From Priestia megaterium (GTDB taxonomy: Bacteria > Bacillota > Bacilli > Bacillales > Bacillaceae_H): a stretch of 64,000 bases of DNA. Of the stretch, positions 1 through 64,000 are shown piece by piece (position 1 is the stretch's first letter; every line of letters begins with the position of its first letter). Where the stretch lies: contig NZ_CP085444.1 in assembly GCF_023824195.1 (NCBI RefSeq), forward strand, positions 62,505-126,504. Direction: 5' to 3'. Made by a program: the position numbers and the translations under genes. The notes under the pieces are model-generated. The model did no database searches and was not told the DNA's origin. It was given only the letters and a program-made list of their open reading frames with translations.

Positions 1-381
1 TATGAAATAGAGTCTATGAAAAGTCACATTCAACCCCATGTGAAAGGAAATAATATCTCTTTTGATGTACACATTGAATCAGTGGGAAGGCTATCTGAAA
101 GTTGGATGACCTCAGGGAGCACTTTTAACAATCAATTTTTGCAGAACGCACAAAAAACTTCAGAAAAAAAAGTAAAGCACCTGGTAAGAAACGTACTAGA
201 AAAAATGCAAAAAGAATATCAAGTCGATGTTGCGGGTTTCGGAAATCGATTGAGAATTAAGCATCCTAGAGTATGGATGAGGGTTAAAGAGAATTGGGAT
301 CAAACATTTAGTGGAATTCCGATTAACTATGATGTGAAATTAATGATTAAAGATTATGGAGCGTCAGGATCAACGAAGTAA
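1..381 (+). CDS. Ger(x)C family germinant receptor subunit C, C-terminal part (runs off window start)
   Basis: The frame is open to base 1, so the gene begins before the window and only about 126 C-terminal residues are visible. They match the third domain of Ger(x)C (GerAC/GerKC-type) lipoproteins: a helix with TSEKKVKHLVRNVLEK, then a DVAGFGNRLRIKHPRVW stretch and the closing VKENWDQTF and YDVKLMIKDYG strands. In the family these are outer-face inner-membrane lipoproteins of nutrient germinant receptors, acting with A and B subunits in spore germination. The A and B genes would lie upstream. The start codon and lipobox cannot be seen. Confidence 0.82.
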   Translation, partial: YEIESMKSHIQPHVKGNNISFDVHIESVGRLSESWMTSGSTFNNQFLQNAQKTSEKKVKHLVRNVLEKMQKEYQVDVAGFGNRLRIKHPRVWMRVKENWDQTFSGIPINYDVKLMIKDYGASGSTK

Positions 382-423
382 GCTTTCAAGTTTAACTTTG
401 CTTATTTTGATGTCAAAAATGAA

Positions 424-456
424 AGAAAGCTCCAAGGAATAACCTTGAGGCTTTCT
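424..456 (-). terminator. Terminator of the truncated HU gene
   Basis: AGAAAGC and GGCTTTCT arms with a CCAAGG/CCTTG middle form a hairpin just past the HU stop. Read on the minus strand it is followed by a T-rich tail. It also separates the convergent germination gene. Confidence 0.55.
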
Positions 457-476
457 GAAAAGTATTCATCCTATAC

Positions 477-689
477 TTATTTAAGAGCTTCTTTTAATTC
501 TTTTCCGGGTTTAAACGCAGGAACTTTTGAAGCTGGAATCGTCATTTCTTCACCAGTTTGGGGATTACGTCCGGTACGAGCTGCACGTTCACGTACTTCA
601 AATGTGCCGAATCCAATCAATTGAATTTTTTCTTCATTAGCAAGTGTATTAGAAATCGTTTCAAACAATGCATCTACAGCTTTTTTCAT
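477..689 (-). pseudogene. HU-type DNA-binding protein lacking its N-terminus
   Basis: The product (about 70 aa from the ATG at 689, which has AGG about 9 nt upstream) is clearly HBsu/[22 protein letters not shown], then [17 protein letters not shown] and [16 protein letters not shown], so the beta-arm and C-terminal helix are intact. A normal HU has about 90 aa; the first 20 residues (helix 1 and turn) are absent, and upstream DNA does not encode them. Without helix 1 the HU dimer core would probably not form, so this is called a decayed paralogue. A second damaged HU copy lies at 49992-50265. An in-frame ATG at 704 exists but lacks a good ribosome site. Confidence 0.6.
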
Positions 690-867
690 ATGTAAATACC
701 TCATTTCTTACTGCATATATAGTATGTATATGTAGAACATATCACAGTCTTTATAAAATGTTCAAACATAAGCACTCATTTGAGGATTTAAAAGTTATCT
801 AATAAAACTAGATGCTGAGATTTGCTCTAAGACAAAATGAACCCCATTCAAGACAGAAGAAACTCGT

Positions 868-908
868 CAAAAAGGGAGCTTTGCTCAATAAGAACAAAGC
901 TTCCTTTT
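868..908 (-). terminator. brnQ terminator
   Basis: AAAGGGAGCTTTG and CAAAGCTTCCTTTT arms. On the minus strand the stem is followed by TTTTTGACG, about 50 nt after the brnQ stop. Confidence 0.65.
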
Positions 909-960
909 GATGATTTTCTCCTATTTTCAAATGGATGTAACCTTTGCATCAGAATATTTA

Positions 961-2307
961 TTATTTATTCAGTCTAGATGACCTGTAATTAAGAAGGATT
1001 TTTACTTGTACTATGCTAAAACCTATTAATCCTCCAATAATAGCTGGAACAATCCACCCTAATCCTAATTTGTACATAGGGAGAACTCTAATAAAGAAAC
1101 TATTAATGGATGAAATGTGAATACCACCCGTATTTAACCCATCGAATAGACTAATAATAAATGTCAAAAGTAAGCTCCCTTGATAAACTTCAGTTTTTCC
1201 TTTAAATAAAGAATGAAAAAAAGTTAAGAAAATCAATACAATAGCTAATGGATAAATAGTTGTTAATAGAGGTACAGAAATAGCAATTAACTGCGTTAAC
1301 CCGATGTTAGCAACGATTGCACTAAAACCAGACAGACTAATAGCAAGTATTTTATAAGATACCTTTGGAAATAGTTTATGAAAGAATGAAGAACAAGAAG
1401 CAACAAGTCCTACACTAGTTGTTAAACAAGCTACCGTAATCATTAATCCTAATAATATTCCACCGTAAGCTCCAAAATAATAATTCGAGACTTTTACCAA
1501 AACAGTACCTCCGTTATCTAAGTGTCCAAGTTTTTCTACACTTGAAGCACCCATGTAAGAAAGAGCTGTATAAATGGTTATTAGGATAATGGCAGCAATT
1601 CCTGTTGCTTTTGCACAAATAGTCATAATTTGTTTTTTTGTTTTTGCGCCTTTTTCTTTAATAGCATTAATAATAATAATTCCAAAAACAAAAGCTGCAA
1701 GAGCATCCATTGTTAAATAACCTTCCTGAAATCCCTTGAAAAATGAATGAATTTTATAATTTTTCGTAGGTGCTTGGAAACCCCCAATCGGATGAATAAA
1801 AGCCATCGCTACAAGTACTCCAATAAATGTTAACTTAATGGGTGTTAGGAATTTTCCGATAATATTGACAGTTTTAACAGGATTAAGTGATAAAAAGCAT
1901 GTGATGCTAAAAAAGATGATGGTGAAAATAAATAAAGGTATGTGGTCTAGATCTTCCGACAAAAAAGGTTTGACGCCTATCTCAAAAGAAACGGTTCCTG
2001 CTCTTGGTATGGAAAATAAAGGACCAATCGCTAAATAAAGTACGGTTGTAAACACAAGAGCAAACACAGGGTGTACGCGACTCGCTAGTGACTGTACATC
2101 ATCTTTTCCTGAAAAACCAAATGCTAACACACCAAGTAACGGTAACCCAACTCCGGTTACTAAAAATCCGGCATTAGCTGACCAAATATTTATTCCTGCT
2201 GACTGACCAAGCATTGGTGGGAAAATTAAATTTCCTGCCCCGAAGAATAGAGCAAATAACATTAAACCAATAACTACTGTGAATGAAAATGGCACTTTAT
2301 CCGACAT
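961..2307 (-). CDS. brnQ: Branched-chain amino acid:cation symporter (LIVCS family)
   Basis: A 448-aa polytopic protein of usual BrnQ length, with about 12 hydrophobic segments. The N-terminal signature FFGAGNLIFPPMLGQSAG is diagnostic of the LIVCS family, which imports leucine, isoleucine and valine with Na+ or H+. The start at 2307 is chosen because GGAGG sits about 7 nt upstream; the longer frame from 2337 has no ribosome site. It is monocistronic, with its own terminator downstream. No T-box or other leader signal was found in the 270 nt upstream. Confidence 0.9.
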   Translation of the reverse strand: MSDKVPFSFTVVIGLMLFALFFGAGNLIFPPMLGQSAGINIWSANAGFLVTGVGLPLLGVLAFGFSGKDDVQSLASRVHPVFALVFTTVLYLAIGPLFSIPRAGTVSFEIGVKPFLSEDLDHIPLFIFTIIFFSITCFLSLNPVKTVNIIGKFLTPIKLTFIGVLVAMAFIHPIGGFQAPTKNYKIHSFFKGFQEGYLTMDALAAFVFGIIIINAIKEKGAKTKKQIMTICAKATGIAAIILITIYTALSYMGASSVEKLGHLDNGGTVLVKVSNYYFGAYGGILLGLMITVACLTTSVGLVASCSSFFHKLFPKVSYKILAISLSGFSAIVANIGLTQLIAISVPLLTTIYPLAIVLIFLTFFHSLFKGKTEVYQGSLLLTFIISLFDGLNTGGIHISSINSFFIRVLPMYKLGLGWIVPAIIGGLIGFSIVQVKILLNYRSSRLNK

Positions 2308-2479
2308 ATAAAACCTCCATAAAATAACAACTTTCACTATTTTTATATAAATGAAACAAGAGACCGCAAGAATGTACAGTGTTTTTTAGAAAACTTTTCG
2401 GTCTTTTCATGTTTTGATTTCTCGTGGCATTACGATAGATAGGAATTCGACTTTTCCTATAGCCCTCGAACATATGGGA

Positions 2480-2505
2480 AAAGAGAAAAAGATGCCTTAG
2501 GCATC
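2480..2505 (-). terminator. Terminator behind the small gene at 2591-2818
   Basis: GATGCC-TTA-GGCATC is a compact stem followed on the minus strand by TTTTTCTCTTTT. It isolates the small gene from brnQ. Confidence 0.7.
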
Positions 2506-2590
2506 TAATAAGACAAGTAAAATATCTCAATAACATCGTCAAAAGAAGCTTTTGCTATTGTAAGCAAATTCCCTTTTGGAAGAGTTTCTT

Positions 2591-2818
2591 CTATTCTAAA
2601 TTATGTCCATGAGATGGGATGGACTTAAATCTTAAAATCTTTACATTTTGAATGAACACTCTTTCTTTTGTAGATATATCCAATTTAGCTAACCTTACAA
2701 TTTCATCTGGATCATTAATGGATTGCATGACTATAGAATTATTAATTATTTTATTATTTTTTAATATAGAATAGTCTACCGTAAAGATTTTTAACTTTCC
2801 TACCTTATTTTTCAACAT
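2591..2818 (-). CDS. Small hypothetical protein
   Basis: About 75 aa from the ATG at 2818, which has GGAG 9 nt upstream; the frame extends to 2854 without a ribosome site. The protein is mixed-charge and soluble, with no signal peptide and no motif I recognise. It sits between the APC permease (upstream, same strand) and a strong terminator, which supports transcription. Function unknown. Confidence 0.4.
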   Translation of the reverse strand: MLKNKVGKLKIFTVDYSILKNNKIINNSIVMQSINDPDEIVRLAKLDISTKERVFIQNVKILRFKSIPSHGHNLE

Positions 2819-2867
2819 AACAACTATCTCCACATACTTATAAAATACTTGCACTAGAAACCAATTT

Positions 2868-4502
2868 TTATACAGCTTTTTCTTTATCTAATTGAGACTC
2901 TATTGTTCTCTCCCTTAATCTCATTTCTTCATTTACTTTGGTGGCTTCCTTGAGGTATTCTGTTTTAAATCCACTCTTTACAGCCCAAACATAAAAAACA
3001 AGAGACAAACATGTAATGATAAGCATGTCCCAACCGTATGGAATAACATTTATTCCACCAAACTTTTCACTTCCTAAATATGAAATAACCATCATACATA
3101 ATAAGTAAGTAACCATCCAAAGTCCTGCTAGGAAGTTCTTTTGAAACCCTTTCCATTTCAACTTTGCTTGATAATAAAAGTAAATAGGAAGACCCATCAT
3201 AATAATGAATAACACCTGTCCTGTAAGTGGCCATCTCGCCCAGTACAGGGTTAATGACGCAAATACAAAACCCAGTGGTGCAATAATACTTAATCCTTTT
3301 AGACGTAATGGTCTGTAGAACTCTTTCCCCGTTCTTCTTAACGTCATAGCTGTAACAGGCCCGGTAATATAAGAGATTAATGTCGCAACTGAAATAATTT
3401 CAGCTAATACACCCCAACCTCTAAATAGAAATAAGAAAATGAATGATACAGCTAAATTGAAAAACATTGCTTGACGTGGCACACCATAAATAGGATGCAA
3501 TTTCCCTAAAACACCAGGTAAATATTTATTCTTTTCCATACCGTATATCATACGAGATGTGGTAGCCGTATAGGTGATTCCCGTTCCAGAAGGAGAAACA
3601 AATGCATCAGCGTACAATACAATAACAAGCCAGTTAATACTTAAAGCAATAGCCAAATCAGCAAATGGAGAGTTGAAATTAAGGTGACTCCATCCATGAA
3701 CAACCATAGAGGGATCAACTGCCCCAATAAACGCAACCTGTAACAAGATATAAATAACAGTAGCAATTAGAATCGATCCTACTACAGCTAATGGAATAGA
3801 ACGCCCAGGATTCTTTGCTTCTCCAGCCATATTAATAGGGCTTTGAAACCCATTAAATGCAAATACAATACCGGACGTTGCTACCGCCGTCAGTACGCTT
3901 GCCCAACCATTTGGCGCGATGCCTTCTCCAGACGTGAAATTTTCACTATGAAAACCGGCAAATAAAAGTGATCCAATTGTTAAGCCAGGAATCACTATCT
4001 TAAAGATAGTAATTAGTGAATTTGCTTTGGAAAAGAGATTTACTGTCCAAAAATTTAGTAAGAAATAAATAAGTAATAAAACAGAAGCAATGCCTAATCC
4101 AGGTAAAGTAAGAGTGCCATTTTTCACTAAACTACTTGTCCACTTTGCCCATTCCCAGGGCCAAGAACTCATGTATTGCACAGAGGCAACAGCTTCAACT
4201 GGGATAACAGATACAATAGCAATCCAGTTTGCCCAAGCAGCAATAAATCCAAGAAACGATCCATGAGAATATTGTGTATATTTAACCATACCTCCTGCTT
4301 CCGGAAACATAGATCCAAGCTCACTGTAAGAAAGTCCAATAAATAAAATAACAATCATACCGATAATCCAGGAAATAATAGCAGCAGGTCCAGCAATTTG
4401 AGCTGCTCTCCATGCCCCGAATAACCAACCTGAACCAATGATTGAACCTAGTCCAACCATTGTTAAAGAAAAAGTTCCCATCCTACGATGTAAATGATTC
4501 AT
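2868..4502 (-). CDS. APC-superfamily amino acid permease
   Basis: A 544-aa transporter with about 14 hydrophobic segments. The first helix carries GLGSIIGSGWLFGAW, the unwound substrate-binding G-S/T-G element of APC transporters; a FAFNGFQSPINMAGEAKNP motif follows in helix 6. Length and sequence style resemble the Bacillus YveA-type (aspartate) permeases, but the substrate is inference. Start 4502 has AGAGG 8 nt upstream. The 5' leader is closely related to that of the AlsT symporter at 20336-21769 and includes a cre-like site, so expression probably follows carbon status and an unknown leader signal. Confidence 0.85.
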   Translation of the reverse strand: MNHLHRRMGTFSLTMVGLGSIIGSGWLFGAWRAAQIAGPAAIISWIIGMIVILFIGLSYSELGSMFPEAGGMVKYTQYSHGSFLGFIAAWANWIAIVSVIPVEAVASVQYMSSWPWEWAKWTSSLVKNGTLTLPGLGIASVLLLIYFLLNFWTVNLFSKANSLITIFKIVIPGLTIGSLLFAGFHSENFTSGEGIAPNGWASVLTAVATSGIVFAFNGFQSPINMAGEAKNPGRSIPLAVVGSILIATVIYILLQVAFIGAVDPSMVVHGWSHLNFNSPFADLAIALSINWLVIVLYADAFVSPSGTGITYTATTSRMIYGMEKNKYLPGVLGKLHPIYGVPRQAMFFNLAVSFIFLFLFRGWGVLAEIISVATLISYITGPVTAMTLRRTGKEFYRPLRLKGLSIIAPLGFVFASLTLYWARWPLTGQVLFIIMMGLPIYFYYQAKLKWKGFQKNFLAGLWMVTYLLCMMVISYLGSEKFGGINVIPYGWDMLIITCLSLVFYVWAVKSGFKTEYLKEATKVNEEMRLRERTIESQLDKEKAV

Positions 4503-4559
4503 TTTTTTAACCTCTCTCATATAAGTTGTAGTAATTATAGAAAGACTATTACATCCTCC

Positions 4560-4768
4560 AAAGTCCCTTTCTTTGTAAGGGAAGGATTATAGTAGATATC
4601 GTAGTCTGCTTAGCTTCAAAAGGAGTTGATACATCAGCGTAACTTGAAGAGATAGTGATACTCCTTTAAGTCATTAATAAGGATACAATGAGAGCAACTT
4701 TTTTTCTGTAGTTAGTTTATAAATATCTTCACTCCATTGAAGTGGAATTAAGAAAAGATAAACTATTA
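4560..4768 (-). promoter_or_regulatory. Conserved long 5' leader, copy A
   Basis: Most of this leader aligns by eye with 21985-22169 in front of alsT. Shared blocks on the minus strand include AAAAAAAGTTGCTCT, TATTAATGACTTA, TCAAGTTAC, GTATCAACT and TTGAAGCTA. Similarity continues upstream of the cre site to about 4900. No T-box, glycine, lysine, SAM or ZTP signature was recognised. It may be a structured RNA or a duplicated promoter segment. Confidence 0.5.
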
Positions 4769-4781
4769 TTAAACGCTTTCA
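4768..4781 (-). promoter_or_regulatory. cre-like CcpA site
   Basis: On the minus strand it reads TGAAAGCGTTTAAT, matching 12 of 14 positions of TGWAANCGNTNWCA. A nearly identical site lies at the equivalent place before alsT (22169-22182). Confidence 0.5.
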
Positions 4782-4799
4782 TTTTTCTCCAGCGAAATC

Positions 4800-5250
4800 G
4801 TATCTTTAATTTATAATAGGAACTATATAATCATACAGAAAACGACAAAAAATTATAAATTTTCTAAATTATTTTTTGTGAATGATTCGATAAGAAAGAA
4901 GTGCGTATTCTCCATTATTTAGATATAGAAACATTTAATGTTATCATATATGGATTTAAATACTTTTTTACATATAAATAATTTAATGGATATTATTGGA
5001 TGATTTTATGTAGGTTTTTGTTTAATTCTGTAGTTTGTATCATAAAATGAGGCTTAATAAATCTTTGTTATTAGTTTAAATTCATATATTACTTTTATTA
5101 AAAGAAAAAGATAATAAGGTAATATAATACATTTTTGTGATGAAAATTACTCCAGTAAAAAATTCTCTTATGGAGATAATTTGTCACCAAAATACAATTA
5201 ATTAATAACCATTATTAAATTGAAAGATAATTTAAATTAGGAGTGAGAAA
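4800..5250. other. AT-rich intergenic region
   Basis: Holds the upstream part of the permease leader (to about 4900) and the AbrB promoter region. Very AT-rich; no gene seen. Confidence 0.5.
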
Positions 5251-5535
5251 ATGAAAAAAATAGGGCTGATTAAGGGTTTAGGCAAATTTGGACGTGTCAC
5301 ATTCCCTAGTGAACTACGACGAACCTTAGGGATAAAAGGCAGTGAGAGTTATGTGGAGATGTCTATAGAAAATGAATCAATAATTATCGAAAAATGTGGT
5401 GAAAGTAAACCCTGTGCTATCACTGGTAAGGTAAGTGATAAAAATAAAGTGTATATAGGTAATATCGTGCTAAGCTCAGAAGGAGAAAAGATTTTATTAC
5501 AACAATTAATTGATATAGAAAAACAGATTGAATGA
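5251..5535 (+). CDS. AbrB-family transition-state regulator
   Basis: 94 aa, the usual AbrB length. The N-terminal swapped-hairpin DNA-binding domain shows GLGKFGRVTFPSELRRTLGI, equivalent to the LGRVVIPIELRRTLGI core of AbrB; the C-terminal half keeps C-ITGKVSD and the LSSEG stretch. Such proteins bind AT-rich promoters and repress post-exponential genes. TAGGAGTG precedes the ATG. The AT-rich upstream DNA would suit autoregulation. It is a paralogue rather than canonical abrB (GLGKFG replaces VDELG), so its targets are unknown. Confidence 0.85.
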   Translation: MKKIGLIKGLGKFGRVTFPSELRRTLGIKGSESYVEMSIENESIIIEKCGESKPCAITGKVSDKNKVYIGNIVLSSEGEKILLQQLIDIEKQIE

Positions 5536-6027
5536 CCATTCTTTCATTTTCACCTTCTAGGAGCTACATTCCTTTCAAAATATATTGGATCGGCTCTTAC
5601 GTTGCAATGCCACTTGCTGCTGTATTATCTTCACACATTAATATGCTAAGGCTCCATATGGAGACTTATATATCACTCTATACAATTTCACAGTTTACTT
5701 TTAAGGTACCATAATGTCACTTATCCGTATTCAATAAAAAAAGCTACCTCGGAGTAGAACACCATAACAATATGCTAGGTAACAGATTTATTACGTTAAA
5801 AGAAGCAAGAGAAATTATTCTTTAAACCAATTAAAAACTTTGATAGGAATAAAGAACCGCTGTTAGAAGGCTGTTCTTTATTCCTATAACTGTGATTAAG
5901 ATGATTACGCCAACTAAAAATGCATAGAGTATACAAGCTGAATAAAGGCATCATGTCTGTTAAAATGTAATTATAAAGTATTCATCTTTATATTACATAC
6001 TGACTTATCAGAAGGAGAGTAGAACCT
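5536..6027. other. Intergenic region with a 15-bp inverted repeat
   Basis: Contains a degraded copy of the dispersed repeat (ACCATAATG and TTATCCG near 5708-5735). A strong hairpin at 5843-5887 has perfect 15-bp arms (ATAGGAATAAAGAAC and its complement) round a 15-nt loop. The HxlR promoter and GGAG ribosome site lie near 6011-6020. No credible gene. Confidence 0.5.
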
Positions 6028-6363
6028 ATGAGTGAAACCTGTGTTCCAACTGGTGTAGAGCTAAAAAACACTGGTTTTGGATATACGCTGTCTTTAATAG
6101 GCGGTAAATATAAAATGATCATTATGTATTGGCTAGCTGAAAATAAGGTTATGCGACATAATGAGTTGAAACGATGTATCGGTACCATTTCCTATAAAAC
6201 ATTAAGCGTTATGTTAAAAGATCTTGAGAGAGAGGGTCTTATTATACGTAAGGAATTTCCACAAATACCTCCAAAAGTTGAGTATTCATTATCTAAACGT
6301 GGTCTTTCTCTTATGCCCTTATTAGATATGATGTGTGAGTGGGGAGAGAAAAACAGTTTGTAA
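6028..6363 (+). CDS. HxlR/YodB-type winged-helix regulator
   Basis: 111 aa with the single winged-helix domain of the HxlR family (SLIGGKYKMIIMYWL, then MRHNELKRCIGTISYKTLS and LKDLEREGLI). Cys5 sits before the first helix, as in thiol-sensing YodB-like repressors that respond to quinones, diamide or hypochlorite; a redox role is inference from this residue. AAGGAG precedes the ATG. It is convergent with an NAD(P)H oxidoreductase, a usual target class, whose upstream region holds palindromes at 6986-7028. Confidence 0.88.
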   Translation: MSETCVPTGVELKNTGFGYTLSLIGGKYKMIIMYWLAENKVMRHNELKRCIGTISYKTLSVMLKDLEREGLIIRKEFPQIPPKVEYSLSKRGLSLMPLLDMMCEWGEKNSL

Positions 6364-6400
6364 GATTTGTAGGTTGCACAACAATAGATAAAACTACTTC

Positions 6401-6928
6401 TTATAGGTTTTCAATAAAATTGAAATAATCTTGAGCACTTTTTTTTACTTCACTTGCAGAAGGTTTATATTCTGCTCCATAAAAAGCAAAGAATGAACGA
6501 TAATCTGCGTTGCAATATAGAACTGTGGTTTTAAACGGAACCAATACTTCTTCAAGTGTATATTGATACCTTCCATTATCACTATAGTCTTCTTTTTTAA
6601 TCCCTGCAGACACAGCAAAAGCAACTTTACGATTCTTTAAATTATCTCCTGTTGAACCATAGGCCCATCCATAAGTTAAAACATCATCTATCCATTTTTT
6701 TAAAAGAGGTGGACAATTAAACCAGTATACAGGGAGCTGAAAAACTAGATTCCCATGAGATTTAACCAATTTTTGTTCTTTTTCCACGTCTATGTTGCCA
6801 CTAGGGTAAACTTTATATAATTCGTGAATGGTATATTTTTCTGAATGTTTTTTGAGTTCTTCTACCCAGCTCTTATTAATAACTGATGTTTCTAAGCGTG
6901 GGTGTGTTACGATAACAAGAGTTTTCAA
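6401..6928 (-). CDS. NAD(P)H:quinone oxidoreductase, flavodoxin-like fold (KefF/YwrO type)
   Basis: 175 aa, the usual length. The N-terminal TLVIVTHPRLETSVINKSW is the phosphate-binding loop for FMN/FAD, and FQLPVYWFNCPPLLKKWIDDV is the family signature at residues 83-103, followed by the YGWAYG loop. These enzymes reduce quinones or azo compounds by two electrons, protecting against electrophiles. AGGAGG precedes the ATG. Control by the convergent HxlR regulator is likely but inferred. Confidence 0.86.
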   Translation of the reverse strand: MKTLVIVTHPRLETSVINKSWVEELKKHSEKYTIHELYKVYPSGNIDVEKEQKLVKSHGNLVFQLPVYWFNCPPLLKKWIDDVLTYGWAYGSTGDNLKNRKVAFAVSAGIKKEDYSDNGRYQYTLEEVLVPFKTTVLYCNADYRSFFAFYGAEYKPSASEVKKSAQDYFNFIENL

Positions 6929-6985
6929 AATTATTCCTCCTTAATATTAATTACATTTCGATTATAAAACCCCTACTACAGATGT

Positions 6986-7028
6986 GTAAGTACGCACTTT
7001 TAGTACAGGTACTTACCTTTAGGTAAGT
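6986..7028. promoter_or_regulatory. Putative HxlR-family operator array
   Basis: Three half-sites: GTAAGTAC (6986-6993), GTACTTAC (7009-7016) and GTAAGT (7023-7028). The last two form the perfect palindrome ACTTACCTTTAGGTAAGT. The array lies 60-100 nt upstream of the oxidoreductase start, where a repressor would act. YodB-type operators are TACT/AGTA-like palindromes, which fits. Confidence 0.5.
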
Positions 7029-7052
7029 GTTTTTTACTGAGTAATCATTACA

Positions 7053-7089
7053 ATAACACCCCTAGAGTTACTAACTCTAGGGGTGTTAT
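7053..7089. repeat. Perfect 18-bp inverted repeat
   Basis: ATAACACCCCTAGAGTTA, one base, then its exact complement. Neither side has the T-run of an intrinsic terminator. It lies between the oxidoreductase promoter and the dienelactone hydrolase remnant. Confidence 0.7.
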
Positions 7090-7178
7090 GCCATAGTCCT
7101 AGTAATGCACTGTATGAGAAGCAGAAATAAAACTGAATTGTATATAAACTAAAAATAAAGTGTCTTAATAGGAGGATT

Positions 7179-7791
7179 ATGATGAAGAATCATAATATGG
7201 CAATTGTACTAGTTCATAAAATATACGGAGTTAACGAACATATGAAATATATGAAGGAGATATTATCAAAATTAGGGATAGATATAGTATGTCCCAATTT
7301 ATTACATAAAAAAATTTCTTATTTGTATAGAGAAGAAGAATTTGCTTATGCAAAATTTCACTCAAAGTGTTGGATTTGAAAAGGGAGTTCAACAAATTAA
7401 TCAAGTCATAGTCGAACTAAAACAACAATATAGGAGATTCGGAGTCATTGGATTTAGTGTTGAAGCAACAATAGCATGGTTATGTGGTGAAAATAAGATA
7501 TGTGACTTTGTAATAGGTTGTTACGGATCACGCATACGGAATTATGTAGATGTTGAGCCTACATGTCCTACATTACTTGTATTTGCAAATAAAGAAAAAG
7601 CATTCGATATTCATAAACTAGTAGACGTGTTAAAGAAAAAAAGATATTCGTTTTTGCAAGTGAAAAGTTTTGAAGGATCTCATGGATTTATGGATCCATT
7701 TTCAGATAATTACAAGAAACTGTCAGCTCATCTGGCTTTGCAACATATAAATGAATTTGTACAGAAGCAATTAAGTGAAAGCTTCCTATAA
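7179..7791 (+). pseudogene. Dienelactone-hydrolase-like alpha/beta hydrolase, frameshifted
   Basis: Two frames make one protein of about 200 aa. 7179-7379 encodes the start (MAIVLVHKIYGVNEHMKYM) and the frame from 7342 encodes the rest (GVIGFSVEATIAWL nucleophile region, GSHGFMDP catalytic histidine region). Removing one A from the run at about 7350-7354 restores a continuous reading through FAYANFTQSVGFEKG. Dienelactone hydrolases normally have a Cys or Ser nucleophile in GxC/SxG; here GFSVE lacks the final glycine, so decay may go beyond the frameshift. AGGAGG precedes the first ATG. A sequencing error in the A-run is the alternative. Confidence 0.75.
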
Positions 7792-7803
7792 AATTATATT
7801 ATG

Positions 7804-7820
7804 GTGCGACAAGATGTCGC
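7804..7820 (+). other. Possible relic of a group II intron 5' end
   Basis: GTGCGACAAGATGTCGC differs by one base from the first 17 nt of the introns ending at 53105 and 59602. It follows ATTATG, which resembles the introns' 5' flank CATTATG. Too short to be certain. Confidence 0.3.
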
Positions 7821-7836
7821 TTATCGGAAACAGTAT

Positions 7837-7873
7837 AAAAAAGAGCCAAGACCTAAGGGGATGGCTCTTTTTG
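7837..7873. terminator. Bidirectional terminator
   Basis: AAAAGAGCCA and TGGCTCTTTTT arms between the hydrolase remnant and the convergent formyltransferase gene, with T/A tracts on both sides. Confidence 0.7.
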
Positions 7874-7895
7874 AGTAATTATATTTATTCATAGC

Positions 7896-9062
7896 TCAAT
7901 GATGAAATACACGTATGCCTGAATGCGCCATGACCATTCCATATTCATTTGCCGCCTGTGTAACCTGTTCATCTCGTAAAGAATTGCCTGTTTGAACCAC
8001 ATATTTAACGCCACTCTGAGCCGCACGATCTATATTATCACGAAACGGTAAAAAAGCATCAGATGCATAAGAAACGTCTTTTAATCTTTTTAGCCATTCT
8101 TGTTTTTCACTCTTACTTAGCCTAGCAGGGACCTCTTCAAAACATCTTTTCCATTGTTCATTTTCTACCTCAGTAATATCATCATTCAACCATCCATCAA
8201 TTGCATTATTCACTTCTACACGAGAAATGCCTTCTCTGAACTTCATGTTAAGGGCTCTTGGATGTTGTCTTAACCACCATTTATCAGCTTTTTCAGCTGC
8301 CAACCTCGTACAATGAATACGGGACTGCTGTCCAGCACCAATTCCAATTGTTTGACCATCTAATGCGAAACAAATGGAGTTTGATTGTGTATATTTTAAT
8401 GTAATAAGAGCAACAAGAAGGTCTCTCTTTGCATTATCAGGCATAACAGATTGAGTCGTAACAATATGATTAAAAACTTCTTTCCCAATCTGTACCTCAT
8501 TTCTTTCTTGTTCTAAAGTAATTCCAAATACCGTTCTTTTTTCAATTGGATCAGGCACATAGTTTGGATCAATCTCTAAGATTAAATATTTTCCTTTCTT
8601 TTTCTGCTTTAAAATCTCTAGTGCTTCTTGAGTGTAGCTTGGTGCAACAATCATATCAGAAACCTCTGTTTTGAGGAGATTAGCTGCAGTTATATCCACT
8701 TCATCACTAAAAGCAGCACAATCTCCAAACGAAGACATCCTATCTGTTCCACGCGCTCTTACATAAGCAATAGCTAAAGGAGAAAGGTCTGCCTCTTCAA
8801 TAAAATAAGATTCAGCAAGTGTTTCATTTAGTGGAGAATATACAGCAGCACCTGCTGGACTTACATGTTTAAAAGACGCTGCTGCAGGTTGACTAGTGGC
8901 TTGTCGAAGCTCTCGAACCAATTGAAAAGCATTTAATGCATCTAGAAAGTTAATATAACTAGCTTCTCCGTTTAAGATTTTAATAGGTGTGTTTTCTGCA
9001 TTGTAAACTTTAGCTTTACCTTGATTTGGATTCATTCCGTACCGTAAACCAATCTCTTTCAT
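7896..9062 (-). CDS. AICAR formyltransferase-type protein (PurH transformylase domain only)
   Basis: 388 aa, corresponding to the C-terminal AICAR transformylase part of bifunctional PurH, without the N-terminal IMP cyclohydrolase. Family features seen: LRYGMNPNQGKAKVY at the start, SFKHVSPAGAA (the catalytic Lys-His pair), RARGTDRMSSFGD, KYTQSNSI and SDAFLPFRDNID. It would transfer a formyl group from 10-formyl-THF to AICAR in purine synthesis. Transcription is preceded by a ZTP riboswitch and terminator, which suits a folate-stress backup enzyme. A complete purH probably exists elsewhere in the genome (inference). Confidence 0.9.
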   Translation of the reverse strand: MKEIGLRYGMNPNQGKAKVYNAENTPIKILNGEASYINFLDALNAFQLVRELRQATSQPAAASFKHVSPAGAAVYSPLNETLAESYFIEEADLSPLAIAYVRARGTDRMSSFGDCAAFSDEVDITAANLLKTEVSDMIVAPSYTQEALEILKQKKKGKYLILEIDPNYVPDPIEKRTVFGITLEQERNEVQIGKEVFNHIVTTQSVMPDNAKRDLLVALITLKYTQSNSICFALDGQTIGIGAGQQSRIHCTRLAAEKADKWWLRQHPRALNMKFREGISRVEVNNAIDGWLNDDITEVENEQWKRCFEEVPARLSKSEKQEWLKRLKDVSYASDAFLPFRDNIDRAAQSGVKYVVQTGNSLRDEQVTQAANEYGMVMAHSGIRVFHH

Positions 9063-9080
9063 TTAAAAAATCCCCTTTCT

Positions 9081-9114
9081 AAATAAAAAAGTATTTGAAC
9101 TCATGTTCAAATAC
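9081..9114 (-). terminator. Riboswitch-controlled terminator
   Basis: GTATTTGAAC-TCAT-GTTCAAATAC followed on the minus strand by TTTTTTATTT, immediately after the ZTP aptamer and 19 nt before the start codon. It is the expression platform. Confidence 0.8.
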
Positions 9115-9205
9115 ATTGCCCAGGCGTACGGCCGTTATCTATGTGCTTCCTCATGGTCCTCCATGTTTACGCCAGTAACACATAGTCTGTTTTATAAGAA
9201 AATTT
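9115..9205 (-). ncRNA. ZTP (pfl) riboswitch aptamer
   Basis: On the minus strand the conserved pieces appear in order: TTACTGGCG (about 9170-9178), then AACGGCCGTACGCCTGGGCA (9117-9136), with the CGGCCG and GCCTGGGCA blocks typical of the pfl motif pseudoknot. Family members sense ZTP/AICAR and turn on folate and purine genes, which fits the formyltransferase downstream. The aptamer adjoins a terminator. Confidence 0.82.
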
Positions 9206-9424
9206 TACATAATAATATTAATTTTAACAATACATTTAGCCGAATTTTTCTTTTTAGTTGTATATGATATACAGATCTCCCTCTATAAATTGAGTAATAT
9301 CAAGGGTTTATAGGGGGGAAATAAAATATAAAAAATTTTTTTATGTCCATTTCTAACCTTATATTTTCATTTTTATAAGAAACTGGTACTAAGGGGAATA
9401 GCTTCGCTATTCTTTTTCCATTAT
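9206..9424. other. Intergenic region before the IS110 element
   Basis: Holds a lone GTATATGATATAC palindrome of the dispersed repeat family (about 9257-9269) and a small plus-strand terminator, GAATAGC-TTC-GCTATTC plus TTTTT, at about 9400-9420. No gene. Confidence 0.45.
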
Positions 9425-9640
9425 TTTAAAAAAAGATGGAGACATACATATAGTCGCACAATGGATCTCTATGTGCCTCATAGCGATGAAACCTCCCATG
9501 TCTCTCAGCGTCTTAGCGCCTACATTCCTTCGTTCAATCTGTCTATGAGATAGAGTTTGGTAATGCTAGTTTGCAAGGTCGAATGCCTGGAAAAATGCTT
9601 TATCCCAAATACTCCGTGCTTCATTTCTAATGGACAAAGG
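9425..9640 (-). ncRNA. Candidate bridge RNA region of the IS110 element
   Basis: Noncoding DNA 3' of the transposase with several short complementary stretches. IS110/IS1111 elements are known to encode a structured bridge RNA in a noncoding end that pairs with donor and target. Position is the only evidence; loops and guide segments were not resolved. Confidence 0.3.
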
Positions 9641-10927
9641 TTAAGCTCCTAGAGCTAAAGAAAGATGGGGAATATCTCGTATCATTCGCTCTTCATCAAA
9701 TGGACATTGTTTCTGACCTACAGTATGTAGAACACGAACTAACTTCCCACAAAGTACAATCAGTGATTGTTTCTTACGTAAAGGGTTTTCTTGTCTCGTT
9801 GTATAGTACTGATGCAGAGCCTTAAAGGCTCGATTATGTCGAACAAGGGGCATAACAGTCCGAAAGAGCAAAGCCCTCAATTTAGCCCTTCCTCGTTTGG
9901 TAATTCGTGTTTGTCCTTTATGCTTTCCTGAGCTGGATTCTCGCAAATTTAATCCCGCGTATTTTAAGATTTGGCGTGGATTTTCAAAGTTTTTAATATC
10001 ACCTAACTCAGAATAAAGTTCAATAACAGTTACCATCCCAACACCAGGTACAGTCAGCATTTCAGCAATACCCGGCAGGGTCAGCACAAGGTCTTCCAAT
10101 TGTTTTTCTAATGCATGTAGTTCTTCTTTAAGCATCTTATATCGTTTGATATTTGTGGCTATTTCTCGTTGTGCCATCTGTAGTCCAACCGTTAATCCTA
10201 CTGAACGTCCAGCAGCCTCTTGAAGTCGCTGTATTCGTTTATGGTTTGGGCGTTGTACGCCTCCGTACGTGGACCATATTTCTGCCACCCTTTCGGGTGT
10301 TGTTTGATTAAGTTGAACTGGAAGAGGAATATGTTCTAGCGTGGCCAACGCCATCTTTCCACTCCAGTCTTTAAAAACGGTTAAAAACTCTGGAAAATAC
10401 TTATCTAGCCAATTATGAATCCGTCCTTGTAGAGCCTGTAAATCACCTACAATTTGGTTTCTAATTGTAATTCCTGCCTTTACTTCTGCATCTTGATCCA
10501 TTGGTAAGCGAGGATAAGAAAATCGACCATCTTTTATCAGTTGAGCGATAACTCTAGCATCCTTGATATCATTTTTCGTTGGAGAGTTATCGTCAAGTTC
10601 TTTACTTCGCTTAACGTGCAGAGGATTAACGACTCCGAAGGAGACAAGTCTCTCCTTTAGTGTATAGGCTAGATTTAACCAGTAATGACCGGTAGGTTCC
10701 ATACCAACTAGAACATCGGCTTTCTCATGTTTGTGTTGCATCTCTTCCAACCAGGCAAAGAACGCATCAAATCCTTCTTTTGTATTCGTGAAGGTTAGAG
10801 CTTTTCCAAGGATCTTTCCACGATCATCTTGTGCCCGAGCAACATGCTTAAATTTAGCAATATCTACCCCGACAATCAGTGTATGGGGTGTAACTTGATT
10901 TAACTTTTCGTTTTGAGTACAATTCAT
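9641..10927 (-). CDS. IS110-family transposase (bridge-RNA-guided recombinase type)
   Basis: 428 aa, full length. The N-terminal RuvC-like DEDD domain shows IVGVDIAKFKHVA (first Asp), VGMEPTGHYW (Glu) and KNDIKDARVIA (Asp pair). The C-terminal Tnp20 domain shows LTVPGVGMVTV and the serine region ESSSGKHKGQTRITKRGRAK. It excises and inserts the element through a circular intermediate, directed by a bridge RNA in family members. Start 10927 has AAGGAGG at ideal spacing. The gene looks intact, so the element may be active. Confidence 0.92.
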   Translation of the reverse strand: MNCTQNEKLNQVTPHTLIVGVDIAKFKHVARAQDDRGKILGKALTFTNTKEGFDAFFAWLEEMQHKHEKADVLVGMEPTGHYWLNLAYTLKERLVSFGVVNPLHVKRSKELDDNSPTKNDIKDARVIAQLIKDGRFSYPRLPMDQDAEVKAGITIRNQIVGDLQALQGRIHNWLDKYFPEFLTVFKDWSGKMALATLEHIPLPVQLNQTTPERVAEIWSTYGGVQRPNHKRIQRLQEAAGRSVGLTVGLQMAQREIATNIKRYKMLKEELHALEKQLEDLVLTLPGIAEMLTVPGVGMVTVIELYSELGDIKNFENPRQILKYAGLNLRESSSGKHKGQTRITKRGRAKLRALLFRTVMPLVRHNRAFKALHQYYTTRQENPLRKKQSLIVLCGKLVRVLHTVGQKQCPFDEERMIRDIPHLSLALGA

Positions 10928-11074
10928 AAGAGTCCTCCTTGAATGATGAATTGAAGTCATGGCCATGACCTTCTGCATCATATCAAGGGGGATTTTTTAT
11001 CTCGACGCTTTTTACTTATTTTAAATATTTAATTATCATTCAAACTACTTAAAAATCTTATAATCATTTTCCTT

Positions 11075-11120
11075 TTGACACTTTCTTGAAGTTGAAATAT
11101 AATGAATGACAGTCAGTCAT
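11075..11120 (+). promoter_or_regulatory. Consensus sigma-A promoter with TetR-like operator for the SMR pair
   Basis: TTGACA (11075-11080), a 17-nt spacer and TATAAT (11098-11103) form a perfect housekeeping promoter. Directly on and after the -10 lies an imperfect palindrome, ATGAATGACAGTCAGTCAT (11102-11120), in the position of a TetR-family operator. No TetR gene is next to it; the IS110 element occupies the upstream side. Confidence 0.7.
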
Positions 11121-11140
11121 TTTTTTAGGGAGTGAGTAAA

Positions 11141-11467
11141 ATGAAATGGTTATTGGTCGTCATTGCTGGGATTTTAGAAGTTTTGTGGGCTTCAGGTCTT
11201 AAGTATGCCACTACACTTTTAGAATGGATTATTACCTTTGTTTTAATTTTAGTAAGCTGTATTCTACTAATTTATTCATATAAAAAGATTCCAGTTGCTG
11301 CAGCCTATACTGTATTTGTAGGCATCGGAACGGCAGGGACTTATCTTATGGGGGTCTACCTAGGCGAGCCTTTCTCTATTACACAAATCATCTTTTTATT
11401 AATTTTACTAACTGGAATTGTTGGAATGAAAACATTTACTAAGGAAAACGGGAGCAGGAGTGAATAA
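11141..11467 (+). CDS. SMR-family efflux subunit 1 (YkkC/EbrA-like)
   Basis: 108 aa with four transmembrane helices. The helix-1 glutamate used for proton/substrate coupling is present (GILEVLWASGLKYA), and PVAAAYTVFVGIGTAGTYLMG is the family helix-3 signature. It likely forms an antiparallel heterodimer with the next gene to export cationic compounds or guanidinium. Start 11141 is chosen over the GTG at 11132 because AGGGAG lies at 11127-11132. A strong promoter with a TetR-like operator lies upstream. Confidence 0.88.
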   Translation: MKWLLVVIAGILEVLWASGLKYATTLLEWIITFVLILVSCILLIYSYKKIPVAAAYTVFVGIGTAGTYLMGVYLGEPFSITQIIFLLILLTGIVGMKTFTKENGSRSE

Positions 11468-11469
11468 TA

Positions 11470-11784
11470 ATGGCTTGGGCATTATTAATATTAGCTGGTA
11501 TTGAAGAAGTTATTGCTACAATTGCGATGAAGTATATGGATGGTCTCAAAAAGAAGGGGCCATTGTGCGTTATGATCATTGGTTTCGCTTTTTCTTTTTA
11601 TTGTTTATCTAATGCTATGCGCGTACTTCCTGCTGGGGTCGCTTATGGAGTATGGACAGGTGTTGGGAGTGTAGGGATTACTTTAACAGGCATCTTATGG
11701 TTTAAAGAAAAATTAGGGATTTACCAACTTATATCTCTTTGTTTTATCCTAATAGGAGTTATTGGTCTAAAAATGGCTAGTTAA
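11470..11784 (+). CDS. SMR-family efflux subunit 2 (YkkD/EbrB-like)
   Basis: 104 aa, four helices, starting 2 nt after subunit 1. It keeps the helix-1 glutamate (LAGIEEVIATIAMKYM) and VAYGVWTGVGSVG in helix 3. Paired SMR genes of this kind function as obligate heterodimers. The charge distribution differs from the first subunit, as expected for opposite membrane topology. The exact substrate cannot be read from sequence. Confidence 0.88.
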   Translation: MAWALLILAGIEEVIATIAMKYMDGLKKKGPLCVMIIGFAFSFYCLSNAMRVLPAGVAYGVWTGVGSVGITLTGILWFKEKLGIYQLISLCFILIGVIGLKMAS

Positions 11785-11857
11785 TCATTAAGGTAGATTT
11801 CATAATGAAATTCAATATTTCATCTCATTTGAAGATTGCTTATAAAATAAAAAACTA

Positions 11858-11895
11858 AATTAGAACTGAATAAATTTCTAATTGGGTTTTTATTT
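11858..11895 (+). terminator. Terminator of the SMR operon
   Basis: AATTAGAA and TTCTAATT arms followed by GGGTTTTTATTTT. A short copy of the dispersed repeat (ACATAATG to ATCAG, 11897-11915) follows at once. Confidence 0.55.
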
Positions 11896-12015
11896 TACAT
11901 AATGCATTTTATCAGAAGTTGTTTGACGTGAGCCAAATTCATGTCTCCCCCGTCCTCAGGTGAGAGAGACATGAATGTATAACCCCATCTATTTTTCACT
12001 ATTTAGAATTACAGA

Positions 12016-12402
12016 TTATTTCATATAAATTACTACAAGCATCCATAAAGCTAAAACACCAAGGATAGCAAGTACTATACGCGTAGATAGTATCCGTACT
12101 TCAAAGTCAGTTTTCTTGGATGGTTCAGGATATGCAATTACGTAAATTCCCTTTAGTAGTGCGAGCCATCCAATGAGTGCAATGAATCCCTGCCAGTTGA
12201 GTGTCCACACATTATGCAGGATAACAGTTCCTAATCCTAGAAAAATAGATAGCAAGCCATATATAATCCCAAATCCTCTGTCTTCAACCACTAATTTTTT
12301 CAGCTCACGTAGTACCGATGGACGTATGAAAAGTATTCCCGATATGATAACCGTAGTCCCCCCCCCAAATAGCCCCAAAAAGGTACTTGCTTGCATTATC
12401 AT
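12016..12402 (-). CDS. Small integral membrane protein
   Basis: 128 aa with four predicted membrane helices, two on each side of a polar KKTDFEV linker. No catalytic motif recognised. AAAGGAG precedes the two candidate ATGs (12402 or 12396). It stands alone between convergent and divergent neighbours; a hairpin with ATGTCTC and GAGACAT arms lies downstream (about 11940-11975). Function unknown; possibly a transporter-like or stress protein. Confidence 0.6.
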   Translation of the reverse strand: MIMQASTFLGLFGGGTTVIISGILFIRPSVLRELKKLVVEDRGFGIIYGLLSIFLGLGTVILHNVWTLNWQGFIALIGWLALLKGIYVIAYPEPSKKTDFEVRILSTRIVLAILGVLALWMLVVIYMK

Positions 12403-12605
12403 CTCACTCCTTTCAATTGTATTTATATTTCAGGTATTCCTCCTTTAGAATTGTTCGTACAACTTATATTATGTCTACAAGGGTTCTCTAAGGAACATTT
12501 TTTGAATAGAAGCTATTATTTTTACCTAAGGCAATTTTTATAGCATAAAGAAACATTTATTGGATAGAATGATAACAAATATGATTATAATGAGAGTGTA
12601 TAAGT

Positions 12606-12953
12606 ATGAGTTATTTTTATAGTGCCACCTTTTTATTTTCTGGTTTGTTTCTAATAAACATGTTATTTTCGTATCAAAACAAGCATATTGATCCAGCCTT
12701 TTGGGCGACTTTAAAGTATCAAATTTTTGCCTTTCCATTATTTTTAACAGCCAATATGCTAATCGGATACGGCATCAAATTTGGATTTAAAGCAATTCAG
12801 AATTTAACATTTGTTTTAGTTACGTCTAAAGGAATAGAGATAGTGATTTCAGTATTGATGGGCTATCTATTTTTCAAAGAGGTTCCTACTTGGAAAACAC
12901 TATTGGGATTTTTTATTATGATTGTAGGGATTATTATTTCGAAAATAAAATAG
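12606..12953 (+). CDS. Small DMT-like four-helix membrane protein
   Basis: 115 aa with four hydrophobic helices and a closing VLMGYLFFKEVPTWKTLLGF element that resembles the last helices of EamA/SMR transporters. There is no helix-1 glutamate, so classic SMR drug transport is unlikely. Bracketed by its own terminator. Function unknown. Confidence 0.6.
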   Translation: MSYFYSATFLFSGLFLINMLFSYQNKHIDPAFWATLKYQIFAFPLFLTANMLIGYGIKFGFKAIQNLTFVLVTSKGIEIVISVLMGYLFFKEVPTWKTLLGFFIMIVGIIISKIK

Positions 12954-12990
12954 AACCTTCAAAGTTTTAGAAGGTTCTATTTTTAATTTT
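12952..12990 (+). terminator. Intrinsic terminator
   Basis: AGAACCTTC and GAAGGTTCT arms followed by ATTTTTAATTTT right at the stop codon of the preceding gene. Confidence 0.8.
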
Positions 12991-13035
12991 AAAGTAATAA
13001 ACAACTTTCTGTTTGGAGAACGTTACAATAAAGTC

Positions 13036-13068
13036 CTAGTTACCATAATGTGATTTATCGGCATTCAA
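13036..13068 (+). repeat. Dispersed repeat, partial copy
   Basis: CTAGTTACCATAATG followed by TTTATCGGC, the core half of the family that recurs through the window. Confidence 0.5.
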
Positions 13069-13238
13069 GGTATCAGTAAGCTTGCTTTATTATTCATAAA
13101 AAAATATGTATGTGTGCGTTAACTACAACTTCTAGTGAGAGCCTAAAAAACTATGACATCTTTGTTAACAACAAGGTCTTTCTTCTCCTAATCTCGAAAT
13201 AATTCATTTGTAGAAATAAATGGAAAAGGGGAAATCTT

Positions 13239-14705
13239 ATGCAAAAAGTAAAATCTTCTCTTATAGGTCGCCTACGTGATTATACAAAGGAGATGATGAA
13301 AGATCTAAGTGTGCCAGGGGCAGCAGTGGCAATCATAAAAGATGGAGAAATTATTCTTTCTGAAGGGTTTGGATACCGTGACATTGAAAATGAAAAATCA
13401 GTTACACCAAGTACACTGTTTGCAATTGGTTCATCCACAAAAGCTTTTGGGACGCTTTCTCTAAGTTTACTTGCCCAGCAACAAAAGTTTAATTGGGATA
13501 AATCTGTTCAAACTTATATTCCTACTTTTTCACTCCATAATCCTCTAGTAAGCTCACAAATTACAGCTCGTGATATGGCCTCTCATCGTTCTGGTGTTAG
13601 TCGTCATGAACTGCTATGGTATGGATCTTCATTAACAAGAAAAAACATTGCGGAAAAAATCCAACATTTGGAGCTAGATGCACCATTTCGTACAACCTTT
13701 TTATATAATAATTTAATGTATGCAACCATTAGCTATATGGTAGAAGAAATTACAAATCAAACATGGGAACAGTATGTAACCGAACATATTCTGCAACCTC
13801 TTCGTATGGAAGGTACAAATTTCTCGGTTACTACTTCGCAAGAAGATGATGATCACGCACTTCCATACATTGAAAAAAACGATGATATAGTCAAAGTTCC
13901 ATTTCGTAACATCGATACAGTTGGCGCTGCAGGATGCATAAACTCAAATATAGAAGATATGTCTAAATGGATTCTATTCCATTTAAATCAAGGAAAAGTG
14001 GGCGAACATGAACTTATTACACCGGATATGTTACAGCAGATGTATCAACCGCATATCCCAATTCCAGATGAACCACTTTTATCCACATTAGAAACAACAC
14101 TAAATTGCTATGGACTTGGCTGGTTTATTAGTGCATATCGGGGTTATAAAGTAATCCATCATGGTGGGAATATTGATGGATTTTCAGCACTCGTATCTTT
14201 TATACCAGAGGAAAATATCGGACTTGTTATATTAACAAACACTGGAACAACGTTATTACCATCTTACCTTGCGAATCAAATTTATGATGAGCTTCTGGGG
14301 TTAGATGCAATTGACTGGCATAAAAGAGCTATAGAAGATACAGCTAAATTTAAAGAAATGATGAAAGAATTAGATAAGCCTCTTCCACAAGTAAAAGAGA
14401 CAACCCTTACACATGCAGTAGAAGAATATACAGGGATATTTGAGCATCCTGCATATGGGAAAATGGAAGTGTATAAACAAAACGATACGTTATATTTAAA
14501 GTGGGAATCAGTTAATATAGAGATGAAACATCATCATTACAATGTGTACACGACAAAGTGGAATCTTTCTCATACGGAAATGAATGTGTTAATTGCCTAT
14601 GAGATGGACGTAGAGGGGAAATTATCACAGTTTAAATTGCATTTACCACCAATGTTGAGTACAAAGCCAATTGTATTTAGTAAACTCACAGATAGGATTT
14701 TATAA
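13239..14705 (+). CDS. Serine beta-lactamase/class C PBP-fold hydrolase
   Basis: 488 aa. The catalytic domain (residues 10-340) has the SSTK motif (SxxK, about residue 68), a YNN triad near 160 (YxN) and HHGG near 310 (in place of KTG). The C-terminal 110 residues resemble the DUF3471-type lipocalin-like add-on of esterase-like members. There is no signal peptide, so it is probably a cytoplasmic esterase or peptidase rather than a resistance beta-lactamase. A GGGGA ribosome site precedes the ATG. Monocistronic. Confidence 0.85.
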   Translation: MQKVKSSLIGRLRDYTKEMMKDLSVPGAAVAIIKDGEIILSEGFGYRDIENEKSVTPSTLFAIGSSTKAFGTLSLSLLAQQQKFNWDKSVQTYIPTFSLHNPLVSSQITARDMASHRSGVSRHELLWYGSSLTRKNIAEKIQHLELDAPFRTTFLYNNLMYATISYMVEEITNQTWEQYVTEHILQPLRMEGTNFSVTTSQEDDDHALPYIEKNDDIVKVPFRNIDTVGAAGCINSNIEDMSKWILFHLNQGKVGEHELITPDMLQQMYQPHIPIPDEPLLSTLETTLNCYGLGWFISAYRGYKVIHHGGNIDGFSALVSFIPEENIGLVILTNTGTTLLPSYLANQIYDELLGLDAIDWHKRAIEDTAKFKEMMKELDKPLPQVKETTLTHAVEEYTGIFEHPAYGKMEVYKQNDTLYLKWESVNIEMKHHHYNVYTTKWNLSHTEMNVLIAYEMDVEGKLSQFKLHLPPMLSTKPIVFSKLTDRIL

Positions 14706-14738
14706 AATTAAACATAAAAATTACTACTTAAAATAATG

Positions 14739-14790
14739 AAAAAAGTATTAGACGAGACGCACCTTCTCGCTTAATACTTTTTACTTTTTT
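14739..14790 (+). terminator. Terminator of the serine hydrolase gene
   Basis: AAAAAGTATTA and TTAATACTTTTT arms with an inner GCGAG-like stem, then TTACTTTTTT. Confidence 0.65.
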
Positions 14791-15115
14791 ATTCATATAT
14801 CTCACTAAATGGTGATGTTCAACATACCTTTTCAGAACTTTTTTCTTGGAAGATTGGTAACATATTCCGTTTACATAAAGCGTATTATAAGAAGTAAGAT
14901 AATAAAAAAAGCAACTGTTTGGAACGAAAGAAACATATTCCACTATGTAATCTTTCAACAGTTACTCAACATTAATTTTCAGAATAACTCAACTATAATG
15001 AAAGTGCTTACACAAATCAAGCTTTATTTTTATATAATAATTAATATTAATTTGAGCAACCTACTCAAAATGGATGAATCATCACCTTAAAAATAGTTAT
15101 ATGTATGTATATCAG

Positions 15116-15147
15116 AAAAAACAACTGAACGGACCCAGTTGTTTTTT
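15116..15147. terminator. Bidirectional terminator
   Basis: AAAAAACAACTG and CAGTTGTTTTTT, a perfect stem with T/A tracts on both strands. Confidence 0.75.
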
Positions 15148-15313
15148 CTGTTTTTCAAGCTAAATACGTTATACATACTTAGTTAACCTAAAATACATTA
15201 CCGGTAGGAATAAATATAAAGGGCACGTGAGAAAAATGTACATCATTACAAGAATAATATTTTTAAGTCTCTTCTTCTTAAACAGTGTTAAAGACCCTAA
15301 TTACATCAAAAAA

Positions 15314-16654
15314 TTAAAAAAAATAGTTATCTCTTTTCTTTAAAGCACTTGCAATTTTTTTAACTCCTTCTTCAACTCGGTGATTTTCAACATTTGAAAC
15401 ATTTAACTTTAAAATCCGTTCTTTGTGAAAGTTGGCTAGATAATTACTTTCAACTGAATCCAGATATACATGCTGTTCATATAAATAATGAATAAATGAC
15501 TTCATATTTACTTGTTTAGGTAGCAAAATATGACCATGCATAACTATTTCTGACGATGATTCGTAATTAGCCAGATGATTTTGCAGCGATTGATGAAGAA
15601 TTTGTGCACGTTTATGGTAAATACTACTTACTTTTAATTTATTATGTTCAAACATACCACTTTTTATATAAAGATATAGTGCAGCTTGTGAAATCATAGA
15701 GCTATCTATATCTATGGTCATTCTAAATTTTTGAAAGGTGCTAAGAATAGGGGGAGGAAGAACGGCTAGACCAATTCTTAAACCTGGAAACATGATTTTT
15801 GAAAAGCTCTTTAAGTAGATAACCTGTTCTTTAATATCCTCTGCAAAAAGAGGATCATTCTTTGTGTTATATTCAAAATCTGCTAAATAGTCATCTTCTA
15901 TAATATACACATTGTATTTATAAGCTAACTGTAAAATAGCTTCTTTGTCTTTTTTGCTATATGACGTTCCTAAAGGATTATGGAAGCGTGGCATTGTATA
16001 AAAAAATTTAATCTCTTCTTCATTGAATATTTTTTCTAGTTGCTTTAGATCAATACCTTGCGCTGTACGTTGAATTCCTATTGCACGAATTCCATATGTT
16101 TTCAACATATCCATATACAAATGGTAACTAGGTTGTTCAACTAAAATAGTAGATCCGTTATTTGGAAATGGCATCATGCTCAGTATAGCTAGTGCCTGTT
16201 GAACCCCTGAAGTGATGAAAATCTGTTCAGGTTTCGTAAATACTTGATAAGATTCTAAGAGCTTCTTAGCTTCTATAATTAATAAAGATAAACCTTTTGG
16301 TGTTCCATAACGAAACAATTCTTCTTGATATGTATCAATCGCTTTATTAATACACTGTTGAAAGTCTTTATAAGGAAATGCATGCCATGTTGGAGATGAT
16401 GTTGCAAAATCAACGCCTTCAGTAGATGTGGGTTCCTCGAAAACCTGATGTTCCACAACGTAATAACCACTCTTTGGAATGGAATAAATAATATGTTGCT
16501 CTTCCAATCGTTTTAAGGCAGATATTATTGTACTTTTACTACAAATATATTGGTGCGATAAGCCTCTAATTGAGGGTAATTTTGCCCCTGCTGGAAAGTC
16601 CCCAGACTGTATATTTTGAAGTAGAGATTGATAAATTATTTCATATTTAAGCAT
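15314..16654 (-). CDS. MocR-type GntR regulator with aminotransferase domain
   Basis: 446 aa. Residues 1-70 form a GntR winged helix (SGDFPAGAKLPSIRGLSHQY, then RLEEQHIIYSIPKSGYYV). Residues 100-440 form a fold-type I aminotransferase-like domain with the PLP lysine in KSFSKIMFPGLRIG. MocR proteins bind PLP or an amino acid and control neighbouring metabolism or transport genes. Start 16654 has GGAGG 6 nt upstream. Divergent from an EamA exporter, with a perfect palindrome between them, so it most likely controls that exporter. Confidence 0.88.
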   Translation of the reverse strand: MLKYEIIYQSLLQNIQSGDFPAGAKLPSIRGLSHQYICSKSTIISALKRLEEQHIIYSIPKSGYYVVEHQVFEEPTSTEGVDFATSSPTWHAFPYKDFQQCINKAIDTYQEELFRYGTPKGLSLLIIEAKKLLESYQVFTKPEQIFITSGVQQALAILSMMPFPNNGSTILVEQPSYHLYMDMLKTYGIRAIGIQRTAQGIDLKQLEKIFNEEEIKFFYTMPRFHNPLGTSYSKKDKEAILQLAYKYNVYIIEDDYLADFEYNTKNDPLFAEDIKEQVIYLKSFSKIMFPGLRIGLAVLPPPILSTFQKFRMTIDIDSSMISQAALYLYIKSGMFEHNKLKVSSIYHKRAQILHQSLQNHLANYESSSEIVMHGHILLPKQVNMKSFIHYLYEQHVYLDSVESNYLANFHKERILKLNVSNVENHRVEEGVKKIASALKKRDNYFF

Positions 16655-16665
16655 AGTATTCCTCC

Positions 16666-16699
16666 AAATACACATCTGTACCGATACAGATGTGTATTT
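16666..16699. promoter_or_regulatory. Perfect palindromic operator between the MocR and EamA genes
   Basis: AAATACACATCTGTA-CCGA-TACAGATGTGTATTT has 15-bp perfect arms. It lies 12 nt upstream of the regulator start and 75 nt upstream of the transporter start, in the only shared control region. Confidence 0.65.
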
Positions 16700-16774
16700 T
16701 TCATATCGTAGATATTGTTAGTTTCTCTTACTATAGTGATAATCGGCCGGATAAATCTAAAGGAGGTCATTCAC

Positions 16775-17695
16775 ATGATTGAAAAGAAAAAAGCATATAT
16801 AGCTGCACTTACTTATGCCATTATTATCGGATTGTCATTTATGTTTGTCAAAGTTGCATTAACTATTGCTACACCTTTTGATACATTGGCACATCGATTT
16901 ACTATTGCTTTTATAGGGGTTACAATCTTAAAAGTAATAAGGAAAAAAGCCTTAAAAGTAACCATAAAAGATATAGGGATTATTGCCTTGTTAGCTATTT
17001 TATATCCCACCCTCTTTTTTACTTTTCAGGTGTTTGGACTAGTGAATGTATCATCATCCGAAGCTGGAATCATTCAAGCAATAATTCCAATTCTCACCTT
17101 AATCTTTGCAAGCATATTTTTAAAAGAAACATCTACATCTGGTCAAAAAGTAGCTATTATTTTTTCGGTAGTAGGTGTGATATACATTATGTATATGAAC
17201 GATATTGGAAATAAAAATACTAGTCTACTAGGGGGTGGTTTGATTTTACTTTCCGCACTTGTATCATCTCTATACAATGTATTTGCTAGGAATTTAACTC
17301 AACGATATTCCTTATTCGCTATCACATATATAATGACTTTATTTGGATTTATTACATTTAATGGATTAGCATTAACAAACCATCTAATGAACAACACTAT
17401 CCACCAATTTATGCAGCCTTTTGTTCATCTAGATTTTGTGATTGCAATTGTCTATCTAGGTTTATTATCCTCCTTAATTACGTCCTATCTTTCTAATTAC
17501 GCCTTGTCAAAAATAGAAGCATCTAAAATGAGTGTTTTCAGTAACTTTGCTACACTCATTACAATCTTGGCAGGAGTAATTTTTTTAAAAGAACAATTTC
17601 ATCTTTATCATCTAGTTGGAGCCATTATTATTATTACAGGAGTTATTTGTACAAATTACTTTGGCACAAAAGGTAAACACAGTGAAAAAGCTTAA
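16775..17695 (+). CDS. EamA-family (DMT) exporter
   Basis: About 306 aa with ten helices in two EamA repeats; the second has SSLITSYLSNYALSKIEASK and the closing GVIFLKEQ motif. Start 16775 is preferred because AAAGGAGGT lies just upstream; the frame from 16715 has no ribosome site. Divergent from the MocR regulator. Such pairs usually export an amino acid or vitamin-like metabolite that the regulator senses; the substrate is unknown. Confidence 0.87.
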   Translation: MIEKKKAYIAALTYAIIIGLSFMFVKVALTIATPFDTLAHRFTIAFIGVTILKVIRKKALKVTIKDIGIIALLAILYPTLFFTFQVFGLVNVSSSEAGIIQAIIPILTLIFASIFLKETSTSGQKVAIIFSVVGVIYIMYMNDIGNKNTSLLGGGLILLSALVSSLYNVFARNLTQRYSLFAITYIMTLFGFITFNGLALTNHLMNNTIHQFMQPFVHLDFVIAIVYLGLLSSLITSYLSNYALSKIEASKMSVFSNFATLITILAGVIFLKEQFHLYHLVGAIIIITGVICTNYFGTKGKHSEKA

Positions 17696-17730
17696 TTTAT
17701 TTTTTGAATGTACAAAATGAAAACTTAAGA

Positions 17731-17775
17731 ATATATACAAGTCTAGTTAGCATAATGGATTTTATCGGAATTTAA
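17731..17775 (+). repeat. Dispersed repeat copy
   Basis: ATATATAC, TCTAGTTAGCATAATG and TTTTATCGGAA in order. It directly precedes the terminator at 17780. Confidence 0.55.
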
Positions 17776-17779
17776 AATT

Positions 17780-17830
17780 AAAACAGAGGAAGCATCTAGT
17801 ATTTTAAAGACTAAGTACTTCCTCTGTTTT
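17780..17830. terminator. Bidirectional terminator
   Basis: AAAACAGAGGAAG and CTTCCTCTGTTTT arms between two convergent genes. It overlaps the stop of the minus-strand gene by two bases. Confidence 0.75.
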
Positions 17831-18110
17831 ATTTCTTATAAATTTCGTTAGAAGATATCCAATCAATGAATTGTTGATAGGGATAATATGTAGTCCCTTT
17901 AAGCTCTATTTTAGGAGCATTAGGATATTTATTTAACAATTCTTCAAGTTCACCCTTACTCAAATTAAAATGATAATGTAGATCTTTTTCTTTAATTAAA
18001 TAAGGATAACTTAATTTCTTTTGAGGTTTCCCAAAATTCTTTAAACCATCACCTATAAAATAACCAAAGGCAGCTAATCCTACGGCAATCCAAAAAAAGC
18101 TTATTTCCAC
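17829..18110 (-). CDS. Small membrane-anchored protein with C-terminal helical domain
   Basis: 93 aa from a GTG at 18110, chosen because AGGAGG lies 7 nt upstream; the ATGs further up lie before this site. One N-terminal helix (IAVGLAAFGYFIGDGL) is followed by a cytoplasmic part with LSKGELEELLNKYPNAPKI and YYPYQQFIDWI, which resembles an excisionase-like helix-turn-helix. Seen as a small Bacillus protein type; function unknown. Confidence 0.6.
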   Translation of the reverse strand: MEISFFWIAVGLAAFGYFIGDGLKNFGKPQKKLSYPYLIKEKDLHYHFNLSKGELEELLNKYPNAPKIELKGTTYYPYQQFIDWISSNEIYKK

Positions 18111-18146
18111 AATAATTAACCTCCTATCATTTTCCATAAAACCCAT

Positions 18147-18600
18147 TTTATCATAAAATTAATAGAAAGATAGTTAACATAAAACGTATTATGAGAACCA
18201 AAAAGCCTTTAAAACTCCTATTATTAAAAGCTTTGTACATTTGTAATTAAAAGATTGTAAGAGAAAAGTTCCTAAAAAGATAATAAAACCTTGCCTCAGT
18301 CCATTCTTTAGGCTAAACTATAATAATGAGATATTTTCTCACCATTTTTATTCTGATTTGAAAACCTACTGTACACTTGCTTGTATAGTAGGTTTTCTAT
18401 TTAGATAGGCATATAATGTAAACCTAGCACAAATAGCTGATTGGAAAATAAATGAGAAACTTTAATAGTAGTGTTATTAGTACGTTTATGCAAAGTCTAA
18501 TGACTCTTCTTATAGTAGTACATAGATAAAAAATATATTGACATTTAATTTTAAACTAACTAAGATGATATACATTACATACAATTTAATTTAATAAACA
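18147..18600. other. Intergenic region upstream of the T-box leader
   Basis: Contains a plus-strand hairpin, AAAACCTACT with AGTAGGTTTT (18361-18396), ending in TTTTCTATTT, and the T-box promoter region near 18540-18590. No gene. Confidence 0.5.
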
Positions 18601-18836
18601 AAAGCGAAGATAGGACCGTAAGTAACCTTAATCTCCCTGTTATAGAGAGCTGATAATTGGTGGAAGTCAGTACAAAGATTAGAGATGAAATTCACTCCTA
18701 GAGCTTCCTCTTCTAGAGCTGTTTTAGAGAGGACGGATAAAACCGTTATGCAAATTGAGAGGTAAGATTTTTTTACAATATAGGGTGGTACCGCGAAATT
18801 TTCGTCCCTGCTGAATCGTTCAGCAGGGACTTTTTT
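18601..18836 (+). ncRNA. T-box leader, candidate specifier UUC (Phe)
   Basis: The invariant T-box bulge sequence GGGTGGTACCGCG (18783-18795) precedes a strong terminator, GTCCCTGCTGAA and TTCAGCAGGGAC plus TTTTTT (18804-18836). Stem I has AGAGAGCTGATAATTGGTGG and GAAATTCACTCCTAGAGC. The triplet just before ACTCC is TTC (18691-18693), which would read uncharged tRNA-Phe. The T-box call is firm; the specifier is inference from alignment by eye. Confidence 0.9.
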
Positions 18837-18855
18837 ATGTTAAAAGGAGGGCATC

Positions 18856-20232
18856 ATGAAAGAAAATACTGCATCAAAGAATACGTTAAAAAAACAATTA
18901 TTACCGCGACACATTCGAATGATTGCTATTGGAGGAATGATTGGAACAGGAATTTTCAAAGGAAGTGCTGATACGATTGGATTAGCAGGACCTTCCGTTA
19001 TCTTTTCGTACCTATTTGCTGGACTATTGCTTCTCATTGTAATGGGAGCTTTGGCTGAAATGGCTATTGTATACCCATCTCACAATATGAAGGATCTAAT
19101 TCAAAAAGCTTTTGGAAGGCGTTTTTCTTTTGTAACTGGAGCTACTTATTGTTTTATGTGGCTTACTGTATGCGTTATTGAAGTCATCGCTGCAGGTAGT
19201 TTTCTACAGTATTGGTTTTCTTCTATTCCTTTATGGATTCTTTGTCTTATTTGTTCCATCGTACTTATCTTAATCAACGCTACAAGTGTAAAGTCCTTTG
19301 GAGAGATTGAGTTTTGGTTTGCAGGTATTAAAATTTTTGTCATTATCGCTTTCATTCTATTAGGTGTAAGTATTTTATTTGGAATCATTCCAAGTAATAG
19401 CCCATCTTCTGAGTACCTTCATAATTATAGCAACTTTGTCCCAAATGGTTGGAAAGCCGTTTTCTCTACCTTGCTTGTGGTGATCTTCTCATATGGAGGC
19501 TCAGAACTAATTGGCTTAACTATTACGGAAACGAAAGATGCTGAAAAGGTCTTACCAGGCGTAGTTAAAGGAGTTATGTGGAGAGTAGTTCTATTTTACA
19601 CCTTACCTATCTTTATTATCTGTGGCTTAATACCTTGGGATAAAATTGATGCAAATGCTAGTCCTTTTGTCCAAGTATTTGAAACAGCCGGGCTTCAGGG
19701 AGCTTCTCACATTATGAACTTTATTTTATTGACGGCTGTACTTTCCGCAGCAAATTCGGGTATTTATGGCTGTACAAGGATGCTTCATTCTTTATCACAG
19801 TCGGGAGATGCACCTAAAAGCTTGTCCTATGTAAATAAACAAGGCGTACCTGTTTACAGTTTAGCTTTCAGCGTCTTATTCTTATTAATGGGAACGTACA
19901 TTGTATACTTATATCCTGAAAAAGCTTTTTCTTATTTGTTAGCTATTCCTGGGTTTACAGTTTCTCTTATATGGATTAGTATTTGCTTAGCTCAGCTAAA
20001 GCTACGTCCTCAATATAAACAAAAACCATATTTTAAGCTTTGGGGATTCCCCTATTTAACACTTTTTGCTGCATGTGCATTAGTTATTAGCTTTATAGTC
20101 TTTCTAATAGATAGTGCGAATAGATTAAGCTCTACAGTTTGCGTGGCTTTCGTTCTTGTAATGATAATCCTTTCATTATTCAAAAGGAATACCAAATCCA
20201 CTTCTCGTAAAGTACCGAATGATACAAATTAG
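18856..20232 (+). CDS. T-box-regulated APC amino acid permease
   Basis: 458 aa, 12 helices, of the amino acid transporter (AAT) type: RHIRMIAIGGMIGTGIFKGSA is the classic helix-1 signature and SYGGSELIGLTITETKDAEK the helix-6 region. AAAGGAGGGC precedes the ATG at ideal spacing. The T-box leader ties expression to a tRNA charging state, with TTC pointing to phenylalanine, and the family includes aromatic permeases. It is therefore a candidate phenylalanine importer. Related to YvbW-type permeases, which in B. subtilis are under a leucine T-box. Confidence 0.88.
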   Translation: MKENTASKNTLKKQLLPRHIRMIAIGGMIGTGIFKGSADTIGLAGPSVIFSYLFAGLLLLIVMGALAEMAIVYPSHNMKDLIQKAFGRRFSFVTGATYCFMWLTVCVIEVIAAGSFLQYWFSSIPLWILCLICSIVLILINATSVKSFGEIEFWFAGIKIFVIIAFILLGVSILFGIIPSNSPSSEYLHNYSNFVPNGWKAVFSTLLVVIFSYGGSELIGLTITETKDAEKVLPGVVKGVMWRVVLFYTLPIFIICGLIPWDKIDANASPFVQVFETAGLQGASHIMNFILLTAVLSAANSGIYGCTRMLHSLSQSGDAPKSLSYVNKQGVPVYSLAFSVLFLLMGTYIVYLYPEKAFSYLLAIPGFTVSLIWISICLAQLKLRPQYKQKPYFKLWGFPYLTLFAACALVISFIVFLIDSANRLSSTVCVAFVLVMIILSLFKRNTKSTSRKVPNDTN

Positions 20233-20259
20233 ATTTTAAATTCTCTAAGAACTTAAATC

Positions 20260-20292
20260 AAAAAAGCTACTTTATTAAAGTAGCTTTTTTTG
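20260..20292. terminator. Bidirectional terminator
   Basis: AAAAAAGCTACTTTA and TAAAGTAGCTTTTTTT between two convergent transporter genes. Confidence 0.8.
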
Positions 20293-20335
20293 ATTGATAC
20301 AAGCCTTTTCTGCATCTGGCAGTATTCTTGGTGAT

Positions 20336-21769
20336 TTAACTCACGATTTGTTTCTGGGATTTTTCTTCTTCATTCCAAGCCTCTAACGTTTCACGTCCTG
20401 GTAAGTGTGAGATACTATCTGCATGAAACACTGGATCTTTCCCTTGTTTCTTTTGAGCTATATAATCTTTTAATACTGCTTTAGCTACTTTAGATAAACG
20501 AGTAATTGCATATAAATTAATTAGAACCATTAGTCCCATAAAGATATCTGCAAGAGACCATACCAATTCTGCACTATATAATGCTCCAAATAACACCATC
20601 AAGATAACAGCAACACGGTATAATAAGACTGTTTTCTTACTATGCTTCATAAAACTAATATTTGATTCACCATAGTAATAGTTACCCATTATCGTACTCA
20701 GCGCAAATAAAAATACTGAAATAGATACAAATGTTGCTGCAAAGCCACCAATTCCCGTCCGTAAAGATTCTTGTGTTAATGGAATACCTGTTAAATCTGA
20801 TGTTTGATACTCGCCTGAAACTAAAACAATCATTACAGTAGATGAACAGATTATAAATGTATCTAAAATAACGCCTAAAGCTTGAATAAATCCTTGTTTT
20901 GCGGGATGAGTAACGTCTGCAGCTGCAGCTGCATTCGGAGCAGAACCCATACCGGCTTCGTTAGAAAATAATCCACGACGGATACCATGAAGTACAGCAG
21001 CACCCATTACACCACTAAAAAGTTGTTTAAATGAAAACAAACCTTCTGAAAAGATTGCACTAAAAACATTTGGTAATACTTCATAATTTGCAATCATCAT
21101 CCACACTGATAATAAGATATAAGCACCGGCTTTAATAGGCACTAAAATTGTAGAAAATTTCGCTACTGAATGAACGCCACCGAATATAATTAGAGCAGTA
21201 ATAATGGTAAGTATAACACCGGTTAAGGTATTGTTTATTCCAAATTCATTTTCAACCGAAGCAGCAATGGTATTAGCTTGCACAGCATTAAAAATAAGGC
21301 CAAAGGATAGAGTAATTAATATGCTAAATGCAATACCAAGTTTTCTATTTCCTAAACCTTTCTCCATATAGTAAGCAGGTCCACCTCGCCAAGCATCTCC
21401 ATCTTTAACCTTATAAACCTGGGCTAATGTACTTTCTACAAAAGCTGAAGCAGATCCAATTAATGCTATAATCCACATCCAAAATACTGCACCAGGTCCT
21501 CCTAGTGCTACTGCTGTAGCAACACCGGCAATATTACCTGTACCAATACGAGCAGCCATTCCAATCATAAATGCTTGTAATGAAGAAACACTTTTTTTAT
21601 CTTTATCTTTGTTTTTACGTCCATCCCACAATAAACGAATCATTTCAGGAAAGAACCTTATTTGTAAAAAACCAAAATTAATAGATAAAAATAGTCCAAT
21701 TGCAACTAAGATTATAACAATTAATTTAGCCCATAAATAATCATTAATAAGTGTAACGATTTCTGTCAT
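20336..21769 (-). CDS. alsT: Sodium:alanine/glycine symporter (AGCS family)
   Basis: 477 aa, the AlsT/DagA length. Signatures seen: FMIGMAARIGTGNIAGVATA near residue 68, GPGAVFWMWIIALIGSASAF, and GIRRGLFSNEAGMGSAPNAAA near 265. The protein imports alanine, glycine or glutamine with Na+; members split between these substrates and sequence alone does not settle it. Its leader shares a long conserved segment and a cre-like site with the APC permease at 2868-4502, so the two transporters are probably co-regulated. Confidence 0.9.
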   Translation of the reverse strand: MTEIVTLINDYLWAKLIVIILVAIGLFLSINFGFLQIRFFPEMIRLLWDGRKNKDKDKKSVSSLQAFMIGMAARIGTGNIAGVATAVALGGPGAVFWMWIIALIGSASAFVESTLAQVYKVKDGDAWRGGPAYYMEKGLGNRKLGIAFSILITLSFGLIFNAVQANTIAASVENEFGINNTLTGVILTIITALIIFGGVHSVAKFSTILVPIKAGAYILLSVWMMIANYEVLPNVFSAIFSEGLFSFKQLFSGVMGAAVLHGIRRGLFSNEAGMGSAPNAAAAADVTHPAKQGFIQALGVILDTFIICSSTVMIVLVSGEYQTSDLTGIPLTQESLRTGIGGFAATFVSISVFLFALSTIMGNYYYGESNISFMKHSKKTVLLYRVAVILMVLFGALYSAELVWSLADIFMGLMVLINLYAITRLSKVAKAVLKDYIAQKKQGKDPVFHADSISHLPGRETLEAWNEEEKSQKQIVS

Positions 21770-21984
21770 GGTTTTGTCTCCTTGTTGTAAAAATTTTTCG
21801 ACTATAAAGGTTATAAGTTAATTTCTATTATTTTTAAACTAGAAAAAATTTGGTGGTTATAAAAAAGGAAGATCAACAATTTAAAGAATCCTTTTATTCT
21901 TAATATCTCGTAAGTTAGCTTTGTTAGAAGTGTTGTTTTTTAAATCTTTACCAAACCGATGTCCTCCCGTTCCGGTTCCTTATA

Positions 21985-22169
21985 ACGAAGGGGTTATATT
22001 AGATATTGCAGTCTGCATAGCTTCAATAGAAGTTGATACGTCAGTGTAACTTGAAAAGATGAGAATGCTCCTAAGTCATTAATACTGATAAAATAAGAGC
22101 AACTTTTTTTCTATATTTAGTTTAGAAATCTCTCCAATGAAGTGTGATTAACAAAAATACAAACTGTTA
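21985..22169 (-). promoter_or_regulatory. Conserved long 5' leader, copy B
   Basis: Paralogous to 4560-4768; see that entry for shared blocks. It lies about 215 nt upstream of alsT, so the transcript would carry a long untranslated leader. Similarity extends upstream to about 22320. Confidence 0.5.
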
Positions 22170-22182
22170 TTAAGCGCTTTCA
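22169..22182 (-). promoter_or_regulatory. cre-like CcpA site
   Basis: Minus strand TGAAAGCGCTTAAT, 12 of 14 matches to the cre consensus, including the central GCGC. Confidence 0.5.
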
Positions 22183-22319
22183 TTTTTGCTATCAAGATCT
22201 TATCTTTAATTTATATTATGAACTATGTAATCCGACAGGAAGTGACATAAAATTATAACTTTTCCGAATTAATAATTAAATATAAAATTAGGGTATATAA
22301 ATAATCTGATAAGAAAGTA

Positions 22320-22873
22320 GACCCTATATTACCTACGGAGTTGCGTTAATTCAACAAGCAAGTCAAAAAGCCGGTTTTTACACTGGCTTTTTTCTTTAAT
22401 AAATGAGAAACACTATTGTTTGCAATGCCATTTGATTAAAAATCAACTATGAAATTTAACAGAGTTTCTTTATAAAATAATTAGTATTCACACTCTAAGT
22501 AGAAAATAAATAACATTTCAATAGTTTATAAAAAAGTATTTTATACATCTATTTGAAGAGTAATAATTAACTTACTTCAGAAAAAATACTTCAATAACTA
22601 TTTATCTTGTAGAAAAAGCCCATATTTTTCTACAAAGTATATAAAACGACTATAAAAGTTCTGTACTAGATTAAAGGCGACTGTATATTGTTTTTACACC
22701 TAAACTGACATTGAAAAACGTTCGTTAATCAAGTTTAATTTTCGTTCACAAAGATATTCTTTTTTCTATTTTGAGACCTCGCATGACAGTAACCAAAAAG
22801 GAGCCTTTATAAGAGATTTATTTTTTCTTCATCTTGTATAAAGACTCCACCATACTTTTAAGTTAATTAATTT
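22320..22873. other. Intergenic region
   Basis: AT-rich. One hairpin, AAAAAGCCGGT and ACTGGCTTTTTT (22364-22394), acts as a plus-strand terminator of no visible gene. Otherwise nothing recognised. Confidence 0.45.
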
Positions 22874-23212
22874 CTATTCTGCGTATTTATTTCTAACAGC
22901 ATCATCCCACATAAGCAGAATCTGTTTTAACTCAGCTGTTTCAATTAAACAATATGCGTTTTGATCTTCTTCTGCATACTCATTCACAATTTTTGTTACA
23001 TCATATTTAATTTCTATAGTACAGGCATTTCCAGTTAATTCTTCATAAGAAGATTTCTTTAAAAGTACTTTATCAATTAAATCTAGCCATAATTTCGATC
23101 CATCTTCTTGTACATCACTTAATAATAAATCTATAACTAAAAAAATTTCATCAGGCACATTTATCATAAGCATTCCTTGGTCATCTTCATAGATTTGAAC
23201 ATTATATTTCAT
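22874..23212 (-). CDS. Putative immunity protein for the LXG/EndoU toxin
   Basis: 112 aa, acidic, without signal peptide or membrane segment. It overlaps the toxin stop codon by one base (TAATG), so translation is coupled. Small acidic proteins directly behind polymorphic toxins are normally their immunity partners. I do not recognise a named immunity family; the assignment rests on position, size and charge. Confidence 0.7.
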   Translation of the reverse strand: MKYNVQIYEDDQGMLMINVPDEIFLVIDLLLSDVQEDGSKLWLDLIDKVLLKKSSYEELTGNACTIEIKYDVTKIVNEYAEEDQNAYCLIETAELKQILLMWDDAVRNKYAE

Positions 23213-25077
23213 TATTGGTTCCCTCCTCTTTCTCTTATTGGAAAAGCAGTATCTATCTTTCCTTCTGAATTTATATACATCCTAATTGTTAAACCATCAG
23301 AAGTCCTTCCTGCATATAAACCTGACTGACGGTTAATAATCCGTTTATTTTCATAAGCTTCGTTAATTGCATTAAGAACTTGAGCTCTATTCCATTCTTT
23401 TGGAAAAAAGGTAGACAGTGGTGTTTTGTTAATACCTTTCACAGAAATTTTTGCACGATAAATTCCCCTGCTGTCAGGAGGGTCTATTATCTCTACAATT
23501 TTCCCTCCGCCCATCATGCTCTCGTGATGATAACCTACTGCTTTTCCACGTCTATTTATTTGTCCATGGAAAACATGTTCTACCGTATGAGGTGTAACAC
23601 CTCTTGTACTTTGAGCTCCTTCACTACTTCTAGAAAATAACATCATTGTAGAGTCATTAATTTCTGAAGCAACATTTTTCACGTATGTACTACTTAGTGT
23701 ATTAATATTTTTCCCTTGCTCAGCAAAGGCCAGTCTCCTTTGAGGAGTTGCCCCCAAATTCTTTGCAGAAAGTTGATCCAGACTATATTGAACTTTCCTT
23801 TTTAGGAATCCACTTAAATCGGCGGCTTGTTTTACATCTTGTGCAATCCCAGCTGTACCTTTCACAGAAACCCCTACTCCTAAAAGACCTCCTGCAGCTT
23901 GAAGCAAGCTAGTTTGCTTCTCTTCTTTGGTAAGTTTGTTTCCTAATAAGTCTTTCCCCATTGTATACTCGTACATCCCATTCGTTAACAAGAGACCATA
24001 GATACCTTTTTCTGTTTGTTGAAGTGTTTTAAAAGCTTTTGGTGTTTGATAAAGTGCCATTGCATGATGCGCGGCACTCATGCCTTTAGTAGTTTTGTAG
24101 ACCACACTACCACCTTTTACAGCTCGTCCTGCCCAACCTACAAATGGAATAAACCCTGCTGCCGCCATCGCTCCAGCTGTCACTCGTTGCGTTGTAGAAA
24201 GCTTTGTATGTGTAACCGGATCTACGCCCTCTACGGCTCGCTTATAATCATAGTATCCAGTAAGTTCTCCAGCGATATCCAGTCCTTTTTCATACCCTGG
24301 TTTATTAGCTTGAATCTGTCTTTGCTTTTCAGCTTCAATAGCTTCCTTTTTGACTTTGATTCGCTGTTTTTGTTCTGCTTTTCCCTCTACATAATCTGAA
24401 GCTACTTTATCAATTTGCTGCTGTGTTTTGTATGCTTCACTATTTTTATAAGCATTGGCATCAAAGACTAGTTGATAAGCACTGCCTCCTTGGGAGGTCA
24501 TCTGTTCCAAACCATTTACGCTGAATTGCACTGATTCGTAGAAGGAATCTAACATTCCATATTCACTTGAAAGCTGATTATCTAGCTCTTCGACTGCTGT
24601 GATGGTACCTGTTCTTTTTTTCTCAGTTGCGCTTAAATCATCTTCAAATGCGTCTATAGAAAACGGTGTAATATGTATAATATCTTCAATATTACTTAAA
24701 ATCGACTCAAGTTCAGCGTGCTGCTGTTCGACCATTTGTTTGGAACGACCATTGGCAACCGCCAGCTCTTGTTCTAAAAACGATACATCTACAACTGTGT
24801 CACCTTTTAATTTAGCTTGTTCGGCATAGTCTGCAATACTATTAAAATAGAATTGATGTGAAGAAACAAGACTTTTCCAATGTGTGACGGTATCCACTTG
24901 TGTTTTATAAAAGCCTTTGATGTTGTCGGCACCTTTTCCTTGAAATTCATGATGTAGTGTAGCCATTGCATGAAGAGCTTTTTTTAATGCTTCTAACTGC
25001 TCATCGAATGCTTTATACGCTTGTACACGGTCTTTTGCATAGGCCAAAAGCGTATTGGCTTCATATACTTTTCCCAT
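23212..25077 (-). CDS. LXG polymorphic toxin with C-terminal EndoU-type nuclease
   Basis: 621 aa. Residues 1-210 are an LXG domain of long helices (start MGKVYEANTLLAYAKDRVQA, ALHAMATLHHEFQGKGAD), the type VII secretion-targeting module. Residues 290-420 form a pretoxin/linker with Gly/Ala-rich segments. Residues 495-621 carry the toxin: EHVFHGQINRRGKAVGYHHE, KISVKG, FFPKEWNRAQVL and a closing YINSEGKIDTAFPI, as in bacterial EndoU RNases that cleave tRNA or other RNA in rivals. The small LXG-adaptor genes often found upstream are not evident here. The toxin forms a translationally coupled pair with the gene behind it. Confidence 0.88.
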   Translation of the reverse strand: MGKVYEANTLLAYAKDRVQAYKAFDEQLEALKKALHAMATLHHEFQGKGADNIKGFYKTQVDTVTHWKSLVSSHQFYFNSIADYAEQAKLKGDTVVDVSFLEQELAVANGRSKQMVEQQHAELESILSNIEDIIHITPFSIDAFEDDLSATEKKRTGTITAVEELDNQLSSEYGMLDSFYESVQFSVNGLEQMTSQGGSAYQLVFDANAYKNSEAYKTQQQIDKVASDYVEGKAEQKQRIKVKKEAIEAEKQRQIQANKPGYEKGLDIAGELTGYYDYKRAVEGVDPVTHTKLSTTQRVTAGAMAAAGFIPFVGWAGRAVKGGSVVYKTTKGMSAAHHAMALYQTPKAFKTLQQTEKGIYGLLLTNGMYEYTMGKDLLGNKLTKEEKQTSLLQAAGGLLGVGVSVKGTAGIAQDVKQAADLSGFLKRKVQYSLDQLSAKNLGATPQRRLAFAEQGKNINTLSSTYVKNVASEINDSTMMLFSRSSEGAQSTRGVTPHTVEHVFHGQINRRGKAVGYHHESMMGGGKIVEIIDPPDSRGIYRAKISVKGINKTPLSTFFPKEWNRAQVLNAINEAYENKRIINRQSGLYAGRTSDGLTIRMYINSEGKIDTAFPIRERGGNQ

Positions 25078-25894
25078 TCATTATAAACCCTCTTTACCTT
25101 ATGATTAATGCATCTCTGATGCGACATTTTCCTCTATTATCCATTATAAAATTACTAATACACTATCTAAATAGGATAATAAGACCTTTTATAAGTTTGA
25201 CGATGCATTAAAAAGGATATAATTTCAAAATAGAAGATAATACTCATAGGTATAAATGTTTATTTCAGATTTATATCATGTATAAAATCATCATAGAACG
25301 TGCAATTACATGCGTTGAGTATACCTCAACGCATAGACTTTCATATATGATATTAAGTAGAAATCCTGCATAAAATCTCTCCTTTTTATGAGTGATGTCT
25401 ACTCATTAATACTTCTTTCTTTTAGGAAGTCGTTTTATTATCACTTTAAAATGAAGTAGGAACTTTTAAATATGTAAATAATTAATAACTTTTAAACAGT
25501 AATATTTAATTTAATATTAATTTAAAATTATCAAGAGTAAAAATAAAGTGATAAACGTTTTTAAGTATATATACTTATTTAAATTTATTTTTTTATAATT
25601 ATTACTTATTTATTTTAACTTATATGAAAGTGAAAGTGTAATCTTACTTTCTATAAATATAGGATATCTTATATATGACTTGTAGAAAAACCAATTATTT
25701 GTCGTCACTAAGAGTAAATGATAAAACTATATTTCTTTATAAGTTAGTTTATCTATTTACTTCTCTATATAAAATACAATAATTTTGTATTTCAGAATAA
25801 ATGTATGTTATAGAAAATATAGTGACGTTAAATATTTATAAGTTTTATGTTTGGTTATCATTAATATAAAAATTTCTTAAAAGGTAAGTAGAGG
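25078..25894. other. AT-rich region upstream of the LXG operon
   Basis: More than 800 bp with no credible gene. It has a perfect 10-bp palindrome, ATGCGTTGAG-TATAC-CTCAACGCAT (25310-25334), about 230 nt upstream of the toxin start; this could be an operator or hairpin. Beyond 25450 the DNA is extremely AT-rich. Confidence 0.5.
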
Positions 25895-26038
25895 ATGGGT
25901 TGGTATACCTTAAGAAGTAAAATTGGTTCTTTTTCTACATTAGATGTAAATGATAACGCTATTTTTAATAAAATATGTTTAGAATTACTTAATAGTATTG
26001 CAGAAAGTAAAACTAAACATAATCACCATTATCGGTAG
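25895..26038 (+). CDS. Possible 47-codon small protein
   Basis: ATG at 25895 with AAAGGTAAG upstream at slightly long spacing. The product begins MGWYTLRSKIGSFS and ends in a His-rich KHNHHYR tail. No homologue recognised; it ends 8 nt before the convergent NAD-binding protein. Coding status uncertain. Confidence 0.25.
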   Translation: MGWYTLRSKIGSFSTLDVNDNAIFNKICLELLNSIAESKTKHNHHYR

Positions 26039-26045
26039 ACATCTC

Positions 26046-26675
26046 CTAATTTGATATAAAGGGTGCTTTATGTATGTAACTTGAGCAAGATACCTGCTCG
26101 ATCAAAAATTGTGCGATACCCTCAGCAGATATCTTAAACCCGGGCATATCAAGTGAATTAACCTTTATTTTTTTTGATTCTTTATGTTCTTTAACAAAAG
26201 GCAACCGTACAAGTGTCCAGTCTAATTTGCTTTCTTCAAGGATTTGTAGCTCTTTTTTCTTATCTAAAATCATCTCAGAATAAAGAATACGAAAAGCAAT
26301 TGCTCCTAGTTTATTGACGAATGTTTTTTTATCCCCTTTGATATCTAAAGACCCACCCGTTACACCAATATATCTTTTAATTTCAAGTTCTTTCATAGTG
26401 TTGACGATTAAAGTGGTAGTTTCACTATATAAAGGTTTAGCTCTGTTAGGTTGACCAAATGTATTTATCACTACGTCACATCCATTAATTAGAGAATAAA
26501 TGGAATCTGCATTTCTAGCGTCTCCTTGAATAAAACTTACATTTGGATCTGCAAATGTATGTTTCTCAGGACTTCTAACTAACAAACGGACTTTATAACC
26601 TTTTTGAATTGCTGTTTCGGCTAAATATTTACCTGCTTTTCCAGTACCTCCAATAATCGCAATTACATTTTTCAT
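26046..26675 (-). CDS. NAD(P)-binding NmrA/SDR-like protein
   Basis: 209 aa. Rossmann fold with IAIIGGTGKAGKYLAETA (GxxGxxG) at residues 4-21, FIQGDARN near 51 and a YIGVTGGSLDI segment. It lacks the SDR YxxxK pair, as in atypical NmrA-like members that act as NAD(P)-dependent epimerase-like enzymes or redox sensors. Start 26675 has GGAGG upstream; the longer frame to 26741 has no ribosome site. Function beyond cofactor binding is not predictable. Confidence 0.8.
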   Translation of the reverse strand: MKNVIAIIGGTGKAGKYLAETAIQKGYKVRLLVRSPEKHTFADPNVSFIQGDARNADSIYSLINGCDVVINTFGQPNRAKPLYSETTTLIVNTMKELEIKRYIGVTGGSLDIKGDKKTFVNKLGAIAFRILYSEMILDKKKELQILEESKLDWTLVRLPFVKEHKESKKIKVNSLDMPGFKISAEGIAQFLIEQVSCSSYIHKAPFISN

Positions 26676-26867
26676 ATAAATTAGTTCCTCCACATATTCA
26701 CTTTTGTTTAATTCTATCATTCTATATCCATAAATAACCAAAACAACTTATCTTTTGTTATCTTCTAGTCGATATAACCACCATTAATGGAACAGGAACC
26801 CACACACAAAAAGCCTTAAATTTAATAAAATGTAAGGCTTTCGAAATGCAACATAATTTCGGTAGGT

Positions 26868-27218
26868 TTAGGAAAACACATCCGAGTTCCAGAAAATAAC
26901 TACTATAGATAAGATCAAACAGATTGTTGCAGGAATAACAGTTACAATAGATTGATGAGCTCGAAACATATGAGCATGTATGGCCCCCATCATGAGAATT
27001 ATAAATAATATGCCCGATCCTAAAACCAAGTGTTGATTCCAAATACCGCCGATCATTCCTATTGCTCCAATGAGTTCAATAAGTCCAATTGCAGACATGA
27101 ACCATAATGGGTATCGATAGTGCCGCCAATGTTCAACTTGAAACGGTATACGAAAAAGTTTTATAAATCCTCCTATTAAAATAAAGATTGCTAAAATCAC
27201 TTGCACAAAAGTGATCAT
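26868..27218 (-). CDS. DoxX-like membrane protein
   Basis: 116 aa, four helices, with FILIGGFIKLFRIP and the IGLIELIGAIGMIGGIW core of the DoxX_2 family. GGAGGAAG precedes the ATG. Family members are associated with redox and quinone functions, but no activity can be assigned. Monocistronic. Confidence 0.75.
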   Translation of the reverse strand: MITFVQVILAIFILIGGFIKLFRIPFQVEHWRHYRYPLWFMSAIGLIELIGAIGMIGGIWNQHLVLGSGILFIILMMGAIHAHMFRAHQSIVTVIPATICLILSIVVIFWNSDVFS

Positions 27219-27330
27219 CTAAGCTTCCTCCTTTTAATGATCTTGTTTAGAGATATTTTCAAGTAGGAATGAATGGATATATATTCCTTGTTGTATTTTA
27301 TCATTAATGATGAATTATTAAATTAAAATT

Positions 27331-27385
27331 ATGTATACCATATACACATTTAGTTAACATAATGAATGTTCTCGGTAGAAATAAA
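27331..27385 (+). repeat. Dispersed repeat copy
   Basis: ATGTATACCATATACA palindrome, TTAGTTAACATAATG and TCTCGGTAGAAATAAAAAA in order, abutting the terminator at 27383. Confidence 0.65.
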
Positions 27386-27413
27386 AAAGGACTTTAAATT
27401 TAAAGTCCTTTTT
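27383..27413. terminator. Bidirectional terminator (MFS gene)
   Basis: AAAAAGGACTTTAAA and TTTAAAGTCCTTTTT, a perfect palindrome 50 nt after the MFS stop. Confidence 0.8.
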
Positions 27414-27464
27414 ATGTTTCATCAATCTAATTGGAAAAAATAATTCATGCATTTTATATTGGAT

Positions 27465-28775
27465 TTAAACTTCTTTATTTACGTTAAGTGTACGCTCGTT
27501 TTTTCCTCCATGCGCCCATATTACAACTGGAATTAAGATTAAAGATAAAATGCCGCCACTTAATGATAAGGTTGCATAACTGGAATGAGCTACGACCATT
27601 CCAGATAAGGCCCCACCAGAAGCCCCTGCCAATGCAATTAAAACATCTATAGTTCCTTGAGTTTTGGCACGTGTAGATGGTTCCGTAGCATCAACAATTT
27701 GTGCAGTTCCACTTATCAAGCCTAGATTCCATCCCAATCCCAATAAACAAAGAGCAAGGACTAGAAAACCCATTGAACTACTTGGAGCTATAGCTGCTAC
27801 GAAACCCGCCAAAAGTAAGGTGACTCCAGAAGCAATCGTCATAGCCGTTCGTCCAATCTTATCAATCAGAATTCCTGTAACTAACGATGGAAGATACATG
27901 GAACCTATATGAGCTCCAATGACAATTCCTACTTCACGTAAACCGTGACCATGATGTCCCATATGTACAGGTGTCATGGTCATAATAGCAACCATTACAA
28001 TTTGAGTAAGTACCATAACTGTTGCACCAACAGCCACTCCTTTTTTATTAGTTGACTGTTCAGTATTTGTTAGATTTTGTTGAGTGTCACGTTTCTGTTT
28101 ATTCGCTTCTATTGCTCTTGCTATTAGTAGTGGATCTGGATGAAGCATAATAAAAAAGACAAGACCAGCTAATATATATGCAGCTGCTGCTAAAATGAAA
28201 GGCCCTGCAAGTGCCGGAACACCAATTGAAAGCGCAAAATGCCCCATTACATTAACTAAATTTGGGCCTGCAACAGCTCCAAAGGTGGTGAAAACCATGG
28301 CCATACTAACTGCAGTTGCCCGTTGTTTTGCGCTTGCTAAGTCTGTGCCTGCGTAACGAGCTTGTAGATTAGTTGCTGTTCCTGCTCCATAAATAAGAAG
28401 AGAAGCAAATAAGAGAAAAATACTATTTATAATGGCTGAAAAGATAACTCCAATTGCTCCAATTCCACCTACTATAAAGCCTGTTGCTAGACCAAAGCGA
28501 CGTCCATATCGTTGCGAAAGCCTTCCGACTGCTAAAGCAGCTCCTGCTGATCCTAAAGTAAACATAGCAGTTGGCAATCCTGAAACTGCATCTGTACCAA
28601 GCATTTGTTGAGCAAGGATTGCTCCTACAGTTATTCCAGCAGCAAGACCGGCTCCTCCAAAAATTTGTGAAAGGCCAACGATAAATAATGTACGCTTGTA
28701 TAACCTGTTCTTTTTTTCAGGAGAGTCAATATAACTTTGAATTAAATCATTCGTATACCTTGTCATGTTAAACAC
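27465..28775 (-). CDS. MFS transporter
   Basis: 436 aa with 12 helices. The loop 2-3 motif appears as GRLSQRYGRRFGLATG, and a central cytoplasmic loop (KRDTQQNLTNTEQSTNKKG) divides the halves. Sequence type is a drug/metabolite efflux MFS; the substrate is unknown. The start may be GTG 28775 or ATG 28766; neither has a perfect ribosome site. Monocistronic. Confidence 0.85.
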   Translation of the reverse strand: MFNMTRYTNDLIQSYIDSPEKKNRLYKRTLFIVGLSQIFGGAGLAAGITVGAILAQQMLGTDAVSGLPTAMFTLGSAGAALAVGRLSQRYGRRFGLATGFIVGGIGAIGVIFSAIINSIFLLFASLLIYGAGTATNLQARYAGTDLASAKQRATAVSMAMVFTTFGAVAGPNLVNVMGHFALSIGVPALAGPFILAAAAYILAGLVFFIMLHPDPLLIARAIEANKQKRDTQQNLTNTEQSTNKKGVAVGATVMVLTQIVMVAIMTMTPVHMGHHGHGLREVGIVIGAHIGSMYLPSLVTGILIDKIGRTAMTIASGVTLLLAGFVAAIAPSSSMGFLVLALCLLGLGWNLGLISGTAQIVDATEPSTRAKTQGTIDVLIALAGASGGALSGMVVAHSSYATLSLSGGILSLILIPVVIWAHGGKNERTLNVNKEV

Positions 28776-29019
28776 CCACTTACATTTTAGTTGTTAATCA
28801 ACTGTTTCCGTTTTTATAAATCCTCAACTATTTTGTCGAACTCTTGAAACTTTCCTCCTTTAAGATTTATTTAGGATAAATAACATTTCTATTATGGAAG
28901 AATTAGATAAAAACTCTTATTATTTAGTCTATATCATATACATAGTTAGTTGCTATGATTACAATTTTTCACAGAAATAAAGTCTATATATTTTCTATAT
29001 AGACTTTACTAATTTATTT

Positions 29020-29931
29020 TTATACTGAAGCTGAAACCTTTTCTTTTTTTCTGAGGTGTAAAAAGCCAGAAGCTACTAAAACACCTAAAATAACTAAACA
29101 TGTGCCTATTACTTGAGGTAATGCGATAAGGGTACCGGTTAAAATAGAAAGGATCATGGTGACTACTGGAACTAAATTAAAAAATAAAGACGTATTACTT
29201 GCGCCAATAGCAGCCATTCCCTTATTCTACCACAGATAGCCTAATACACTTGTAAATAGAGCCATAAAGAGAATAGCTCCCCAAGCTGACGATGTAACGT
29301 GTGACAAAGGTTGAGGGCTTGGTGAAAAAGCTGTTAAGATGACCAAACAAAGAGAACCAATAATCATTGTATAAGTAGTTGTCTCCATTGAGGAACTACC
29401 ACTCAAATATTTTCTTCCTAGTACACCATATAAAGCCCAACATAGATTCCCTGCTAAAATGAGTAAATCACCTTTAGAAATGGATAGTGTTTGAATAATT
29501 TCTAACGAACCTTGCGTTAAGACAAGGGTAACGCCTACTAAGGCAAAAGATATACCCAGCATCTGCTGTTTTGTAATGGGATTTTTTAAAATAAAATAAG
29601 CAAAAAGTGCAGTTACCAGAGGATTAGTTCCCATGATGAGGGCCCCATTTAAAGGGGACGTATAGTGCATTCCTAGAAAGAAAAAAGCATTGAATCCAAA
29701 AATCCCTATGATGCCAAGTAAAATATACATTTTCCAATAAATCATAATGGTTTCTACCTTTATTTGTTTTTGTAATCCTAATATCAGAACCATAACAAGT
29801 GCAGCAATTCCAAATAGCCATGCTGCAGCACTTGCAGGGGAGAAATAGTGAACAGCATACTTAGCTATGTTGAACGTAGCACCTGTAAAGATAGCGAAAC
29901 CTATTAACATAAGGTATATTCTACTTTTCAT
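29020..29931 (-). pseudogene. EamA-family transporter interrupted by one amber codon
   Basis: A complete ten-helix EamA protein (about 303 codons) in a single frame except for a TAG at 29227-29229. The flanks read TSVLGYLW, stop, NKGMAAIGASNTSLFF, where relatives have a second tryptophan, so a TGG to TAG change explains it. All else, including the second EamA repeat, looks healthy, which suggests a recent mutation. It overlaps the MerR gene by 11 bp and would be co-transcribed with it. Confidence 0.85.
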
Positions 29932-30328
29932 CTTTCAAATCTCCAATCATTGTTTCATACGTCTCTAATTTCTCTTTGGTCACATTCATAACTGTTTCAA
30001 TCGCTTGTTTTTGCTTTTCTAGAAGAAGTAAATGTTTATTCAAAATATCTGCCCTCGTTTGAATCTTTTTTAATTGAATGGCTGTAGAATCAATATTTTC
30101 TAGGAGACATCCATCCTTTAAAAATTCCTGGATATCTTCCAAAGACATTCCTGTTTGTTTTAACATTTTCATAAATTTGAGAAGGCGAATTTCACCTTCT
30201 GTATATCTTCTTTTTCCACCTTTTCTTAACGGTGAAGACAATAACCCAATCTTTTCATAATAACGCAATGTATGTGCAGAAAGACCGGTCATTCTTGCTA
30301 CTTCTTGAATACTGAATAAATTTTCCAT
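29921..30328 (-). CDS. MerR-family regulator (AdhR/YfmP-like)
   Basis: 135 aa. The N-terminal MerR helix-turn-helix is canonical (FSIQEVARMTGLSAHTLRYY, KIGLLSSPLRKGGKRRY), followed by a C-terminal coiled-coil dimer helix. It lacks a metal-binding cysteine cluster, so it belongs with the AdhR-like members that respond to carbonyls or electrophiles. It is divergent from a carboxymuconolactone-decarboxylase-like gene whose promoter has the typical 19-bp MerR spacer. Confidence 0.88.
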   Translation of the reverse strand: MENLFSIQEVARMTGLSAHTLRYYEKIGLLSSPLRKGGKRRYTEGEIRLLKFMKMLKQTGMSLEDIQEFLKDGCLLENIDSTAIQLKKIQTRADILNKHLLLLEKQKQAIETVMNVTKEKLETYETMIGDLKDEK

Positions 30329-30359
30329 ATGAGCAATTATAACATGATAAATAAAAGTC

Positions 30360-30390
30360 TTGCTTTAGAGCGCACTCTAAAGATTACTAT
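30360..30390 (+). promoter_or_regulatory. MerR-type promoter with 19-bp spacer and palindrome
   Basis: TTGCTT (30360-30365) and TACTAT (30385-30390) are 19 bp apart. The perfect dyad CTTTAGAG-CGCA-CTCTAAAG (30363-30382) fills the spacer, the architecture that MerR proteins untwist to activate. Confidence 0.8.
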
Positions 30391-30433
30391 TTAATTTATA
30401 GATAAAATCACTACATTTTAAGGAGAGATTCAA

Positions 30434-30826
30434 TTGATAAACGAACGCTATGAAAATGGATGGAAAAAGTTAATGGAGGTAGATGGAGAAGGAGGAAAAC
30501 GAGTAATTGAATCATTAAAGGACATTGCTCCTGATCTTGGAAGGTATGTCATCGAGTTTGCCTTTGGAGATATCTATAAAAGAAAAGGAATTAGTCTACA
30601 GCAAAAACAGTTGGTAACTATAGCCTCACTAGCGACACAAGGGGGATGTGAGCCACAACTAAATGTCCATATTAATGCAGCTCTTAACGTGGGGCTTACT
30701 GCAAATGACATAGTGGAGGTTATTATACACTGTATTCCATATACCGGTTTTCCAAAAGTTTTAAATGCAGTTTTTGTTGCTAAACAAGTTTTCGAAGAAA
30801 GAGATTTAAAAGTAACTACTAAATAA
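30434..30826 (+). CDS. Carboxymuconolactone decarboxylase/AhpD-like protein
   Basis: 130 aa of the CMD family: the VIEFAFGDIYKRKGISLQQK entry and QLVTIASLATQGGCEPQLNVHINAALNVG core fit gamma-carboxymuconolactone decarboxylase relatives. The AhpD CxxC is absent; only one Cys remains. The start is TTG at 30434, with AAGGAGAG at good spacing. It is the probable target of the divergent MerR regulator, suggesting a carbonyl or quinone stress role. Confidence 0.85.
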   Translation: MINERYENGWKKLMEVDGEGGKRVIESLKDIAPDLGRYVIEFAFGDIYKRKGISLQQKQLVTIASLATQGGCEPQLNVHINAALNVGLTANDIVEVIIHCIPYTGFPKVLNAVFVAKQVFEERDLKVTTK

Positions 30827-30833
30827 AAAAGCC

Positions 30834-30881
30834 TGTATACGACATAAAAAGTTAGGTAACATAATGGATTTTATTAGAAAT
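30834..30881 (+). repeat. Dispersed repeat copy
   Basis: TGTATACGACATAAA, GTTAGGTAACATAATGG and TTTTATTAGAAAT, followed at once by the terminator at 30891-30914. Confidence 0.55.
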
Positions 30882-30890
30882 CATATACAA

Positions 30891-30914
30891 AAAAGCCCTG
30901 TTATTAAGGGCTTT
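30891..30914. terminator. Bidirectional terminator
   Basis: AAAAAGCCC and GGGCTTTCA arms between convergent genes. Confidence 0.65.
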
Positions 30915-30941
30915 CACTTGTTTATTCTTATATATTTAATG

Positions 30942-31445
30942 TTACATTTTGGGAGCTTCCATACCGAAATTCGCCCATTCTTCTTTTGATGGCCCATAAA
31001 TACCTGGAACGGTTAATCCTGCTTGTCTCATAAGAACGGTCATTTGTCCCCGATGGTGGGTTTGATGTTGTATTAAAAACATTAAAAGTGACCCATTTGG
31101 TATTTTCTGACCTAAAAAGTCTACTCGTTCTTCTAACGTTTTGTCGATCCATTGAGTTTTTAATGCTTGTACAAATGCGTCACTTGCTTGCTGATAGCTG
31201 TCTGCTATAAACTGAGCCGTAGTAGGAACGGGCCAATCTTTAGACGGTGCTTCAAATGTTAAGTTAGTATTTGAAGCAATTATGTGAATGGAAGCTACTG
31301 TATGCCAAGCAATACGTCCTAAAGTCCAATTTTGTGAAGTAATTTCCTGTTTAAGCGACCCATCAGTTAAATTTTTTAGTAGTCTCCGAGTAGCATTTGC
31401 TTCATATTCCCAAGACCTTAAAAAACTATCTAAACTTTGAAACAT
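30942..31445 (-). CDS. DinB-like four-helix metal-binding protein
   Basis: 167 aa. The DinB/YfiT metal triad is visible: His in RIAWHTVASIH (about residue 48) and HQTHHRGQ near 127-134. Such proteins are putative thiol-dependent S-transferases of the bacillithiol group or are stress induced. GGGGGAAT precedes the ATG. Function is a family-level guess. Confidence 0.82.
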   Translation of the reverse strand: MFQSLDSFLRSWEYEANATRRLLKNLTDGSLKQEITSQNWTLGRIAWHTVASIHIIASNTNLTFEAPSKDWPVPTTAQFIADSYQQASDAFVQALKTQWIDKTLEERVDFLGQKIPNGSLLMFLIQHQTHHRGQMTVLMRQAGLTVPGIYGPSKEEWANFGMEAPKM

Positions 31446-32129
31446 AAAATTCCCCCTTTTGTTTATCCTTTTAATTCCATTTTAACAATAGTTATATTAT
31501 AAAACACTATGTATAAAACGTTCATTCCTAGTTTACGTAAGCACGGTTATAGGTAGTCATAACACAAAGTAGGAAACATAAAATATAGTAAGGAACTATC
31601 AGCCTGATCTTTCCTTAAGAAAAAACAATCCAACTCCCACGGATTGTTTTTTCTCTTTTTATGTAAATGATTAATTTTTTACATATTGAGCAAACTACAC
31701 CAGACGCCGTGAGGCATCATAAAATGACTCTCCATTCCTTACGGGGACAGAAAAAGCCACTGATTAGGTCCAGTGGCTTTTCTTGTTTTCAGACTGTATA
31801 TGATATACAAAGTTAGTTAACATAATGCATTTTCTAGGAACAAAAAACAGCCTTTGAAAGGCTGCTTTTTTCCTCTTAAAAGTTCTTTGAGAGCTTAAAA
31901 TATAATTTCATTTACTTCTTTTAATGTAACGAACCTGCCACCCAGCGCATTATTATGAACCTTTTGGAATTATTGTTCCAAGGGGTTTTTTAGGTGATAT
32001 ATGTAGCTATAATATGATTTTTCGTTTTATTGGAATTACTTTTTGCGGTATAACGTAAAATGTTTGTGTTATATACAAACAGATATGCGGTGCATCGTAC
32101 TCTATTTTCCAATAAAATGAAAAACGAAG
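31446..32129. other. Intergenic region rich in hairpins
   Basis: Holds a terminator (AAAAAACAATCC and GGATTGTTTTTT, about 31620-31655), a full composite dispersed repeat (31688-31850) and a plus-strand hairpin-terminator at about 31955-31990. Imperfect 20-bp inverted arms, TTTTTCGTTTTATTGGAA near 32012-32032 and its complement near 32109-32131, may mark a small MITE-like insertion. No gene. Confidence 0.5.
31688..31850 (+). repeat. Composite dispersed repeat, full copy
   Basis: Order: GCAAACTAC with AGACGCCGTGAGGCATCA; a hairpin (AAAAGCCACTG and CAGTGGCTTTT); TGTATATGATATACA; AGTTAGTTAACATAATG; TTTTCTAGG; then another hairpin (AGCCTTTGAAAGGCT). The same order recurs at 52188, 55282 and 56676, with different hairpin sequences. 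Confidence 0.7.
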
Positions 32130-33077
32130 TCAAACATCATTAGTTTTTTCCAGAGATAATTCAGTCTTTTTTTTCTGTCTAGTTTGTGTAGCATGTTTTA
32201 CCGAAACGAGATATACCCCTATTGTAATAAAGATGACGCTTACCAAAGTACTGACAGTTAAATGCTTACCTAAAATCATCCATTCAAATAGAATGCTGAG
32301 TAAGGGAATAAATAAAAGAGAAGCTGAAGCAACCGTTGTATTAACTTTTGAGAGTATAAAATACCATCCTGTAAAACAGTATGCTGAAGCAATTATGCCA
32401 GTGAAGAGGACAATTAATAAGGCCTCCGTACTCCAATTTATAGGTTTATGAAATTCCATTATTAGTGAGGCGATTGAAATTCCTATGGTTCCAAATATCA
32501 TTTGCCATGCTGATATAGTAAGTTTATTTGACGAAGTAAAGTTTTTTTTCATGTATATATTAGAAGCGCCCCAAGAAATAGCACCTAACATAAGCAAAAA
32601 TTCACCTAGAATCACATTCCAGTTAGAAGACAATATTAAATCTAACCCTAATATTGAAATTAATCCGATTAAAGAGATACCAAGACCTATTACCTGTCTT
32701 GAACTAATTTTTTCTTTTAGAACTAAATATCCAATTATGGCGCTCCAAATGGGCATGGAATAAATGATGATAGAAGCTTGCCCTACATTGATAAACATCA
32801 TTCCATATAAAACTAATAGAAACACTGAAGTAGTTTGTAATAAACCTAAAATTATAGTTTTAAACCATAGGCCTTTTGGAAATAAGGGGGCTCTGAATAT
32901 AAGTAATACTAGTAACATACATAAGCTTCCTATAAAAAAGCGTAAAGCCGCAAATTTAAAAGGGGGAATAGACTCTAGACCTATCTTGGTAATAACCCAC
33001 CCATAACTCCAAGACAATATGATACTGAGAAGAAGTAAATAGGTAATAAATTGAGATCTTTTTTTGGTAATGTGCAT
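32130..33077 (-). CDS. EamA-family (DMT) transporter
   Basis: About 315 aa, ten helices in two EamA repeats (SYGWVITKIGLESIPPFKFA at the start of helix 1, GAISWGASNIYMKK at the second repeat). Start 33077 has GGAGG 8 nt upstream. It lies upstream of and divergent from the tRNA-Cys array; whether it belongs to the biosynthetic island is unclear. The island has its own EamA gene at 43794. Confidence 0.85.
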   Translation of the reverse strand: MHITKKRSQFITYLLLLSIILSWSYGWVITKIGLESIPPFKFAALRFFIGSLCMLLVLLIFRAPLFPKGLWFKTIILGLLQTTSVFLLVLYGMMFINVGQASIIIYSMPIWSAIIGYLVLKEKISSRQVIGLGISLIGLISILGLDLILSSNWNVILGEFLLMLGAISWGASNIYMKKNFTSSNKLTISAWQMIFGTIGISIASLIMEFHKPINWSTEALLIVLFTGIIASAYCFTGWYFILSKVNTTVASASLLFIPLLSILFEWMILGKHLTVSTLVSVIFITIGVYLVSVKHATQTRQKKKTELSLEKTNDV

Positions 33078-33151
33078 AATTTTTTCCTCCATACAAATTT
33101 TTTATATAAAATTAATATCATATATTAACAAAAATGTAAAACATTATAAAT

Positions 33152-33226
33152 GGCGGTGTAGCCAAGTCGGTAAGGCAAGGGACTGCAAATCCTTGATCCT
33201 AGGTTCAAATCCTAGCGCCGTCTCCA
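33152..33226 (+). tRNA. tRNA-Cys(GCA), copy 1
   Basis: 75 nt including encoded CCA. The 7-bp acceptor stem (GGCGGTG with CGCCGTC) includes two G-U pairs; D-arm GCC/GGC; anticodon loop CTGCAAA (GCA); T-arm CTAGG-TTCAAAT-CCTAG; discriminator U73 as required for Cys. Copies 1 and 2 have a G28-U42 wobble in the anticodon stem. Confidence 0.96.
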
Positions 33227-33296
33227 TTATCTTAAGAAATTAATTTGTATGAATTTAATATTTAGACTAAAGGGTATCCATTCATAAATATAAAAT

Positions 33297-33371
33297 GGCG
33301 GTGTAGCCAAGTCGGTAAGGCAAGGGACTGCAAATCCTTGATCCTAGGTTCAAATCCTAGCGCCGTCTCCA
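33297..33371 (+). tRNA. tRNA-Cys(GCA), copy 2
   Basis: Identical to copy 1. It begins exactly 145 bp after it; the 70-bp spacer (TTATCTTAAGAAATTAATTT at its start) is repeated unchanged between copies. Confidence 0.96.
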
Positions 33372-33441
33372 TTATCTTAAGAAATTAATTTGTATGAATT
33401 TAATATTTAGACTAAAGGGTATCCATTCATAAATATAAAAT

Positions 33442-33516
33442 GGCGGTGTAGCCAAGTCGGTAAGGCAAAGGACTGCAAATCCTTGATCCTAGGTTCAAAT
33501 CCTAGCGCCGTCTCCA
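33442..33516 (+). tRNA. tRNA-Cys(GCA), copy 3
   Basis: One base differs from copies 1 and 2: A instead of G at position 28, turning the G-U wobble into an A-U pair. Otherwise identical, again at +145 bp. Confidence 0.96.
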
Positions 33517-33586
33517 TTATCTTAAGAAATTAATTTGTATGAATTTAATATTTAGACTAAAGGGTATCCATTCATAAATATAAAAT

Positions 33587-33661
33587 GGCGGTGTAGCCAA
33601 GTCGGTAAGGCAAAGGACTGCAAATCCTTGATCCTAGGTTCAAATCCTAGCGCCGTCTCCA
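33587..33661 (+). tRNA. tRNA-Cys(GCA), copy 4
   Basis: Identical to copy 3, at +145 bp. Its CCA end is 25 nt upstream of the next start codon, so tRNA and mRNA are very probably one transcript. Confidence 0.96.
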
Positions 33662-33686
33662 TTAAACTAAAGGGGTAGTGATTTAT

Positions 33687-34577
33687 ATGGCTGTAACGAA
33701 TAAATCTGGTATCAAATCAACTCATGAACTTGTAGAATCTGAAGAAAAGTTACTTAATCTAATTAGAAATGAGTTAAAAGTTAGCGAATATAAAGATCTA
33801 GTTGTGATGGCGGGCCATTTCATGTTGTTCATGGATGAACATAAAAATGAACTGATTCCAGGGGTAATTGAAGAGCAGGATAATCAAATTATTAGAGAAC
33901 GTGTTGAGCAAAGAGTGGGCATTTTCCCAAAATACACATGGGAACTTGGAGTTGAAATAGCAAAGGAATTCTCGGATGAATTTGACGAAAAGAAATTTCT
34001 TTTACTAATTAATGACTGGCAATATGTACCTGCAAAGAATGTGTCAGCTAGTGAATTAAGGGCACAGTTCTATGAGAAATTTAGCTTTCCAACATCTTAT
34101 ATGAAAGTTCTAGAAAACTCTAAAGTATTCTCAGAGAGGAATATCCTAAAAAGTAGAAAGCATGACCTTGCATTTCCAGAAACATGGCTTAAATATAGAT
34201 TTCAAAAGAGTGCAAACAAACTCGTTAAAGAAGGTAAGTTAGAAAAGAAAGTTTTAAATAATCAAACTAAAGACTCAGAAGTTACATTTTTAGATGAGAA
34301 CGGAAATTATAAAACCTTAATTAGTTGTGGAATTACAGGATGTGCCGGAGAAATTACTGAAATGATTTCTGAAGTTTACAAAGATGGAAAAAGACTAATG
34401 CTTGTATTTGCTCCAGGTGAGTGTTATCAGCCCGTTAAAACTGGGGTAGAAATAGCACTAAATCTTTACAAATTAACAGGCATGAAGATAATAATTGCAG
34501 ATCCAGGTGGGAGTGGAGAAATGTCTAAAGAAGAAATCTATAGCAAAATGGTGAATTTTTCTGTTTTTGAAAGCTAA
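33687..34577 (+). CDS. Unrecognised 296-aa protein linked to the tRNA-Cys array
   Basis: I do not recognise a family. ATG 33687 is chosen over GTG 33678 because AAAGGGG lies 10 nt upstream. The protein is soluble and rich in Lys/Glu, with no signal peptide or membrane helix. The N-terminal 170 residues are mostly helical (EEKLLNLIRNELKVSEYKDL). The last 90 carry conserved-looking Gly/Cys patches: LISCGITGCAGEITEMI (two cysteines), LVFAPGECYQP (third) and IIADPGGSGEM. Three cysteines next to a cysteine desulfurase suggest a persulfide acceptor or sulfur-inserting enzyme; the tRNA-Cys array suggests a Cys-tRNA user. Both are inference. Confidence 0.85.
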   Translation: MAVTNKSGIKSTHELVESEEKLLNLIRNELKVSEYKDLVVMAGHFMLFMDEHKNELIPGVIEEQDNQIIRERVEQRVGIFPKYTWELGVEIAKEFSDEFDEKKFLLLINDWQYVPAKNVSASELRAQFYEKFSFPTSYMKVLENSKVFSERNILKSRKHDLAFPETWLKYRFQKSANKLVKEGKLEKKVLNNQTKDSEVTFLDENGNYKTLISCGITGCAGEITEMISEVYKDGKRLMLVFAPGECYQPVKTGVEIALNLYKLTGMKIIIADPGGSGEMSKEEIYSKMVNFSVFES

Positions 34578-34599
34578 GCTGAAAGTAGAGGTTTAATAA

Positions 34600-35754
34600 A
34601 TGGGAATTTTATATTTAGATCATTGTGCTACAACTCCTTGTCACAAAGAAGTTATGGAAGTTATGCTAAAATATTTCAATTCAGAATTTGGAAATCCGTC
34701 TTCCTTGCATTTTTACGGAAAAAAAGCTTTACATGCAGTCAATAATGCCTCTCGACAAGTTGCTGAGATTATTGGTGCTCATACTGAAGAAATAACTTTC
34801 ACTTCTGGTGCCACAGAGAGCAATAATCTCTTTTTATTAGGATTATATGAATGGTTAAACAGAGTTAATGGAAACATTATTCTATGTCCCATAGACCACA
34901 AATCTACCTTGGAAGTGGGAAAAGAACTTCAGAGGCGTGGAATTGATGTAAGGTACGGAAGAGTGGATGCCAAAGGACAAATAGATATAAATTTCCTAAT
35001 GGATTTAATAGATCAAAATACCAAGTTATTAAGCATATCTCTTGTTAATTCAGAATTAGGCGTGATTCAAGATATAAAGACATTATCTAGCATTTGTAAT
35101 GCTAAAAATATCCTACTACATGTAGATGCTGTACAAGCAATAGGTAAGATACCTGTTGACGTAAAGAAAATGAAAGTAGATGCTTTATCTTTATCAGGTC
35201 ATAAAATTTACGGACCGAAGGGAATAGGTGCACTATTTATTGATAGATCTGTTAAACATTTGGTTAAACCATTAATGTTTGGCGGAGGACAGGACGTTCT
35301 TCGAAGTGGTACACTGCCCACTCCTCTTATTGTTGGATTAGGACATGCCTGTAGTTTAGCTCAAAAGCAAATAGATGAGCATCATACTAAGGTAATAAAT
35401 TTACGACAAGCTTTTATTAAGGCTTTACGAGAAGAGTTGGTAACGTTTGAGTTTAATAATGATATCTCAATTAGTATTCCGCATGTTCTTAATATAAGGA
35501 TACCAAATGTTAGTTCAGAAACTTTGGTTTTAGGGCTAGGGGATGTTGCGATTTCCTCAGGATCAGCCTGTAATTCAAATAGTTTAGAGCCTTCCTATGT
35601 ACTTACTTCTATAGGATTAAGTGAAGAAGAAGCAAATAATTCTATAAGAATTTGTTTGAGCCCGGATTTAACAAATGAACAAATAAAAACAGCTGTCAAA
35701 ATTTTAGGTAAAAAAATTAAAAATATAACACAATTGCAAGGAGAATTTGTATGA
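34600..35754 (+). CDS. Cysteine desulfurase (NifS/IscS-type)
   Basis: 384 aa, full length. LYLDHCATTPCHKEVMEVM opens the fold, FTSGATESNNLFLLG is the PLP phosphate region, HVDAVQAIGKI follows, the PLP lysine lies in SLSGHKIYGPKG near residue 205, and the catalytic cysteine in SSGSACNSNSLEPSYVL near 325. It converts L-cysteine to L-alanine plus an enzyme-bound persulfide. No IscU or tRNA-thiolation gene is adjacent, so the sulfur, or the alanine, may go to the pathway here. The 3' end overlaps the next start (ATGA-type). Confidence 0.92.
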   Translation: MGILYLDHCATTPCHKEVMEVMLKYFNSEFGNPSSLHFYGKKALHAVNNASRQVAEIIGAHTEEITFTSGATESNNLFLLGLYEWLNRVNGNIILCPIDHKSTLEVGKELQRRGIDVRYGRVDAKGQIDINFLMDLIDQNTKLLSISLVNSELGVIQDIKTLSSICNAKNILLHVDAVQAIGKIPVDVKKMKVDALSLSGHKIYGPKGIGALFIDRSVKHLVKPLMFGGGQDVLRSGTLPTPLIVGLGHACSLAQKQIDEHHTKVINLRQAFIKALREELVTFEFNNDISISIPHVLNIRIPNVSSETLVLGLGDVAISSGSACNSNSLEPSYVLTSIGLSEEEANNSIRICLSPDLTNEQIKTAVKILGKKIKNITQLQGEFV

Positions 35755-36680
35755 AGGTTATAGTTCTAGCAGGCGGTGATTCTTCTGAAAAAGAAATCTC
35801 ACTAAGGACCGGTGAGTGTGTTTATAACACTTTAATAGAACTTGGTTATCAGGTGGAAATGTGTTCAATTACCACTTTTAAAGATGTATTAAATTTAGAA
35901 ATAGGGGATAATACTTTAATCTTCAATGCTTTACATGGTGGTTTTGGCGAAGATGGAACTTTACAGTCATACCTATCTTATCTTAATTTACCCTATAACG
36001 GTGCAAACGCACTAGCTAGTTCGATAGGTATGAATAAAGAGGTGACTAAAAAATTAGCAAGTACAATAGGTATTTCAATTCCTAAGAGTATGTTAATTAC
36101 AAAAACAAGCATTTTAAGTTATGAGAAAGTGAAATATGTTTTGGGATCTAAATTTGTTCTGAAGCCTTTGTCTCAAGGGTGCAGCGTGGGTTTATATTAT
36201 GTAACTTCTAAAGAAGAGTACGACACTTTTATACCACAGGCATTAGAAATTGAGGAAAGTGTCATTTTAGAAGAATTTATTACAGGCATCGAGATTACGG
36301 TAGGAATGCTAGGAGAGGAGATCCTTCCTCTTGTGGAAATTAAACATAACCATGATTTATTTGACTATGAAAGTAAATTTACTCCTGGAATGTCCCGATT
36401 TATCGAATGTGAATTACCGGAAAAAATGCAAAAAAATATTCAAAAACAGTCTAAAGAATTCTTTAATTTATTAGATATAACAGATTACGCTCGATTAGAT
36501 TTTATTGTAGATGAGTCCGGGAAAGCATATTTATTAGAATTAAATACTCTGCCTGGCTTGAATACCAGTAGTCTTTATCCTGTAGCTTGTAAATTCATGA
36601 TGTTAGATTATAAAGAAATGATGCAGCGATTGGTTCAATTAATTGCGATAAAAAAAGGTCATACGCAAAGTGTCGGCTAA
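35751..36680 (+). CDS. D-alanine--D-alanine ligase-type ATP-grasp enzyme
   Basis: 309 aa, the DdlB length. Family motifs: GGDSSEKEISLRTG (the E15-type Glu), ALHGGFGEDGTLQSYLS, KPLSQGCSVGLYYV, FDYESKFTPG (lid tyrosine), ARLDFIVDESGKAYLLELN and LNTLPGLNTSSLYP. All catalytic residues seem present, so it should join D-Ala to D-Ala or to a related D-amino acid. Being inside the island together with an alanine racemase, it could be a resistance copy, as in the D-cycloserine cluster, or the step that makes a dipeptide product. Its stop codon lies in the loop of a terminator. Confidence 0.9.
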   Translation: MKVIVLAGGDSSEKEISLRTGECVYNTLIELGYQVEMCSITTFKDVLNLEIGDNTLIFNALHGGFGEDGTLQSYLSYLNLPYNGANALASSIGMNKEVTKKLASTIGISIPKSMLITKTSILSYEKVKYVLGSKFVLKPLSQGCSVGLYYVTSKEEYDTFIPQALEIEESVILEEFITGIEITVGMLGEEILPLVEIKHNHDLFDYESKFTPGMSRFIECELPEKMQKNIQKQSKEFFNLLDITDYARLDFIVDESGKAYLLELNTLPGLNTSSLYPVACKFMMLDYKEMMQRLVQLIAIKKGHTQSVG

Positions 36681-36693
36681 AGCCGACATTTTT
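36671..36693 (+). terminator. Terminator closing the tRNA-Cys/ddl operon
   Basis: TGTCGGC-TAAA-GCCGACA-TTTTT; the TAA stop of the ddl gene is the loop. Confidence 0.75.
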
Positions 36694-36782
36694 CGCGTGC
36701 TTGTAATTTTTTTTGAATACTATATAGGTATAAACAACTAATTTATTTATAAAAAATTCTTAGACAGGTAAAAGAGGCGGAT

Positions 36783-37700
36783 ATGGATACCAAAATTTAT
36801 GATATAATAAAACAGGTATTAGATAGAAATATTTTGGATGAAAAGTTAAAAAAATACATATGTAATTGCATGTTAAAAAAACAAAGTGAAGGTTTTTTAT
36901 TTAGTCAACTCATAGAAATACATTATAAGTTATTTGGCGGGGATTCTGAAGGTGAAATAATTAATATTTCTGCAGCTCTTGAATGCTTACTTTTATCCTT
37001 AGATATAATTGACGATATACAAGATGAAGACGATATAAGTTCATCATTATTTGATATGGAAAATGCAAATCTCTTAAATGTTTCTACATTACTTATGTTC
37101 ATTTCTCAACAGTTATTAAATGAATGTAGTTCTCCGTTCAAAAAAAATATAACGACTTATTATACAACTTTAACTATGAGAGGAATTGAAGGACAACATT
37201 TAGACATAAATAATGTGTTGGCAGATGAAAATAATTACATAGATATGGTAGGGAAGAAATCAGGTTCTTTTACTGCTTTAGCTGCATTAATAGGTACTGC
37301 TTTAGCTACTGACGTATATCCATACAGCTCAATTTTAGATTATTCTATAGATATAGGGATCGCTAGTCAATTGCTCAATGATGCAATTGATATTCAAAGA
37401 ATAGAAGAAAAAAACGATATTTTCAAAAAAAAGATTACGTTACCTATAATTTTTATATTAGGTCATCCTAACTCTAAATTAAAACTGCTTAAATCGTATG
37501 TTAATGAAGAAATCAATTATGACAATTTACTTCTGCAAAAACAGACTTTACTCCAGGAAATTACAGACTCTAAGGCAATAGAATATACTATGCTCCAAAG
37601 AGAATTTTATTTACAGCGAGCCCTTAACACTATTGAATCTATTAATTTTCCAAGACCTGAACTTAAACCTAAACTTATAGAATTTGTGAAAGGAAGATAA
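36783..37700 (+). CDS. comQ: ComQ-like isoprenyl transferase
   Basis: 305 aa of the polyprenyl synthetase superfamily. The first aspartate-rich motif is LDIIDDIQDEDD near residues 73-84; the second is reduced to LNDAIDIQ near 200, the ComQ pattern rather than a chain-elongating DDxxD. MRGIEGQHLDI is also typical. ComQ attaches a geranyl or farnesyl group to the tryptophan of ComX and helps its release. GAGGCGG precedes the ATG. The comX start lies 3 nt after this stop, so the order is comQ-comX-comP-comA as in B. subtilis. Confidence 0.9.
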   Translation: MDTKIYDIIKQVLDRNILDEKLKKYICNCMLKKQSEGFLFSQLIEIHYKLFGGDSEGEIINISAALECLLLSLDIIDDIQDEDDISSSLFDMENANLLNVSTLLMFISQQLLNECSSPFKKNITTYYTTLTMRGIEGQHLDINNVLADENNYIDMVGKKSGSFTALAALIGTALATDVYPYSSILDYSIDIGIASQLLNDAIDIQRIEEKNDIFKKKITLPIIFILGHPNSKLKLLKSYVNEEINYDNLLLQKQTLLQEITDSKAIEYTMLQREFYLQRALNTIESINFPRPELKPKLIEFVKGR

Positions 37701-37702
37701 AC

Positions 37703-37870
37703 ATGAAAGAATTACTGTACTATTTAAGTGAAAATCCTGATATTCTGGAGTTAGTGAAAGAAGGAAAAGCGAGTTTAATTTTCAATTCCGATTTAGGCAT
37801 TAAAGTAGAAACTATAATTGACATTTTAATTAATAATTCAGTTGATATAACAGCGAGTTATTGGAAATAG
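37703..37870 (+). CDS. comX: ComX pre-pheromone (55 aa)
   Basis: The short frame between comQ and comP encodes MKELLYYLSENPDILELVKE at the N-terminus, GKASLIF next, and TASYWK at the C-terminus. The first part matches the ComX leader pattern (LIxYL..NPE.L..L..G.A.LI). The single Trp54, penultimate, is the expected isoprenylation site; the active peptide would be a short C-terminal fragment containing ASYWK. AAAGGAAG lies 6-7 nt upstream. Trp closer to the end than in many ComX types implies a distinct pherotype. Confidence 0.88.
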   Translation: MKELLYYLSENPDILELVKEGKASLIFNSDLGIKVETIIDILINNSVDITASYWK

Positions 37871-37888
37871 GTACTAACCATTTAATAG

Positions 37889-37925
37889 AACAAGCGATTA
37901 GAAACTTTCTAGTCGCTTGTTTTAT
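37889..37925 (+). terminator. Hairpin between comX and comP
   Basis: AACAAGCGA and TCGCTTGTT arms with an inner TTAGAA/TTCTAG stem, then TTTTATC. It probably attenuates read-through so that pheromone is made in excess over receptor. Confidence 0.6.
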
Positions 37926-37944
37926 CAGTAAGTGAGGAAAATAT

Positions 37945-40224
37945 ATGGAAAAAAGACACTATGTTTTGATAATAACATGTTTGATATATTCACTGATATT
38001 TACTTACTTTGGAAAAATAATTATAAATCAACCTTATATAGGAGTTGAACTTAATAAAAAAGAAGGAGTTTTGTTCGTTGAAAAAATATATGCAAATAGT
38101 TGGGGGGAACAATACTTAAAAAAGGGTGATATCATTGTTACTAAACATTATAAGGGTTTAGATAATCTTGAAGGTATGAAGAATTTAACAATTTATAGAG
38201 GTAAGGAAATTTTAAATTTTAAAGTTAGTTACCATAAGCTTCCTGATCAAATTCTTTTTCAAATAGTCATTCCTTTTATTTTCTTATTTATTTGTTTAAC
38301 ATTTAGTATCATCTTGCTTCTACGAGGAAAATGGAATAAACCTAAAATGTATACAATTTGTTTCTTTCTAGTGGTATCTTTAGGCTACTTAAGTGCTAGT
38401 GGTTCGTCTAGAGAGGATTTTATTTCACGATTTATTAGTGGTCTTTGTTTATCGATCGTACCATACTTGTTAGTTCATCTTTTGTATCAGTATTTTAAAA
38501 AATCAGATATTAAAGCTTTGACTACTGTTAGCTTATATTTAGCATATACATTATGTTTATTCATAGGCATTTTAGAATTCTTTCCTTTGACGTCATCATT
38601 TAAAAATTACATATCTTCAATACAGTTATTTATTTTTGGTATTGGAACTTTTTATTTAATTACTATTATTTTTAGTTACTATAATAAATTAAAAAGCCTG
38701 AAAGATGGGCCAATTATTCGTATAATTTTAATTAGTCTTATGGTATCTTTTTTACCCATTATTTTATTTTATATTTTACCAATTGTGATTTTTCATCATA
38801 CGCTCTTGAGTGCAGAAATAGCTATTTCTTCAATGATGGTATTGCCTTTTTCCCTATTTTATCTGAATTTTAAAAGTGTTTACTTTGACGTGGACTTCTT
38901 GATACAAAGAATAAAATATTATTCTTTAGCATCTATATTATTTGTTTTAATAATTTTACTATTTAGCATCAATGTCAAAAATAATTTTACTTCCCTGTTT
39001 TTATTTGGATTGCTATTACTTGTATGTTTTAATATTCTATTGTTTTTTTATGGGAACTTGCAGCTTATTTTTAATAAAAACAGTAAATTTAATTACCAAG
39101 ATAGTTTGTACAATTTCACCAGAAAATCTAAAAAAATATTAAGTTTTCAAGATTTAATTTATTTTATTGAAAAAGAAGTTAAAGTTGGATTGAGAATACC
39201 TCAGATTGTTCCTTTTAAATTAAGCAAAGAAAATGGGACTTGCACTGACTTAACTTTGGACTGTAAATACATAAATATTCTCTATAATAATGTGTTAGAT
39301 TTAGAAAAAAACAAAAAACTCTTTGATAAAGTTATAGATGTACATAATGAATTGTATTTAGTTCTTGGTGAAGAGAATAATGAATTTGTTGTCTTATACA
39401 TTGATCGCTCTCATACAAAAGTAAAACTTAATATTCAAGAAAAAAAATGGCTTAATACCCTTATGTATTATGCTAATATTATTTTTGAAAATCTAAAGAA
39501 AGTAGATGCCTTACTTTTAGAAATTGAGAATTTAAAAAGAGACAAAACTTATTACCCCTACTGGATGGCGCAATTGTTTTGTCGGATTTCCGAAAAAGAA
39601 CGTGCAAATTTAGCTAATGATATTCATGATAATATCTTACAGGATCAATTATTGTTGTATAGAAAATTTGAAGAAATAGCAAATGATAAAAATTTGGTCA
39701 GCAATTTAACCCAATCAGATATTACATTTTTTAGAGAAATGATCCTAGATAATATTTACTTAATCCGAGAAACTTGTAACCATTTAAAGCCTGCTTTTTT
39801 AAAGGAATTAGGGATTGTAGAAGCTTTAAAAAATTTGATTGATAAGATTCAATTGCACTCCAATTTCGAAATTGAATATTACTTTGATGAATTAGAGTGT
39901 TTAGATGACGAAACCTCTATAAATTTGTATCGAATTATTCAAGAGTTACTAAATAATGCTATTAAGCATTCTGAAGCCACTAAGGTTATTATAACCCTAC
40001 AGCGCCAGGAACCAATGGTCTGTCTAAACTACAGGGATAATGGGATAGGGTTTAATAACGAAAATAAAAATAAGGTAAATAAAACTATAGGATTATCCAG
40101 TATTAAAGAAAGAGCACATGCTTTAAAAGGCAGCGTTACTTTTACTTCGACCCCTAAAAAAGGTTTACAAGTTTCAGTTTCATTCAGTCTAGATAACCTT
40201 CCCGAGATAGGAGTAACTGTATGA
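37945..40224 (+). CDS. comP: ComP-like pheromone receptor histidine kinase
   Basis: 759 aa. One N-terminal helix is followed by an external PDZ-like segment (GVELNKKEGVLFVEKIYANS to DIIVTKHYKG, residues 30-90), then about seven more helices to residue 350, a cytosolic linker, a HisKA_3 domain with phospho-acceptor His561 in LANDIHDNILQDQ, and an HATPase with ELLNNAIKHSEATKV near 665 and the DNGIGFN box. This is the ComP architecture. The external and membrane part is the likely binding site of modified ComX. It overlaps comA by 4 bp. Confidence 0.9.
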   Translation: MEKRHYVLIITCLIYSLIFTYFGKIIINQPYIGVELNKKEGVLFVEKIYANSWGEQYLKKGDIIVTKHYKGLDNLEGMKNLTIYRGKEILNFKVSYHKLPDQILFQIVIPFIFLFICLTFSIILLLRGKWNKPKMYTICFFLVVSLGYLSASGSSREDFISRFISGLCLSIVPYLLVHLLYQYFKKSDIKALTTVSLYLAYTLCLFIGILEFFPLTSSFKNYISSIQLFIFGIGTFYLITIIFSYYNKLKSLKDGPIIRIILISLMVSFLPIILFYILPIVIFHHTLLSAEIAISSMMVLPFSLFYLNFKSVYFDVDFLIQRIKYYSLASILFVLIILLFSINVKNNFTSLFLFGLLLLVCFNILLFFYGNLQLIFNKNSKFNYQDSLYNFTRKSKKILSFQDLIYFIEKEVKVGLRIPQIVPFKLSKENGTCTDLTLDCKYINILYNNVLDLEKNKKLFDKVIDVHNELYLVLGEENNEFVVLYIDRSHTKVKLNIQEKKWLNTLMYYANIIFENLKKVDALLLEIENLKRDKTYYPYWMAQLFCRISEKERANLANDIHDNILQDQLLLYRKFEEIANDKNLVSNLTQSDITFFREMILDNIYLIRETCNHLKPAFLKELGIVEALKNLIDKIQLHSNFEIEYYFDELECLDDETSINLYRIIQELLNNAIKHSEATKVIITLQRQEPMVCLNYRDNGIGFNNENKNKVNKTIGLSSIKERAHALKGSVTFTSTPKKGLQVSVSFSLDNLPEIGVTV

Positions 40225-40874
40225 TTAATATTTTGATTGTTGACGACCATCCAGCAGTAGCACAAGGTACAAAGTTTATTTTAGAGCAAAATGGAAAAGT
40301 CAAAGCTCATATAATTAATGATCCATTTGAAGTCTTGGAAAATATAAGTGAAAATGAATATGATATCGTCATATTAGATCTCCATATGCCGGGATTAAAT
40401 GGCATTGATTTAGCAAAATTAATTAATCAAAAGTCAAAGGCAAAGATAATTATATATACAGGTTACGACGTAGAAAATTATTTTAATTTATTAATTGAAT
40501 CAGGAGTAATAGGGTTTGTGAGTAAAGCATCTTCCGCGAACGGCTTAATAAATGCTGTAAATGGTGCATTAAATGATGAAGCAGTTATCCCTGTTACTTT
40601 GTTAAGACAGCTTAGGAGAACCTCTTTAAAAATTCAAGGAGATCAAATGAACATCGACGTAACTATAAATGAAGAAGAACAAACTATACTAATAGAAATC
40701 GAAAAAGGTTCGACAAATAGGGAAATATCTCAAAAGTTACATGTTAGCCAAAGAACAATTGAGCATAGGCTAACAAGTATATTTCAAAAACTCAATGTTA
40801 ATTCTCGGGTTCAAGCAGTTCTAAAAGCTAAAGAACTAGGCCTAATCCCTAGTAATAAAACAATAAACTTATAA
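40221..40874 (+). CDS. comA: ComA-like LuxR-type response regulator
   Basis: 217 aa. Receiver domain with DD at 8-9, phospho-acceptor Asp53 in VILDLHMPGLNG and Lys in FVSKASS; C-terminal LuxR helix-turn-helix with GSTNREISQKLHVSQRTIEH. In B. subtilis ComA activates srfA and related genes through palindromic boxes. Here the nearest candidate target is the operon starting about 130 nt downstream, which has an inverted repeat at 40924-40948. Followed by a terminator. Confidence 0.9.
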   Translation: MINILIVDDHPAVAQGTKFILEQNGKVKAHIINDPFEVLENISENEYDIVILDLHMPGLNGIDLAKLINQKSKAKIIIYTGYDVENYFNLLIESGVIGFVSKASSANGLINAVNGALNDEAVIPVTLLRQLRRTSLKIQGDQMNIDVTINEEEQTILIEIEKGSTNREISQKLHVSQRTIEHRLTSIFQKLNVNSRVQAVLKAKELGLIPSNKTINL

Positions 40875-40906
40875 ACCTTCCTTCTGAAAAAGGGAGGTTT
40901 TTTTTT
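40873..40906 (+). terminator. comA terminator
   Basis: AAACCTTCC and GGGAGGTTT arms with TTTTTT after the comA stop. Confidence 0.75.
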
Positions 40907-40923
40907 ACGAAAAATATTTGTGT

Positions 40924-40948
40924 ATTGCCGAAATAGAAATGCGGTAAT
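40924..40948. promoter_or_regulatory. Candidate ComA-type operator
   Basis: ATTGCCG-N11-CGGTAAT is an inverted repeat with one mismatch. It recalls the ComA box half-sites TTGCGG/CCGCAA, but the spacer is 11 rather than 4. It lies just upstream of a weak TTGTAA/TAACAT promoter and the acpS operon. The functional link is inference. Confidence 0.35.
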
Positions 40949-41014
40949 AATTGTAAAATTTTTATGTAAAATTAACATGTGTTTATGAATTTGAAGGAAG
41001 GAGCTTGAGTTTAT

Positions 41015-41404
41015 ATAGATAATAAAATTGGCACAGATATTATTGAAATTAATAAAATTAAGGAATCAGTAAATGCTTTCGGTGATAAGTACTTAAAAAA
41101 AATATTTACAACTAAAGAAATCCAATACTGTATGAAATACAAAAAAAACTATGCTCAGCATCTAGCTGCTAGATTTGCTGCGAAAGAGGCAGTAATTAAA
41201 ATTTTAGAGCCTCTAAATGAAGTTATTCACTTCAAAGATATAGAAATAGTAAGGTATTCCAACGGTTCATGTAAGGTTGAGCTTCATGGAAATGCAAAAA
41301 AATTAGCCATGGAGAGAAATATAAATTATACATCAGTTAGTCTAAGTCATGAAGAGAAATATGCAATAGCTATGGTTTTAGTAAGTACATATAAAAAGGA
41401 GTAA
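41015..41404 (+). CDS. Holo-ACP synthase (AcpS-type), 5' end irregular
   Basis: AcpS motifs are intact: IGTDIIEINKI (Mg-binding Asp) and ARFAAKEAVIKIL (catalytic Glu/Lys), then VSLSHEEKYAIAMVLV. It transfers 4'-phosphopantetheine to carrier proteins, here surely the next gene. The conserved IGTDIIE lies upstream of the first ATG (41132), so ATG 41132 cannot be the true start. In frame only non-standard starts exist (ATA 41015, ATT 41027). A TTG at 41005 with AAGGAAGG upstream is one base out of frame; deleting one base in TTTATATAGAT would give a normal AcpS. Either a recent 1-base frameshift, a sequencing error or a rare start codon. Confidence 0.7.
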   Translation: MDNKIGTDIIEINKIKESVNAFGDKYLKKIFTTKEIQYCMKYKKNYAQHLAARFAAKEAVIKILEPLNEVIHFKDIEIVRYSNGSCKVELHGNAKKLAMERNINYTSVSLSHEEKYAIAMVLVSTYKKE

Positions 41405-41408
41405 AAAT

Positions 41409-41651
41409 ATGAAAGAAAAAATCATAAAAATATTAGATAAATACGGAAGATTAGTAATTGAGACTAAAGATTTAAAAGATAATACGGATTTATATGAGGT
41501 TGGGTTATCATCTCACGCTAGTGTAAATATATTACTTTCATTAGAAAATGAATTTGATATTGAGTTTCCTGATGACGTTTTAAACAAGAAAATGTTTTCT
41601 TCAATTAATAATTTAATAGAAGCTGTTGAATCAGTTACTGCAGTTAAATAG
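41409..41651 (+). CDS. Acyl (aminoacyl) carrier protein
   Basis: 80 aa, acidic, four-helix carrier protein. The phosphopantetheine site is in DLYEVGLSSHASVNILLSLE (Ser35 likely), the GLSS variant instead of the usual GxDSL. This variant is typical of carrier proteins that partner aaRS-like amino acid:[carrier protein] ligases, as encoded two genes downstream. EFDIEFPDDVL forms the helix II-III region. It starts 4 nt after acpS, so the two are probably translationally coupled. Confidence 0.88.
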   Translation: MKEKIIKILDKYGRLVIETKDLKDNTDLYEVGLSSHASVNILLSLENEFDIEFPDDVLNKKMFSSINNLIEAVESVTAVK

Positions 41652-41663
41652 GAGGATATTTTA

Positions 41664-42839
41664 ATGCTTCTTCAAAAAAACAGTAAAGCTTATGTGTTGG
41701 AAAACTTAGAAGAAATCACTAAGGTGATGGGGCAATTTGCCGATGAGGTTGATAAAGAATGCAGATTTCCTATTGAAGCAATAAATAAAATGAAGGAGTA
41801 TCATTTATTAGGAGCCTATATTCCTACAGATTTTGGTGGATTAGGTTGCTCAATTGAAGAGTTGGTTCAGATTGCAAAGTTACTTGGCAAGTATTGTGCC
41901 TCATCTGCGATGATTTGGGCTATGCATCAAATTCAGTTAATTTGTCTTGTACACCATCATGAAGAAAATGAGGCAGTAAAAAAGTACCTTACCAAGGCAG
42001 CCGATTATCAATATCTTATTGCTTCCATAACTTCAGAAGTCGGCACAGGGGGAGACATTAGTAGAAGTATCTGTGGAATTGAATGGAAGGAAGAGTATTC
42101 TAAGTTATCTAAGAAAGCTTCCGTTATCTCTTATGGTAAATACGCTGATGCTTATTTAGTTACAGCAAGAAAAGGAATAAATGCTAGTGAAACAGATCAA
42201 CTACTTGTTTTGTGTGAACGGACAAATATAATTTCTGAACAAACAACGGAATGGGATACGCTGGGAATGAGAGGAACATGTAGTCCTGGATTCAATATTG
42301 AGGCTATCTTTCCTAATGATTTTGTACTTAACTTGCCATTTAAAGATATAGCAATACAATCTATGGTACCTGTTACACATATTTTATGGGCTGCTGTTTG
42401 GTATGGAGTTGCGGAAGCTGCTTTAGAAAAAGCACGAAATATGCATAAAAGAAACTATAAGCAACACTTAAAAGCCGGGCTTGCTACTTCCACTAATTAT
42501 GACCTAGTTGACTTGCAAAATAAGTTGTCACTTTTTAAAAACAACTTGCAAATTCATACACATAAATACCAAGAAATAAGCAAAAATTTAGACAGTAAAT
42601 CTAATGAATTATATGAGATAGACTATTCTTTAGAAATAAACACCTTAAAGATTACTTCTTCAGAGATAGCTTTGGAAATTGTACAAAAATCTTTATTTAT
42701 TTGCGGAATTTTAGGTTACTTAAATAATACTCCTTCAAGTTTAGGAAGAAGTATTAGGGATATTATGTCTTCGATTGTGATGATAAATAATGATCGTTTA
42801 TATGCCACGAACTCATCTTTATTATTATTATTAAAATAG
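41664..42839 (+). CDS. Acyl-CoA dehydrogenase-like flavoprotein
   Basis: 391 aa of the acyl-CoA dehydrogenase superfamily: N-terminal helical domain (LLGAYIPTDFGGLGCSIEEL), SSAMIWAMHQIQL, a beta-domain ending in TEWDTLGMRGTCSPGF, and a C-terminal helical domain. FAD-dependent. With a carrier protein and an amino acid ligase next door, it most likely oxidises a carrier-bound aminoacyl group (alpha-beta or C-N) rather than a CoA ester. AGGAGG precedes the ATG. The substrate is inference. Confidence 0.85.
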   Translation: MLLQKNSKAYVLENLEEITKVMGQFADEVDKECRFPIEAINKMKEYHLLGAYIPTDFGGLGCSIEELVQIAKLLGKYCASSAMIWAMHQIQLICLVHHHEENEAVKKYLTKAADYQYLIASITSEVGTGGDISRSICGIEWKEEYSKLSKKASVISYGKYADAYLVTARKGINASETDQLLVLCERTNIISEQTTEWDTLGMRGTCSPGFNIEAIFPNDFVLNLPFKDIAIQSMVPVTHILWAAVWYGVAEAALEKARNMHKRNYKQHLKAGLATSTNYDLVDLQNKLSLFKNNLQIHTHKYQEISKNLDSKSNELYEIDYSLEINTLKITSSEIALEIVQKSLFICGILGYLNNTPSSLGRSIRDIMSSIVMINNDRLYATNSSLLLLLK

Positions 42840-42861
42840 CCTATAGTGAGGGAAACTATTC

Positions 42862-43776
42862 ATGAGTACAAATGTTTTAACAAATACTTTCTTAACAGAG
42901 TTATTAGAAAAAGGGCATTTAATTTCTACAGGGGTAAAAGGAGTATACGGTAAAGGAAAAGAGATGAACCTTCTCCTAAAAAATATAGAGGATTTTATAT
43001 CTGGGTATGGACGGACAGAGGATACTGAAATCATGATGTTCCCACCAATTATGAATCAGGAAGATATTCAAAAAGCAGAATACCTTAAGTCTTTTCCTCA
43101 CCTTTTAGGCAATGTACAATCCTTTCAAGGTAATGAGAATGACCACAAACAAATGATTACTACACTTGATAAGGGGAAGGATTGGAGTAAGCATTTTTCT
43201 AACAGTGGGGTAGTGATGACGCCTGCGGCTTGTTATCCCGTATATTCTCAATTAGCAAAAACAAAGGTTCCTTTAGGTGGAAGAACAATAGAAGTAGCCT
43301 CTTTTTGCTACCGTCATGAACCGTCTAATGAACCTACAAGAATGCAATCCTTTAGAATGTTAGAGTTTATTAAAGTAGGATCTAGCGATGAAGTGAAAGT
43401 TTGGCGTAAGGAATGGCTAGAAAAGGCACAAGCACTATTAGATCTCTTACAAGTCAACTATGAAGTTGTGATTGCTAATGATCCTTTTTTTGGCAGTGGA
43501 GGAAGGCTACTTAAGATTAATCAAAATCATCTGGAATTAAAATATGAAATCACTATTCCAATAAATGATGAGGAAGCGCCTACTGCAGTAATATCTTCTA
43601 ACTATCATCAAGACCATTTTGCTAAAAAACATCAGATTTTAACTGAGACTGAAGATATGGCTCATACTTCATGTATAGGTTTTGGAATTGAAAGGCTAGG
43701 TTTAGCACTATTAAAACATCATGGTTTAGATACGAAAGAATGGCCAGCTAATTTGAAAACGTTACTAAATTTATAA
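42862..43776 (+). CDS. Class II aaRS-like amino acid:[carrier protein] ligase
   Basis: 304 aa, matching the catalytic core of atypical seryl-tRNA synthetases without a tRNA-binding arm. Motif 2 appears as SFCYRHEPSNEPTRMQSFRM and motif 3 as CIGFGIERLGLAL. Candidate Zn ligands are Cys124, Glu168 and Cys271, with the same spacing as in the characterised rhizobial enzymes that load Gly or Ala on carrier proteins. It should activate a small amino acid with ATP and charge the adjacent carrier protein. It cannot use tRNA, so it is not the consumer of the tRNA-Cys array. Confidence 0.9.
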   Translation: MSTNVLTNTFLTELLEKGHLISTGVKGVYGKGKEMNLLLKNIEDFISGYGRTEDTEIMMFPPIMNQEDIQKAEYLKSFPHLLGNVQSFQGNENDHKQMITTLDKGKDWSKHFSNSGVVMTPAACYPVYSQLAKTKVPLGGRTIEVASFCYRHEPSNEPTRMQSFRMLEFIKVGSSDEVKVWRKEWLEKAQALLDLLQVNYEVVIANDPFFGSGGRLLKINQNHLELKYEITIPINDEEAPTAVISSNYHQDHFAKKHQILTETEDMAHTSCIGFGIERLGLALLKHHGLDTKEWPANLKTLLNL

Positions 43777-43793
43777 GTGAGGAGGTACTTGAT

Positions 43794-44765
43794 ATGAATA
43801 AATATATGTTAATCGGTACCGTTGCTCTCATATCATCTGCTTTACTTACTTCTATTAATCAAGTGCTTTACGCAAAATGGGTTCAGAATATGAACCCATT
43901 TGTATATAGTTTTTTGAGTTTTTCCTTAACTTTATTATTTTTCTTGATTATCACTTGTATAGTATCTCTTAAAAACAAACAAAATAAGGATAAGACTAAA
44001 GAGAATAAGAAAAATGAGATAAGTTATATATTAATTCTTAATACTATTACCGCAATAATTTTTATATGTTTTTACTATGCTAATAAATTTATAGAGCCAG
44101 CCATTGTAAGTTCTATAGAGATTGGTATAGGTCCCATAATTGCTCTTAGTATAGGATTACTATTAAAAAATATAAAATTATTGAAAGTAGATGTGGCAGT
44201 ATGTATAGGTATTTTATTAGGAACCTGCATATTAGTGTGGGCATCCATAACAGGAGCATCAGGAGTAAATGTACAAATAACTAATACTTTAAACGGTTTA
44301 ATAACTTCTTTTATTGCTGGAATTGGTATGGTCCTAGCTACACTCTACTCAAAAAAACTTAGCGAATTGGGGTGGACGACATTTAAAATTTTAGCTCATC
44401 GCTTTTATATGCTTGTTCCACTATCATTCATCCTCGTTTTAAATCAAAACTTTGATGATATTATTCAAGTATTTTTAAATAATTGGTTATTAATTACCAT
44501 ATTTACTTTTTTAGGGCTTGTTATTCCTTTATATCTCATTCAAGTAGGGATAAAACATTGCAACCCTTTATTTGTTGCAGTAACAATGTCCTGTGGACCT
44601 GTTTTTACTTTCTTATTTCAATTGATTGACCCGCGAGTGGAGTGGTCTTGGACATCATTGTCTGGAATCGTAATCATATGTTTATTTGTAGTACTAAAAG
44701 TTTTATATCAAAAGCAAGGGTTAAAAGTAGAGAGTGTGGAAGGAGAAACAATAAAACATGCATAA
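43794..44765 (+). CDS. EamA/DMT transporter of the island
   Basis: 323 aa, ten helices in two repeats, with a longer lysine-rich cytoplasmic loop after helix 2 (NKQNKDKTKENKKN). It overlaps the ATP-grasp gene by 8 bp, so it belongs to the biosynthetic operon. The likely role is export of the product or of its precursor. Substrate unknown. Confidence 0.85.
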   Translation: MNKYMLIGTVALISSALLTSINQVLYAKWVQNMNPFVYSFLSFSLTLLFFLIITCIVSLKNKQNKDKTKENKKNEISYILILNTITAIIFICFYYANKFIEPAIVSSIEIGIGPIIALSIGLLLKNIKLLKVDVAVCIGILLGTCILVWASITGASGVNVQITNTLNGLITSFIAGIGMVLATLYSKKLSELGWTTFKILAHRFYMLVPLSFILVLNQNFDDIIQVFLNNWLLITIFTFLGLVIPLYLIQVGIKHCNPLFVAVTMSCGPVFTFLFQLIDPRVEWSWTSLSGIVIICLFVVLKVLYQKQGLKVESVEGETIKHA

Positions 44766-46035
44766 AGATCAATTTTGTGTCATTGTAGATGCTTATTCAA
44801 CAGGTAATCAGTTATATAACCATTTTAATCAGTATGGCTATACTGTAATACACGTACAAAGTTCCAAAGAAATATCTCCAATATTTGAACCTTCATTTAG
44901 AAGAAAAGATTTTACTATCAATATTATTCATAATGGTAATTTAAAGGAAACTGTAGCAATTATTAGAAAATATGAACCTAGTTTTATTGTACCTGGGGCA
45001 GAAACTGGTGTAGAACTAGCTAATGAGATAGCTAAAGAATTAAATCTTAAACGTAATGATGATGATAAAGTACATGCTCGACGAAATAAATATTTAATGA
45101 ATGAGATCATTAGAGAGAAAGGATTACCTACTGTAGAACAAATTAAAACAGGAGACTTAATCAAAGCAAAAGAGTGGGCAGTAAGACTAAATAAATGGCC
45201 ATTAGTAGTAAAGCCCCTACATAGTGCTGCTTCAGATGGTGTTAATTTTTGCCACAACAAGGAAGGTTTAGATCATGCATTCAATGAATTAGTGAATAAA
45301 AGAAATTCCTTAGGAATCCTTAATGATGAAATCCTTGTTCAACGCTATTTAGACGGGCAGCACTATGTAGTGAATGCAATTACTTACGAAGGAAAGCATT
45401 TTATTACTGATATTTGGACTCAAGAATTTCATAAAGGAGCAGGTGTAACAGTTATTTACGATAGCATTAGTTTGGTTCCTTATAATGATGTTAAACATGC
45501 AGAAATCGTAAGGTATGTAAAATCGACTATCGATGCTTTAGGAGTCAAATATGGGCCTACTCATACTGAATTAAGACTAACTGAAGAGGGCCCTCGTTTA
45601 ATAGAAGTTAATTGTAGAACAATGGGACTTTCCTTAAAAGAGGAGATAATCTCTGAAGCTTTATCTTATAGTTATAGCTCCCTTACCGCAGATTGCTATG
45701 CTAATCCCGAAAAAATAGTCAATTTAGTGTCAAAGAACAAAATGTACAAGATTAACAACTATATATCTTTAGTTTTTCTTATTACAAGTCAAGAAGGGAT
45801 TATTGATGATATTCCTGGGCTTAAATTTTTAGAGTCACTGCCCTCCTTTGGAGATGTTCAACTAAATGTAAAAAAAGACGATGAATTAAAGAAAACTATA
45901 AATGTAGAAACTCACCCTGGTTTTATCCTTTTTACTAGTGACTCTCCAACTCAAATTGAGTCGGACTATAGAAAGTTACGAGATTTAGAAAATAAAAACT
46001 TGTTTTTTAAAACAAAGGAGCTAGTTCTAAATTAA
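44758..46035 (+). CDS. ATP-grasp carboxylate-amine ligase (BacD-like)
   Basis: 425 aa with the ATP-grasp core: KWPLVVKPLHSAASDGVNFC (ATP-binding lysine), DEILVQRYLDGQHYVVNAIT, HTELRLTEEGPRLIEVNCR (metal-binding Glu/Asn). The layout resembles L-amino acid ligases such as bacilysin BacD. It probably forms a peptide or amide bond between an amino acid and another amino acid, ending the pathway. Translationally coupled with the exporter. Donor and acceptor are unknown. Confidence 0.88.
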   Translation: MHKDQFCVIVDAYSTGNQLYNHFNQYGYTVIHVQSSKEISPIFEPSFRRKDFTINIIHNGNLKETVAIIRKYEPSFIVPGAETGVELANEIAKELNLKRNDDDKVHARRNKYLMNEIIREKGLPTVEQIKTGDLIKAKEWAVRLNKWPLVVKPLHSAASDGVNFCHNKEGLDHAFNELVNKRNSLGILNDEILVQRYLDGQHYVVNAITYEGKHFITDIWTQEFHKGAGVTVIYDSISLVPYNDVKHAEIVRYVKSTIDALGVKYGPTHTELRLTEEGPRLIEVNCRTMGLSLKEEIISEALSYSYSSLTADCYANPEKIVNLVSKNKMYKINNYISLVFLITSQEGIIDDIPGLKFLESLPSFGDVQLNVKKDDELKKTINVETHPGFILFTSDSPTQIESDYRKLRDLENKNLFFKTKELVLN

Positions 46036-46094
46036 AATGTTAAGAAGCATTCTAAAAGTTGTAATACTATTTAGTTAAAGAAGAGGGTTAAAAA

Positions 46095-46841
46095 ATGCAT
46101 AATTATTTTGAATGTCACAACTATAATCCTAATTCAACTATCTCTTTATTTTGTTTTCCCCATGCTGGAGGTGGGGCGGATATCTATTACGATTGGTCAA
46201 ATTTTATAAGACCTGAAATAAATATCTACATCCTCAACTTGCCTGGAAGAGGGAAAAAATATTTAGAAAAGCCTTTTGAAGAATTTAACGTATTATTAGA
46301 TAATCTGCTTATAGACATAGAAGATTTGCTTGATAAACCTTTTATTATTTTTGGTCATAGTATGGGTGCGCTTATAGGTTTTGAACTAAGCAGACGTATA
46401 TTTGAAATGTATAATAAGAAACCTGAACATTTGTATGTTTCTAGCTATCCATCACCCGAAATTATCAATAATAATTTAGTAGAAAATAATATTTCTGATG
46501 ATGAATTAATCACCAAGTTAAAGGAGCTAAATGGTACCCCAAAAGAAATATTTCAACATAAAAGATTTTTAAAACTACTATTACCAGTTATAAGAGCTGA
46601 TTTTAAACTATTAAACTCGTATAGTTATAAAGAGCTAGCTCCTCTTTCTTGTCCTATTACTAGTATTATAGGTAGCCATGACAACATAAGTGTTGAGTTA
46701 GCAAAGGAGTGGTATAAACACTCGGTAGCAGTATTCTCTTTGCAAATATTTAGAGGGGATCATTTTTACCTTAACAATTTCGAGGCAAAGAAAAAGATTG
46801 GGAAATTAATCGAAAAGGATTTTATGAAAATTAATAATTGA
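46095..46841 (+). CDS. Type II thioesterase (GrsT/SrfAD-like)
   Basis: 248 aa alpha/beta hydrolase. LFCFPHAGGGADIYYDW opens the fold, LNLPGRGKK follows, the catalytic Ser is in IFGHSMGALIGFELSRR near residue 93, Asp in IIGSHDN and His in GDHFYL. In NRPS/PKS systems it clears or releases groups from carrier proteins; here the carrier is the 80-aa protein. Starts 59 nt after the ligase with GAGGG upstream. Confidence 0.9.
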   Translation: MHNYFECHNYNPNSTISLFCFPHAGGGADIYYDWSNFIRPEINIYILNLPGRGKKYLEKPFEEFNVLLDNLLIDIEDLLDKPFIIFGHSMGALIGFELSRRIFEMYNKKPEHLYVSSYPSPEIINNNLVENNISDDELITKLKELNGTPKEIFQHKRFLKLLLPVIRADFKLLNSYSYKELAPLSCPITSIIGSHDNISVELAKEWYKHSVAVFSLQIFRGDHFYLNNFEAKKKIGKLIEKDFMKINN

Positions 46842-46893
46842 TACCATTATCTATTTTTATTAATCGTTATAGCATAATTAAAAGGAGAATATG

Positions 46894-48294
46894 ATGGAAA
46901 ATGAGAATAATATAAAACAATTACATAGGGGATTAGAAGAAAGACATATTACGCTAATGTCTTTAGGTGCGGCGATTGGGGTAGGCTTATTTCTAGGCTC
47001 TGCTTCGGCTATTAAATTAGCTGGACCTGGGATTTTGTTAGCATATTGTTTTAGTGGATTAGTAATGTTTTTTATTATGAGGGCACTTGGGGAGATGGCA
47101 ATTCAAAATCCAGTGGCCGGTTCGTTTAGTAAATATGCTCGTGAATATGTGAGTCCATTTGTTGGTTATTTAACAGGTTGGAATTATTGGTTCTTATGGA
47201 TCCTTACATGTATGGCCGAAATTACAGCAGTAGGCATTTACATGGAATATTGGTTTCCAGATATCCCCCGTTGGATATGGGCCCTCAGCGCTTTAATTAT
47301 TATGACATTAGTAAATTTTATAGCTGTTAAGGCTTATGGAGAGTTAGAGTTTTGGTTTGCATTAATCAAGGTCGTTACTATTATATTAATGATTTTAGTG
47401 GGTGTTGGAATGATTTTAGTAGGTCTTGGGAATGGTGGCATTGCTACTGGTATTCAGAACCTATGGAATCATGGAGGCTTTTTCCCGAACGGGATAGAAG
47501 GAGTATTAATGTCTCTCCAAATGGTAATGTTTGCTTATCTAGGAATTGAAATGATCGGAGTTACGGCTGGAGAAGTAAAAAATCCTCAAAAATCTTTATC
47601 TAAAGCTATAGACGCCGTGTTTTGGAGAATTCTTATTTTCTATGTGGGTGCTTTATTCGTTATTATGTCTATCTATCCTTGGACAGAGATCGGTACAAAA
47701 GGGAGCCCCTTTGTATTGACATTTGATAAAATTGGTATTCCAGGAGCAGCCGGTATTATCAATTTTGTTGTATTAACTGCAGCTTTATCGTCTTGTAATA
47801 GTGGAATTTTTAGTACAGGACGAATGCTATTTAATTTAGCTCAACATGGGGAGGCATCCAATAAATATAAGTACCTTACAAAGAGTGGAGTACCTGGAAA
47901 GGCAGTTTTAGCTTCTGCTTGTATCCTACTAATTGGTGTTCTTTTAAACTATATTGTTCCAGCTAAAGTATTTACTTGGGTAACAAGTATCGCAACTTTT
48001 GGCGCGATTTGGACATGGGCAATTATTTTAATAGCACAAATCAGATATCGCCGAGGTTTAAATGCAGAGCAAGTTAAGTTACTAAAGTACAAGTTGCCTT
48101 TATTTCCTTACACCTCATATATATCTTTAACTTTTTTATTTGTAGTAGTAGTTCTCATGGCTTACTTCCCTGATACAAGAGTTGCTTTAATTGTTGGTCC
48201 AATTTGGTTTGGGTTTTTAATAGTACTTTATTATATAAAAGGATTTCATAAAAAAAATAAAACTAAAGTTGAAATAGATCAACACGTTAGTTAA
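46894..48294 (+). CDS. AapA/CycA-like amino acid permease
   Basis: About 466 aa, 12 helices, AAT type. HRGLEERHITLMSLGAAIGVGLFLGSA is split by the usual helix-1 unwinding, and VMFAYLGIEMIGVTAGEVKNPQ lies in helix 6. Best resemblance is to D-alanine/D-serine/glycine permeases (B. subtilis AapA, E. coli CycA), which also carry D-cycloserine. In the island it may supply Ala/Gly or recapture D-alanine. Two ATGs (46891, 46894); the second has better spacing from AAAGGAG. A terminator follows. Confidence 0.86.
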   Translation: MENENNIKQLHRGLEERHITLMSLGAAIGVGLFLGSASAIKLAGPGILLAYCFSGLVMFFIMRALGEMAIQNPVAGSFSKYAREYVSPFVGYLTGWNYWFLWILTCMAEITAVGIYMEYWFPDIPRWIWALSALIIMTLVNFIAVKAYGELEFWFALIKVVTIILMILVGVGMILVGLGNGGIATGIQNLWNHGGFFPNGIEGVLMSLQMVMFAYLGIEMIGVTAGEVKNPQKSLSKAIDAVFWRILIFYVGALFVIMSIYPWTEIGTKGSPFVLTFDKIGIPGAAGIINFVVLTAALSSCNSGIFSTGRMLFNLAQHGEASNKYKYLTKSGVPGKAVLASACILLIGVLLNYIVPAKVFTWVTSIATFGAIWTWAIILIAQIRYRRGLNAEQVKLLKYKLPLFPYTSYISLTFLFVVVVLMAYFPDTRVALIVGPIWFGFLIVLYYIKGFHKKNKTKVEIDQHVS

Positions 48295-48336
48295 AAATTA
48301 GGGGATACTTTGCTTAAAGTTATCCCCTAATTTTTA
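48294..48336 (+). terminator. Terminator between permease and alanine racemase
   Basis: AAAATTAGGGGATA and TATCCCCTAATTTTT, a near-perfect stem with T-run. Confidence 0.8.
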
Positions 48337-48389
48337 TATTCTAATCGAAAATAAATATCTTATTTATTCTTAACTTAGGAGTGGTAAGT

Positions 48390-49574
48390 ATGGGCATTTT
48401 TTATGGTAGAAATACAGTTATTGAAATAAATTTAGACAATTTTGTGTACAACTTTAATCAATTTAGAAAACATATTCCAAGCGATATAAATATTATGGCC
48501 TCCCTTAAAGCAAATGCATATGGGCATGGAGTTTTACCTCTTGCTAAACAGTTAATCTCTTTAGGAGTTAAGCATCTAGCCGTGGCTTTTATTGATGAAG
48601 GAATTGAACTTAGAGAGGGTGGAATTGAGAATGATGTAGATATCTTAATTTTTGGATATACTCCCCCGGAAGCTGTTGAGGAAGCCATAATGTATAATTT
48701 AAGTATAACTGTCTATAGACCTGAAGACTTGCATCTTATACAGGAAACAGCTCGTAGACTTGACCGCAGAGCGCTAATACATATAAAAATTGATTCAGGT
48801 ATGAGTAGACTTGGCCTACAGTTAGAAGAATTAGATTTATTTTTCAACACATTATTGCACATGAATTTTGTTAAAATAGAGGGGATATTTACACATTTTG
48901 CTTGCGCAGACGAGAAAGATCAGTCTTATACTCAGATGCAGCAAGATATTTTTAAGGAAGCGTTAAATACAGCAATGAAGTTAGGGCTAGAAATCCCTTA
49001 CATTCATTCTTCTAACAGTGCTGCCTCTATAGATATTAATAATACAATAGGGAATATGGTTCGTTTAGGAATTGGCTTATATGGTTTATACCCCTCTAAG
49101 GAAGTTAATCATAATGTAGTTAATTTACGTCCTATTTTAACTTTCAAGTCAAGGATATCTCATATAAAGCAAGGGGAAAAAAATAGAGGAGTAGGGTATG
49201 GTGCTACTTATAAGGCAACAGGAAAAGAGTGGATTGCCACTATTCCTGTCGGATACGCAGATGGGTTAAATAGACAATTATCCAATAAAGGATATGCTTT
49301 AATAAAAGGGAAAAGGGTTCCTATTATTGGACGTATATGTATGGATCAACTTATGTTAGACGTTACAAAAGTTATGCCTGTTCAAATGAATGAGGAAGTT
49401 GTGTTTTATGGAAGTCAAGAAGAAGAGACTATTCATATAGATGAAATTGCTAAATCTCTAAACACTATTAATTACGAAGTTACGTGTATGTTAAGTAGGA
49501 GAATACCACGACTCTTCAGATATAAAGGAAAAGTTACCCATGTAATTAATGAGTTAAGGAGACAAACACTTTAA
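48390..49574 (+). CDS. alr: Alanine racemase
   Basis: 394 aa. PLP lysine in MASLKANAYGHG near residue 38, catalytic tyrosine in RGVGYGATYKA near 267, and GRICMDQLMLDV. Start 48390 has AGGAG 8 nt upstream; the GTG at 48381 does not. It follows its own promoter after a strong terminator. An extra alanine racemase beside a Ddl-type ligase and a D-Ala permease points to a role in self-protection against, or supply of D-alanine for, the island's product. Confidence 0.93.
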   Translation: MGIFYGRNTVIEINLDNFVYNFNQFRKHIPSDINIMASLKANAYGHGVLPLAKQLISLGVKHLAVAFIDEGIELREGGIENDVDILIFGYTPPEAVEEAIMYNLSITVYRPEDLHLIQETARRLDRRALIHIKIDSGMSRLGLQLEELDLFFNTLLHMNFVKIEGIFTHFACADEKDQSYTQMQQDIFKEALNTAMKLGLEIPYIHSSNSAASIDINNTIGNMVRLGIGLYGLYPSKEVNHNVVNLRPILTFKSRISHIKQGEKNRGVGYGATYKATGKEWIATIPVGYADGLNRQLSNKGYALIKGKRVPIIGRICMDQLMLDVTKVMPVQMNEEVVFYGSQEEETIHIDEIAKSLNTINYEVTCMLSRRIPRLFRYKGKVTHVINELRRQTL

Positions 49575-49991
49575 ATATAAAAGGATAGTATTAGCAAAAT
49601 AACTAGAATAAAAAATACGATTTAAAATGTAATGAGGTTGAATATAGGAAAAGCATTTGGCATCAATCCCGATAAGTCATATTACGTAAAATTATTTAAA
49701 ATAAAGTACACTCTAAAAAAGAATCCTTTGTGGTAACAACGAAAAGTTTGGAAAGTTTCCATAACTTCTCTGACTTGTATTCCTGCCAACCTCATTTTAA
49801 ACAAAATCCTTAACCGTATTCCTTTAACGTTCTAGAACAAAATCAAATTCACTATCCGTAAAAGTATGCCTTTTAGTAGTAAGATAAACTACTTATTACT
49901 TATAGATTTAGCATAAAGAGTGAGTTTTTCACCATGAAAAATAGCCCCTTTAGAAGTCTAACTCTAGAGGGGACCTGCTTATAAGGTATAT
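49575..49991. other. Intergenic region at the island's right edge
   Basis: On the minus strand around 49735-49880, broken frames read like FTDSEFDFVLER and RLRILFKMRLAGIQVREVMET, resembling IS3-family OrfA sequences; this could be a transposase relic. A terminator for the HU copy lies at 49935-49972 (CCCCTCTAGA stem plus TATTTTTC on the minus strand). Confidence 0.3.
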
Positions 49992-50265
49992 TTATTTAAC
50001 AGCTGTTTTTAATTCTTTTCTCGGGTTTAAAAGTAGGAACCTTTGAACCTGGAATTATCATTTCCTTACCTGTTTGAAGGTTACGATCTGGACGAGCTGC
50101 ACGTTCACGTACTTCAAATGTTTCGAATTCAATCAATTGAATTTTTTCTTCGTTTGCAAGTGTGTTAGAAATCGTTTCAAACAAAGATTCCACAGCTTTT
50201 TTAGCATCTTGCTTTAATAGTTCTGCCTGTGTTGCAACTGCATCTACTAGTCCAGTTTTATTCAT
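49992..50265 (-). pseudogene. HU-type DNA-binding protein, frameshifted copy
   Basis: The N-terminus is a normal HU ([36 protein letters not shown]). Then IGFGTF has become IEFETF, and the end reads KPEKRIKNSC. Removing one base near 50022 restores KPGKELKTAVK and a stop at 49992, the standard HU ending. So one insertion plus several glycine losses mark decay. Together with the truncated copy at 477-689, both HU genes of the window are damaged; a working HU must be elsewhere. Confidence 0.82.
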
Positions 50266-50271
50266 ATTCAA

Positions 50272-50683
50272 ACACTTGATCCTCTTATGTTTAGATAATA
50301 TGTAGAGGTGCTAACATATCATAGCTTCTACAAGCTTGTCACTTAATAAGGTTAGATAAAGAGAAGAAGAATTCCTGTTTTCTGGGAATATTTGTACTGA
50401 GATTTACTCTGGGGTGAAGTAAAGTTCATTTAAGCTAGATAATGAGTAATTTATTGCAAAATCCTCACCTGTATAATATGAAAAACATGTATATGGATTT
50501 TTAATTTAGTTTACACTAATAAGGTATTCCCCGATCGCCTGAATTGTAACAAGCCTTTGCTCGAGTTGAGCAAAGGCTATTTTTTTGAAGAGTTTCTTTT
50601 AAAGAATGACATTTTGAAAAGGCTTTTGTGTAAGTAAAATTGGCTGTTCTGAAAGGATTTATCCTTTGAGAGCGACTAATTTT
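50272..50683. other. Intergenic region with an orphan terminator
   Basis: AGCCTTTGCTC and GAGCAAAGGCT followed by TTTTTTT (50552-50586) is a strong plus-strand terminator with no gene ahead of it; it could end a small RNA or a read-through transcript. Nothing else recognised. Confidence 0.45.
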
Positions 50684-50908
50684 TTATAACTCTTTAGAGA
50701 GGAAATCATAAGTATGATCTCTATTAGCAGAAACTACCAACCTTGATTTTCCTTCTTGGCATTCATGAACGATTTCGATATCGCCACAATAAGAACAAGT
50801 GAGGTATCCTCTGGATTGCATATGATTGAAGCTAATTATTTCCTCAGGTTTAAAAAGGTCCATTTTTATTCCATAATGAGTACAAGCAACTTTTTTTATG
50901 CTTACCAT
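50684..50908 (-). CDS. Small zinc-ribbon-like protein
   Basis: 74 aa. One knuckle LTCSYCGD and a second pair from Cys9 and Cys49/His48 (VHEC) could bind zinc. AAGGAGG precedes the ATG at good spacing, supporting a real gene. No family recognised; the size suits a small adaptor or regulator. Confidence 0.6.
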   Translation of the reverse strand: MVSIKKVACTHYGIKMDLFKPEEIISFNHMQSRGYLTCSYCGDIEIVHECQEGKSRLVVSANRDHTYDFLSKEL

Positions 50909-51234
50909 AGGATTTTTCCTCCTTCTTATTGTGTATTGGTTAATTTTTAGTATATAAGATGAATATAGATAATTTAACCTTTTTCAGTTAACTTGTCTAA
51001 GTATTTAGGAAATTAAATTGTAAAGGAATTATTGAGTAGAAGAGTTAAAGATAAATTCTACTTGTATACCTTAAGGAACGCATCTCTATCAAAACGAACA
51101 TCCAAATAGAAATAATAAACGTTAGATAAAGTTAAAATAACTTGTTAGATAAATTGTTAATAATTTTTACTTTTAAAATATAGATAATATAAAAAGTAAA
51201 TAATAAATTACTTTATTTAAAAATAGTTTAATTA
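50909..51234. other. AT-rich intergenic region
   Basis: No gene or clear signal; the last 100 bases are almost pure A/T. Confidence 0.4.
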
Positions 51235-51774
51235 TTACTCATTCTGTAGAAAAAGAAACGTTTTAGGCCCTAATAAAGGAAGACCTGCTGTTATGATAAA
51301 ACCATCTATAATTAAAATAACCATTCCTATGTTTAAAGAAAAAGCTTTTGATATAAGTTGTGCTAGTAAATCTGTTCCTCCAGTGCTTGTCTCATATCGA
51401 AGCATAAAACCAATCCCCGTCCCAATACACACTCCTCCAAGGATTACGCTGGGAAAAACAGGAAGTCGAAACTGGTCTTTAATAGGTTCTAGCCACTCAA
51501 TCAATAAAGAAGAAATAACTAACCCATAAAAACTATTATAAAAATAAGTTCTTTCATAAACCCAAGCAAACCAGCATAATGGAAAACCCAAAATAATAAT
51601 CATCACACCTGTAGGAAATTCAAAATAATAGTGAAGGATGAGAGCAATCCCAATTGTTCCTCCATCCAACAAATAATGAGGAACTAAAAATCCATTAATT
51701 CCTATACTTAACAATAAGCTTCCGACTAGAATAACCGGTATTTTCCGAATAATAATAATCACCTTTTTAGTCAA
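51235..51774 (-). CDS. YitT-family membrane protein, membrane part only
   Basis: 179 aa with five to six helices. The YitT/DUF161 signature is present (GINGFLVPHYLLDGGTIGIALI, GGVCIGTGIGFMLRYETSTGGTDL). Usual members have about 280 aa with a C-terminal DUF2179 domain; this ends at FLFLQNE after the membrane part, so it is either a short form or truncated. Function of the family is unknown. Confidence 0.7.
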   Translation of the reverse strand: MTKKVIIIIRKIPVILVGSLLLSIGINGFLVPHYLLDGGTIGIALILHYYFEFPTGVMIIILGFPLCWFAWVYERTYFYNSFYGLVISSLLIEWLEPIKDQFRLPVFPSVILGGVCIGTGIGFMLRYETSTGGTDLLAQLISKAFSLNIGMVILIIDGFIITAGLPLLGPKTFLFLQNE

Positions 51775-51830
51775 TTTATCTCTTACTATATGTATAAGCT
51801 TTAGCTAGCTGTCATGAGTGTTTTTATCGG

Positions 51831-51868
51831 AAAAGCGCTTAGAATAATTTATTCTAAGCGCTTTTTAA
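51831..51868. terminator. Strong palindromic terminator
   Basis: AAAAGCGCTTAGAATA and TATTCTAAGCGCTTTT arms preceded by a degraded dispersed repeat ending TTTTTATCGG. Confidence 0.65.
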
Positions 51869-52187
51869 TTTTATAGATCAGGGAGGTTATAAAAAATACG
51901 GATTCAGAGCCGAAAGCATTCTGACTACACAATATATTTTCATTCTTTATCAGGCAACTTGCCTAAATTGAATACTTTTTTATCATTTGAGCAAACTACT
52001 GCTGTCCCAGTGGTTTTTTCTATTTTTAGGTAGTTTGTTTTTTAAAGGACAAAAAGTCATAGCACTTTAAAAACAGGCATATGATTTATAAAGACCTCAA
52101 CGTGCTTATAAATTGAATTAGTAGATAACCCTTGAATGTATTGATTCAAGGGTTATTTGCTTTTTATATGAATTAAAACGTCGTAAC

Positions 52188-52328
52188 CAGAACAAACTAC
52201 ACAAGACGCCGTTAGGCATCAGCGAAAATCCTTACTGCAATAGAGCAGAAAAAACCTACCTCTTTTGATTGGGAAGAGATAGGTTTTTATCTGTTTTTAA
52301 GGTGTATAAGATATACATTCTTAGTTAA
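52188..52328 (+). repeat. Composite dispersed repeat, left part (split by group II intron)
   Basis: CAAACTACACAAGACGCCG, TTAGGCATCA, hairpin AAAACCTACCTC/GAGATAGGTTTT, GTATAAGATATAC and TTAGTTAA. The missing right end CATAAT continues after the intron at 53106. Confidence 0.6.
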
Positions 52329-53105
52329 GTCGGGTAAGTTAGGGGCATCACTGCCCCCGCCTCCCCTAAGAACCGTGCGAGTCCCTTTCAAGACACATCG
52401 GCTCAAGCCTCCCATTGCAGGTCCATTTGCTGTCGTATCTTCATCACATACCATAACGGTAAGTTAAAACGTACGCCGACGCTCCAAGTGGAGGTATACA
52501 TAACAGTACGTTTCTTTCGTCAGAAGATAGCCACAACCTTATGTTCCTACGAGAGACCAACGAGAAGTAGGCTCCCTTTCGGGCCTATCATGGGTTTGTC
52601 CGTAAGGACGATAGTATCCGTCCAGTTATACAGTTTCCTGCTTTCCTGTTCTCTTTCGAGGTAACGGCATTCGCTTTCTCTCGTATCCTTTACCCTCTAT
52701 CACATCGTTTGACTTTACAGTCATCCTACTGTTTACACAGATGACAAAGGGCTTACCAAGTTCCGCATCTTATAGATACGACGAGGTTAGGTGGGTTCTT
52801 TACTCCGGGCAAGATACGGGACGCCTCACAGCAGCATTATGAATCTGCTTTTCCTCTTGCCAATACCCAAGCAAATCTGTGCACTATCCTGAGCTAACAC
52901 TTACGAAGCTTACAAACCTTCACTAATGTTCACCATACTCATCTTCCCCTAGCAGTGTTCCGAGTCGTGCACTGACTCTCTGTTTCCGCATTTCCGCATG
53001 CAACCCACGAGCCCGTTACCAGGCCCGCAGTTTTGGACGGGGATAGTTTTTGCGTCTAAACCAGTGGCGTAAACCACACTATATAAAAGCGACTTCTTGT
53101 CGCAC
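52329..53105 (-). mobile_element. Group II intron without ORF (777 nt)
   Basis: Minus strand: 5' end GTGCGACAAGAAGTCGC at 53105 and 3' end CCCGAC at 52329. Domain V at 52370-52404 reads GAGCCGATGTGTC, loop GAAA, GACTCGCACGGTTC. Most of the sequence aligns with the ribozyme part of the intron at 57257-59602, but there is no reverse transcriptase. It could only splice or move with a partner protein in trans. It is inserted in the dispersed repeat. Confidence 0.85.
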
Positions 53106-53222
53106 CATAATCACAATTCTAGGAACATGAACTTATTTATTACAGTATTGATAGATTTACTTGCATACTTACGTACTAATTAATGACAGTAAACTATAAA
53201 AAGTATAAAAGAGGTGGGTATA

Positions 53223-53357
53223 GTGAATAAATCTAATTTGATTTATAAAGAACTAAACAAAGTTAAAATAGACCTGAGGAATTACCTTATATTTGAGCTT
53301 ACAACAGGAGAAAAAGAGAATCTAAAAAAAGCTGTGTTAACAAAATTGAAACTTTAA
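53223..53357 (+). CDS. Possible 44-codon small protein
   Basis: GTG start at 53223 with GAGGTGG 6 nt upstream. The product is highly charged and helical (MNKSNLIYKELNKVKIDLRN, then FELTTGEKENLKKAVLTKLK). It ends 17 nt before a bidirectional terminator. Coding is plausible from ribosome site and terminator; no family recognised. Confidence 0.4.
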   Translation: MNKSNLIYKELNKVKIDLRNYLIFELTTGEKENLKKAVLTKLKL

Positions 53358-53374
53358 TTAACTAAAGTTCAATT

Positions 53375-53418
53375 AAAAACAAAAAGGTTAAGCAAAATGC
53401 TTAACCTTTTTGTTTTTA
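53375..53418. terminator. Bidirectional terminator
   Basis: AAAAACAAAAAGGTTAAGCA and TGCTTAACCTTTTTGTTTTT; overlaps the end of the membrane gene on the minus strand. Confidence 0.75.
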
Positions 53419-53999
53419 ATTGTCTTTAATCTAAAGAAATAGATAAAAACACTAATAATTATTAAACAGTAAGTAACACTTTGAGCCATGCCCAAGATAT
53501 CGCTCCAACCCCTAGTACCATTTAAGAATAGTTGAAGCAGCAAACCTGCTGGTAACGTTACTAATACAACAGGTTTTTTGATAAACAAAAAACCAACTAT
53601 TCCACCGACAATACCACCTACAACGGATGCACCGTACCACGTAATAAAGATGTATATTATGTCTTTTAAACTCCATACTACACTGTCTGGTTGATCACTA
53701 TAAAAATGACCAATTACAAAGTACATGGTAATGGAACTGATAATATAAAGGCTTCCAAAACATGCTGCTTGCCTTGTTCGCGTTCCAAATACATATCCAA
53801 CAACCATCGCCATTATGAACCAACCTGGTAAAGAATTAAGCATGATAGCTACATATGAAACCATTAATTCAGGAGTAGTCATACTCGTTACAAGTGGCAT
53901 ATGATCAGACATAACAGAAAAAGCTGCGACAATTCCCCCTACGACCAATGTAAAAATAATAAATTTTATCCAAACCCTCTGTTTATCCTTATCTGACAA
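53388..53999 (-). CDS. Six-helix membrane protein
   Basis: About 203 aa from a TTG at 53999, chosen because GGAGGG lies 6 nt upstream; the upstream ATG at 54047 has none. About six helices; GYVFGTRTRQAACFGSLYI and YGASVVGGIVGGIVGFLF are glycine-rich helices. It resembles uncharacterised bacillus membrane proteins (DUF6518-like). Function unknown. Confidence 0.65.
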   Translation of the reverse strand: MSDKDKQRVWIKFIIFTLVVGGIVAAFSVMSDHMPLVTSMTTPELMVSYVAIMLNSLPGWFIMAMVVGYVFGTRTRQAACFGSLYIISSITMYFVIGHFYSDQPDSVVWSLKDIIYIFITWYGASVVGGIVGGIVGFLFIKKPVVLVTLPAGLLLQLFLNGTRGWSDILGMAQSVTYCLIIISVFIYFFRLKTIKNKKVKHFA

Positions 54000-54088
54000 A
54001 ACAATCCCTCCAAGCCTCACTGCTATAAATAAGACGTTTGGTGACAAGAATTGTTTTACTTTTTAGGAAATTTTTAATTTATTTCAAA

Positions 54089-54137
54089 TGTATATCATAT
54101 ACATCACTAGTTTACATAATGTGTTTTATCAGAAATA
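54089..54137 (+). repeat. Dispersed repeat copy
   Basis: TGTATATCATATACA, ACTAGTTTACATAATG and TTTTATCAG. Followed by a hairpin, AAAAGAGACATT/AATGTCTCTTTT (54188-54226). Confidence 0.6.
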
Positions 54138-54460
54138 ATCAGAAATCAATATTAAACATAATATATAGATAAAGAAACCTTTATTGTAAAAGAGACATTG
54201 GCTGATATAGTGCTAATGTCTCTTTTACATCCACATAAAAATTTAATAATAAATAAAGAGGTAACATTCAAAGCTCAAGAACTTGAAATAATAGGGGTTT
54301 CCCTTAAATCCTTTGCTCATGCTTTAGAAGCTATAGGTGGAATTGAAATACTACAAGAAGAGAAACAAACAGGTAAAATGGATTTTATATTTTAAAACAG
54401 TTGTATCTGTTTGTTAATTTTCTTGAATGGTAGTTTACACATACACATGAGGCTGCATAA

Positions 54461-55177
54461 TTACTTATATAAAAACACGTTTATCTTGTCATTATTATCA
54501 TCCATAGTTGCTAATAAAATATTCTTTATATCTAAACTATGTACCGTTCTAATCTGTTTTTTCACCCAATCTTCATCTTTGCCAGTCTGTTTTAATTCCT
54601 CAAAATCAACCTTCCCATCTTTAATAATTGTTATAGGAAAAGAGAATGACTTTGTCCTTAGCTTCATATCTTTAGGAGTTAGTGTTTGATACTGAGATTC
54701 TAAAAAAAACGAGATAGTACCATCTGATTCCCATAATGCTAGAGCAACTTGTTGAATATCATGTATTTGTTTTTTCCTTAATTCTGTTAGTAAAACATCA
54801 ATAGGTATCCTAGCTTTAGTTAGACCTTTATAAAATATTTCTCCATTTTTTATAAGAGGAAAAGGCGAAGGATCGACAAATTTTGTGAATTTTAACCACT
54901 TAAGACTTAAAAATACCATGATAAGATATAAAATAACTAATACACCTATTGTTATCATAGAACCTTTCATTCCTAAATGTTGATCTGACAAAGGATGAGC
55001 AATAATATTCCCTATTGATAAAGCCATTATAAAATCAAGTAACCTTAACTGAGACAGTGATCGTTGTCCCATTATTTTAGTAACAAGGAGTAAAAAGAAA
55101 AAAGAAACAACTGCTCTTAGAATCCATTGAATTGCAGTAAGTGATTCTTGATTATAAAAAAAATCCAATACATTCAC
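54461..55177 (-). CDS. YetF-type DUF421 membrane protein
   Basis: 238 aa. Three N-terminal helices (residues 20-90) include the family motif LVTKIMGQRSLSQLRLLDFI. A cytoplasmic C-terminal domain follows, with FPLIKNGEIFYKGLTKARI and LWESDGTISFFLE. Bacillus paralogues (YdfR, YkjA, YrbG types) are spore or membrane proteins of unclear role; some relatives affect germinant receptor function. No clear partner gene. Confidence 0.85.
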   Translation of the reverse strand: MNVLDFFYNQESLTAIQWILRAVVSFFFLLLVTKIMGQRSLSQLRLLDFIMALSIGNIIAHPLSDQHLGMKGSMITIGVLVILYLIMVFLSLKWLKFTKFVDPSPFPLIKNGEIFYKGLTKARIPIDVLLTELRKKQIHDIQQVALALWESDGTISFFLESQYQTLTPKDMKLRTKSFSFPITIIKDGKVDFEELKQTGKDEDWVKKQIRTVHSLDIKNILLATMDDNNDKINVFLYK

Positions 55178-55281
55178 ATCCTAAGTGTGAGTCGAAAACC
55201 TCAAAATTAGTATCAACTATTAGCTATTAATTATTGACATAAAAATATCTATCTTATACAAATGAGTAATTTCTAATAATT

Positions 55282-55437
55282 TAAGCAAACTATTCAAGAA
55301 AAAACGGGACAGCGTCTTATACAACCTAATTACGAAAAAGAAAAAACTACTGATTGCACACACCAGTAGTTTTTTTGATTTTAAAAATATATATGATATA
55401 AACCTTTAGTTAACATAATCATCATTATCGGAAATAA
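55282..55437 (+). repeat. Composite dispersed repeat copy
   Basis: AAGCAAACTATTCAAG, hairpin AAAACTACTG/CAGTAGTTTTTT, ATATATATGATATA, TTTAGTTAACATAATC and TTATCGGAAATAAAAAA. Confidence 0.65.
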
Positions 55438-55494
55438 AAAAGATGTCTCTATTTGCTAAGAGACACCTTGTTCTATTCTATAGAAAGCTAATCA

Positions 55495-56007
55495 TTAACA
55501 ATCAGTTTTTTTAGACTTATGAAGAGGAGGTGGAATTAACCAACCTTTTTCTTTATTAAGTCTTAAGAACTTTCCACCAAGAGCTACTTTTTGCATATGA
55601 ATTTGTGCAAACATGGCTGCAATATCTTCACGAATAGATTGTCCGATCAGTTGACTACAAGCAACTAGACCAGCAGCTATATTCATTGAAATTGCTGCAG
55701 CTACTTCTGGATCTTGAACACGTGCACCCACTGGGATATCATCTAAACAAGCTTCAGGTCGTTCAGGTGGGGTTGGCGGTAAGCCTACTCCATTTTCTTT
55801 TAACAATGTTTCGATGCTTTTCATTTCTTGCTGGCACTGTTCGATTGTCTCTTGTACCAATTTATGTAGATCCTTGTCACCTACATGATTTAGAAATGTT
55901 TGATAGCCAGATACTAACCCTTTTGAGGTAGAAACATACGACCATGTTCCAAATACCTCACCATAATGCATCGGTTCATCTGTAGGATTTCCACTTAAAA
56001 TACCCAT
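55495..56007 (-). CDS. DUF3231 family protein
   Basis: 170 aa from ATG 56007 (AAGGAGG 6 nt upstream; the longer frame to 56031 runs past this site). Helical, with GEVFGTWSYVSTSKGLVSGY, LNHVGDKDLHKLVQET and PPTPPERPEACLDDIPVGAR typical of DUF3231. Family proteins have ferritin-like four-helix bundles and often occur as double-domain forms in sporeformers; this is a single-domain form. Confidence 0.82.
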   Translation of the reverse strand: MGILSGNPTDEPMHYGEVFGTWSYVSTSKGLVSGYQTFLNHVGDKDLHKLVQETIEQCQQEMKSIETLLKENGVGLPPTPPERPEACLDDIPVGARVQDPEVAAAISMNIAAGLVACSQLIGQSIREDIAAMFAQIHMQKVALGGKFLRLNKEKGWLIPPPLHKSKKTDC

Positions 56008-56204
56008 TGTTATCCTCCTTACAAAATTCATGATAGTGTGCCACCTTTCTTGCTATGCACATGTTTAACGTCTCCAAATCTTGTTTTATTATTCTTCTAC
56101 TGCTATCAAAAAATTAATTCATCAAAGAATATAATTTCATATTTCAAGCAAACTAACTAAGATGTTTAGAAGAGCATCGTCCACTATACCCTTGTTATTC
56201 AACC

Positions 56205-56234
56205 CAAAAAAACTACCCTATAGGTAGTTTTTTT
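56205..56234. terminator. Bidirectional terminator
   Basis: AAAAAAACTACC and GGTAGTTTTTTT. The half repeat CAAGCAAACTAACTAAGATG (56147-56166) precedes it. Confidence 0.7.
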
Positions 56235-56305
56235 GGAATTGTTGGAGAGATTATAAATTGTGGCTCTCATCACAGCTATTTATCTCTACTCATACAAAAT
56301 AGATA

Positions 56306-56578
56306 TTAACGAACTTTTTCTTCACGATCATCTCTTCTTTTAAGACCAAAAAGACCAACTAGTCCTAATAATCCAAGCAATTCCCAAGGTGAATCATTGT
56401 TATCATCCGTACCAGTTGCTGTAGTGACATTTCGAGTGTTTACGTCATTATTATAATTTAAGTCATCATTATAATTTGTTCTATCTACGTTATTATTTTC
56501 AGCATTAACAGGTATGGTAAAAGTCATCATAGCTAAAGCTAACGTACATAATAAAACAGAACATTTCTTTTTCATCAT
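56306..56578 (-). CDS. Secreted/membrane WGxxGxxG-type small protein
   Basis: About 90 aa. N-terminal signal peptide (KKKCSVLLCTLALAMMTFT, cleavage after VNA), an Asn/Asp-rich spacer (NYNDDLNYNNDVN), then WELLGLLGLVGLFGLKRRDD, a single helix followed by basic residues. This is the WGxxGxxG C-terminal sorting pattern. It would be exported and held at the membrane. AGGAGGG precedes ATG 56578/56575. Confidence 0.75.
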   Translation of the reverse strand: MMKKKCSVLLCTLALAMMTFTIPVNAENNNVDRTNYNDDLNYNNDVNTRNVTTATGTDDNNDSPWELLGLLGLVGLFGLKRRDDREEKVR

Positions 56579-56675
56579 ATTCCCTCCTTTCTTTATTAAA
56601 TAAAGTTCCCCTATCACGAAATCCTATTCTTTAGTGACATAAAGCTTATAGACTGTATCTAAAAATTTCATATTT

Positions 56676-56836
56676 TAAGCAAACTACTCAAGATGCAATG
56701 ATGCATCACTCATGAAACCCAATTACGTAACAGAAAAAACCTACCTCTTTTGACTAGAAAGAGATAGGTTTTTTCTGTTTTTAAGGTGTATAAGATATAC
56801 AAATCTAGTTAACATAATCAGTGTTACCGGCATTAA
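56676..56836 (+). repeat. Composite dispersed repeat copy
   Basis: TTAAGCAAACTACTCAAGAT, GATGCATCA, hairpin AAAAACCTACCTC/GAGATAGGTTTTT, GTATAAGATATAC, TCTAGTTAACATAATC and TTACCGG. Confidence 0.65.
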
Positions 56837-56972
56837 CCTAATAAAAAATACAGAGCTAAAGCTAAATTTAGTTTAAATACCTAAAAACAGGCTCGGTTTC
56901 CTAGTTATAAGTCCATATCAAATCCTTAAATGAACATATAGTGTGTTGGAGCAAATCAAAGGAGAGATTACT

Positions 56973-57182
56973 TTGTATAACTATTATCAACCTGAAGTAA
57001 ATCCTAACGATTTACAACATTTTTACCTATATGATTCTTTTTACAGACAACAACAGCCTCAATACCATCAACAGCCTTATCACCATCCTCGTCCTCCTCG
57101 TTGTCGTTGGGTTCAAGAATGCAGATGGGTTCGTCGTTGCTACCCACGAGATGGATTCTATACTGATGGTTACGACTACTAA
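56973..57182 (+). CDS. Tyr/Gln/Pro-rich small protein, spore-coat-like
   Basis: 69 aa from TTG 56973, where GGAGAG lies at good spacing; the frame also runs up to 56943. Composition is Tyr, Gln, His and Pro rich (QQQPQYHQQPYHHPRPPR), with a repeated CRWVQECRWVRRC and a DGFYTDGYDY tail. Such composition fits spore coat or exosporium proteins cross-linked through Tyr and Cys. Assignment is by composition only. Confidence 0.55.
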   Translation: MYNYYQPEVNPNDLQHFYLYDSFYRQQQPQYHQQPYHHPRPPRCRWVQECRWVRRCYPRDGFYTDGYDY

Positions 57183-57189
57183 TTGAGAC

Positions 57190-57220
57190 AAAACTACTGA
57201 TAAGCTCAGTAGTTTTTTTC
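57190..57220 (+). terminator. Terminator of the coat-like gene
   Basis: AAAACTACTGA and TCAGTAGTTTTTTT arms directly after the stop codon. Confidence 0.8.
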
Positions 57221-57229
57221 TTTTTTTAA

Positions 57230-57256
57230 CTGTATATCATATACAAAGTTAGTTAA
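57230..57256 (+). repeat. Dispersed repeat, left part (split by group II intron)
   Basis: TGTATATCATATACAAAG and TTAGTTAA end at the intron; CATAATG and TTTCCGG resume at 59603-59620. Confidence 0.65.
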
Positions 57257-59602
57257 GTCGGGTAGGCGGGCACTCTCACGAGCGCCCGCCCCCCTAAGAA
57301 CCGTACGTGACAGATTTCCCGTCATACGGCTCAAGCCTTCTTTTTATCCAAACAACTTCTTTATTTAATACACGGTACATGTACTAATTTAGCAACTTTG
57401 CCTGTAGAAACTTCTAAGTGTTGTACAGTAACTTTTTCGCCATTTTGTAGAGTGTGTTTACATAATGTGCAACGGTAACCTTGTTTCCTTGCGAGTTTTA
57501 TCCTATCTAGCGTATTTTCGCTATTGAAGACCTTACGGTCTCGCTTTTCCCAATACCCTTTTAGGTTCGGATCATCTGGACTGTTTTTATAGGCTACCAT
57601 CACATGTCGTTCTATTTTAATCCAGGCCATCTTCAACAATTGAATATTAGTAAGTGGACAGGTGAGAGTCCATTTATCATTTCCACCGTGGTTGGGCTTC
57701 TTAAAATAACGCCTGGTAATCCATTTCCACGATTTTTTTGGATGTAATTGTTTAAGATGTTTGATTAATTTAGAGAAAACATAATAGTCCATATAACTAA
57801 ACGTCTTTTGGAAACGACATGTTTCCAATACTGTCCGTAACCTCTAATAATAGGGTTTAAGACACGTATAATTTCTTTTACTGGTCGTCCTCTCATTACT
57901 GTGAACGTATCTTTTATCTTGTTTTTAGCTTTTTTGATACTGTCTTTGCTAGGTTTGATCAATAACTTCTTTCCTTGTCCTGTGTTGTATTGACGCAGCG
58001 AGAAGCCAAGAAAATCGAACCCATTCTCGATATGTGTAACCCTAGTTTTATCCGTGCTGAGTGTAATTCCTCGTTTTTGTAAATAAGGAATTAGGTTTTG
58101 ATACATACTTTCAGCTTGTTCCTTCGTTTCTGTTACGATGACGAAGTCATCTGCGTAGAGAACACGTCCTATCTTACACTTGGGGTCGATTTTATATCCT
58201 CCGTTTGGTTTGTATGTCTTTTATAGATAATACCAATCTCTTTTCCATACCGCATAAGGCGATATTGGCTAGGAGGGGGACACAATGCCTCCAGGAGTTC
58301 CTTCCTTTGTTGGACGGAGCATATCCTGCTCTATGTATCCCATCTTGAGCCACCTTTTGATAAGAGGGTTCCTGGAAACGTAGATATTTGTTCTACTATC
58401 CAATCATGTTTGAGGTGGTCAAAACATCCTAAGAAATCCCCCTCAAAAACCCACTTTTTCTTACTGTTGGTGTTAAGCTTGTTAAAGAGATTACTTATAG
58501 CATCGTGTGTGCTTCGTTTAGGACGAAAACCATAGGCGGTAGACTCGAATCTGCCTTCCCATTGCGGTTCGAGTGCATTCTTCACGACATTTTGGTACAC
58601 TCGATCTCGCATTGTCGGAATACCGAGAGGTCTTAGTTTTCCATTTTTCTTAGGAATAAACATTCGCTTCGCTGGCTTTGGGCGATGCTGAAAGACATTA
58701 CATTTAACTAATTGTTGATAAAGTTTGATACGTTCGTTTGGATTTGAGGCCGTGTAGCCGTCTACTCCAGGTGTTCGCTTACCGTTATTTTGTTGTGTCA
58801 CTCTGCGAATAGAAAGTAGTAGATTTGCTTTACTCCGAAGGAGTAAGCGTTGAAGCTTCCTTACTTTCCTTTGTTGATTCTGTTGTTCGGCACGATAAAT
58901 TCTTTGTCGTAACTTCGTTACATATTTTGTACAGTATTCCAATCAATAGAGTACCAACCTTTATGCGAGACGTGCGCCGACGCTCGTGGAGAGGTATTCA
59001 TAACAGCACGCTCCTTGTCGTTAAAAGATAGCCACAAATTTATTTTCGTGTTGAAGACCCATGAGAAGTAGGCGCTCTTTCGGGCCTGTCATTGTCTATA
59101 AAGACGACAGTATCCGTCCAGTTATACAACGTTTCTGCTTTCCTGTCCCTTTTCAGGGTAACGGCTTTCGCTTTTTCTCATATCCCATACCCTCTGCCAC
59201 ATCGTTTGACTTTGCAGTCATCCTACTGCTTATGCAGATGACATAGGGCTTACCAAGTTCCACATTCTACAGATGCGATAGGGGGAGGTAGGTTCTTTAC
59301 TCCGGGTAAGATGCGGGACGCATCAGAGTAGCCTTATGATTCTACTTTTCCTCTTACCAAGACCCAAGCCAATCTATGCATTATCTTGGGCTAAGAGTAA
59401 CGAAGCTTACAAACCTTCACTTTCGTTTACCATACCTATCTTCTCCTAGCAGTATTCTGGACCATGCATTTGTCCTCTGTTTCCGCATTTCCTCATGCAA
59501 CCGACAGACTCGTTACCAAGAATGCCGTTTTGGATGGAGATCATCTCCGCGTCTAGATGAGTAGCGTTAGCTACACTGTAAGAAAGCGACTTCTTGTCGC
59601 AC
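57257..59602 (-). mobile_element. Group II intron with degenerate reverse transcriptase (2.35 kb)
   Basis: Minus strand: 5' end GTGCGACAAGAAGTCGC at 59602, 3' end CCCGAC at 57257. Domain V at 57298-57332 is canonical: GAGCCGTATGACG, GAAA, CTGTCACGTACGGTTC. A domain VI stem with GCGGGCGCTC/GAGAGTGCCCGC follows. Inserted at the same point of the dispersed repeat as the intron at 52329-53105 (CATTATG, intron, TTAACTAAC). Confidence 0.9.
57361..58942 (-). pseudogene. Group II intron reverse transcriptase/maturase, multiply frameshifted
   Basis: Three separate frames. 58942-58331 encodes RT0-RT4 (NGKRTPGVDGYT, FIPKKNGKLRPLGIPTMRDR, ESTAYGFRPKRSTHDAI). The YADD catalytic box (RVLYADDFV) lies near 58138-58164 in another frame. 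58106-57765 holds the maturase X region (FLGFSLRQYNT, RGYGQYWKHVVSK), and 57828-57361 the C-terminal HNH-like part with CTLCKHTLQNGE and VQHLEV. At least two frameshifts and a truncated HNH; not functional as it stands. Confidence 0.88.
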
Positions 59603-60030
59603 CATAATGTCTCTTTCCGGAACACAACCCAAAAAAGAACCCTTGGGACAGTAGGATTCCACCAAGGATTCTTTTCCGGAGTATGCATCTTTTTATACAC
59701 TGTTGATTTATCAACGTTTTCTCAGTAGGTGGTTGAGAAACTAATGTATAAGAAGTGCACCTTTTATACATATGTTAACCTCTATAAAAAATTGCCTATA
59801 TGCGAAAAATATGATGAAAATAGCTTATTCCATACATCAAATATGTATGAGCTCTACTAAAAGCAGCCAAAATAATCACGGTTGCTCTTTTTTTGCCTAA
59901 AATCGTGTTGCTAGCGAACTCATACGCAAAATTAAAAGTCTTTTCGTGAGTAGTTGTATTAGTAATTTCCTCATACTACCTCTTATTTTCTTCAACACAA
60001 ATCAAATAATACGTTTAGGAGGTTAATTAA
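59603..60030. other. Intergenic region after the intron
   Basis: Starts with the right end of the split repeat, then a hairpin, AAGAACCCTTGG/CCAAGGATTCTTTT (about 59635-59685), and a terminator, AGCAGCC/GGTTGCT plus TTTTTTT (59860-59898). No gene; the ribosome site TAGGAGG of the next gene is at 60016-60022. Confidence 0.5.
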
Positions 60031-60369
60031 ATGTCATTAAGAGATAGACTTAGACCTCCTCGATCAGTTCGTAGAGCAGCTAGGTCTCTTGATCCAAGCA
60101 AGGTTTTAACCGGAGAAGTTTCTACAGGAGAATAGTTTGGAGTAGACTTAAATCCAGGTGATTTTAAATCAGTAACAGATAATACTGATGAGAAAGCTAA
60201 AGAATACAGTAATAGTGAAAGAGAAAATAAAAATTACTGTGATTGTGTAGTTGCGGTAGCTGGTGCTGCTCTTGGGGGACCTGTAGGAGCAGGGCTAGGT
60301 GCCTTAGGCGGTTTTCCTGCAGCAAGGATAGCTTGTGGACGAATTTATACTTCTGGACCTTGTGAATAA
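60031..60369 (+). pseudogene. Small glycine-rich peptide gene with in-frame amber codon
   Basis: ATG with TAGGAGG upstream. The frame reads 34 codons (MSLRDRLRPPRSVRRAARSL at the start), a TAG at 60133-60135, then 77 more codons in the same frame to TAA. The second part has SNSERENKNYCDCVVAV, a Gly-rich helix (AALGGPVGAGLGALGG) and ARIACGRIYTSGPCE. It is paralogous to the next gene. The GxxxG-rich helix and Cys pairs resemble Blp/class IIb bacteriocins, but no GG leader is visible. It may be a point nonsense mutation, or the second half may be made separately. Confidence 0.6.
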
Positions 60370-60391
60370 TAAAATGGAAGAAGTGATCTTT

Positions 60392-60682
60392 ATGCTCCCT
60401 TTTGCTGGAATGTTTGAGGATGGTCTTAATGGAGGATTTAACCCTAGAAACCAGGCACGCGAACAGGTTAACGCTATTGCAAATCAGAGAGCTAAAAATT
60501 ATAGTGAAAGTGAAAGAGAAAATAAAAACTATTCTAATTGTGTTGCTGTAGTGTCTGTTGAATGTGCTAACGATAGTAGTATTTTTGATGGGGCTGGAAT
60601 TGAAGGAATAATGGCTGACGGTGACATTGCTGTAGCAAAGATAGCTTGTGGTCGCATATATAAATCAGAACCATCAGAATAA
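60392..60682 (+). CDS. Small paralogous peptide, bacteriocin-like
   Basis: 96 aa from ATG 60392, with GGAAGAAGTG upstream. It shares with the previous gene the block YSESERENKNYSNCVAVVS and the ending VAKIACGRIYKSEPSE, but the Gly-rich helix is replaced by a more polar stretch (ECANDSSIFDGAGIEGIMAD). Second member of a three-gene set with 22-40 nt gaps. Function unknown; an exported peptide or partner of the first is possible. Confidence 0.6.
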   Translation: MLPFAGMFEDGLNGGFNPRNQAREQVNAIANQRAKNYSESERENKNYSNCVAVVSVECANDSSIFDGAGIEGIMADGDIAVAKIACGRIYKSEPSE

Positions 60683-60722
60683 TAAAAAGCGCAATCAAGT
60701 AATACAACTAGGAAGTGTTTTT

Positions 60723-60905
60723 ATGCCAGAACACGGTTTCAATCAAACACATGATAATAACAATCATAGCAATAGTTATGATACAAACGGTGGAAGTATC
60801 CAACCAGTAGATGTACCCCAATCTGTCGGAAATAAAATTCCTGCTGAAAACGATGGACTAACTGGAAAAGTAAATGCAAACCTCGGATACCATCCAAAAA
60901 AATAG
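60723..60905 (+). CDS. Small Asn/Asp-rich protein, third of the trio
   Basis: 60 aa, hydrophilic (MPEHGFNQTHDNNNHSNSYD, then DGLTGKVNANLGYHPKK). AGGAAGTG precedes the ATG. Unrelated to the first two by sequence but in the same tight array, so it may be an immunity or accessory partner. No membrane segment. Confidence 0.5.
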   Translation: MPEHGFNQTHDNNNHSNSYDTNGGSIQPVDVPQSVGNKIPAENDGLTGKVNANLGYHPKK

Positions 60906-61260
60906 CACGAAAAAACCGCCCTACAAAAGTAAGACGGTTCTCCGATAAGTTTTATCTTACAAAACTAAAACCATGTAGAATTTTTATATTTTGGAAATTA
61001 TACCATTTAACGAAAAAAAGAGCAACCCTAAAGTTACTCTTTCTCTCAGCAAAAACTAACACAAAATGTGTGCATTGGTGTTCAAGGAGTGTTCAATAAA
61101 GTATACCTTTACGGACTTTTCTTTTATATAAGAAATCTATTATTTTTATCGTTCGTTTAAATTTGAAAATAAATTACGAACGTCTTATAAAATGCATCCA
61201 CTTTTACGAACGTTTTTAATGGAATAAGAGGAAGAGAACCACAAATGAGGTATAAAAATA
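60906..61260. other. Intergenic region
   Basis: Two hairpins: AACCG...CGGTT just after the trio (about 60913-60942) and AAAGAGCAAC/GTTACTCTTT (61018-61043). A repeated ACGAACGTTTT-like motif occurs twice near 61170-61220. No gene. Confidence 0.4.
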
Positions 61261-61368
61261 GAAAACAGAAGATTTGGATACATACGTGTGAGCAGTCGAG
61301 ATCAAAATGAAGGTCGTCAACTTCAATCAATGCAAGAAGTTGGTATTTCTCCCCGTGATATTTTTTAG
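61261..61368 (+). pseudogene. Serine resolvase/invertase N-terminal relic
   Basis: The open frame has no start and reads GYIRVSSRDQNEGRQLQSMQ then EVGISPRDIF before TAG. This is the N-terminal catalytic segment of Tn3/Bin-type serine recombinases (Y-RVS with the active Ser, and DQN-RQ). Everything after is lost. A trace of a past transposon or plasmid resolvase. Confidence 0.75.
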
Positions 61369-61494
61369 AAAGATACTCGTTAATAAAAAGGCTTTGTCTA
61401 ATAAAAAAAGGCTTCCTAAAGAGAGAAGTAGTTCACAAGTGTAACTACTTCCTTATGATTTTATACTAGTCTTTTATAATGATACTACTGTATG

Positions 61495-61971
61495 TTATTC
61501 ATTCTTGATTGGTTGAAGATACTCAGTTTTGGGTAGTGAAATTTGATGAGATACGGGAGAAGCAATAATCAAAGATGTATTGACTTTACCATAAAGGCTT
61601 AAACGGTTTGTAAAGTCTTCTAACTGTTTTATGGATGAAACTGCAGTTTTCATAAAATAACTGTTTATTCCGGTTATCCGATGACATTCTAAAATATCTT
61701 TTTCTCCTTTGATAATTTCTTCAAATTGCTGAGTTTTTATTTTTAAATTTGCTATTTGAATAATTGCTTTTACACTTTTTCCAATTGCGTTAGGTGAAAT
61801 AATTACCGTAAAACCTTGTATTACACCATTTTTTTCTAAACGTTGTAGTCTTTTTCTTATGCTTAATTGACTTAGAAGTAATTTTTTAGATAATTCACTG
61901 ACAGTAATTCTACTATCTTCTTGTATAAATTGCAGTAAGCTACGATCAATCAAATCCATTTTCATCATCAC
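61495..61971 (-). CDS. Lrp/AsnC-family regulator
   Basis: About 155 aa. N-terminal helix-turn-helix (MDLIDRSLLQFIQEDSRITV, then LLLSQLSIRKRLQRLEKNGV) and C-terminal RAM ligand domain (ECHRITGINSYFMKTAV). Several close start codons (GTG/ATG 61971-61959) follow GGGG. Members sense amino acids; located 1 kb from and divergent to hpd, it may control aromatic amino acid degradation (inference). Confidence 0.85.
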   Translation of the reverse strand: MMMKMDLIDRSLLQFIQEDSRITVSELSKKLLLSQLSIRKRLQRLEKNGVIQGFTVIISPNAIGKSVKAIIQIANLKIKTQQFEEIIKGEKDILECHRITGINSYFMKTAVSSIKQLEDFTNRLSLYGKVNTSLIIASPVSHQISLPKTEYLQPIKNE

Positions 61972-62241
61972 CCCATCTTCAAATAAAATTGTTCTTATAT
62001 TCCTTTATCAAGACACTATTAGCATGAATCTAAAAAGGATACTTGACTATAGATGTTTATTATATTAATAAATCAATCGTTAAATCTGTTTTTAATCTTG
62101 ATAGTTAGAAATAAACCAAATTTAAGATAATAAGTTAAAAAATTAAATAGATGACTTGTAATACCTTAACAGAAAATCCTTCAACGCAAGACGATACTAT
62201 ACTATAAGTCCAACATTATATACCTAACAGGTATCAAAGGT

Positions 62242-62553
62242 TCAACGAAGTACTTGTTTCTTATTGTAATTACAACTCCCACAACCTCCACAATTCACCC
62301 GTAGATTTGTTTTACTGCAATTTATCTTTGTGTCTTCGAGATGTTGCAAAATATCTGAAAGAAGATCATTGACACTATCACTGACAATGTTTTTACCGTT
62401 GACTAATGCAAATGGCTGTACTAAACATTGGCCGCAATAAAGCAAACATTTTTCTTCTATAATTTCAACATTTGAAATTTGTTGCAATTTTTCTTTTACA
62501 TCATAGAGCTCTTCTTCAAAATTACAAGGGCAAAACTTAACAATATATTCCAT
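62242..62553 (-). CDS. DUF1450 (YuzB-like) protein
   Basis: 103 aa. Cysteine-rich, with FCPCN near residue 8, CLLYCGQCLVQPFALVNG near 36-53 (the DUF1450 core) and a C-terminal NCGGCGSCNY. The arrangement may bind an iron-sulfur cluster or zinc. AAAGGAGAG precedes the ATG. Function unknown. Confidence 0.8.
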   Translation of the reverse strand: MEYIVKFCPCNFEEELYDVKEKLQQISNVEIIEEKCLLYCGQCLVQPFALVNGKNIVSDSVNDLLSDILQHLEDTKINCSKTNLRVNCGGCGSCNYNKKQVLR

Positions 62554-62699
62554 TTAATTCTCTCCTTTAGACTAATAATTTGTTGATAGGATTTAGAATG
62601 ATTTTACAAATTTTTTAAAAAAAGATGCAAGAATATACAGCGACGCATTCGTGCTTTATCACGTTAAGGAGGAAACCTTTCACAGAATAAACGCTTCAA

Positions 62700-62713
62700 T
62701 GTAAGCGCTTGCT
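62700..62713 (+). promoter_or_regulatory. cre-like CcpA site before hpd
   Basis: TGTAAGCGCTTGCT matches about 12 of 14 cre positions, with central GCGC. It lies 100 nt upstream of the hpd start, as expected for carbon repression of tyrosine catabolism. Confidence 0.45.
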
Positions 62714-62812
62714 TAACAAGAAAACTAGTTATAATATTTAGATTGTTGGAAATATTATCCCCTTATTCGGGAATAAAACTATTCATCTATTAAAAAATAG
62801 GAGGTTGTTTCA

Positions 62813-63934
62813 ATGTCTGAAAAAGTATTAGAAACGAAAAAAACAAAAAAAGAAGAAATCTTTCCGGTGCAAAGCATCCACCACTTAGAACTATATGTAG
62901 GGAATGCGAAGCAAGCTGCTTATTTTTATTCAAATGCCTTTGGTTTCAAAGTTAAGGCTTACCGTGGATTAGAGACAGGTTGTCGTGATCGTGTTTCTTA
63001 TGTGCTTGAACAAGGAGCAATTCGTCTAGTGGTTACCGGAAGTCTTGAGGAGACTACAGATATTGCTACATTTGTAAAACTACATGGTGAGGGAACAAAA
63101 GACATTGCATTAAAAGTTTCTGATATTGAAAAGACATATAAGGGAGCAATTGAGCGAGGAGCAATTGCCATTCGAGAGCCATGGTCTGAAGAAGATGAGA
63201 ATGGAATTGTTAAGAAAGCGATTATTGGTACGTATGGGGACACTGTTCATACATTAGTCGAGACAGTAAATTACAAAGGCAGTTTTTTACCAGGGTATCA
63301 ATCTTATGAATTAGAGACTGGTACATCTTCTACGGGAATTGTTGGCATTGACCATATCGTAGGAAACGTAGAGGTTATGGATGAGTGGACAACTTATTAC
63401 GAAAAAGTATTTGGTTTCAATGTACTTAAACACTTTGATGATGAAAACATCTCAACAGAGTATTCAGCTCTTATGTCTAAAGTAATGATGAATGGAACAG
63501 GGCGTATTAAGTTTCCGATTAATGAGCCGGCGGAAGGAAAAAGAAAATCACAAATTCAAGAATACTTAGACTTTTACAAAGGCCCAGGTGTTCAGCATCT
63601 AGCACTACTTACAAACGATATTATTAAAACAGTTAAAGCGTTGAAAGACAATGGTGTAGAGTTTCTTGACACACCAGCTACTTATTATGAAGAACTAAGT
63701 GAACGGGTAGGAAAAATTGATGAAGATCTACAAAAGCTTCAAGAACTTAGTATTTTAGTTGATCGCGATGATGAAGGATATTTACTTCAAATTTTCACAA
63801 AACCTATTGTAGATCGTCCGACTTTGTTTATTGAAATTATTCAACGTAAAGGTGCTCTAGGATTTGGAGATGGAAATTTTAAAGCGTTATTTGAATCCAT
63901 TGAACGTGAACAAGAACGTCGAGGTAATATTTAA
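62813..63934 (+). CDS. hpd: 4-hydroxyphenylpyruvate dioxygenase
   Basis: 373 aa, two vicinal-oxygen-chelate modules. Fe ligands: His in VGIDHIVGNVE, His in GPGVQHLALLTNDI and Glu in LFIEIIQRKG. The C-terminal gating helix region GFGDGNFKALFESIE is intact. It converts 4-hydroxyphenylpyruvate to homogentisate in tyrosine degradation. AGGAGG precedes the ATG. A further ribosome site (AAAGGAGG, 63986-63993) at the window edge implies a downstream operon gene, probably fumarylacetoacetase or homogentisate dioxygenase. Confidence 0.94.
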   Translation: MSEKVLETKKTKKEEIFPVQSIHHLELYVGNAKQAAYFYSNAFGFKVKAYRGLETGCRDRVSYVLEQGAIRLVVTGSLEETTDIATFVKLHGEGTKDIALKVSDIEKTYKGAIERGAIAIREPWSEEDENGIVKKAIIGTYGDTVHTLVETVNYKGSFLPGYQSYELETGTSSTGIVGIDHIVGNVEVMDEWTTYYEKVFGFNVLKHFDDENISTEYSALMSKVMMNGTGRIKFPINEPAEGKRKSQIQEYLDFYKGPGVQHLALLTNDIIKTVKALKDNGVEFLDTPATYYEELSERVGKIDEDLQKLQELSILVDRDDEGYLLQIFTKPIVDRPTLFIEIIQRKGALGFGDGNFKALFESIEREQERRGNI

Positions 63935-64000
63935 GGTATAGTTAAAGCTAAATCAAGATTTGTTGTTTGATAAATATGAAAAAGAAAGGAGGAATGCAAC

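Follow-up and report, generated by a model that had tools for sequence, protein, structure and literature searches.

Gene content of the island

The window, meaning the whole 64,000-nucleotide stretch of Priestia megaterium DNA that was analyzed, spans positions 62505-126504 of its contig and carries the following features, all on the forward strand:

33152-33226, 33297-33371, 33442-33516, 33587-33661 (+): four tandem tRNA-Cys(GCA) genes, by ARAGORN and Rfam
33687..34577 (+): LPD16 protein, 296 aa; Pfam match, predicted class I aminoacyl-tRNA-synthetase-like single-domain fold
34600..35754 (+): IscS/NifS-type cysteine desulfurase, 384 aa; HMM match, PLP lysine motif, catalytic cysteine loop SSGSACNS
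35751..36680 (+): D-Ala-D-Ala-ligase-type (Ddl-type) ATP-grasp enzyme, 309 aa; HMM match
36783..37700 (+): ComQ-type polyprenyl synthetase; broader family match and gene order
37703..37870 (+): ComX pheromone precursor, 55 aa, ending SYWK; PF05952, 25.6 bits, cut-off 25
37945..40224 (+): ComP-type histidine kinase; HATPase match, ComP by position
40221..40874 (+): ComA-type response regulator; receiver and LuxR/GerE matches, gene order
40873-40900 (+): stem plus T run resembling a terminator, found between comA and acpS by pattern match alone
41015..41404 (+): holo-ACP synthase AcpS, 129 aa; HMM match, apparently ATA start
41409..41651 (+): carrier protein (NF005480) with GLSS motif; 91.7 bits, cut-off 72
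41664..42839 (+): acyl-CoA-dehydrogenase-like flavoenzyme; HMM match
42862..43776 (+): amino acid--[carrier protein] ligase, class II SerRS-like; NF005479, 393 bits, cut-off 357
43794..44765 (+): EamA/DMT-type exporter; HMM match
44758..46035 (+): ATP-grasp ligase; PRK07206 subfamily, 393 bits, cut-off 302
46095..46841 (+): stand-alone thioesterase (alpha/beta hydrolase); HMM match
46891..48294 (+): amino acid permease; HMM match, annotated AlaP in the sister plasmid
48381..49574 (+): alanine racemase; HMM match, 44% identical to the chromosomal one

The whole unit is plasmid-borne. A sister plasmid, p-LAD4 of Priestia aryabhattai LAD, covers 99% of window positions 30000-52000 at 99.9% identity, and of 71 matching Priestia plasmid records, one covers the unit. 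A sequence-only reading of the island had named most of these genes, and HMM matches bear out the cysteine desulfurase, Ddl-type ligase, AcpS, carrier protein, dehydrogenase-like enzyme, aminoacyl-tRNA-synthetase-like carrier-protein ligase, EamA exporter, ATP-grasp ligase, thioesterase, permease, and alanine racemase; the four tRNA-Cys genes are likewise called by both programs. The acpS gene, taken there as a 90-aa ORF beginning with ATG, is the longer gene listed above. The assignment of comQXPA was upheld for ComX by its own model, and for ComQ, ComP, and ComA by broader families together with gene order. ComQ, ComX with a near-C-terminal tryptophan, ComP, and ComA do stand in this order, and signaling is predicted. 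The view that no cluster with this gene set has been described agrees with searches of open-access literature, which found none.

Because of the terminator-like stem between comA and acpS, two or more transcription units are possible, and it is doubtful that everything forms one operon; eight terminator-like patterns were found where shuffling predicts 6.3, and the one at 40873-40900 has the most pairs. A search for the ComA box consensus with up to three mismatches gave nine matches against 7.9 expected and thus no support. A dyad at 40925-40947 upstream of acpS had no near copy beyond chance, the pattern derived from that site giving 26 matches against 31.5 expected.

LPD16 and its conserved partner

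The 296-aa protein, for which a GTG start at 33678 is an alternative, had been called unrecognized, but it matches Pfam LPD16 (PF18830) at 31.6 bits (cut-off 27), and the sister plasmid annotates it as LPD16. Its predicted structure has a Rossmann-type class I catalytic fold that fills all 296 aa, leaving no anticodon-binding domain, and the best fold matches are ArgRS, CysRS, and MshC, with cyclodipeptide synthases (CDPSs) absent among the matches listed (50 per fold comparison). The link between LPD16 and the synthetases is one of predicted structure, since Foldseek itself scores the match weakly (best E 3e-4, TM 0.44) and hhalign, run on shallow 12-sequence alignments, gave a probability of about 0.1% for both CysRS and ArgRS, two control families likewise giving no signal. 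The best profile match among PDB sequences, malic enzyme (E 0.034), was not convincing. Class I aminoacyl-tRNA synthetases carry the signature motifs HIGH and KMSKS. Neither is present in LPD16, where only G43-H44 is invariant and GGSGE, which has no lysine, stands at the KMSKS place; as the GH also lies within a predicted strand of the Priestia model, classical ATP activation by LPD16 is doubtful. Three cysteines, C214, C219, and C246, are invariant.

LPD16 has relatives in genera such as Photorhabdus, Xenorhabdus, and Nonomuraea, and these relatives give 49 loci besides the window. Among 150 relatives and, with the Pfam model, 348 genomes of the phylum, the only match was the protein itself, and a profile search of 398 genomes of the class added what is apparently the Caldalkalibacillus locus already among the LPD16 relatives. 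Among plasmids, at E up to 5, only p-LAD4 was matched; no relative was found in phages and none was confirmed in viral contigs. In the relevant part of the one open-access paper found to concern the domain, no function is assigned to it. A defense system was considered and rejected: PADLOC gives no match for LPD16, and matches of the desulfurase to SspA and DndA were read as family kinship. Separately, a methyltransferase at a Photorhabdus LPD16 locus partly matches mad2 in PADLOC.

The cysteine desulfurase adjoins LPD16 in 47 of the 49 relatives, and accidental adjacency of the pair was rejected. The PLP lysine and the catalytic cysteine loop are present in all 47 detectable neighbor desulfurases and in the window's own, with a widened cysteine-loop pattern (a narrower one scored 20/47). 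The Ddl-type ligase adjoins the pair in 4/49 relatives as well as in the window; the window's enzyme scores 276 bits against NF002378 (cut-off 243), just misses TIGR01205 (240 bits, cut-off 246), and gives better scores against other LPD16-linked ligases than against the chromosomal Ddl. In the carrier-protein half, all 19 non-Priestia ligase matches listed have the dehydrogenase and the amino acid--carrier-protein ligase separated by no more than about 150 bases, and among those matches accidental adjacency was rejected too; the carrier protein stands beside them in the two loci read. The earlier proposal of non-accidental adjacency therefore stands within each half, but the union of the halves is found only on this plasmid type. 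At E 1e-4, the sequence around the 49 other loci, reaching at most 10 kb on each side, gave no match to comQXPA, the carrier-protein ligase, the ATP-grasp ligase, the thioesterase, or the racemase. Gene calling by ORF length performed poorly at high G+C; it was repeated for 6 of the 27 actinomycete loci, and the proteins of two of these were scanned with HMMs.

tRNAs upstream of LPD16

The four tRNA-Cys genes form a tandem array of 145-base repeats, the copies being 99-100% identical. They have the anticodon loop CTGCAAA, an A51-U63 pair, U73, and an encoded CCA, and they share 79% identity with the two further tRNA-Cys matches in the genome. The last lies 25 bases from the LPD16 ATG, so that the array probably belongs to the 5' leader of the LPD16 mRNA, where Rfam found no leader element besides the tRNAs. 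Including the window, an upstream tRNA was detected at six loci, that is, at 5 of the 49 others (2/19 proteobacterial, 0/27 actinomycete); because none was detectable in 44/49, a dedicated tRNA is not obligatory for LPD16. The Paenibacillus tRNA is present twice. At the same position the tRNA may be Cys or Ala-like, with Ala-type tRNAs bearing a G3-U70 pair in Pandoraea and Brucella. For the Photorhabdus upstream region (locus L033 only), Rfam gave three matches, all sub-threshold.

The linked tRNAs share unusual features. The 51-63 pair is weakened in 7/8 of them and U33 is lost in 5/8, both against 0/9 ordinary tRNA-Cys, and the Brucella pecoris tRNA is without a normal anticodon loop. No single set of copies is uniform in these changes: U33 is kept in Priestia and Halalkalibacter and G51-C63 in Pandoraea, and one ordinary tRNA, from Pandoraea, likewise has a mismatch in its T stem (50-64). 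Pairing, and with it the cloverleaf, is nevertheless retained, and G18 and G19 are invariant in an alignment of 12 tRNAs. This combination, a weak 51-63 pair and/or lost decoding features in an intact cloverleaf, is that expected of non-proteinogenic tRNAs. Both the tRNAs and the 296-aa protein, previously treated as accessories, look like core components.

Two other explanations of the tRNAs, both unlikely in our view, deserve consideration. LPD16 could be a true minimal aminoacyl-tRNA synthetase forming a private pair with its tRNA, the desulfurase modifying the tRNA-bound amino acid before release (e.g., Cys-tRNA to Ala-tRNA plus persulfide). The bona fide synthetases among its best fold matches, the invariant G43-H44, and tRNAs such as that of B. 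pecoris that lack anticodon features would suit such a pair, whereas the lysine-free GGSGE, the GH in a predicted strand, and the 44 loci without an upstream tRNA speak against it. It is similarly improbable that the tRNAs are incidental, as an integration target or hitch-hikers at the edge of a mobile island, with LPD16 a tRNA-independent, MshC-like enzyme of class I fold. MshC among the fold matches, the same 44 loci, and the plasmid location with coverage in a single Priestia record are consistent with this, but the Priestia copies are not the genome's other tRNA-Cys, there are four here and two in Paenibacillus, the kind varies between Cys and Ala-like at one position, and U33 and 51-63 are altered while pairing is kept. 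A further view, in which the tRNA genes do no more than add capacity for decoding cysteine codons, or function as leader RNA, and take no part in the chemistry, is very improbable, since the GCA anticodon and U33 kept in Priestia and the leader position are offset by relatives lacking U33 or the whole anticodon loop, by weakened 51-63 pairs, and by the lack of any further Rfam leader element upstream of the window's LPD16.

Proposed pathway

The reading we prefer, with a probability of roughly 50%, is that the core is an aminoacyl-tRNA-dependent module of dedicated tRNA, LPD16, and desulfurase that makes a small sulfur amino-acid derivative, to which Priestia adds comQXPA and the carrier-protein genes. 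Starting from the computed gene set, the conserved LPD16-desulfurase pair, the upstream tRNAs with their sequence peculiarities, and the predicted class I fold, we infer a scheme of charging, aminoacyl-tRNA use, sulfur transfer, product, quorum control, and self-protection. The dedicated tRNAs, transcribed just upstream, would be charged by housekeeping synthetases, CysRS in Bacillota and perhaps AlaRS, via G3-U70, for the Ala-type tRNAs of Pandoraea and Brucella. With U33 lost and/or the 51-63 pair weak, they are proposed to be poor translation substrates. LPD16, a single domain without an anticodon-binding domain, would take the activated aminoacyl group from the tRNA, and persulfide sulfur would come from the adjacent desulfurase, perhaps via C214/C219/C246. 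The product may be, for instance, an amino thioacid or some different sulfur compound derived from cysteine, which the Ddl-type ligase may couple to another amino acid and the EamA carrier would export. In Priestia, AcpS, the carrier protein, dehydrogenase, carrier-protein ligase, ATP-grasp ligase, and thioesterase probably assemble a further amino-acid unit and join the two. Self-protection of the producer may be the task of Alr, AlaP, and possibly Ddl; that the product inhibits D-alanine metabolism, as the sequence-only reading held, is only suggested by the second copies of Ddl and Alr. Quorum control, also proposed there, gains indirect support from Pseudomonas sp. TH31, where LuxR/LuxI lie beside LPD16.

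A broader and more tentative idea, with the odds somewhat against it, is that pathway-owned, non-decoding tRNAs are reusable carriers that hand activated Cys or Ala to a class I-fold enzyme and a desulfurase, yielding a sulfur metabolite whose production responds to cell density in two or more unrelated lineages. If true, the island tRNAs work for chemistry and not for the genetic code, and a translation-shy tRNA owned by the pathway, with a lone synthetase-fold enzyme, would show how the tRNA pool is shared between ribosome and metabolism. LPD16 with a desulfurase and an odd upstream tRNA could also be a search handle for small sulfur metabolites.

Comparison with known systems

The D-cycloserine cluster is described in part of PMC6804068 as having a Ddl copy and a transporter proposed for self-resistance, but no specific D-cycloserine enzyme was recognized in the window, and the Ddl-type ligase is common to LPD16 loci without an Alr match. 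The ATP-grasp ligase scores 211 bits against dapdiamide A synthase DdaF, far under the cut-off of 840. The SerRS-like class II ligase beside a carrier protein and dehydrogenase resembles the amino acid:carrier-protein ligases (Mocibob et al. 2010, as outlined in PMC2922099); DUF1839 follows in the two other loci read, whereas here EamA, the ATP-grasp ligase, and the thioesterase follow.

Among unusual tRNAs, Bacillus cereus tRNA-Other is also a non-translating tRNA-like gene beside a genomic island, but the proposal made for it is that it forms a structural part of some larger regulatory RNA, and the relevant part of PMC3399842 mentions no synthetase-fold partner. The non-proteinogenic tRNA-Gly of Staphylococcus aureus, according to part of PMC4052509, likewise has a weak 51-63 pair and is thought to escape EF-Tu for a cell-wall pathway. 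It also loses G18-G19, which the LPD16-linked tRNAs keep, and unlike it these head a specialized operon and in some copies lack U33 or the anticodon loop.

For aminoacyl-tRNA-dependent natural-product pathways, the passages of PMC12945691 on the subject mention no tRNA genes carried by the pathways themselves. PEARLs (TglB, 3-thiaglutamate) also lead from Cys-tRNA to a small sulfur amino acid (PMC12945691 and PMC9016710, in part), but they are LanB-like and extend a scaffold peptide, and a Pfam scan of 16 island proteins at E 0.01 gave no LanB-like match. CDPSs, in the same passages of PMC12945691, are aminoacyl-tRNA-using enzymes with a class I synthetase-like Rossmann fold; they resemble TyrRS/TrpRS, whereas the best fold matches listed for LPD16 are ArgRS, CysRS, and MshC, and LPD16 is linked to a desulfurase. 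SbzA of the SB-203208 pathway, as treated there, likewise belongs to a biosynthetic cluster, has the class I synthetase fold, and draws on aminoacyl-tRNA, but it has the full IleRS architecture with signature motifs and receives Ile-tRNA from the canonical synthetase, whereas LPD16 is a lone domain of ~300 aa, without KMSKS, that neighbors a desulfurase and at six loci, the window's among them, follows tRNA genes of its own.

A conserved module at the centre of the island

The island proposed at 33152..49574 is real, and the gene list given for it in the sequence-only reading is right at the level of families, as judged by HMM family matches and tRNA calls. Its centre is the tRNA-LPD16-desulfurase module, and gene content, conservation, and the peculiarities of the tRNAs constitute the directly observed part of the case. 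The 296-aa protein (33687..34577), previously described as unrecognised, can now be assigned to the Pfam family LPD16 (31.6 bits against a cut-off of 27), with a fold that is a prediction. The name LPD16 comes from the polyvalent proteins found in conjugative elements, and the domain is among those with functions that the authors call elusive (PMC5512222). The window belongs to contig C3 of its Priestia genome. The plasmid p-LAD4 of P. aryabhattai LAD carries 99% of window 30000-52000 at 99.9% identity and is the only one of 71 similar Priestia plasmid records to cover at least 80% of it. Several other features of the window were recorded as follows.

7896-9189, minus strand: AICAR transformylase-like gene with a ZTP riboswitch upstream
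18598-20232: amino acid permease gene with a T-box leader upstream
20336-21769: gene of the sodium:alanine symporter family, which lies beyond the island and adds to the alanine-related genes of the plasmid
23212-25077: polymorphic toxin-like protein with an LXG domain and an EndoU nuclease domain
52329-52406 and 57257-57334, minus strand: two group II intron ends

When the 296-aa protein was used to scan bacterial and archaeal genomes, one for each species, 49 LPD16 loci were obtained at 41-72% identity, and because the scan relied on only six short exact patterns, more distant relatives would escape it. Actinomycetes account for 27 of these loci, Bacillota for 3, and Proteobacteria for 19 (Photorhabdus/Xenorhabdus 12, Pseudomonas 3, Burkholderia 2, Pandoraea terrae 1, and Brucella pecoris 1). 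A cysteine desulfurase match follows LPD16 in 47 of the 49 loci, the exceptions being L077, where the contig ends, and L052, where none was detected, and all 47 desulfurases keep the PLP-lysine and catalytic-cysteine motifs. At none of the 49 other loci did a search to at most 10 kb on each side (E 1e-4) find a counterpart of the window's comQXPA, its acpS, its dehydrogenase or aa:CP ligase, or its ATP-grasp ligase, thioesterase, or racemase. Weak matches were obtained for the carrier protein (25-38%) and the permease (36-37%); in the Photorhabdus locus that was read, the permease match lies next to arginine-catabolism genes.

The gene after the LPD16-desulfurase pair differs by locus. It is a Ddl-type ligase in the window and four other loci and a methyltransferase-like gene in 14 (HMM scan of one of them). 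In L031 (Pseudomonas sp. TH31) and L069 (Pandoraea), HMM matches identify it as an EamA exporter, and L073 (Brucella pecoris) shares a BLAST cluster with L069; the exporter was judged by eye only in L030 (Halalkalibacter) and L032. The window ligase scores 181-218 bits against the four LPD16-linked ligases, compared with 130 bits against the chromosomal Ddl and 105-149 bits against unlinked Ddl-type proteins of L073, L074, and L077. These bit scores, taken without a tree, suggest that it is part of the module rather than a fresh copy of a housekeeping gene.

Other surroundings were also seen. In the actinomycete loci L054 (2-13093) and L045 (5303-18504), HMM matches place LPD16-desulfurase amid PKS, condensation, AMP-ligase, and carrier-protein genes, and gene clusters of a similar kind are found repeatedly among the 27 actinomycete loci. 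L054 contains, in addition, a weak match to a GerE-type regulator that falls under the Pfam cut-off. A radical SAM-like protein (in L073 just under the Pfam cut-off) and a Cys/Met-metabolism PLP enzyme adjoin LPD16 at L069:14630-17432 and L073:5417-8219.

Dedicated tRNAs upstream of LPD16

Same-strand tRNAs precede LPD16 in the window (four), Paenibacillus (two), Caldalkalibacillus, Pandoraea, and Brucella pecoris (one each), and Halalkalibacter (one plus a decayed second copy). At the other 44 loci, neither ARAGORN nor a covariance model derived from 12 tRNAs found one. Because those 12 include the dedicated tRNAs themselves, the model detects them by construction, and what is informative is where it finds nothing. 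The decayed tRNA-Cys-like copy (L030:9800-9866; 16 bits, E 0.52) lies between the intact Halalkalibacter tRNA and LPD16. By eye, the tRNAs end roughly 25-40 bases from the start codon, except in Halalkalibacter (~250). A naive estimate of the chance of a tRNA-Cys this close is about 1e-4 per genome, and multiplying it over the four Bacillota loci would be unfair, as they may share ancestry.

Ordinary tRNA-Cys genes exist elsewhere in these genomes, several of them in normal tRNA arrays among the matches listed, and all nine compared, one of them on a second, 172 kb Priestia contig, have the loop CTGCAAA and C51-G63. Seven tRNAs form an auxiliary array on contig C2 (172 kb; L026:2944-3706), and one of the seven is again a tRNA-Cys. 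The eight distinct dedicated sequences vary at these positions.

Table. Anticodon loop and pair 51-63 in the dedicated tRNAs
Priestia a and b: U33; A51-U63
Caldalkalibacillus: G33; A51-U63
Halalkalibacter: U33; C51xA63
Paenibacillus 1 and 2: C33; C51xA63
Pandoraea: C33, anticodon ACC; G51-C63
Brucella: without a normal anticodon loop; A51-U63 given a 7-base T loop

In the ARAGORN drawing of the Brucella tRNA, the loop has 8 bases and the third pair is likewise A-U. The Pandoraea and Brucella tRNAs have a tRNA-Ala-like body with G3-U70, yet they carry U73, which is normal for tRNA-Cys and also present in the other dedicated tRNAs. At 12 of 20 pairs, both sides have changed with pairing retained, as counted over 10 distinct rows, of which two represent ordinary tRNAs. 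The picture is not uniform, however, as U33 is kept in Priestia itself and Halalkalibacter, G51-C63 in Pandoraea, and G18-G19 throughout the alignment. A mismatch in the T stem, at 50-64, is also seen in one of the ordinary tRNA-Cys sequences, from Pandoraea. For comparison, the S. aureus tRNA-Gly that is reserved for cell-wall synthesis is reported to have several weakened pairs, with 51-63 among them (PMC4052509).

The carrier-protein half

Among the matches listed for the aa:CP ligase (92 records matched), the gap between dehydrogenase and ligase is at most about 150 bases in 19 of 19 non-Priestia records. Matches to NF005479 occur in 13 of 398 genomes of the class, and this genome is one of the two above the cut-off. 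In two loci that were read, the carrier protein comes first, followed by the dehydrogenase, the ligase, and DUF1839. None of the island proteins was identified as DUF1839, and in the window the ligase is followed by EamA, ATP-grasp, thioesterase, permease, and racemase. As with every chemical step of the pathway, we infer the role of this half, in this instance from protein families: a small amino acid is likely activated and oxidised on the carrier and ligated to another amino acid. The acpS gene (41015-41404) has an apparent ATA start, both in the sister-plasmid annotation and in the sequence here.

Possible density control and self-protection

The comQXPA set is complete by family and gene order. 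In Pseudomonas sp. TH31, genes for a LuxR receptor and a LuxI autoinducer synthase lie directly upstream of LPD16-desulfurase-Ddl-EamA (L031:7978-9833), with luxI ~150 bases from LPD16 and the luxR-type gene before it on the opposite strand. This is a second quorum-sensing system at the module, unrelated to comQXPA, and its position beside LPD16 suggests that density control has been joined to the module twice. Sequence searches found no regulator site backing density control. A terminator-like stem was matched by pattern between comA and acpS (eight such stems in the sequence against 6.3 expected by chance), and between it and acpS lies an inverted repeat, TTGCCG-N11-CGGTAA (40925-40947), a possible regulator site with no near copies beyond chance.

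D-alanine metabolism had been proposed as the target of the product, and it is a putative one. The island copies of Ddl and Alr match their chromosomal counterparts at 33% and 44%, respectively. These second copies resemble the self-protection proposed for D-cycloserine, a proposal that, in the part of the source available, names a Ddl and a transporter (PMC6804068), and by this analogy they may be putative self-protection genes.
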